DNA from: a virus
Direction: 5' to 3' (one strand)
IMG/VR virus record: IMGVR_UViG_3300024265_000192
Location: 1-26,008 of that record
Length of the DNA stretch: 26,008 nt
The notes below the pieces were generated by a model. The model had not been told where the DNA came from, did no database searches, and saw nothing but the letters and a program-made list of their open reading frames with translations. The stretch's first letter is position 1. Each line of letters begins with the position of its first letter. The position numbers and the translations under genes were made by a program. Below are positions 1 to 26,008 of the stretch, piece by piece.

Positions 1-155
1 GTATATTTCGGGATGCTGCGCCAATGCCTTCTCAAGATACGGAGTGCGAATTTCATTATCTCTACCTGACCCACGCATTTAAAACCTGCCCTCTCTAAAC
101 CAAGATCCATACCACCGCAACCGGAACATAACGATAGAAAATTCAACTTATGCAA
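1..155 (-). CDS. DNA (cytosine-5-)-methyltransferase, N-terminal fragment (cut by window edge)
   Basis: Reading the minus strand from a TTG at 155 gives a frame open to the window edge. It has LNFLSLCSGCGGMDLGLER near the N-terminus and then GQVEI. This is motif I (SAM binding, the FSGxGG loop) and the start of motif II of the C5-cytosine methyltransferase family. About 51 residues are present; the catalytic PCQ motif and target recognition domain lie outside. There is no ATG before motif I. TTG at 155 is preceded by a purine-rich GGAGCGGGGGA and lies 4 nt after the csrA stop, so co-translation with csrA is likely. Phages and mobile elements often carry such orphan methylases for self-protection, but a host restriction-modification gene cannot be excluded. 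The family call is secure from the motif; the start is inferred. Confidence 0.85.
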   Translation of the reverse strand, partial: MHKLNFLSLCSGCGGMDLGLERAGFKCVGQVEIMKFALRILRRHWRSIPKY

Positions 156-158
156 ATC

Positions 159-401
159 TTAATCCCCCGCTCCGGACCATGAACCAACCCGCGGGCGCCG
201 CTGAACCGGTTTCCGGCGATCACAGCCCTCTTTTTTAATGCGTTCGGTTATCTCTGCCCGGTCGACCGTCACCTCTCTGACAGCTTCGATCCCGATCCTT
301 GCCCGCTGGCCGCGAATCGCGATCGATTTCACTGTGATCGGCTCAACGCCCGGAACCGTTATTATAATATCCTCGCCAAGATTTCGGTCTAATGCTAACA
401 T
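159..401 (-). CDS. csrA: CsrA-family RNA-binding translational regulator with C-terminal extension
   Basis: CsrA dimers bind GGA motifs in mRNA leaders and block or alter translation. The protein starts MLALDRNLGEDIIIT, continues with VKSIAIRGQRARIGIEA and has REVTVDRAEI, matching the five-strand CsrA fold, including the N-terminal LxLxR..GE and the GIEAPREVxVxRxEI-like segment. I chose ATG 401 rather than the ATG at 422 because it gives the canonical CsrA N-terminus and has GGAAAGGA just upstream. The product is 80 aa, longer than the usual 60-70, with a basic tail (KKEGCDRRKPVQRRPR) of unknown role. It follows a hairpin terminator at 435-471, so it needs its own promoter or read-through; a weak TATAGT lies upstream. 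The methyltransferase fragment follows immediately. Confidence 0.9.
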   Translation of the reverse strand: MLALDRNLGEDIIITVPGVEPITVKSIAIRGQRARIGIEAVREVTVDRAEITERIKKEGCDRRKPVQRRPRVGSWSGAGD

Positions 402-434
402 GGGCTTCCTTTCCAAAAACAACTAAACACTATA

Positions 435-455
435 AACCAAAAACTAAAAACTGAA
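435..455. repeat. Dispersed A-rich repeat, copy 1
   Basis: A 21-bp unit beginning AACCAAAAACTAAAAACT. It matches 1992-2012 in inverted orientation at 20 of 21 positions, and a looser A-rich version occupies 2634-2670. All three lie between genes in the left part of the window; none was seen in the right part. Copy 1 supplies the T-tract of the terminator. Confidence 0.6.
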
Positions 456-471
456 CGCCGGACAGGCGTTC
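435..471 (-). terminator. Rho-independent terminator between 528 gene and csrA
   Basis: On the minus strand a perfect 7-bp stem GAACGCC/GGCGTTC (453-459 with 465-471, loop of 5) is followed by AGTTTTTAGTTTTTGG. It would end transcripts coming from the 761/985 genes before csrA. The T-rich tract is a copy of the dispersed AACTAAAAACT-type repeat also found near 2000 and 2650. Confidence 0.7.
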
Positions 472-527
472 AAACCCGCCCGGCTTTCAAAAGAAATAAT
501 AAGCGCCCGCTACGCACGGACACGTGT

Positions 528-761
528 TCAGGACAATATCTTTAAATCTCGAACAGCCATCTCGACCGCCCTGACGATAGCGGACTCCGAGATAGCGCCC
601 TCAATAGCTCGGCTGACGGCACACTCTATCTTATTGGATAATTGTTCCGGGGTAAGAGCGACACGCATATACTCTAACAGATTGCAACAATCCTGACTCG
701 TAGCCATACCCACATTGGCCCTGCTTCTGATTGCATCCAATTCACATTTATTTATTGCCAT
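528..761 (-). CDS. Hypothetical small protein (77 aa)
   Basis: Not recognised. The protein begins MAINKCELDAIRSRANVG and is mostly amphipathic helix, with CCNLLEY and a C-terminal half rich in Ala/Ile/Glu (CAVSRAIEGAISESAIVRAV) that could form a helical bundle. No membrane segment or catalytic motif is visible. I chose ATG 761 over 788 because it has AAGGGA six bases upstream and lies 2 nt after the stop of the preceding Cys-rich gene, implying translational coupling. It is the last gene before the terminator at 435-471. Its operon neighbours suggest an accessory phage or mobile-element gene, but no function can be assigned. Confidence 0.65.
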   Translation of the reverse strand: MAINKCELDAIRSRANVGMATSQDCCNLLEYMRVALTPEQLSNKIECAVSRAIEGAISESAIVRAVEMAVRDLKILS

Positions 762-763
762 AA

Positions 764-985
764 TTATTCCCTTATTTCTATATGCCAAAGACAGTCACCA
801 TCGGCGGAACATGTTTCAGGATCACAATCTGTCAAATAACCCGCCTTACAATCCATATGAGAGCCACAGCACGTAGCGCCACCACACGGCACGAGATCGT
901 CAACCTTACAGCCACAATCACCACTCGTAAGCCCGTCATACCCGTTATCTTCCAGATACTTTTTAACGATCTCTTTAACGGTCAT
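764..985 (-). CDS. Cysteine-rich small phage-type protein (73 aa)
   Basis: Begins MTVKEIVKKYLEDNGYDGL and then has nine cysteines in 50 residues: CGC, CGGATCC, C.AGYLTDC and later CSADGDC. The pattern of a short N-terminal helix, NGYDGL, then DCGCKVDDLVPCG resembles an unnamed family of small proteins common in phage genomes. From memory, members have CGC..DDL.PC followed by a second Cys cluster, suggesting metal binding, probably zinc. This is recognition by eye only. The start has AAGGA about nine bases upstream. The gene is coupled to the 761 gene on its 3' side and lies 47 nt downstream of the nuclease-like gene. Confidence 0.75.
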   Translation of the reverse strand: MTVKEIVKKYLEDNGYDGLTSGDCGCKVDDLVPCGGATCCGSHMDCKAGYLTDCDPETCSADGDCLWHIEIRE

Positions 986-1032
986 TTTTTCACGTCCTTT
1001 CCTTCGCTAAATATAATATTTTTAAAAACTCC

Positions 1033-1569
1033 TCACCGCTCTTTATCTAATTCTTTTTTAAACCTCATTATCAATCGCTCTGATATCTGCGCCTCTTCCT
1101 CAATACTATACCCCCTCCGCCTTACAGCTTCTATGCGCACTCTGCACGTTTCACCTACCTCAATGAAGCCTATCTCATCGTATTTCATTACCTCTCTTCT
1201 GATATGCGGTAACCCGTCATAGACGCCTTCCGGCATAGCTATGTAAGTACGAAATCCAAACTGTGAATATGTTTTAGCCTGAAAATATGCCTCAGGGAAA
1301 TTGCGTAGCTTTAACTCAATAGCAAAAAGATCTGAATGATATATCTCTGGCCGATCACCCTGACCAATGGTTTTTCTTATATCGGACCGCGACCTCGGTG
1401 TTCGGCGACTTAAATCACGGACAGCATTGACATTACAAATGATCCCAACTATGTCAGGGACAAACTGGCCGTGAAAACCACAAGCCAGCTCTGTCGCTGT
1501 AAAATCCGAGCGTTCCTTAAGCCACTCCTGAACCGTAAACAACATATCGTGTTCTTTTGCAAATTCCAT
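1033..1569 (-). CDS. PD-(D/E)XK nuclease-like protein (178 aa)
   Basis: Counting from the ATG at 1569, the protein has an N-terminal helical region (VQEWLKERSDFTATEL), then VPDIVGII (Pro38-Asp39) and FAIELKLRN (Glu85-x-Lys87), then a helix with FQAKTYSQFG and a strand RTYIAMPE. The PD...ExK spacing followed by a helix and a strand is the signature of the PD-(D/E)XK nuclease fold, used by restriction enzymes, Holliday resolvases and MmcB-like repair proteins. Which branch is unclear. The open frame runs on to 1800, but I start at 1569 because AAGGA lies seven bases upstream and the upstream frame reads as intergenic sequence. The C-terminus is a basic helix. Possible roles are phage DNA processing or restriction; catalysis is inferred from the motif only. 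Confidence 0.65.
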   Translation of the reverse strand: MEFAKEHDMLFTVQEWLKERSDFTATELACGFHGQFVPDIVGIICNVNAVRDLSRRTPRSRSDIRKTIGQGDRPEIYHSDLFAIELKLRNFPEAYFQAKTYSQFGFRTYIAMPEGVYDGLPHIRREVMKYDEIGFIEVGETCRVRIEAVRRRGYSIEEEAQISERLIMRFKKELDKER

Positions 1570-1744
1570 CTTCGTGTCCTTCGTGGTTAAATTTTTCAAT
1601 TCATGATCCGGCGGAAAAAGGAGGATAACCGCCGGATCAAACCGCCTTTTTGGCTTGGCGCCAAACAGCCCCAGAACGCCGGGGGACGATAACTGCCGCC
1701 TTTTGTCATCCTGACCGGTAAGCAGTACCGTCATACCATGCAAA

Positions 1745-1987
1745 CTACGCGACTCTCGGAAAATTTGCTTTGTAATTGACCTTAACGTAATCATATACAT
1801 CTTGCGGAGTAAGCCGCTTAGTCCCGCGTTTGGTACCTTTTTCGGTATATGCCCGCAACAACTTCCTCTCGATCAGCTTATATACCTTACTCTTAGAGCA
1901 TGCAAGCTTAGCAGCGATCTGAGCGACTGTAACAAAACCGTCCGGGTCGATCTCTTCGGCATTAAATTTTATAGGAGCCTTACTCAT
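1745..1987 (-). CDS. Helix-turn-helix DNA-binding protein (excisionase/MerR-like)
   Basis: 80 aa. The segment from residue 17, DGFVTVAQIAAKLACSKSKV followed by YKLIERKLLRAY, is a classical winged-HTH or excisionase-type motif (HTH_17-like). A turn of basic residues (TEKGTKRGTKRL) then leads to TPQDVYDYVKVNY, the usual C-terminal helix of such proteins. These act as excisionases or repressors in mobile elements. No strong Shine-Dalgarno sequence is visible upstream; instead an A-rich dispersed repeat (1992-2012) occupies that position. The gene is followed by 175 nt without a confident gene, holding a TTGGCGCCAA palindrome at 1655-1664, then the nuclease-like gene. It could direct integration or excision with the integrase at 5470, but the distance and opposite strand leave this open. 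Confidence 0.75.
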   Translation of the reverse strand: MSKAPIKFNAEEIDPDGFVTVAQIAAKLACSKSKVYKLIERKLLRAYTEKGTKRGTKRLTPQDVYDYVKVNYKANFPRVA

Positions 1988-1991
1988 GGTT

Positions 1992-2012
1992 TTCAGTCTT
2001 TAGTTTTTGGTT
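1992..2012. repeat. Dispersed A-rich repeat, copy 2 (inverted)
   Basis: On the minus strand this is the same 21-bp unit as 435-455 with one mismatch. It sits directly upstream of the HTH gene start at 1987. Confidence 0.6.
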
Positions 2013-2045
2013 TTTAGTTAACTTCCATGCTGCTATGAATCTGTA

Positions 2046-2615
2046 TCATTTTAATGCCATAACAACCCCATCACCGCCGTCGAACTCAAACAACCCTTTA
2101 TGGTCTGAGGTCGCAATCATTCGAGGGTTCGGAACATTTTCAACGATTGTAATTATTAAGGAACTTCCAAACCTTATCTCTCCGATCTCAAGGTTTGCTC
2201 TGCCGACGCCGGATCCCTTACATTCAGGACATTGGTTCTCCGTCCTAATCCGGCCTATCCCCTCACAATAACCACATTCGTGCTTCGTCTCGCATTCACA
2301 TTTATGTCGACCTGAACCGTTACACATGTCGCACCGCAACCGCTGATATTTATCGCCGTTGCAATGGTTGCATAGTTTACCTACGACTTCCGGAGGCATC
2401 AGGATAGGAGAATCATCTTTTAAGTAGGACCATTTTGTGGAGAATATTTCCGATATCTTTGGGACGCGCCCCTCGCTATCAGGCTCATCGGTTTTGGCCC
2501 GAATTAGTATCATGCCATCACACGCACATTTATATCCCCCAATACAAAAGGGGTTTTCAATAAGATATTGACTCGTACTGGGGGCCGCACAAAATGCCTC
2601 AAAATTTATGTCCAT
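2046..2615 (-). CDS. DnaJ-type zinc-finger protein without J domain (189 aa)
   Basis: The central part, residues 82-136, has repeated CxxC pairs of the DnaJ central-domain type: CNHC (82-85), CDMCNGSG (95-102), KCEC (105-108), CGYCEGIG (114-121) and CPECKGSG (129-136). This should bind two zinc ions and is known to contact unfolded polypeptides in DnaJ. No J domain (HPD) is present. The N-terminal 80 residues (with FCIGGYKCACDG) and the C-terminal strand-rich part ending FDGGDGVVMALK are not recognised. ATG 2615 has a good GAGGTGA six bases upstream. Similar stand-alone zinc-finger proteins occur in phage accessory regions. It may be the first sizeable gene of the leftward operon. Confidence 0.75.
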   Translation of the reverse strand: MDINFEAFCAAPSTSQYLIENPFCIGGYKCACDGMILIRAKTDEPDSEGRVPKISEIFSTKWSYLKDDSPILMPPEVVGKLCNHCNGDKYQRLRCDMCNGSGRHKCECETKHECGYCEGIGRIRTENQCPECKGSGVGRANLEIGEIRFGSSLIITIVENVPNPRMIATSDHKGLFEFDGGDGVVMALK

Positions 2616-2633
2616 TTTTTTTCACCTCAAGTA

Positions 2634-2670
2634 ACTCAAAATTAAAAACTCAAAACTAAAAACTAATTAA
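2634..2670. repeat. Dispersed A-rich repeat, copy 3
   Basis: A run of AACTCAAAA, AAAAACTCAAAA and CTAAAAACTAATT units between the zinc-finger gene and the mini-ORF at 2725. It is related to, but more degenerate than, the copies at 435 and 1992. Confidence 0.5.
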
Positions 2671-2725
2671 TCTGTGGTTCTGTTGGCGGTGTTTCGTCGC
2701 GTCCTTGCTTGGGGTCATTGTCCAT
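2663..2725 (-). CDS. Possible 20-residue peptide
   Basis: A minus-strand ATG at 2725 encodes MDNDPKQGRDETPPTEPQIN and stops inside the A-rich repeat. AAGGA lies about ten bases upstream, a little far. The composition (acidic, Pro-rich, no hydrophobic residues) reads like a disordered phage peptide rather than random sequence, but the length is too short to be sure. It would be the first gene of the leftward operon, 47 nt ahead of the zinc-finger gene. Confidence 0.3.
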   Translation of the reverse strand: MDNDPKQGRDETPPTEPQIN

Positions 2726-2745
2726 AAAAATATTTTCCTTTCCCC

Positions 2746-2773
2746 TTGACATTTCCCGTCAACTCGCTATAAT
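2746..2773 (+). promoter_or_regulatory. Near-perfect sigma-70 promoter
   Basis: TTGACA (2746-2751) and TATAAT (2768-2773) with a 16-bp spacer, both consensus hexamers. Transcription should start near 2780 and run rightwards to the small gene at 2986, leaving a leader of about 200 nt. A GTG at 2780 and ATG at 2783 lie at the expected start and open a frame to 2839 (MKIIRVDGGQTYFSFFAF), so a leaderless peptide is possible. The region 2616-2985 otherwise holds repeats and the mini-ORF at 2725; a TATAAT on the minus strand near 2791-2796 may belong to a weaker leftward promoter. Confidence 0.75.
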
Positions 2774-2912
2774 CCCATCGTGATGAAAATTATACGCGTC
2801 GACGGAGGCCAAACTTATTTTTCCTTTTTCGCATTTTAAGGTCCCGGTTAAGGTCTAACCAAAGCCTTCTGTATATAACATACACCATATACACACCCTG
2901 TCAAGTGGAGAG

Positions 2913-2940
2913 CCTTGAAAAACCTTGAAATAACCTGAAA
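2913..2940 (+). repeat. Three direct repeats CCTTGAAA, one helical turn apart
   Basis: CCTTGAAA at 2913-2920, CCTTGAAA at 2923-2930 and a degenerate CCTGAAA at 2934-2940. The 10-11 bp spacing places all copies on the same face of the helix. They lie 46 bp upstream of the start at 2986 and downstream of the promoter, a suitable place for an autoregulatory operator of the adjacent DNA-binding-like protein. Confidence 0.5.
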
Positions 2941-2985
2941 AAAAATGTAGTTATGCCCGTGAGCATAGCTAAAATGGAGATTGTG

Positions 2986-3309
2986 ATGGCTAAAAAAAAT
3001 ATAAAAAGATCGTTCACCGTCGATATAGTTGAAGATTTATCGGACGAATTCGAGGATTTCCGGGTCAAAGCCGGTTTTACAAAATGGCAGGCTATTACCG
3101 GCGCCCTTAAGGCGTATATGGCCCTTCCAGCCGATGTCCAGGTTGCTCTTAACTCTCCTGATATGACCGTCAACGCCGCTGGCAAGCTGATCACAGACAA
3201 GATATGCGATCTTGAGCGGATCCGTCTTTTGGGCAAACTCGACCCTGACCAAGTCGCTTATCTTCAAGAGCTAACAAAAGAAGTAACTGAACATCTTTCC
3301 GGGTCATGA
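2986..3309 (+). CDS. Small protein, possibly ribbon-helix-helix-like regulator (107 aa)
   Basis: Begins MAKKNIKRSFTVDIVEDLSD, continues EFEDFRVKAGFTKWQAITGALKAYMAL and has a C-terminal half with a helical segment ending LQELTKEVTEHLSGS. A basic N-terminus, one beta-strand-like stretch (RSFTVDIV) and two helices is the pattern of Arc/MetJ-type DNA-binding domains, but similarity is weak. I chose ATG 2986 over ATG 2953 because GGAGA lies five bases upstream of it. The gene is downstream of the strong promoter at 2746-2773 and of the CCTTGAAA repeats, compatible with self-regulation. No enzyme motif is visible. It might instead be a plasmid-copy or mobile-element protein of unknown role. Confidence 0.65.
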   Translation: MAKKNIKRSFTVDIVEDLSDEFEDFRVKAGFTKWQAITGALKAYMALPADVQVALNSPDMTVNAAGKLITDKICDLERIRLLGKLDPDQVAYLQELTKEVTEHLSGS

Positions 3310-3319
3310 AGTTTTTTTC

Positions 3320-3386
3320 TTGCTTTTGCTGTTTCATCCTTGTTATACTATAGGCGTTGTATGTATTTGGGTATAGGTAAATACCT
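3320..3386 (+). promoter_or_regulatory. Possible promoter and small palindrome upstream of the secreted-protein gene
   Basis: TTGCTT (3320-3325) and TATACT (3344-3349) with an 18-bp spacer form a plausible sigma-70 promoter. About 25 bp further on, AGGTA-AA-TACCT (3375-3386) is a short inverted repeat that could be an operator or leader hairpin. No factor can be named. Confidence 0.4.
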
Positions 3387-3425
3387 GATTTAACACGTTC
3401 CAAATCCTGATATTAAGGTAAGAAA

Positions 3426-5030
3426 ATGCGAAAGGGTACGATTATGAAAAAACGAATGATTGTTATTGTGGCAGTTCTGTTGTGTGGTTTGTTCACCGGT
3501 TCTCCTGATCTTTTAGGTGCGATCATATACGATTCCGGACAGGAGTATGATATTGATTTTGTACTTAATGATAAGGTTTACGTATGGAACAATGCCGGCT
3601 ATGAACCAACAACACTGAATTTGCTTACAGGGAGCGTTCTGCCTGAATTACACGTCTGGGATACAAGTCAGATCAATATTTGGGATGGAAGGATAGCTGG
3701 CGTATTTCGGGCGTGGGACAGTAGCTGGGTTACTATGTCCGGGGGCGTGGCAAACGGCCTTTTCGAGGTATATAATTTTGCTGACATTACGGGCGGATAT
3801 ATAAAGGATTTCCAGTCTGAAAGTTATAGTTTTTCCACCATATCCTACACAGCTTTAGAGTCTTTGCGCGTTAATTCAAGCAGCATAGTTGACATCGATA
3901 ATACTTCGATAGATCTATCTGCAACGGTCCACCATGACGCGATCCTCACTATCGACAGCGCTACTGTCGGTGGCGATCTTGCTCTCGATAGTAATAGTCA
4001 GCTTATCATATTTGGCGGTACTTTCGGCGGCATCTTCGATCTTAGAGATAACAGTGTTATGACGATACACGGAAACAATTTCAATTACGACTGTAACGAT
4101 ATTATCACTGATCTCACCGGCGTACTCACGGGCACTTTAATCAACGGCGATCCGATTAACAACCGTTTTTACATTTACGAAAACGCCGCCATTATTCTCG
4201 TTTGCGAACCTATCCCGCTTCCACCGGAGGCCCATATCAGCGGCGGACCCTATGTTATCCGTGTCGGCGATTCCCTCATACTGGACGCCAGCGGTTCAAG
4301 CGATCCTGACGGCGATATTGTTTCCTTCCTGTGGGATCTAGATGACGATGGAGTTTTTGAAACTACTGGAGATGACCGGCCAATTTTTGAAGTAAGCTAC
4401 TCATACTTAGAATCACTTGGGCTTCTTATCAATCACGAATACACAATTCACTTGAAAACGGTTGACAATGACAATATGAGCGATACCGTCAATATTACGC
4501 TTATGATCGTTCCGAAGCCTGCGTTTCAGGTTGCTCTTGATATTAAGCCCGGCAGCTGTCCGAATCCGGTTAATACCAGAAGCTCCGGTGTGCTACCAGT
4601 GGCTATATTAGGATCGAATGATCTTGATGTAACTATGATAGATCCCGCCTCTATCCGGCTTGCCGGCGTAGAACCCTTGCGAAGTAGTATCGAAGATGTA
4701 GCGACGCCCGCCCCGGATATTGCAGACTGCAACTGCGTAGGTACCGGCCCGGATGGTTTGCTTGATCTTACCTTGAAATTTAGGACCCAGGCGATCATAG
4801 AAGCTACCGGCGATATTGACGACGGCGATATAATAACCCTGGAGCTTACAGGCATTTTATACGATTCGGCAGCTCGCGAAATACCAATAGCCGGTCATGA
4901 TTGTATACTGATTAGGGGCAAGCACAGAGCCTATAATAATGCTGATACGAACAGAGATGGCTTTGTTGATGGTACTGACTTTTTAATATTAAGTGAAAAC
5001 TGGCTCACCTGTACCGTGGAAACTCAGTGA
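3426..5030 (+). CDS. Secreted PKD-domain protein with dockerin-like C-terminus (534 aa)
   Basis: A Sec signal peptide (MKKRMIVIVAVLLCGLFTG..., counted from Met7) is followed by a beta-strand-rich part with repeated short 'xxSxVTMSGG'-type turns (residues 70-240), likely a beta-helix. Next comes a PKD domain (about 267-362, with DASGSSDPDGDIVSFLWDLD). Then comes a domain opening IKPGSCPNPVN (about 372-498) that is frequent in Planctomycetota exoproteins, and a single dockerin/EF-hand-like loop (505-527, DTNRDGFVDGTDF). It should be exported and act at the cell surface; the C-terminal loop probably binds calcium and may mediate attachment. No catalytic domain is seen. Two starts are possible, ATG 3426 (AAGG upstream) and ATG 3444 (AAAGGG upstream, cleaner signal peptide). 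It resembles a host gene and is the best hint to the host lineage. Confidence 0.85.
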   Translation: MRKGTIMKKRMIVIVAVLLCGLFTGSPDLLGAIIYDSGQEYDIDFVLNDKVYVWNNAGYEPTTLNLLTGSVLPELHVWDTSQINIWDGRIAGVFRAWDSSWVTMSGGVANGLFEVYNFADITGGYIKDFQSESYSFSTISYTALESLRVNSSSIVDIDNTSIDLSATVHHDAILTIDSATVGGDLALDSNSQLIIFGGTFGGIFDLRDNSVMTIHGNNFNYDCNDIITDLTGVLTGTLINGDPINNRFYIYENAAIILVCEPIPLPPEAHISGGPYVIRVGDSLILDASGSSDPDGDIVSFLWDLDDDGVFETTGDDRPIFEVSYSYLESLGLLINHEYTIHLKTVDNDNMSDTVNITLMIVPKPAFQVALDIKPGSCPNPVNTRSSGVLPVAILGSNDLDVTMIDPASIRLAGVEPLRSSIEDVATPAPDIADCNCVGTGPDGLLDLTLKFRTQAIIEATGDIDDGDIITLELTGILYDSAAREIPIAGHDCILIRGKHRAYNNADTNRDGFVDGTDFLILSENWLTCTVETQ

Positions 5031-5044
5031 TAAGCGAGAAAGAG

Positions 5045-5239
5045 ATGGACTGGAAGAAAATATTAAAATGGGCGCTGATAATATTCTTCGCTTCGGTCCT
5101 TTTTCATTTAGCCGAGGACGCCATCGACGGCGCCCTCGCTGAATTAGCGAAAGCCAAGCGACACAGTTACCGCAAGCAGTTAGGCACAAAGCGAGTAAGA
5201 CACTTCACCCCCGACGAAGTTTTGTCAGGTAGCCAATAG
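5045..5239 (+). CDS. Small single-pass membrane protein (64 aa)
   Basis: Begins MDWKKILKWALIIFFASVLF, giving one transmembrane helix at residues 6-24, then an acidic helix (AEDAIDGALAELAKAK) and a basic, soluble C-terminus (KRHSYRKQLGTKRVRHF). I prefer ATG 5045; a GTG at 5027 overlaps the stop of the secreted-protein gene (GTGA) and is also possible, adding six residues. The gene is close enough downstream to share that gene's transcript. No family is recognised. It could be an accessory anchor or a small phage membrane protein; evidence is limited to the hydrophobic helix and operon position. Confidence 0.55.
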   Translation: MDWKKILKWALIIFFASVLFHLAEDAIDGALAELAKAKRHSYRKQLGTKRVRHFTPDEVLSGSQ

Positions 5240-5466
5240 GTAGCCAGTACCCATACAAAATATAAGCTATATACTCCATATACACAGAGACGCGAAAAAG
5301 AAAATAACCAGATAAGTCATTAAAACCCAGTTACTTAACCAATATAGCTTATCCCTGCCGATGTAGCTCAATGGTAGAGCGCAGCTTTCGTAAGTTTAAG
5401 CTGAGGTTTATAAGTTATTACAAATAAACAGATTATGAAATCGTGGTGTCTAATAGGTAGCCAGTA
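5228..5466. other. Probable integrase attachment region (att core plus arm-type sites)
   Basis: Immediately upstream of the integrase lie three copies of GGTAGCCA (5228-5235, 5239-5246, 5456-5463); the last two sit in a 15-bp direct repeat AATAGGTAGCCAGTA (5235-5249 and 5452-5466). An 11-bp perfect inverted repeat ATAAGCTATAT/ATATAGCTTAT (5262-5272, 5342-5352) flanks a stretch without genes, and a tRNA-like 5' half (5357-5393) follows. Direct repeats surrounding a tRNA-derived core next to a tyrosine integrase is the usual architecture of attP or attL/attR. The exact crossover point and whether this is integrated or circular DNA cannot be told from one end. Confidence 0.6.
5357..5407 (+). pseudogene. 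tRNA-Thr(CGT)-like 5' half, interrupted in the anticodon loop
   Basis: GCCGATG (acceptor), TA, GCTC-AATGGTA-GAGC (D arm), G, CAGCT (anticodon stem) and TTCGTAA (anticodon loop with CGT at 5389-5391) form a normal tRNA 5' half. The 3' stem AGCTG and AGGT are present at 5399-5407, but five extra bases GTTTA separate them from the loop. Beyond 5407 there is no T arm and no acceptor complement CATCGGC, so no functional tRNA is encoded. Anticodon loops are common crossover points for tyrosine integrases. Confidence 0.7.
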
Positions 5467-5469
5467 AAA

Positions 5470-6459
5470 ATGCGAACACTCGGACAGCCTTATAAAAGAC
5501 CTAATAAAAGTGGTTGGTGGTTGCGATGGACCGACCCTCACACGAAAAAACGTAAAACCGAAAGATTCCAAACCAAAAAACTCGCAGACCTCAGAAGATC
5601 TATACTCATGCAGCAAATCAACAGCGAAGTATATATCGGCTCGGTCAGCGTCCCTCTGACCGCCGCCCGCAACGAATACCTCAACAGATATGAACTGCTC
5701 AACCTCACCGCCGCCAGCCGGTACGAGGCCTCCCTTGCTCTTAACCGACTGATCTCAGCAATAGGGGATATCCCAACCGCAAAACTCGCTCAGGCACACA
5801 TAGACGCTTTTCTGCTCGATCACAGCGAACAGGTCGGTCCCTGGACCGTCAATAAGACCATCGGACGCCTCACCGCTTTCCTCAACTGGACCCGGCATCC
5901 CCAGCGTCGCTACATAACAGCACAGATCACGCTCCAGAAGGTCAAAACCCCACCCGTGATAGTCAAGGCCCTGACAAACAAGCAGATCAGCCTGCTCATA
6001 GATCGCGCGCCAACCCAAGCCTGGCGGATCCGGATACTTATATCACTAACCACCGGACTCCGTAAAAACGACACAGATTCGCTCAGGATCGACGAACTCG
6101 ACTTAAACAGCCTGACAGTCCGGTCAGTCGCGTCTAAGACAAGCAAGCAGCTAACAGCACCGCTGCCCGACAAACTGGCGCCACTGCTAACCGCCTATAT
6201 CAGCTCACTGCCATCGGATCAGGAAAAGCTATTCGCTGACCGTAATACCCGCAAAGTGTTCGATTCGTTCCGGCAGGGCATAACCCGGCAGGATCTCCGC
6301 AAAACATTCTCTACGCTCATACAGACGATCGGCTCGATCGATTCGGCCCGGGATCTGCTGCAGCACTCTTCAGCGAGGACCACCAGCCAATTCTATACCG
6401 ATCGCCAGTTCGTCCTCAGGTGGAAAGTAAATCAGCTCCCTGTCGACCAATGGATTTAA
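5470..6459 (+). CDS. int: Tyrosine recombinase / phage integrase (329 aa)
   Basis: The N-terminus (about 1-65) has the KSGWWLRWTDPHTKKRKTERF pattern of an arm-binding domain. Residues 65-150 form the SAM-like core-binding domain, and 165-329 the catalytic domain. Catalytic residues in order: Arg198 (TGLRKND), a lysine at 223 or 226 (SKTSK), Arg277 (RQDLRKTFST), His299 (LLQHSSARTT) and Tyr309 (QFYTD). The position usually held by histidine in HxLR is Gln274. The enzyme would integrate and excise the phage at the adjacent att region. ATG 5470 is used; no good Shine-Dalgarno is seen, and the GGTAGCCA repeat occupies that place, so integrase bound there could repress its own gene. The stop lies within a 21-bp tandem repeat. 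Confidence 0.92.
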   Translation: MRTLGQPYKRPNKSGWWLRWTDPHTKKRKTERFQTKKLADLRRSILMQQINSEVYIGSVSVPLTAARNEYLNRYELLNLTAASRYEASLALNRLISAIGDIPTAKLAQAHIDAFLLDHSEQVGPWTVNKTIGRLTAFLNWTRHPQRRYITAQITLQKVKTPPVIVKALTNKQISLLIDRAPTQAWRIRILISLTTGLRKNDTDSLRIDELDLNSLTVRSVASKTSKQLTAPLPDKLAPLLTAYISSLPSDQEKLFADRNTRKVFDSFRQGITRQDLRKTFSTLIQTIGSIDSARDLLQHSSARTTSQFYTDRQFVLRWKVNQLPVDQWI

Positions 6460-6508
6460 ATAATGGCGGATAAGGTATAAATAATGGTGGATAAGGTCTA
6501 AATAATTT
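6457..6508 (+). repeat. 21-bp tandem repeat, about 2.5 copies
   Basis: Units start at 6457 and 6478 (each TAAATAATGG, C or T at the next base, then GGATAAGGT), differing at two positions; a third partial copy TAAATAATTT begins at 6499. The first unit includes the integrase stop codon. The array ends 9 bp before the -35 box at 6517, so it may be a protein-binding site controlling that promoter. Confidence 0.75.
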
Positions 6509-6516
6509 ATTTTTTC

Positions 6517-6544
6517 TTGACTTTTTGATTTTATAGTGTATAGT
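6517..6544 (+). promoter_or_regulatory. Sigma-70-type promoter for the 6661-7137 genes
   Basis: TTGACT (6517-6522) and TATAGT (6539-6544), 16-bp spacer. Transcription should start near 6551, the exact beginning of the structured leader. Confidence 0.6.
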
Positions 6545-6550
6545 TTAATT

Positions 6551-6640
6551 GTGTGTTGCGAGACTTTTCAAATTTATTGGTGCTTAACGAACCGTCTGAG
6601 GGCAAGTCTTACTTGCAACACATACCTTGGACGGTTCTTT
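6551..6640 (+). promoter_or_regulatory. Structured 5' leader with competing helices (attenuator- or pseudoknot-like)
   Basis: Three helices can be drawn. TGTGTTGC (6552-6559) pairs with GCAACACA (6615-6622). GAACCGTC (6589-6596) pairs with GACGGTTC (6630-6637) and is followed by TTTCTTT. GCAAGT/ACTTGC (6602-6607, 6611-6616) forms a small hairpin. The first two interleave, giving a pseudoknot topology, and the first competes with the hairpin for bases 6615-6616. The second plus its pyrimidine tract resembles a terminator. The gene at 6661 has GAGAGGTGA six bases upstream, just outside the fold. No known riboswitch class is recognised. Confidence 0.5.
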
Positions 6641-6660
6641 CTTTGATTGAGAGGTGAATT

Positions 6661-6957
6661 ATGAAAGTTGAGGATATAAGGCTATGCCATAGTGCGGTAA
6701 GCGATAGGGTGTTTGCGGGAAAACTGAATAAAGCGGGCAACGAATGGCTGGACAAAAAAGACGTTACGGACGATTTTCTTAATTGCGTACTCAACAGATG
6801 GGTAGGATTCGAGCAAACAATAACCGCCCCTGACGGAACCAAATACGAAGTTAGAGTCAAAAAAGTAGAATCAGCCGAGACGGGGGCGGAGACGGTTGTC
6901 GTTGGCCCCAGAAAATCAGCACTCCGAATGTTCGATGACCCAGACGAGGTAGTTTAA
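6661..6957 (+). CDS. Small phage protein, DUF7446-like (98 aa)
   Basis: Begins MKVEDIRLCHSAVSDRVFAG and continues KLNKAGNEWLDKKDVTDDFL, then a strand pair TITAPDGTKYEVRVKKV. The order 'VSDRVFAGxLNKxGxEWLDKKDVT ... helix ... DGTKYEVRV' resembles a small family of phage proteins listed, as I recall, as DUF7446. This is recognition by eye and not checked. The C-terminus (PRKSALRMFDDPDEVV) is acidic and probably disordered. The gene has a strong ribosome site (GAGAGGTGA), its own promoter (6517-6544) and a structured leader, so its expression is probably controlled separately from integrase. Function unknown. Confidence 0.7.
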   Translation: MKVEDIRLCHSAVSDRVFAGKLNKAGNEWLDKKDVTDDFLNCVLNRWVGFEQTITAPDGTKYEVRVKKVESAETGAETVVVGPRKSALRMFDDPDEVV

Positions 6958-6987
6958 CCCCTGCCACTTTTTGAAAGGAAGTGTATT

Positions 6988-7137
6988 ATGAAAACACCAA
7001 ACAAAAAACTTAACACTTTTTATGACAAGTTGTCCAAAAAAGACAAGGCTATCGCCCGGCGTGCCGTCAGGGACAATGCAACTATTAAGGTAAAAACGGT
7101 TCTTGTATTTGAGGACGAAGAACACGAACTTAACTAA
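6988..7137 (+). CDS. Small basic protein (49 aa)
   Basis: ATG 6988 follows AAAGGAAG at ideal spacing. The product starts MKTPNKKLNTFYDKLSKKDK, continues AIARRAVRDNATIKVKTV and ends in an acidic tail FEDEEHELN. It has no membrane segment; a helix-rich basic body with an acidic tail could bind nucleic acid or a protein partner, but no family is recognised. It lies 30 nt after the 6957 stop and is likely co-transcribed with that gene. Convergent with the late operon; the hairpin at 7149-7179 follows its stop by 12 nt. Confidence 0.65.
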   Translation: MKTPNKKLNTFYDKLSKKDKAIARRAVRDNATIKVKTVLVFEDEEHELN

Positions 7138-7148
7138 CGGTAAAACTT

Positions 7149-7179
7149 GCAAAGGGTGTTCATTTGCGGTACCCTTTGC
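7149..7179. terminator. Hairpin after the 6661-7137 genes
   Basis: GCAAAGGGT (7149-7157) and ACCCTTTGC (7171-7179) form a perfect 9-bp stem with a 13-nt loop. There is no T-run on the plus strand (GAGGAAAAC follows); on the minus strand AAGTTTTA follows, so it may act as a second terminator for the late operon. Confidence 0.45.
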
Positions 7180-7212
7180 GAGGAAAACTACTTCGTCAAT
7201 TACCTAATAACA

Positions 7213-7247
7213 AATAAGCAAACCGCCCGACCGGTGAGGTCGGACGG
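7213..7247 (-). terminator. Rho-independent terminator of the late operon
   Basis: The strand pair CCGCCCGACC/GGTCGGACGG (7223-7232 and 7238-7247, one mismatch, 5-nt loop) is GC-rich. Reading the minus strand it is followed by TTTGCTTATTTGTT, a good U-rich tract. It lies 76 nt after the holin-like gene stop and should end the long leftward transcript. Confidence 0.7.
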
Positions 7248-7322
7248 CCCACTTGCGAAAAAGAATCAAGACGGAGTCAGCCGGACCGAAGGCATTTTCA
7301 ACAAACGACCAACCCCGAAAAA

Positions 7323-7550
7323 TCAACCAGCCTTACCAGCGAATTTAACAGTGATCACTGCGATCGTCAGAGCGGAACCCGTAAGAAACGACATTGTAGA
7401 GACAACAACCGTAACCCACACCGGAACCAGCCGGGTAAGCGCCTGCCTGATCTTGCCAAGCTCTACCCATTGTTTCTCGTCATGACGCTTAAGCTCCTGG
7501 ATCAAGTCATCGTGATGACCGAGCTTAACATCTATTGCAGTATCGTCCAT
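7323..7550 (-). CDS. Holin-like membrane protein (75 aa)
   Basis: An N-terminal charged, helical part (residues 1-40, LGHHDDLIQELKRHDEKQW, heptad-like) is followed by a hydrophobic region from Leu41 to Gly72 (VPVWVTVVVSTMSFLTGSAL, then TIAVITVKF), enough for one long or two short transmembrane helices, and a basic end (KFAGKAG). This layout matches XhlA-type or small class III holins. As the last gene of the late operon, after the tail fibre, it sits where T7 has its holin. ATG 7550 has AAGGA eight bases upstream. It would permeabilise the inner membrane at lysis; the partner endolysin is not in this window. Confidence 0.6.
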   Translation of the reverse strand: MDDTAIDVKLGHHDDLIQELKRHDEKQWVELGKIRQALTRLVPVWVTVVVSTMSFLTGSALTIAVITVKFAGKAG

Positions 7551-7561
7551 ATCAAAATTCC

Positions 7562-7816
7562 TTAATTATTGGGGTCTGTCATCCAGTCATACTCTGGTAT
7601 CGTGGCAAGTTTCGCTTCGAGCGCATCGACCAGCTGCTGATCGGTCCTGGCCGCAAGGCCATGCTGAGCCCTTAAGATGTTGATCTCATCTTTGATCACT
7701 CGCACCATCGCCTCCAGGAACACCGGCCCGAACTGCCGGTACAAGGTTTGGCGATTACCTGCATGAGCAGCAAAGCAAAGACACGCTATCAAGATTATCG
7801 TTATAGTTTTTCTCAT
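7562..7816 (-). CDS. Small exported phage protein (84 aa)
   Basis: A clear signal peptide (MRKTITIILIACLCFAAHA, cleavage predicted after Ala19) precedes a 65-residue mature part with a helical segment FLEAMVRVIKDEINILRAQ and the end EYDWMTDPNN. The DEINILRAQHGLAARTDQQL stretch resembles the C-terminus of small proteins often found near the lysis genes of phages, which as I recall lack the signal peptide. The gene lies between the tail fibre and the holin-like gene (12 and 11 nt gaps), with an AAGGG upstream. It could serve as a spanin-like or lysis-related factor in the periplasm, or a fibre assembly factor; neither is proven. Confidence 0.65.
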   Translation of the reverse strand: MRKTITIILIACLCFAAHAGNRQTLYRQFGPVFLEAMVRVIKDEINILRAQHGLAARTDQQLVDALEAKLATIPEYDWMTDPNN

Positions 7817-7828
7817 GTTTACCCTTTC

Positions 7829-9169
7829 TTAGTGCCACCAACCGGCTACGGTTATATCGATGGCGGTGAATGTTAAATTTGCCGTTCTATATTCGATTAT
7901 CCTGCTTGAATCCACTGAAACGATTTTATCCCCAAAGATGGTACTATTAGCGACAATTGTTCTGATATGCGAAACATTTATAGTGTTTGTATTGCCATTT
8001 TCTCTAAAAGAAACGATCGACGAAGTGGCATCATCTGTAACCTGCACTCTAAGCAGAACGGCCGTAGCAGTCGAATCTGTAACGATACTGCTAAGGTCCA
8101 GGTCTCGCCAGGTATTATCTGTCGTAAGATCTCCAACGGCAAAATCCTCCGAGGCAGGATCTCCCCGATCAGTATAACCTCCCACTCCCAAAGTAGCTCG
8201 AGCAGTCGACGCATCTGCATCGTCCAATAACGTCCGGGCAAACGAAGTAAGAGGCGTCACAGCATAAGTATCGCTTGCGGTTGTGTATGGCATCTTATCG
8301 GCCGCCGTTGTCAGTCCTGATATAGAAGTAAGGCCGGCATCGAGCGGCTGACCTCCGATACTGGTCAGCGCCGTAGCACCGCTTTCAGCTACCCAGTTGG
8401 ACCCGTCACCGACCATAAAGTTACCGTTAGTCACTGGCAAAGCAGCTATATCATCGAGCTGAGCGTCCCAGGCCTGAACATCGGTCCCGATTTCCAGATT
8501 CGTAGTAGCTTTAAATTCCGCCTCGTTATTATCATCCAGGAACGTCTCGGCATAAGCTGTAACCGTTGCATCGCCTGCAGCTATCCCGCTGGATATGATC
8601 GTCCACTCACCGCTTGCGTTCCAACCTGCGGATTGACTTGCCCTGTCTATCGAACTCGGATAAGTCATATCAAGAGTAGTATCGTCTGTTTCCGGGTTAA
8701 GCCCGGCCCGATTGAGCATCTCCTCTAACTGCTGCACCTTTAACGTCACAGCGTCAAGAGCGTTTGTAATCGACGCAAAACTTATAACATCCCCATCGGT
8801 AAAATTATCCCCTTGATCGTAAGGTATCACCCTGCCGATCACCAGCGTTACCCCGGTCGCTGGCGCAGTTACCATCGTGACGGTACCGCCACTGGTAAAG
8901 TCCAGATTAGTAGCCGTTACCGAATAATGCGTAGTCTCTGTTTTAAGCGTCTGAACGCCTGTCGAATCCACACGTTCCCATACCCGAAGGTCCGAGGTAC
9001 TTATGATCTCGAAGTCGAACGTGAACGTCGTATCGTTATCGTCACCGGCATCACTGGTAGGGCGATAACTGGTAGGCGTCACCGTCCCGAACACCACAGC
9101 ATCGAACGGGCAGCCCTGAAACAATACACACATCATCGACGCTAACATTATCATCTTAATTTTTCTCAT
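7829..9169 (-). CDS. Tail fibre protein (T7 gp17 N-terminal-like) with lipoprotein signal (446 aa)
   Basis: Mature residues from about 35 contain TFTFDFEIISTSDLRVWE, then GGTVTMVTAPATGVTLVIGR and a helix ITNALDAVTLKVQQLEEML. That is the order of the phage T7-type fibre N-terminal domain that anchors fibres to the tail. The middle is repetitive Ala/Asp/Thr-rich sequence with INSQ-type turns, and the C-terminal 110 residues form a beta-rich tip. It should bind the host surface. I start at ATG 9169 (AAGGAG six bases upstream), not 9175. The first 20 residues are a signal peptide with lipobox LFQGC (Cys20), so acylation at Cys20 is predicted, which is odd for a fibre. It overlaps the preceding gene closely (stop at 9172). 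Confidence 0.8.
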   Translation of the reverse strand: MRKIKMIMLASMMCVLFQGCPFDAVVFGTVTPTSYRPTSDAGDDNDTTFTFDFEIISTSDLRVWERVDSTGVQTLKTETTHYSVTATNLDFTSGGTVTMVTAPATGVTLVIGRVIPYDQGDNFTDGDVISFASITNALDAVTLKVQQLEEMLNRAGLNPETDDTTLDMTYPSSIDRASQSAGWNASGEWTIISSGIAAGDATVTAYAETFLDDNNEAEFKATTNLEIGTDVQAWDAQLDDIAALPVTNGNFMVGDGSNWVAESGATALTSIGGQPLDAGLTSISGLTTAADKMPYTTASDTYAVTPLTSFARTLLDDADASTARATLGVGGYTDRGDPASEDFAVGDLTTDNTWRDLDLSSIVTDSTATAVLLRVQVTDDATSSIVSFRENGNTNTINVSHIRTIVANSTIFGDKIVSVDSSRIIEYRTANLTFTAIDITVAGWWH

Positions 9170-9171
9170 GA

Positions 9172-12100
9172 TCATCTCCTTTTTCTTGGGCCCCCGCCGA
9201 TCAGTTCAGCCAGGTCCTCTTCCTGAATCGCTTTTATTATCCGCTTCGGCTGAACGGTCGGAACACCGTACAGAACCGCAAGCGCCTCGAGTACCGCGGC
9301 AAGGTCCTTCGCATCGCCTTTGCCTTTTGCTATCTCTTCGAGCCTGGCATAAATACTTGCAAGCTCAGATACCGGCCCGATCCCTGCATCACCAAATCCC
9401 CGCCTTGCCGATGTGATCGCCGACCCAACCAGCGGCAAAAGGTTTATCGCCTGATCGCTTATCGCTTCGATAAAATCTTCCGGCTCTTCCGGCAATCTTC
9501 GATTACTTATCGACCATATCATAAGAGCCGACACACTCAAACCACCTAACTGCAGCATAGCCTTCTGGACCTGACCGTTACCCAATTGACGCGGCATATC
9601 ATAGGTTGCAATGTTATAGATCTTCGAGAGCTGATTACTGAACATAAGAAACCAGTTCAATGTTTCACTATTGGTATATATCGCGGAAATATCCTTAGCG
9701 TTTGCCGCCGGCTGAGTTCTTAGTGTTGTCGCCTGCGCCTGCCTGATCGCCTCAGCCTGACTGCCGCCTTCGGCCAACACCTTATTAAACACCGCGTTCC
9801 ACCCAATGGTCCGGGCGATTGAGTCCATCATATAAATTCCCCGCATCCCGTTCTTGCCGATGCGCGTTATGATCTGTTCATACTGGCTACTGTCTGAGAT
9901 CTTCAGTTCCTCTAATACCCGCTCCAAAGCAGGATGAGCGACCTGTGGATCCAGACGACGGACCTTATCGATCAGGCCCTTCGGATTCGAGGAGAAATCG
10001 GCGGCAGATGCCATAAGATGCTGCAAACCCGCATCGGGCAGGTAGAATAATATAGATGGCAGTTGCTTGAGGATCGTCACCAGATTATAAGCAAGAACAG
10101 ATACCGCCATGTGTTTCCGAGCCATCCTCGACTTCTTTTCGAAATAGCCGTAGGCCTTGTATGTCTGGGGATTCGCTACCCGGCTGTTATAATCCCTGAG
10201 AACCTTGAGGTACTCCTCACCATACTTATCACTAACAGCATCCCTAAACGCTTTGCCGCTGGTTATCTTATGCAGGTCGGCGGTCAGCTTGCCGAGATGG
10301 ATGAAATGCTCCTGACGGGTTACCTGTTCCTGCCACAAGCTCCAAAGGTCCAGCCTGATCGGTTTCTGGAACTCCGGCGGGATATCCTGACGACTGATCG
10401 TAAAACCTTTAGCTGCATAAGCCTTCTTTAATGTCGAACGTTCCAACAGTTCGTTAAGGATCTGGCGCCGATCGGGTGTATAGTCCAATTCGCGCCTCCG
10501 CATCGGGAGATAGTTATCTTCTTTTTCGAGACGTTTTTCCTCGACCTCCACGAACGCCTCTTCCAGACGGTCAAAATGCTCTTCAAACTCTTCGATTATC
10601 CAATCGCTCAGATCAGCCAATCGCGGATCTTCCGTCTCTACATGGTGAACGATATCGGCGATGGTCTTAGCCCCGAGCCGGTTACCGAACAGCAGAGCCA
10701 GTCGACTTTTGAAATTCTTATTAAAGCCATAGATCCCGAGCAGCTCCTGAACCGAGTATTCGATCCCGTTAACGATCCGCTTCTGTGAGAGATCCTTCAG
10801 CGTAAATCCAAGCTCATCGAGTTTCGCCTGACCTGCATCGGCCCGGGCGTCCTGGACGATAAGCTTTGCGTCCGTTGCCTGATTAACCGCGTCGGCATAT
10901 AACGAGTGAGCGGGACCGTCGAAAGTACCCTTACCGCCGTCGAACAAGTCGAATATCCGCGTCGGCGTAAGAGTAACCGCCCTGAACGTCCGCCAGAACT
11001 TAAGAGCCTGATTCTGCTTAGTCGTCGTTGAATTGATCGGAGCTTCCTGCGGAGCCTCTAACCATCGCTTAACCCTTTGTTTTAACCGTTCGGGACTATC
11101 ATCTTCATGCTCGACCAACTGAGGCCCATCGACAACACTCATACCTTTATACCGAACATCATACCGGACGCCATCGGCTTCCACCTTGATCTCGGTAAGT
11201 GTAATATCGGCATCGTCGACACGATCCGGAGTTATCCATGTAGTCTCTTTTCTCGTATCGCCAACGATATTATCGATGATCTCACCGGCAAGTTCATCCC
11301 TCCGCCTTTGTTCCTGTTCCAGACGCAGCCGCTTTTTAGTTTTACCGATAGTTTCCAGCCGCTCGCGTTCAGCTGCCAGCGCCTCGAGATCGGCGATCGT
11401 GTATTCGTTAAGAGCTTTCCTGCTGATTATATCAGCCAACTTCTTAGGGATTCCTGCCTCGGGGTTATTGGCAAGAAAGTCCCTGACCCTTTGCCGCTGC
11501 GTCAGCGTCCTGGACGCCCTGAAAGATGGATCGATCCCAGCCTGCAGAGCGGCGATAGCTTCACGCTGCAATAGATCGACGGTTGCGGGCGCCCGCTTTG
11601 CGATCTTACGCGCCAGACCCTTGATATGTTCCCGCAGCTCTTTGCGCGCCCGCGCCCGCATAGCAATATCTTTGAACCGTTTGGTAGCTTTATTTATCCC
11701 AGCCTGATTACCAGCACGGAACGCCGCCCTGAGCTGTCGTTTAACTTCTGACAAAACTATCCGGTCCCCTTCGTTTTGATCGAGCAACTCCTCGACCGTC
11801 AGGCCCTTTTGATCGGCTATACCTTTGGCAGTCGGCTTAAGCACCGAGGCCTCGATGATATTGATCTGCAGCTTCTGATCGTTCGTCAGCGGACTCTCGA
11901 GCGCCTCTTCGGTAAATCCGAGTGTGATCTCCGCCTGCTGCCCCTTCCAGTCCTTCTGGAGCCGTTGGTGCATCTGGAACGGCGTCTCGCGCACAGCTAA
12001 CCCGAACCGTTCGATCCAGAGTGAATTTTTGTCCATCAGCTCTTTTCCGAGTTTATCTATAAACTCATCGAACGTCATCTCACCCGGATGGATCTCCCGA

Positions 12101-14925
12101 ACCACGAACATATTATCGAACGCCTTGCGGACATCCGGCGATATCTCGATATCCAGTGGTGAATTACGGAGATTATCGTATATCGCCCTGAGCCACTGAC
12201 GCAACCTTGCGAACGTACTCCTGAGCCTGTGATTAGGCGCTTTGCCATCCAGCAAATACTTCTCGAACCCGCGAGCGAACTTCTCTTCGTGTTTGATCGA
12301 CCAGTTGCCGCCCTCCACGCCGGCCCATTTTTCAACCGCCGCCAGATCTCTACCATCCAGCGTCCTCCTGAAAACATGACCCAACTCATGTAACAAGCTG
12401 GACAAATCGGCCTTTTCAAACGCGATCAGAGTAGCTTTGCCATCTTCAGCGAATTGAGCCGCCGCTTTTTTACCACGCTCAGCACGCTCGATCAGATCCG
12501 GCGTTGGTTCAGGTAGCAGCAAACTTTCAAGGTCCTGCTCTGAAATCCCCGCATCTTCACCAAATCCAATTATCTTGTTATTTATATCGCTTACCGACTC
12601 CCCGCCTTCTAACCCGGAGAGGAGGTCAGCTAATATCTGTAATTCACGATCGCCGCTTTCAATCGCCTTTTCCAGTAAATCCGGATTGATCCCACCCGTT
12701 TTCTTTTCCGCCGCGATCTGTTCCTCTACCAGGTTAACAAATTCATGTATCCCGATATCGGCGGATATATCAGCCTCACCGGTAACAGGATCCTCGACAG
12801 TTAACAGTTCCTGAACCACAGAGGTATAATCGTCTGCGCCAGCTTCCCGATCGAATGTGAATCGGTTATGCAGGCCCTTCTTAAACCCCTTCGAGCCGGG
12901 TTTGCCGGTGATCTGCTCGACATCGCCACGAAGTTCCGGCGATACGAAGAATTGAGTATGTTGCGATACCACCTTAAGCCGCTCATCCTGACCTGCCTGA
13001 AAGGCCTGAAACACCTCGCTCGATCTGATCTGATCCTGAACCTGACGGATCCGCCTGCGCCGGTCCTTATTAGTTATCCCCGTCTCGCGCAAAGCATCTT
13101 CATCGGGCCCAAAATCCTGAAAGAGGGTATCCCTGTCATCCTGAAAAAGTATCTGACCCTTTTCGAACCGAGCTGCCCGCACCGATTCGATATTCTCGGT
13201 TAGCCATTGATCGGTAGTCTTATTCTCGGCATCTGCTTTAGCCTGGACCAGAGCCATAGCCGCGGCAGCCTGCTTGTCATCGATATTAAATGCAGCCTTT
13301 GCCGAATCCCGAAAAGCAGCCGTCGCTTCGCCTGTACCCTGCCGACTGAACTTACCTGCTAATATATCGCTACGCTGCCGATCGAGCTCCGCGTTTGCTT
13401 CGGTTTTCTGCTCTTTACTCATTCCGGTAGTTTTATTCAAGATCGACCGCAACTGCTCGACCCGCTCACTCGCGGTCTTATCGGTAACTGCCCGCGTTCC
13501 GGTACCGGCTAGAGAGAATAACCCGCCCAGCGCCGTCTCGAGTACCCCACCGGCAGCCGCCTCTTCGGTGACGCCCTCGGTGATCCTGCCAAAGAAATCC
13601 TCTGTAAGCGATGTATCGGAAAACACCATACCCCACAAGTTAGCGTTAAGTGCCTGCCCGCCCTCTTCGATGAACCCCCGCTGAAAACTATCGCGCGTCC
13701 CGAGTATGATCTTCGCCCCGGCCCGGGCCATCTGATGACGGGCCGTGGATCCGGCAACTCCCTTAAATATCCCGATCTTCTTTTCCAGCGACCATTCCTC
13801 GAGAGCGCCCTCACCAACCGATGTAAGCAGAGCCTGACCGAGAGCCTGTGCAGGTGTTTTCCCCTCCTTTCGGGCTTCCGAATACGTCAGACCGAATATC
13901 TCCGTAGCCATCGCCGTGATCCGCCCGGCTACGGGCAGTACCTTTGCTCCGCGTCCTATCACGGCAGCGGCCTTTGTTCCCGTCACATGACCCAGATAAG
14001 CCTCCATCAGCATAGGAGACGTCTCGACCACACCCTGAACGACCAGCTCCGGCCGCGAGACGAACTGCCACACCGTTCCGAGTATCCCGGTACCCGGCTG
14101 GAGCTGCTGAGCCTCATCCGGATGCAGCCTGAAATACTCATCGGCCCCTTCGGCCATCATCCGACCCCACTCCGCTATCTGGTTGGCTGTATTACTGTCA
14201 TATCGCTTCGGCAGCTTATCTGCGAATTCACCATGCGCCTGAGCATGACCGGCAACGCTCTTAGCCATCCGGACCCCAGCCTGACTAAACCCAGCCGAGA
14301 CCGCTTCCTTGAAACCCTTGCGCTCGAACTCTTCCTTTTCCTTGAGTTTTTCCGTACCAACTGCCGCCGTCGCAACCGGTCCCCTCGCAGCTTCACGACT
14401 GAACCGAGTATTAGATTCGTAGAATCCGACATCCGGCTCGATCCCGATCTTACCCTTTGCCGCTTCCCACATCTTAACGAAGAAATCCGGCTCCTTACCC
14501 GCCCGTAATACCGGCATCCGCTTATACGGACTGAGTGCATCGACCACCATAGCCGGGCTGCCGACCGCCTTCGGCCCGAACATATTCTTAACGATCATAT
14601 CATATTGACGCTGAACCACATCCTTACTCTGGTTAAGCTTATCGGCAAGCAGCATCTCAGCGACCATCCGCTCGCGGTATACCGCTGGATTCGGCTGAAT
14701 ATCTATAAGCTGGCGCGTCGATTCGCGTTGATGCTCCGGCATGAGATCTTCGATCTGTTTCATCCCCTCGAGTACCGGGCGAAGTTTTGCGGTAAGCGAA
14801 GTCTTAGATCCGGTAGATAACCCGAACACCTCATCGCGCCCGCCGAGCAACTCCTCGGTACTGATAAAATGAGAGCCACCAGTTACGGGCTTTTTCATTA
14901 ACTCTTTTGTGCTTATAAAGGCCAT
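9172..14925 (-). CDS. Giant internal virion protein with HELGH metalloprotease motif (1917 aa; gp16-like position)
   Basis: Located where T7-like phages encode the largest internal virion (ejection) protein. Features along the chain: a duplicated ISTKEL/ISTEEL at 4-9 and 21-26, hydrophobic Gly/Ala-rich segments at about 270-470, and a zincin core at 840-895 with SLLHELGHVF (HExxH, His846 and His850). After that comes EEKFARGFEKYLLDG supplying the expected third glutamate, then a helical region about 1000-1230 including a coiled coil (ERERLETIGKTKKRLRLEQE), and a C-terminal 600-residue part like phage 'large polyvalent protein' regions. It is probably packed in the head and ejected with DNA, forming a conduit across the envelope; the protease could cleave other virion proteins or host targets. 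The T7 gp16 transglycosylase motif is not apparent. The start has only a weak ribosome site. Confidence 0.85.
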   Translation of the reverse strand: MAFISTKELMKKPVTGGSHFISTEELLGGRDEVFGLSTGSKTSLTAKLRPVLEGMKQIEDLMPEHQRESTRQLIDIQPNPAVYRERMVAEMLLADKLNQSKDVVQRQYDMIVKNMFGPKAVGSPAMVVDALSPYKRMPVLRAGKEPDFFVKMWEAAKGKIGIEPDVGFYESNTRFSREAARGPVATAAVGTEKLKEKEEFERKGFKEAVSAGFSQAGVRMAKSVAGHAQAHGEFADKLPKRYDSNTANQIAEWGRMMAEGADEYFRLHPDEAQQLQPGTGILGTVWQFVSRPELVVQGVVETSPMLMEAYLGHVTGTKAAAVIGRGAKVLPVAGRITAMATEIFGLTYSEARKEGKTPAQALGQALLTSVGEGALEEWSLEKKIGIFKGVAGSTARHQMARAGAKIILGTRDSFQRGFIEEGGQALNANLWGMVFSDTSLTEDFFGRITEGVTEEAAAGGVLETALGGLFSLAGTGTRAVTDKTASERVEQLRSILNKTTGMSKEQKTEANAELDRQRSDILAGKFSRQGTGEATAAFRDSAKAAFNIDDKQAAAAMALVQAKADAENKTTDQWLTENIESVRAARFEKGQILFQDDRDTLFQDFGPDEDALRETGITNKDRRRRIRQVQDQIRSSEVFQAFQAGQDERLKVVSQHTQFFVSPELRGDVEQITGKPGSKGFKKGLHNRFTFDREAGADDYTSVVQELLTVEDPVTGEADISADIGIHEFVNLVEEQIAAEKKTGGINPDLLEKAIESGDRELQILADLLSGLEGGESVSDINNKIIGFGEDAGISEQDLESLLLPEPTPDLIERAERGKKAAAQFAEDGKATLIAFEKADLSSLLHELGHVFRRTLDGRDLAAVEKWAGVEGGNWSIKHEEKFARGFEKYLLDGKAPNHRLRSTFARLRQWLRAIYDNLRNSPLDIEISPDVRKAFDNMFVVREIHPGEMTFDEFIDKLGKELMDKNSLWIERFGLAVRETPFQMHQRLQKDWKGQQAEITLGFTEEALESPLTNDQKLQINIIEASVLKPTAKGIADQKGLTVEELLDQNEGDRIVLSEVKRQLRAAFRAGNQAGINKATKRFKDIAMRARARKELREHIKGLARKIAKRAPATVDLLQREAIAALQAGIDPSFRASRTLTQRQRVRDFLANNPEAGIPKKLADIISRKALNEYTIADLEALAAERERLETIGKTKKRLRLEQEQRRRDELAGEIIDNIVGDTRKETTWITPDRVDDADITLTEIKVEADGVRYDVRYKGMSVVDGPQLVEHEDDSPERLKQRVKRWLEAPQEAPINSTTTKQNQALKFWRTFRAVTLTPTRIFDLFDGGKGTFDGPAHSLYADAVNQATDAKLIVQDARADAGQAKLDELGFTLKDLSQKRIVNGIEYSVQELLGIYGFNKNFKSRLALLFGNRLGAKTIADIVHHVETEDPRLADLSDWIIEEFEEHFDRLEEAFVEVEEKRLEKEDNYLPMRRRELDYTPDRRQILNELLERSTLKKAYAAKGFTISRQDIPPEFQKPIRLDLWSLWQEQVTRQEHFIHLGKLTADLHKITSGKAFRDAVSDKYGEEYLKVLRDYNSRVANPQTYKAYGYFEKKSRMARKHMAVSVLAYNLVTILKQLPSILFYLPDAGLQHLMASAADFSSNPKGLIDKVRRLDPQVAHPALERVLEELKISDSSQYEQIITRIGKNGMRGIYMMDSIARTIGWNAVFNKVLAEGGSQAEAIRQAQATTLRTQPAANAKDISAIYTNSETLNWFLMFSNQLSKIYNIATYDMPRQLGNGQVQKAMLQLGGLSVSALMIWSISNRRLPEEPEDFIEAISDQAINLLPLVGSAITSARRGFGDAGIGPVSELASIYARLEEIAKGKGDAKDLAAVLEALAVLYGVPTVQPKRIIKAIQEEDLAELIGGGPRKRR

Positions 14926-14932
14926 ACCTTAT

Positions 14933-16690
14933 CTACCTTGCTATTGCGTTAGGGTCACCACCGGCAACATTGTATTTCCACATACCATTTTCGTGGAACG
15001 TATATTCCACCCCGTTGATCATCCTCTTTTCACCGACCTCGAAAGGATCGGCTGAGGCATCCGGAGCATCGGCAGCGTCTAAGATAAACCTACCGAGCGT
15101 ACCGCGAACCTGCAGGGCGCCGAGCTGAGCGGTGATCTGCTCTTCGATGCTGAGCAAAGCCTCTGATTTTTTCTTGCCGGTAAACTGATCAACCAGATCG
15201 ATAGTCGTGAGAACACCGCCGGTCAGGGGACTTGCAATAGTTACACCCAGCCGTTTCCAGAACTTACGCTCATTAGACGGCTTTGTAAGCAGTCCAAGGA
15301 ACGCCTGAGCCTCCTCTGCACTTGCGCCCGGATTCGCTTTCCAAAAGTCCTTCCACTGCTGCTGTCGTCGATCATGAATGATACTGGGCTCAAGATTTTT
15401 TTTAGGGTCGGACGCAGGCCCGAACTCATCGTTGGCGAAAGCAGCTTTGATCTGTTTACCACCCCAACTCTCAGTCGACGCCGCTGTAAGGTCCAGGTTC
15501 CCCTCACTGAGCTTACGAACCGCCGCGTTAAGGTCATCCTGAAAACCGTTAAGGTCCGAATCGCCAATTTTATTAAAGTTCTTTTCGATAAAACTCTTAA
15601 CATCCTGACTATTTCGCTGACCGGTCTGAACATCCAGTATCATCTCGTTTATTTTCCAGCGTAGCCCTCTACCTGTTATGATCGGATGCTTGTCCCGGAT
15701 CCTCTTGATATACTTATCCCGAACAGTACTATTAATCGTGCCGGCATTGAACCGGTCCTGAACCTGACTTTCAGTAAGTGGCTGATCGGGATCGATCCAG
15801 GTGTTCCACAGAGTAGCTTCACTTTCGGCCTCTATGTTCTTTTGAGCGATAACCTTTTGTTCATTATCCCACGCAGCCTGAGCTTTAAGGTCCCTGATCA
15901 TCTCGACTTTTTTATCCTCCGGCAGATCGGTTGCGTTTATCAGATCGCGCCCGCCGGCGAAATCGATCGCGCCATCGTCACCTTTCACCTGGTTAGCCGC
16001 CGCCAGCACAGCGTCCGCCGTCCGCTCCTCGACAAGCTTCTCCAGCCGCTTACCCGCCTCTTCGTTCCACTTAGCGAACCCGGCGCCGTCGATCATCCCG
16101 GTAGCTTCGAGGTTCAATAGGTAAGCCTCGCGCTCGTCGAGAACATCCTGACGCTCGTTTGCGCCCGCCGTCTGCAGTATCCGCTCGTTATACGCATCGA
16201 TCTTAGGCGATATCTTCGCTTGCGATTGACGCCGGAGCGAATCGAACGCCCCTAATTCGATCTCGCGACGCCATCGAACACCCTGCTCTCTAAAAGAGGT
16301 CGACGCCGACTCCCTGGCCCTGTTATTTTTGAACCCTCCTAATATCGCTTCGGACGTTTCTTTATGCCAGGCATCGAATTTTTCGACGTGACCGGCATAA
16401 TCGGTATCGACCGGATCCCTGCTGCCATCTTCATTTAATCTTCCCTGTTGAAGGTCACTGCGAAAGCTATTATACCCACTCGATAGACTTAAATCGCCGT
16501 CTGTTATCTCTTCCACCGCCTGGAGCGACTGCATCCTAAGCGAAAGATTCTGGCCCTGCTCACCAAGCTGACCGATAACATTACCGAACTCAGCCGACGC
16601 CGCCGCTAATCCGCTGCCAAGCGACAAAGGAGCTGATACATTCGGCGATTGTCCCGATGGCAAAACCTCTTGAATTAGCTTTATAGCCAT
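14933..16690 (-). CDS. Internal virion protein (585 aa; gp15-like position)
   Basis: Mostly alpha-helical, with long charged helices (for example DAWHKETSEAILGGF, REQGVRWRREIELGAFDSLR and RQDVLDEREAYLLNL), a later region DPDQPLTESQVQDRFNAG, and a small C-terminal module RMINGVEYTFHENGMWKYN. No enzymatic motif is visible. Order and composition match the gp15-like ejection protein that forms part of the DNA-translocating tube with the 1917-residue protein. ATG 16690 has AGGGA six bases upstream. Gaps of 7 and 9 nt to its neighbours show it belongs to the same operon. Weak sequence signature, so the role comes from position and helical content. Confidence 0.7.
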   Translation of the reverse strand: MAIKLIQEVLPSGQSPNVSAPLSLGSGLAAASAEFGNVIGQLGEQGQNLSLRMQSLQAVEEITDGDLSLSSGYNSFRSDLQQGRLNEDGSRDPVDTDYAGHVEKFDAWHKETSEAILGGFKNNRARESASTSFREQGVRWRREIELGAFDSLRRQSQAKISPKIDAYNERILQTAGANERQDVLDEREAYLLNLEATGMIDGAGFAKWNEEAGKRLEKLVEERTADAVLAAANQVKGDDGAIDFAGGRDLINATDLPEDKKVEMIRDLKAQAAWDNEQKVIAQKNIEAESEATLWNTWIDPDQPLTESQVQDRFNAGTINSTVRDKYIKRIRDKHPIITGRGLRWKINEMILDVQTGQRNSQDVKSFIEKNFNKIGDSDLNGFQDDLNAAVRKLSEGNLDLTAASTESWGGKQIKAAFANDEFGPASDPKKNLEPSIIHDRRQQQWKDFWKANPGASAEEAQAFLGLLTKPSNERKFWKRLGVTIASPLTGGVLTTIDLVDQFTGKKKSEALLSIEEQITAQLGALQVRGTLGRFILDAADAPDASADPFEVGEKRMINGVEYTFHENGMWKYNVAGGDPNAIAR

Positions 16691-16699
16691 AATAGATCC

Positions 16700-17272
16700 C
16701 TAAGCTGCTTGTAACCTTGTAGCTGCGAACATCCCGACGGTGCCAGCGGTCCTGAACAGTGATGTCCCTGCCCGCAGTTTACCCTCAGCTTTGGCCGCCT
16801 TACCCTTTATCCGTGCAAGTTCAGCCGCCGATCGAGACTGTTCTGCGCCTACCTCGATATTACGGCCAGTCTGGATCGCATCGAGCGTGCCAACCTTAAC
16901 CGCCTCCAGCTCTAACAACAGAGGCGTACCCGCCGGCTGAACGCCGCTCGCCGCCCGCCGGGCCCTGAGTAACTCGATATTACGCTTGAGCTGATCCTTT
17001 TCGATATCGACCGCCGCCTTACCCGCTTTGCTCCGCTCTTCGGCCTCCTGTTCCTTAAGCTTAGCTTCACGCTCACCGAGCTTTTCCTGCAGCTCACCTG
17101 AGAACTCCGCGGCCGCACCAGCAGTAACACCTGCAAAGATACCGGCTCCAGCGGCCGCCGCTCCGACCAGCCCGGCAGTAGTAACCGCTCCAGCGGTTCC
17201 GATCAGCCCCGCCGTTGCCGCCGTCGCTCCAGTTGCCGCCGTCCCGACCAGTAATGGTATTAAAAATGGCAT
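16700..17272 (-). CDS. Internal virion protein (190 aa; gp14-like position)
   Basis: The N-terminal 55 residues are almost pure Ala/Gly/Thr with hydrophobic stretches (LLVGTAATGATAATAGLI, GLVGAAAAGAGIFAG), so this part can enter a membrane. It is followed by a highly charged helical region (KLGEREAKLKEQEAEERSK; DQLKRNIELLRARRAASGV). A membrane-inserting start plus helical body matches the T7 gp14-like ejection protein that makes the outer-membrane pore. ATG 17272 has a perfect GGAGG. The gene directly precedes the gp15- and gp16-like genes, the usual order. Signal-peptide prediction might flag the N-terminus, but the long repeated Ala/Gly run is typical for gp14 relatives, so I do not count it as secreted. 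Confidence 0.75.
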   Translation of the reverse strand: MPFLIPLLVGTAATGATAATAGLIGTAGAVTTAGLVGAAAAGAGIFAGVTAGAAAEFSGELQEKLGEREAKLKEQEAEERSKAGKAAVDIEKDQLKRNIELLRARRAASGVQPAGTPLLLELEAVKVGTLDAIQTGRNIEVGAEQSRSAAELARIKGKAAKAEGKLRAGTSLFRTAGTVGMFAATRLQAA

Positions 17273-17285
17273 TATTAACCTCCGC

Positions 17286-17756
17286 TTAATTACCTAAATC
17301 AAAACACTCTGTATCGCGAACGGTATTAAGGAAGATCGCCTCGATCTCATCTCCATAACCGAAACGCTTTTTATTTATTTCGATGCTCTTATTGATATCC
17401 CCGTCAGCATGCCTTTTTGTTGCAGCATACCAATCACAGAACATCTCCATAAGATCAATTAGATTCATCCCCTTAATTCCATCTTCAAAATGTTCCGGAT
17501 GATGACGATTGTTAGCGTAATGATGATCTAAAGCGGGCTTCATATCCGCAAGGAACTTTTTATACTCATTAGATCCGTAGGTGACGCCCTTGAGTTTCTC
17601 CGTATATTTTTGAAATGTTTCCAATTCCGGAGATTTTAATTTACTCTCATCGTGAACGATACCACGATTTTTTAAAATGTCGCATACTCTCTTTATGAGT
17701 ATTTGTACCTGTCTAATATGCAACCTTGTTTCAGCCTCAACTTGATTCTTATCCAT
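17286..17756 (-). CDS. DUF5662-like phage protein (156 aa)
   Basis: Contains VHDESKLKSPE, then TYGSNEYKKFLADMKPALDH, HYANNRHHPEHFEDGI, and MNLIDLMEMFCDWYAATKR. The HDxSK ... YGSxEYKxxL ... HHYxxNxHHPEH ... LxEMxxDWxAA sequence matches a family I know as DUF5662, common in phages. The clustered His and Asp/Glu suggest metal binding and perhaps hydrolase activity, but no function is established. It overlaps the preceding acetyltransferase-like gene by one base (TAATG), so the two are translationally coupled. Placement between gp13-like and gp14-like genes is not seen in T7 and looks like cargo inserted in the operon. ATG 17756 has AAAGG upstream. Confidence 0.8.
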   Translation of the reverse strand: MDKNQVEAETRLHIRQVQILIKRVCDILKNRGIVHDESKLKSPELETFQKYTEKLKGVTYGSNEYKKFLADMKPALDHHYANNRHHPEHFEDGIKGMNLIDLMEMFCDWYAATKRHADGDINKSIEINKKRFGYGDEIEAIFLNTVRDTECFDLGN

Positions 17757-18214
17757 TATTGGACCTTTCTTTTAATTACCCACATTTTCGCATCGTTACC
17801 AGCCCCGTAATAATCTTTTCGCGTCTCTTCGAAAGCAAAGCCCAGGTACCTGACATACTGCTCACCGCGTTCGAACCCATCCCGGATAGGAGCCTGGACC
17901 CGATCTAGCTTAAGATCCTCGACCCATTGCCAAAACCTTTTTCTCGGGATATATGGATCTATATGGACGCTGCCAATATCGGCGACGAACAGACCCCACG
18001 CCTCGCCGAAACCAGGCTTAACCACACATATCCCCCCGCAGCCGACTATCCGGCCATCGACCACATAAGTAACCGATCGGGCGCTGCTTGCCATAAATTC
18101 AGCGACCACCTGAACCTCATCGCCGAACTTGATCCCGCTGTCAGCGACGCCATCATGCGTAGCCACGATCTCAAGAGCATGCTCCGGTTTATATGGTATA
18201 GTTTTGATCATCAT
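17756..18214 (-). CDS. GNAT-type acetyltransferase-like protein (152 aa; gp13-like position)
   Basis: The middle (about 45-85, TYVVDGRIVGCGGICVVKPG followed by GEAWGLFV) matches the central strands of GNAT acetyltransferases, and the C-terminus has EQYVRYLGFAFEETRKDYY, the usual 'A...LGF' end of the fold. The acyl-CoA pyrophosphate loop (Q/RxxGxG/A) is not obvious, so activity is uncertain. Proteins of this type take the place of T7 gp13 between nozzle and gp14 in many podoviruses and have been annotated as acetyltransferase-like internal proteins. The ATG at 18214 overlaps the nozzle stop (ATGA) with GAGGGGG upstream; a second ATG follows directly. Confidence 0.75.
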   Translation of the reverse strand: MMIKTIPYKPEHALEIVATHDGVADSGIKFGDEVQVVAEFMASSARSVTYVVDGRIVGCGGICVVKPGFGEAWGLFVADIGSVHIDPYIPRKRFWQWVEDLKLDRVQAPIRDGFERGEQYVRYLGFAFEETRKDYYGAGNDAKMWVIKRKVQ

Positions 18215-20913
18215 TCTACCCCCTCAAACTTTTTCCGGTTCCTTCTCCGCACCATAAAACCAATGAACCACATCGACGCCAGCGAAACCGGGATCAGATC
18301 GACCGGCCGGATCTTATCCAGCCTTGCAAACCCCTCACTTTCAAACTTCGGATATATAGATAATACCGTGATCGGCAGCGGCGAATCGGATTGTATATAA
18401 ATATCGCCACCGGTATCGTAATCGCCATCGAACTCATGCTCCTTATCCTCTACCCCTCGCAGCGGAACAGCAGCGCCAGCCGGATCGGAGGCCCTCCGGA
18501 AATCGATAGCCTCATAATCGGTCCACGAATCCCCGACCTTACAAGCCTGCGTATCGTGGAACCTTATCGTAAGCTCTACAACCCGCTTGATCAGCCCCTG
18601 CAGGTTAGCGCCCGGCACGTTGAGCCTCTGAGGCAGCAGCCTTGAGTTATAGCCAATGCCAGCGTGTACCATATTATAGAAGTTATCTAATGTGATCGTC
18701 GAACTCGCTACCGTCTCGGTCCCGTAGAACCCTCCGTCGACCTGGACCTGAACCTCTTCGCCCTCGAGATGCGTAAGCGTAGTAAAGTTATTTTCAACAT
18801 GCTCGACATCCCCACCCGTAGTATAGGCTGTAAATCCGGTAGAGTCGATATTAACCGCATCGGTCCTGTCCCTAAGCTCAAACGTCGTCGCATCTTCGTT
18901 ACTGACCGTAAATACCTGGCCATTAAGCTCATCCATCCCGCCTACAGAGGAGAATTTCACCTGCTGACCGTCCGTAAAGCTATGCCCTCCGGTCGTTACC
19001 ACCGCCGGCAGAGCCTTAGTTACACCTGTAACGGCAATACTTGCCCCGCCATCGAACGATAGACCCGAATCCACAAAGAACGCATCCTCTGCGTCTCCGA
19101 AATCCCTGGGCTGAAACTGCTCGATATACCGCACCGTCGACGAATCTATCGTTCTCTCGACGGACACCCAGATCTCATCTTCACCGTCACCTGGAATAAC
19201 TGCGATCGACTCATAATCGCCGGCGGTCGTATGCAAGTGCCAGGCGACGACCTCCTGTTCGCGGTTATAGGTCAGAGCCGCCAGATCGCCATCTTCGATA
19301 ACGCTCCAGAGAATAGGATCCGGAGTCTTTTGGAAAGCGAACTGAACTATACCATCTCCTGTAATATGCTCCGAGAGTACCGTCATATCCGGCGATACCC
19401 AGTTATCTAATTCAAAACTGAACGCAAGCTCCCGAACCTTTTTCGCCTGGCGCTGTGCGTAGAGTACAACGTTATTGACCATCACCGACTGAATAAATGC
19501 GGATCCGTAAGTGCTCTGTCGATGCGCTTGCCGGTTATCGAAGTTAAGAGGATCGTTATTACTTGCCCCGAACCGCCATTCACCCCCGCTGGTCCCTATC
19601 AGTATAGCGTTTTGCGGAGCCAGCCAGCGTATAGCGTTTACCTGGTTAGCGCTCAGCGAATATTGCAGGGCGCTTGTAGCGAACGTACCGGCTAAGAAGT
19701 TCGGCCAGTCATCGGTGCGCGACAGCCATATCGTCTGCGGACTGTTAGCGGTACCGCCAAAGCAGAGCCGCTCTTCGAAGAAACACACCGTATTAGGATA
19801 CCCCTCATCCGCCGACCACGCCCCTTCGTTCCAGAAGGCTGTCGCCGTTGTTCCGCCTAAGGTATTGGTAACGGTCCCGGATACATTATTGGGATCGGTT
19901 ATAGCAGTTATCGTGACGACCCCATTAACATCGAACGATCTGGCCGTAAGATTAAATGTAACGGTTCCGGAATCGATACCGGCGGCGCCCGCCTCGGCAT
20001 GGACCCGGTAGATCGCATCGTTAGCGCCCTCAGTCTCTGAAAACTGGATATTACCGTCGCTTTCGTAATGCACCGGTATAACATCCTTCCAGGTAACGCC
20101 GGAATCAAAGCTCTTTTGCAGCGACAGATCACCCGCCCAGGTCCCGTGAGTAGTAAAGTCGAACTTTCTACCCAATTGGACCGTAACGCTCGCTGAGTTC
20201 TGAGCAGATCCGTTATTGCTAAAGGCGCCCGACTCGTTTACCGCAACCGCCGTATGCGTTACCTGCCAGAGCGAACCTACATGATTAGCGTTGAACGTCG
20301 CAGACGATGAGGTCAGTGTTATGTCCCCCGTCGCTGCCGACGGCGTTAGCGTTACCGCCGTTTCGTTTTCTGCAAGGAACGGCCCACGCTGGAACGTCGT
20401 CGCTGTAAGTGTCCAGGCAGTATGATCGGTCCGGGTAAGCTCCATAACCGGGTAATCCGGATGGACCAGGTACATCGTATCGGCGGATTGAACGAATTGG
20501 ATATCGAATAGATCGGTACCCGCATCCGTATCGTAAGGCGATGCGATCTCGTAAGGCAAGCCGCCATCGAGTATCTGACCACCATTTCGGTAGAACCTGA
20601 TATATTCATCCCCAAACTCTAACATATATGCCTGAAGGATCGAGAACTCAAACGATATCAGCCGAACAGCCTCATCGGCCGCTTTAGCCGATGCAATGTA
20701 TTCGGTACCCGGCCGCTTCGTAACACCGCCATAAGACAGGACCAGAAAATTTTCCAGAGTGCGACAGCCCGAATAATACTTAGCTATATCCGTTCTACCT
20801 TCCAGCAGCGGAGAGAGCTCCCCTGCGTTAAAAGCATTGATCGTCGTAGTAACACCCGGCGATACCGCCGCGATGAGCAGGAAAAACAGCATAATTATTT
20901 GTTTCAGTTTCAT
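18211..20913 (-). CDS. Tail nozzle / tail tubular protein B (gp12-like, 900 aa) with signal peptide and C-terminal membrane anchor
   Basis: From residue 24 the sequence NAFNAGELSPLLEGRTDIAK followed by YYSGCRTLENFLVL and GGVTKRPGTEYI is the family signature of podovirus tail tubular protein B. Later parts include WNEGAW...GYPNTVCFFEERLCFGGT, DDWPNF, an FCCH-like module near 640-715 (GHSFTDGQQVKFSSVGGMDE) and PLPITVLSIYPKFE near the end. It forms the nozzle through which DNA exits. Unusual ends: residues 1-21 (MKLKQIIMLFFLLIAAVSPG) are a signal-peptide-like helix directly before the conserved start, and residues 870-900 add IPVSLASMWFIGFMVRRRNR, a membrane helix with basic cluster after the family's normal end. 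GAGGG upstream supports ATG 20913. Confidence 0.88.
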   Translation of the reverse strand: MKLKQIIMLFFLLIAAVSPGVTTTINAFNAGELSPLLEGRTDIAKYYSGCRTLENFLVLSYGGVTKRPGTEYIASAKAADEAVRLISFEFSILQAYMLEFGDEYIRFYRNGGQILDGGLPYEIASPYDTDAGTDLFDIQFVQSADTMYLVHPDYPVMELTRTDHTAWTLTATTFQRGPFLAENETAVTLTPSAATGDITLTSSSATFNANHVGSLWQVTHTAVAVNESGAFSNNGSAQNSASVTVQLGRKFDFTTHGTWAGDLSLQKSFDSGVTWKDVIPVHYESDGNIQFSETEGANDAIYRVHAEAGAAGIDSGTVTFNLTARSFDVNGVVTITAITDPNNVSGTVTNTLGGTTATAFWNEGAWSADEGYPNTVCFFEERLCFGGTANSPQTIWLSRTDDWPNFLAGTFATSALQYSLSANQVNAIRWLAPQNAILIGTSGGEWRFGASNNDPLNFDNRQAHRQSTYGSAFIQSVMVNNVVLYAQRQAKKVRELAFSFELDNWVSPDMTVLSEHITGDGIVQFAFQKTPDPILWSVIEDGDLAALTYNREQEVVAWHLHTTAGDYESIAVIPGDGEDEIWVSVERTIDSSTVRYIEQFQPRDFGDAEDAFFVDSGLSFDGGASIAVTGVTKALPAVVTTGGHSFTDGQQVKFSSVGGMDELNGQVFTVSNEDATTFELRDRTDAVNIDSTGFTAYTTGGDVEHVENNFTTLTHLEGEEVQVQVDGGFYGTETVASSTITLDNFYNMVHAGIGYNSRLLPQRLNVPGANLQGLIKRVVELTIRFHDTQACKVGDSWTDYEAIDFRRASDPAGAAVPLRGVEDKEHEFDGDYDTGGDIYIQSDSPLPITVLSIYPKFESEGFARLDKIRPVDLIPVSLASMWFIGFMVRRRNRKKFEGVE

Positions 20914-20926
20914 TTATAGTATCCCT

Positions 20927-21250
20927 CTATCCCGATTCTGCTTTTATCACCGCTTCGATTATCTGTTGATCTGTCAGCTTTTCCATCTGTTTGACCAGCC
21001 ACTTTCTATGAAAAGATGACGCTCCACCATACCAATACTTTTTGACGTACGGTTCAAATGAATCGTCGCTGGTTATGACCGCCCAAACGTCAGCAGTGAA
21101 TTTCATCTTGAAAGTAGCTATATGAGAGTCATGTTCGAAGCAGGTTGTTACCGGATTCTGTAAGGTTGGCCTTTCCATACTGTTGGGATCGCCTGCGCGT
21201 ACGATCCCTGCCATTAAAATTATCATTACAATCAAAGTTACATTTTTCAT
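20927..21250 (-). CDS. Small exported protein between nozzle and LamG genes (107 aa)
   Basis: A clear signal peptide MKNVTLIVMIILMAGIVRA (cleavage after Ala19, VRA|GD) is followed by an 88-residue mature domain with one cysteine, aromatic motifs (YVKKYWYGGASSFHRKWL) and a terminal helix (QMEKLTDQQIIEAVIKAESG). No family is recognised. It lies 11 nt after the LamG gene and 13 nt before the nozzle gene, with a perfect AAGGAG seven bases before the ATG, so it is part of the same operon. With the LamG gene it may form an exported adhesion or assembly cassette; this is inference from position. Confidence 0.65.
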   Translation of the reverse strand: MKNVTLIVMIILMAGIVRAGDPNSMERPTLQNPVTTCFEHDSHIATFKMKFTADVWAVITSDDSFEPYVKKYWYGGASSFHRKWLVKQMEKLTDQQIIEAVIKAESG

Positions 21251-21261
21251 TTTCTTGCTCC

Positions 21262-23949
21262 TTAATCTTTCAAAGTCCCATCTAATTTTAATGCTTCAAC
21301 GATGTCACCTATCGTGTACGCATTGCCTTGGCTACCGCCATCAAATGTATCTGTATCTGTGACAGCAGTACCCCCACCGCCAGTATCAATGCCACTTTGA
21401 GACAAGCTGGCCTCGTCCGGTTGCGTAAGTAGTGCTGGCTGACCAAAACAAGTAATACTGCCGCCCGCAACAAAGGAGTGAGAGATTGTTAAGTCTCTTG
21501 TGTCGGTTACTGTAATTGTTACATCCCCCGTTACCGTACCATCGTGAGCGTCGATGCTGTCGGTAAAGTTCTGAGTAAGCTTCCACCACGACACAAGATT
21601 AGCGTGAGAATAACTTTGGACAGTTTCGCCTAAAGCGAATATGGCTGCAATTTCTGCTGAGCCTAAAGCTGCATCAAAGTACATCACATTATTTACCTGA
21701 CCGGTATAGTCCCTGTCTGCATCGGTATTCCTTCTTCCAAAAACAATGGGATCTGTTGGATTATCTATAACAAAAGACACATCCTGGTCTTCACCTGCTG
21801 CTCCAGCGCCTTTTACGTTATCAACATACAATTCTATAGTATCGTCACCGTCAAAAACACCAACAAGATGGACCCATGCGTTTGTGTCAATCTGTACCAT
21901 CGAATTGATTGCCATTGTTATAGGAGTCGCTGCCCCGTCGCCCATAATGAAAAATGCTTTCCCAGTATCAGCGAGTAAAAACCCCCAATACGGTTCTGCG
22001 TTACCGACAGCCGCCCCCTGCTCTACAATTGATTGAAGTGACGAATCAGTAGATCTCATCCAAAATGACACTGTAAAACCTGCCGAGGTCCAGTTAAAAT
22101 CAGCGTGGTCACTAATTGTTACATAATCAGCACTGCCAGGAAAATCAGCATAGCCTTCCTGTGAACCTGTCCACGTTGCGGTTACGTCTCCAGAGTTCAA
22201 TAATTTCCATATATCCGCTATAAGTTCGTCAGTAATATATGTATCCATTTTGCCGTCAACATCAGGGATGAGAGCCTTGCTTGCTGTGTTTGTGCCGGGA
22301 GTAGCAGAGAGCAGGGAATGACTTGAACCGTCCTGGGTTACATGAGTAAAAGCGGTCTCGAAGTTAGTTTCCTGTGTAGTTGTGATAATTGCGTTACTGC
22401 CGCCATCAGAGAAGTTGTCGGCTGTAAATGTGGGAGCGGCACCACTTGTGACAGACTGATGAACACCTTGCAGGTTATCGTGAATTATATCGCCCTCAAG
22501 AATAGCTCCGGTCTCAGCGAGGGTCTTCTTAACAAAAGCATCGTTGCCGGAAGCTACGAGAAAATCGTTGGCTGCATCTGCTAAGGAGTGCGGTATCTTC
22601 TCAGCTTCTAATTCCTCTATCGCTCCCTGAACATTCGTAGAACCAATATCGCCTGTAGTAGTTGATGGGGTTTGTATGGCAGTCTGAACGCCGCCACCAC
22701 CACCACCGGCACCAGTTGATAATACCAGATAATCAATTTCTTGGTGATGTGATGAAATCCCGTTTTGTATATGCCTTAATCTTAACTTCGCCACCCCGGC
22801 ATCAATATAATCGACCGGGTTCAGAACAGCGTATTCATGAACCTCATAATCAGCCGATGCCGATTGAGTCGCTACTGTATCCCAATTCGTATCAATATTT
22901 AATAACTCCACGCTTAAAAAATGTGAGGCGGAGCCATCGTACCAATCCCGTATTATTATTGAAGCAAACGTAGTAACGCCTTCAAATGTGAATTCGGTGG
23001 TCAGTGGGAAATAATCACCAGCTAATACACCTGAACCCTCTCTTATCGAGAAAAAACTATCGTCATAAGAGGTTTCTATGGCGGTTAAAACATCGGCTAA
23101 CAGATGCCCTGCTTGGTCGGGTGTGCCGTCCCCTGATGTGACCCATGTTTCGCCGTCGATGTCGTATTCCTGATTCTGTTCATTGCCGGTAGAACCAAAC
23201 AATACAGATGCCGGAGCGATAAGTATTGGGGTCTCAACATAAGTATTCGTATCGACAGACAGTGACCCGTCTCCGCTCTCTGTCTTTACAAGCCCGTTAT
23301 CCGTAAGCGAACCGAGTTTTACGTTGGTAAGTGAACCGCCAACCATCGACGCAGTGCCATCTGATATAGTACCGTCAACCGTTACATTATGGCTAAATGT
23401 CATTAGCCCGCTACCGGCGATCATTGTATGGTCTGTTCCGGATACATCAAACGTCCATGTATTCGTAGCGTTTGAACCGTCGGACCATGTTGGCGAGTCG
23501 ATTAAAGTAGACAGCCAACCCAGCGTATCGCCCGTTAAAGTGACAGGCGAAGACACAGCAAGATTCGTGTCATCGGATACATCGATAGATCCGAACTCAA
23601 TAGCGGTCTCGCCACCGTTTACCTTTGCATACAAACCGGCTTGACCGCTATAACTGCCAGGAGTATCGGTAAGGCTGGTAAATGTACTGACACCACTGGC
23701 ATTTAACGTTGTACCCGTGATCGTCAGACCCGCTCCAGCCTCCAGCCAATTTAAAACCCCACCGCTAAAGTCATAGAACATAATCCGATCGGCCCCTGGA
23801 GGCGATGGCAGCGATAGGTTATTGGATATCTTAACGATCCTCCCATCGGGAAGGAAAACATAACGCGGAGAGTCCGCAACAACCGTTGACACCATAACTA
23901 TCAGCAGCGCTGCACATAATATCTTAACTATTTTCGATCGGGATCGCAC
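21262..23949 (-). CDS. Large exported LamG-domain phage protein, probable tail spike or receptor-binding cargo (895 aa)
   Basis: Starts at GTG 23949 with AGGAG six bases upstream; residues 1-25 are a signal peptide (KIVKILCAALLIVMVSTVVA). Next comes a fibre-like region (50-250) with repeats such as FTSLTDTPGSYSGQAGLY. A predicted beta domain (250-410) follows, then a hexaglycine linker (415-420), a second fibre segment (GSTNVQGAIEELEAEKIP), and a LamG/concanavalin-like domain (about 601-775, FTVSFWMRSTDSSLQS, AWVHLVGVFDGDDTIELYVD). LamG domains bind carbohydrates or proteins. It should be a surface-binding appendage. Its codons for the LamG part look more A/T-ending than flanking genes, suggesting domain acquisition. 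It overlaps the gp11-like gene by 26 nt. Confidence 0.8.
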   Translation of the reverse strand: MRSRSKIVKILCAALLIVMVSTVVADSPRYVFLPDGRIVKISNNLSLPSPPGADRIMFYDFSGGVLNWLEAGAGLTITGTTLNASGVSTFTSLTDTPGSYSGQAGLYAKVNGGETAIEFGSIDVSDDTNLAVSSPVTLTGDTLGWLSTLIDSPTWSDGSNATNTWTFDVSGTDHTMIAGSGLMTFSHNVTVDGTISDGTASMVGGSLTNVKLGSLTDNGLVKTESGDGSLSVDTNTYVETPILIAPASVLFGSTGNEQNQEYDIDGETWVTSGDGTPDQAGHLLADVLTAIETSYDDSFFSIREGSGVLAGDYFPLTTEFTFEGVTTFASIIIRDWYDGSASHFLSVELLNIDTNWDTVATQSASADYEVHEYAVLNPVDYIDAGVAKLRLRHIQNGISSHHQEIDYLVLSTGAGGGGGGVQTAIQTPSTTTGDIGSTNVQGAIEELEAEKIPHSLADAANDFLVASGNDAFVKKTLAETGAILEGDIIHDNLQGVHQSVTSGAAPTFTADNFSDGGSNAIITTTQETNFETAFTHVTQDGSSHSLLSATPGTNTASKALIPDVDGKMDTYITDELIADIWKLLNSGDVTATWTGSQEGYADFPGSADYVTISDHADFNWTSAGFTVSFWMRSTDSSLQSIVEQGAAVGNAEPYWGFLLADTGKAFFIMGDGAATPITMAINSMVQIDTNAWVHLVGVFDGDDTIELYVDNVKGAGAAGEDQDVSFVIDNPTDPIVFGRRNTDADRDYTGQVNNVMYFDAALGSAEIAAIFALGETVQSYSHANLVSWWKLTQNFTDSIDAHDGTVTGDVTITVTDTRDLTISHSFVAGGSITCFGQPALLTQPDEASLSQSGIDTGGGGTAVTDTDTFDGGSQGNAYTIGDIVEALKLDGTLKD

Positions 23950-24613
23950 AACAATCTCCTAAGCAGTCAACTCCCAAACCCGGCGCATCGATCACATCGT
24001 TATTACCTAGATCTTCATGTTTATTAGCCGACCCCGTCCTGGACCGCCGGCCCTTTGCGTTGGCTTTCTTAGCGATCTTCCAGGAAACATCCCATGCCCT
24101 ACCGACGGTAAGATTTATAAAGTTACTCTCACCCTTTACCGAAGTAACAAGGTACTGGACCAGGCGAAGAATATATAACCGAATATACCAGCTGGGCCAG
24201 AACTGCGGATTCGTTACCTCCGCGATGTATTTGATAAAGACGGTCGTAGCGTTTGTCCTGATAACCTGATGCTGTTCCTCTGCTGAGTCGATGAAAACAC
24301 CCCGCTCCCATTCATATTCGATATCCTTGCCTTTTTCGTCGCAGACCGCTATCAGCTCTACGAATTTGACGGGAAAGTCATAATGCTTTTCCAGATGACC
24401 GAACACAGGAGAGTCGCTTCGTTCGGATAATTGGGCGCGCCCCTCCATGAAATACCACTCTTCACCCATATCGGCAAGCTCATCGCCCACCGTATCGTAC
24501 AAGGTGTTTGCTAATATCGCCGCCTTTTTATCGGCAGTCACAGACGATATCTTCTTACCACCCTGCATGATCAGGGCCGCGTTTATGATCGCAAGTTTCG
24601 ATTTAGCTGCCAT
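23924..24613 (-). CDS. Tail tubular protein A (T7 gp11-like, 229 aa)
   Basis: AAKSKLAIINAALIMQGGKK, the stretch ADKKAAILANTLYDTVGDEL, then EWYFMEGRAQLSE and IKYIAEVTNPQFWPSWYIR are family features of the podovirus adaptor (tail tubular A): an N-terminal helix pair, a WxF...R.QL signature and an aromatic C-terminal helix. It connects the portal to the nozzle. Normal size (usual 190-230 aa). Unlike its neighbours it has no signal peptide. ATG 24613 has AAGG upstream. The C-terminal 25 residues (VDCLGDCCAIPIENS) are encoded within the overlap with the LamG gene and carry a cysteine cluster. Confidence 0.85.
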   Translation of the reverse strand: MAAKSKLAIINAALIMQGGKKISSVTADKKAAILANTLYDTVGDELADMGEEWYFMEGRAQLSERSDSPVFGHLEKHYDFPVKFVELIAVCDEKGKDIEYEWERGVFIDSAEEQHQVIRTNATTVFIKYIAEVTNPQFWPSWYIRLYILRLVQYLVTSVKGESNFINLTVGRAWDVSWKIAKKANAKGRRSRTGSANKHEDLGNNDVIDAPGLGVDCLGDCCAIPIENS

Positions 24614-24625
24614 AACGACCTTCGC

Positions 24626-25561
24626 TTATTTTCTTCGACCGTAAACAGTTATATTACCCGCCTCTTCGGCGGTAGCGCCATCGGCATCGTATACAACCAC
24701 CTGCATATATTCGGGAGGATTCTGGATCTGCAGGATAGCAATCTCATTATCGCCTGAGTTATAGACCCCGACGCCGGCAAGGTTGCCCTGGAACTTCGGC
24801 CATTTTGTAGCCTCATCCAGCGTGATCGTATCGGCCCACATAGAAGGAGCGATCTGAACCGTCGAATCGGTATTGTCATCCGTTGCGGTCACTGTTATCT
24901 TGATATTGTTCGCATCGGTAACGACCGTAACCTGAGAGAACCCGGAAGTAATATTGGTACCTGTAACGTAAGCCTGCATCCCGGCAACTACGCCAACCCC
25001 TATCCCGTCTTTTGTGAAATATTGATCCTGGGTCCCACCCGTATGATCGTAAGCAACCCCGGTAAGCGACACCAGAGAACCTAAAGCATCGCCGCCGTCC
25101 GGGAACACTACAACGCTTTGGGTACCTAATACGCAATCGCCCTCGCAGATGACCTGTAAGGGACCGTTGATCTTGTTCCAGCCGACGACGTTGAAACTGA
25201 ACGTATCGTCGACGTTATTACGATTCTCACCGCAGAACATAAGCTCCCATGTCTGGCCGGCTGACCACCCCTCATCGGGACCGGCTACGTTTCGAGAGGA
25301 TATCCTGAACGCCCCGCCATTGGCAACGCTCGAAGTATCCTTATTGGCGAAGTTACTCTCGATCCCGGCCAGAGCGTAGACGGCCGCAAACGTAGCGCCA
25401 TCCTCATCAGCCGTTTCGCGCACCAGATGCCAGCTCGAATGATAAGAATCAACCGGCACGGCATTGGCGTCTCGGGCGTCCAGCGACATACCTGTCATCC
25501 ACCACACAAAACAAACAAAAAACACCATAAACACACCAAATTGGATTTTTAACTTTTTCAT
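24626..25561 (-). CDS. Exported phage structural protein of unknown type (311 aa)
   Basis: ATG 25561 has AAGGGG six bases upstream and gives MKKLKIQFGVFMVFFVCFVW, a strong signal peptide with predicted cleavage after DANA (residue 34). The mature part has beta-rich sequence with a central module GIGVGVVAGMQAYVTGTNIT followed by SGFSQVTVVTDANNIKITVT, an arrangement seen in phage head or tail decoration domains, and a C-terminus EEAGNITVYGRRK. No definite family. Position just upstream of gp11-like suggests a head-tail junction or decoration protein. The alternative start at 25585 adds eight residues before the signal. Function unknown; the signal makes export likely. Confidence 0.65.
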   Translation of the reverse strand: MKKLKIQFGVFMVFFVCFVWWMTGMSLDARDANAVPVDSYHSSWHLVRETADEDGATFAAVYALAGIESNFANKDTSSVANGGAFRISSRNVAGPDEGWSAGQTWELMFCGENRNNVDDTFSFNVVGWNKINGPLQVICEGDCVLGTQSVVVFPDGGDALGSLVSLTGVAYDHTGGTQDQYFTKDGIGVGVVAGMQAYVTGTNITSGFSQVTVVTDANNIKITVTATDDNTDSTVQIAPSMWADTITLDEATKWPKFQGNLAGVGVYNSGDNEIAILQIQNPPEYMQVVVYDADGATAEEAGNITVYGRRK

Positions 25562-25598
25562 GATTTGCCCCTTAAAAGAACCCATTAACCATCGAACA

Positions 25599-25886
25599 CT
25601 ACGGAGCCGCCGTTACTATTGCCCCTGGAATCAGAGGTTCGTACCGAAGATAGAAGTTGATCTGTCCGGTAGCGCTCGTAGCTACAACAGCCGCAAACTC
25701 AAGCGATCCAACCGGTACGACCAGCGAACCCGATTTATCGGTACTGCCATCTGTTGGCGCTGGCAGTCCGAGAGCTACACCGTTATCGGTAGCTACCAGA
25801 TCGTTATCGATGATCCCATCCCATGTATACAGAGCGCCCACCGCATCGGCATTGATCTCAAGAGCGGTACCATCGGTCCCGAACAC
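25599..25886 (-). CDS. Probable phage structural protein; true start unclear
   Basis: The frame from GTG 25886 encodes a 95-aa beta-rich protein (ALEINADAVGALYTWDGIID, VGSLEFAAVVATSATGQINF, YLRYEPLIPGAIVTAAP). It resembles a small capsid or decoration protein, but no family is certain. The reading frame is open back to 25985 and reads sensibly (TTTAIEAKGCLINYSFDPTV) yet has no ATG, GTG or TTG between 25985 and 25889, and GTG 25886 lacks a ribosome site. Rare ATA 25967, ATC 25949 or CTG 25931 starts are alternatives, or expression by frameshift from the upstream gene. The gene ends 37 nt before the next start. Confidence 0.55.
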   Translation of the reverse strand: MFGTDGTALEINADAVGALYTWDGIIDNDLVATDNGVALGLPAPTDGSTDKSGSLVVPVGSLEFAAVVATSATGQINFYLRYEPLIPGAIVTAAP

Positions 25887-25963
25887 CGTATCGCCAGCCG
25901 GAACGGTCGGGTCGAAACTGTAATTGATCAGACACCCTTTAGCTTCGATCGCCGTTGTAGTAA

Positions 25964-26008
25964 CTATCCGACAAGTTCGATGATCCTAACCGGCCCGCCG
26001 GCAACTAC
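25964..26008 (-). CDS. C-terminal end of a further late gene (cut by window edge)
   Basis: The minus-strand frame at the right edge reads VVAGGPVRIIELVG and stops at TAG 25964-25966. Only 14 residues are visible, too few for a family. It is the upstream neighbour of the frame without a canonical start. Confidence 0.45.
   Translation of the reverse strand, partial: VVAGGPVRIIELVG

Follow-up and report, generated by a model that had tools for sequence, protein, structure and literature searches.

Seventeen divergent short-tailed phages, all belonging to an uncultured group, carry an N-terminal segment resembling an export signal on the tail nozzle. Signal-like N-termini are found on one class of genes, recur between phages and are absent from most inner-virion genes. 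Their presence on most outer-tail proteins and not on head proteins suggests that the two halves of the virion are made in different compartments and joined late; on this sequence evidence, cytoplasmic heads that meet Sec-exported outer virion parts at lysis would be the most probable arrangement, at somewhat better than an even chance.

Late genes of the window and their N-termini

The window, i.e. the whole stretch of 26,008 nt that was analysed, is a fragment of a virus of about 45.7 kb that assembles as a circle. The window and G001 represent the same circular assembly in permuted form, without host flank, and the earlier view of the virus as a planctomycete prophage was therefore not supported. 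A supposed provirus flank was considered as a clue to the host and rejected, as it consisted of phage DNA, and no tRNA or Rfam matches that could open an attP/tRNA route to the host were present in the window. Pfam matches under the curated cut-off were disregarded, with the sole exception of a weak match to a dockerin-like motif, which was found only in this phage and in L181. A gene with a PKD domain at 3444-5030 also has a predicted export signal. The late region comprises the following features.

25599..26008, minus strand: slot A gene region, 3' part, encoding a beta-helix-like protein; frame disturbed near 25970
24626..25561, minus strand: slot B protein of 311 aa, encoded between the cement and gatekeeper genes; signal, with the mature part predicted to begin at about V35 (VPVDSYHSSWHLVRE)
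23924..24613, minus strand: tail tubular protein A/gatekeeper (phrog_394); no signal
21262..23949, minus strand: slot C protein, 895 aa, LamG-like domain (PF13385), GTG start; signal, VVA^D site
20927..21250, minus strand: slot C small protein, 107 aa; signal, VRA^G site
18211..20913, minus strand: tail nozzle (phrog_376, residues 23-861); signal in residues 1-22
20848..20913, minus strand: nozzle signal segment, residues 1-22
18214..18330, minus strand: nozzle C-terminal extension, a hydrophobic stretch and RRRNRKK tail
17756..18214, minus strand: GNAT-like protein (phrog_4177); no signal
16700..17272, minus strand: internal virion protein B-like (phrog_418); no signal call
14933..16690, minus strand: internal virion protein C slot, identified by position; no signal
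9172..14925, minus strand: large internal virion protein slot, 1917 aa (phrog_9880); no signal
7829..9169, minus strand: tail fibre with T7-type N-domain; signal, lipobox LFQG-C
7562..7816, minus strand: small protein after the fibre, 84 aa; signal, AHA^G site
7323..7550, minus strand: 75-aa protein with one C-terminal hydrophobic segment, a holin candidate by position only; no signal

The phage is of podovirus type. Its nozzle is homologous to phrog_376 (E 2.1e-206), with the gatekeeper upstream and the phrog_418 internal protein downstream, and residues 43-162 of the fibre match phrog_13893 and phrog_1640, which we take to be the T7-type fibre N-domain. As the domain match begins at residue 23 in the nozzle and at about residue 43 in the fibre, both signals are prepended, directly before the conserved domains, as the earlier note had stated. 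The two proteins thus break the podovirus norm that tail proteins lack an export signal, a norm that is usual and not a formal criterion.

N-termini were scored by a rule combining a K/R n-region, a hydrophobic core (KD ≥2.0, or 2.4 in the strict form) and a cleavage or lipobox site. All six late genes for which signals had been claimed (starts 25561, 23949, 21250, 20913, 9169 and 7816) passed at KD ≥2.0, and none of the remaining seven complete late genes (starts 24613, 18214, 17756, 17272, 16690, 14925 and 7550) did so, which bears the claim out. At the strict value five of the six passed, the fibre having a core of 2.39. By this rule the proteins have the features of Sec/signal peptidase I substrates (basic n-region, hydrophobic core, small residues at -3 and -1), the fibre having a lipobox in place of the cleavage site. 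A Shine-Dalgarno-like sequence precedes all six starts. Of the cleavage points proposed earlier, that of 25561 is weak, as is that of the nozzle; both are clearer in relatives. A further signal-bearing gene beyond these six is that of slot A, which is cut at the window edge so that the 5' end with the signal falls outside; a longer copy is found at L002 3646-4950 (MKKFFILLMLVAVTA...).

Short N-terminal segments are easily mis-called and the cleavage site of the window nozzle is weak, so that mis-chosen start codons or chance hydrophobic N-termini had to be considered. Codons 11-52 of the window nozzle hold no start codon, and a mis-chosen start was rejected for this gene; an in-frame ATG at codon 8 lies within the hydrophobic segment, and a start there would keep the core and lose the basic n-region. 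A chance origin was rejected on the background rate, since the strict rule was passed by only 22 of 1731 genes at 173 related-phage loci without the trait, giving p of about 4e-7 for at least five of 13 complete genes (6e-7 for n=14). Signals also recur in relatives that were found through another gene, slot B. An artefact is accordingly scarcely credible and can be regarded as largely excluded.

Recurrence in related phages

A signal was found on the nozzle at 11 of 184 loci (eight phages), and later scans brought the number of phages to 17, so the trait is not the oddity of a single genome. Of the other 173 loci, 172 were unmarked, and at one, L089, a signal was called only when translation was taken from a start far upstream. 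The N-terminal segment is retained in the closest relatives, whereas in more distant ones the protein starts at the domain itself, in keeping with the earlier reading of these segments as signals. The letters of the hydrophobic segments vary, but the pattern is kept and an A-x-A end is frequent, with nozzle junctions such as AFA^EN, AYA^EQ and VSA^QT. In a nozzle tree from a quick search, covering the loci known before L192-L203, L243, L248 and L249, signal state changed at least four times, or twice when only starred branches are counted. No signal was found on the nozzle at the 37 genome loci of related prophages (the call at L089 being false). In the phylum of the Lentisphaeria, 39 of 387 genomes had a nozzle match, and none of the 27 readable starts at 30 loci carried a signal (the starts of L213, L215 and L233 being unreadable). 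In the phylum of L106, one of five genomes searched had a nozzle.

The distribution of signals over gene classes was compared in 15 distinct signal-nozzle phages, with classes filled in by hand from gene order. Genes cut at the start were omitted (among others the portal of L006, the scaffold of L015 and L198, and slot A of L197), as were those of the scaffold-capsid interval and five 'other' genes of the nozzle-internal interval, one of which was marked (L203 8875). L195, L199 and L202 were also omitted, being near-copies, short or, in the case of L202, lacking a usual start codon where the match begins. Apart from the nozzle (15/15, the selection criterion), signals were present on 28 of 30 slot proteins (slot A 11/11, slot B 10/10, slot C 7/9), on two of four fibres, that of the window falling just below the cut-off, and on one of three genes after the fibre. 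None was found in the 75 portal, scaffold, capsid, gatekeeper, GNAT-like and internal C/D genes of the same set. The signals therefore mostly mark the outer virion. Exceptions in one direction were the cement proteins of L128 and L192 and internal protein B of L125, which were marked; in the other they were slot C of L128 and L192, the fibre-like gene of L196 and two of the three genes after the fibre, which were not. Homologues of the L128 cement elsewhere align only from residue 18 of the L128 protein or later. Further signal-like genes occur in the scaffold-capsid interval of L124, L241, L242 and L250. In L249 both slot A and slot B are marked and the nozzle is not, and in L184 and L106 signal-like genes lie upstream of a nozzle that has no signal; slot-gene signals are thus more widely spread than nozzle signals, and the partition is not all-or-none.

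Slot B homologues (in L125, L181 and the others found) have a signal-like N-terminus before the motif [VLE]P[LV][DH][ST]Y, and the junction A^EP occurs in seven of eight printed junctions. The slot A homologue in MW202647 has no signal. The predicted structure of slot A is beta-helix-like (pLDDT 61, weak matches only), and the model of slot B was too poor for use (pLDDT 39). Among fibres found with their start, the N-domain was preceded by a signal in all three signal-nozzle phages, compared with none of 39 other loci. By the rule, the window's lipobox has no counterpart in the homologous L125 and L181 fibres.

Proposed site of tail maturation

Under split-compartment assembly, heads comprising portal, scaffold, capsid, gatekeeper ring and internal core would be built and filled in the cytoplasm, whilst the nozzle, the fibres and the beta-helix and lectin-like slot proteins would be exported via the host Sec pathway. 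Signal peptidase I would trim the exported parts, the window's fibre perhaps becoming a lipoprotein, and these parts would fold in the periplasm and be met by the heads once the inner membrane is breached at lysis. All of this is putative: that the proteins are exported, cleaved and present in virions in mature form, when and where the halves join and, for the slot proteins, that they belong to the virion at all. The exceptions to the partition given above count against this arrangement, as do an ATG in L124 exactly at the mature start, which however had no Shine-Dalgarno score, and the C-terminal hydrophobic segment of the window nozzle, which could point to membrane anchoring.

The same N-terminal segments could instead be uncleaved anchors that tether tail parts to the inner membrane, for head docking or as hydrophobic virion parts at infection. 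The signal rule does not separate the two: in its calibration on 101 labelled genes of E. coli K-12, with classes assigned from product names, 11 of 16 exported, none of 57 cytosolic and 13 of 23 inner-membrane proteins passed at KD 2.4. Among 20 proteins of slots A and B, eight contain stretches of 20-27 residues free of charged and strongly polar amino acids, an extra slot gene of L198 looks anchor-like, and the C-terminal hydrophobic segment of the window nozzle, not present in aligned relatives, could with its basic tail act in membrane anchoring. (A sortase-like nature of this C-terminus was rejected, NCBIfam support being absent.) Against anchoring, 12 of 15 nozzles have corresponding stretches of only 9-16 residues, many of the nozzles showing A-x-A or a similar ending just before the domain, the A^EP junction of slot B is kept in relatives, and a nozzle anchored on the periplasmic side presumably could not bind a cytoplasmic head unless the membrane were lost. 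We consider anchoring unlikely.

Export for a role outside the virion, through display or release for receptor blocking, sugar degradation or superinfection exclusion, appears a little more doubtful. The fibres and the LamG-like and (weakly) beta-helix-like folds are of binding or sugar-degrading kinds, the marked slot proteins of L249 accompany a plain nozzle, and the phage has both an integrase and the predicted exported PKD-domain protein. Against such a role, the window's virus has one nozzle gene with no internal start near the domain, and across 15 phages all in-frame starts preceding the nozzle domain had a Shine-Dalgarno score of 0. Two nozzle isoforms were also rejected, as a second nozzle gene was absent from 11 records, mostly fragments: nine signal-nozzle records (L182 being a near-copy of L125) together with L183 and L184, with L192-L203, L243 and L248 outside the check. 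Double nozzle rows in this check were pieces of one gene, which in L177 is split by frame. With a single nozzle gene and no usable internal start, the signal is probably part of the virion nozzle itself, and display by the lysogen, as proposed earlier, is less economical than late joining. Recruitment of tail genes by hosts for secretion, in domesticated or defective elements, is very improbable: most of the records are fragments, but the window's virus assembles as a circle with integrase, capsid-region, gatekeeper, nozzle, internal and fibre genes, and the trait recurs in 17 divergent phages.

It is assumed that tailed phages assemble complete particles in the cytoplasm. A new assembly mode that has arisen more than once, through the addition of Sec signals to nozzle, fibres and spikes of short-tailed phages, with an outer tail secreted and matured in the periplasm and every virion completed only after inner-membrane breach, is a tentative proposal to which we give slightly less than even odds. 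If the outer tail does pass through Sec, head and tail would be separated in space and time and completion of the virion would depend on lysis; these phages would serve as a natural experiment on the attachment of short tails to filled heads after membrane loss, and signal peptides in phage genomes should not by default be assigned to lysis or moron genes.

Comparison with known phages

Among the matches listed in targeted literature searches, no published account of export signals on phage tail proteins was found, which agrees, within those matches, with the earlier statement that no described phage has this pattern. PMC10698182 reports that its phages have no signal peptides, PMC5723332 gives three over five phages, and PMC8951688 describes a tailed-phage endolysin predicted to have a canonical signal.

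The order capsid, cement, decoration slot, gatekeeper, nozzle, GNAT-like and internal proteins is shared with the Uetakevirus-like Salmonella phage epsilon15, whose homologous nozzle (31.6 % identity) begins MAFSWIQPSFAGGE and, unlike that of the window, has no signal. Pelagibacter podoviruses Skadi and HTVC035P have the same order and nozzle family (about 40-42 % identity), and the Skadi nozzle, beginning MARVAAQLSNFTAGE, likewise differs in lacking a signal. The nearest solved nozzle relative by profile was 8ck1_A (E 9e-171, match from its residue 15). The exported proteins of tailed phages, such as signal-peptide or SAR endolysins, spanins and lipoproteins, serve lysis or exclusion; they use the host Sec pathway, but they are not nozzles or fibres. 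Virion proteins made with cleaved Sec signals are represented by the coat proteins of filamentous phages, which, unlike the window's phage, are not tailed and are assembled by extrusion through the membrane.

Predicted signals on the late genes and the virus that carries them

Predicted Sec-type N-termini (signals) were recognized by a basic n-region (K/R), a hydrophobic core and a cleavage or lipobox site, with a core KD value of at least 2.4 (strict) or 2.0 (looser). The rule was calibrated on 101 labelled Escherichia coli K-12 genes and passed 11 of 16 exported, none of 57 cytosolic, 13 of 23 inner-membrane, 4/4 unlabelled and 0/1 Tat proteins. Since 13 of the 23 inner-membrane proteins passed, the rule detects entry into the membrane pathway and does not prove cleavage.

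Late genes of the window (starts 25561 to 7550), from gene calls and profile matches
Cut at window edge, (-): slot A, between cement and gatekeeper
25561, (-): slot B, between cement and gatekeeper
24613, (-): gatekeeper
23949 and 21250, (-): slot C, two genes, between gatekeeper and nozzle
20913, (-): nozzle
18214, (-): GNAT-like
17756, (-): gene without family label here
17272, (-): internal protein B
16690 and 14925, (-): late genes without family label here
9169, (-): fibre
7816 and 7550, (-): late genes after the fibre

The claim of the earlier note that six late genes (starts 25561, 23949, 21250, 20913, 9169 and 7816) have signal-like N-termini was upheld: in all six, one to four K/R are followed by a hydrophobic core that lacks charged residues and by a plausible site of cleavage or lipobox, and the rule found no signal-like N-terminus in the seven other complete late genes of the window. 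Five of the six passed the strict core value of 2.4, the fibre reaching 2.39. Under the strict rule 39 of 175 genes passed in 15 signal-nozzle phages, a figure that includes most of the nozzles on which the choice of these phages rested, compared with 22 of 1731 across 173 related-phage loci whose nozzles carry no signal (Fisher P=2e-27).

The window corresponds to one entire IMG/VR record (G000, 26,008 bases). The opening part of a second record, IMGVR_UViG_3300009788_000048 (G001; length 45,860 bases), is the reverse complement of window 9075-1 (99.99 % identity), and its last base falls at window 8953. The two ends of G001 therefore share about 120 bases, the window spans their join, and both records derive from a single virus of about 45.7 kb, assembled as a circle or circularly permuted. 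Two assemblies of this virus differ by an indel near 25970, at which the reading frame of slot A is disrupted, and by another at 10139, the point where the 1917-aa gene is split in L002, a further locus of this virus. The gene at 3444-5030 (+), which adjoins the integrase, encodes a protein that has a signal and a PKD domain and matches dockerin weakly (Pfam, below cut-off); it is possibly a lysogenic conversion gene. A dockerin-like motif also occurs in L181 (gene 8754); these motifs may hint at a host with many dockerin domains, a feature typical of some planctomycetes.

The nozzle signal among relatives

Nozzle relatives were gathered from viral contigs, genome contigs and named phages. Of the 184 loci whose nozzle start could be read, the rule marked 12: the window, L002 and L086 (both the window's virus), L006, L015, L124, L125, L182 (a near-copy of L125), L128, L177, L181 and L089. 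The L089 call was rejected as false, arising from a far upstream start; its usual start precedes the domain by 10 residues. This left 11/184 loci, or eight distinct phages. In unmarked loci the nearest start lay 8-12 residues before the domain in 168/172. Kin of L128 (L192, L193) and of L177 (L194-L203) retained a hydrophobic N-terminus in all 12 new loci, the match start in L202 not being a usual start codon. A search for kin of L015 found none. Distantly related signal-nozzle phages share metagenome numbers: 3300009788 for L200 and L002, and 3300035698 for L196 and L182.

A tree built from 135 nozzles needed at least four changes to account for the signal, and none of 500 shuffles was as low; starred branches alone forced two. 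The trait is thus clustered, but was probably gained or lost more than once.

A start-codon error was rejected as the source of the window nozzle signal, as codons 11-52 contain no ATG, GTG or TTG and the family match starts at residue 23 (profile search); the in-frame ATG of codon 8 falls within the hydrophobic segment. Nozzles of L181, L196 and L203 likewise lacked a start codon in the span searched. Some in-frame start occurred there in the other 11 of 15 phages, and all in-frame starts preceding the domain, including the ATG at the L124 mature start, had a Shine-Dalgarno score of 0.

Two further features of the window nozzle (18211-20913, -) were observed. Residues 641-706 match Pfam E1_FCCH above cut-off, and the C-terminal end (18214-18330, -), a hydrophobic stretch followed by RRRNRKK that is absent from the six other nozzles aligned, resembles a membrane or sorting tail.

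Distribution of signals between gene classes

Signals by gene class in 15 distinct phages (families assigned by hand, labels partly by gene order)
Nozzle: 15/15, phages selected by nozzle signal
Slot A: 11/11
Slot B: 10/10, one (L198 4652) resembling a membrane anchor
Slot C: 7/9
Fibre: 2/4, window fibre just under cut-off, L196 fibre-like gene without signal
Genes after fibre: 1/3
Portal: 0/7
Scaffold: 0/12
Capsid: 0/14
Gatekeeper: 0/15
GNAT-like: 0/11
Internal C: 0/10
Internal D: 0/6
Cement: 2/14, exceptions L128 and L192
Internal B: 1/13, exception L125

Most of the records used are fragments. Without the nozzle, the outer set carried signals in 31/37 cells compared with 3/102 in the inner set, exceptions counted, although cells from one phage or its kin are not independent and the P value for this contrast serves as a guide only. 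Contrary to the general pattern, the internal virion protein B homologue L125 10573-11247 has a prepended signal-like segment.

The same gene occurred with and without a signal. Of 45 loci with the fibre N-domain, two (L185, which is G001 1-9075, and L189) are cut at the start; four rows (the window, L002, L125 and L181) carried a signal and the other 39 loci, all of phages without a nozzle signal, did not, most starting MT[VI]S. A slot A homologue in phage MW202647, directly after the capsid gene, had no signal.

When loci were selected independently, by slot B instead of the nozzle, 13 were obtained, and four of these were again the window's phage, L181, L125 and L182. The nine others, including apparent near-copies (L240 of L181, L244 of L243, L246 of L125), all had a hydrophobic N-terminus on slot B, and the junction, given for eight, was A^EP (7/8) or A^LP (1/8). 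Four included the nozzle start, with a signal in L243, L244 and L248 and none in L249. L249 (2831-7571), whose slot A, slot B and two additional slot genes carry signals, is a natural half-way case. L184 and L106 have signal-like genes upstream of nozzles without signals, and small signal-like genes lie between scaffold and capsid (L124 2167, L241 5999, L242 1716, L250 2948). Signals are therefore more widely spread on slot genes than on nozzles, and the outer/inner pattern is a strong tendency with exceptions.

Proposed assembly and comparison with other phages

Among the papers listed by full-text searches of open-licence PMC papers, none dealt with signals of nozzle or fibre proteins; passages of two sources describe endolysins with Sec signals (PMC8951688) and report phages without signal peptides (PMC10698182). 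If the predicted signals work, the exported proteins would mostly make up the virion exterior, and those retained would form the head with its contents and closing ring. In the cytoplasm heads could be filled and plugged, whilst tail parts could fold in the periplasm after export; the two could meet only on breach of the inner membrane. We infer export, cleavage, late joining and the virion place of the slot proteins. In other phages, filled heads and tails join in lysates.
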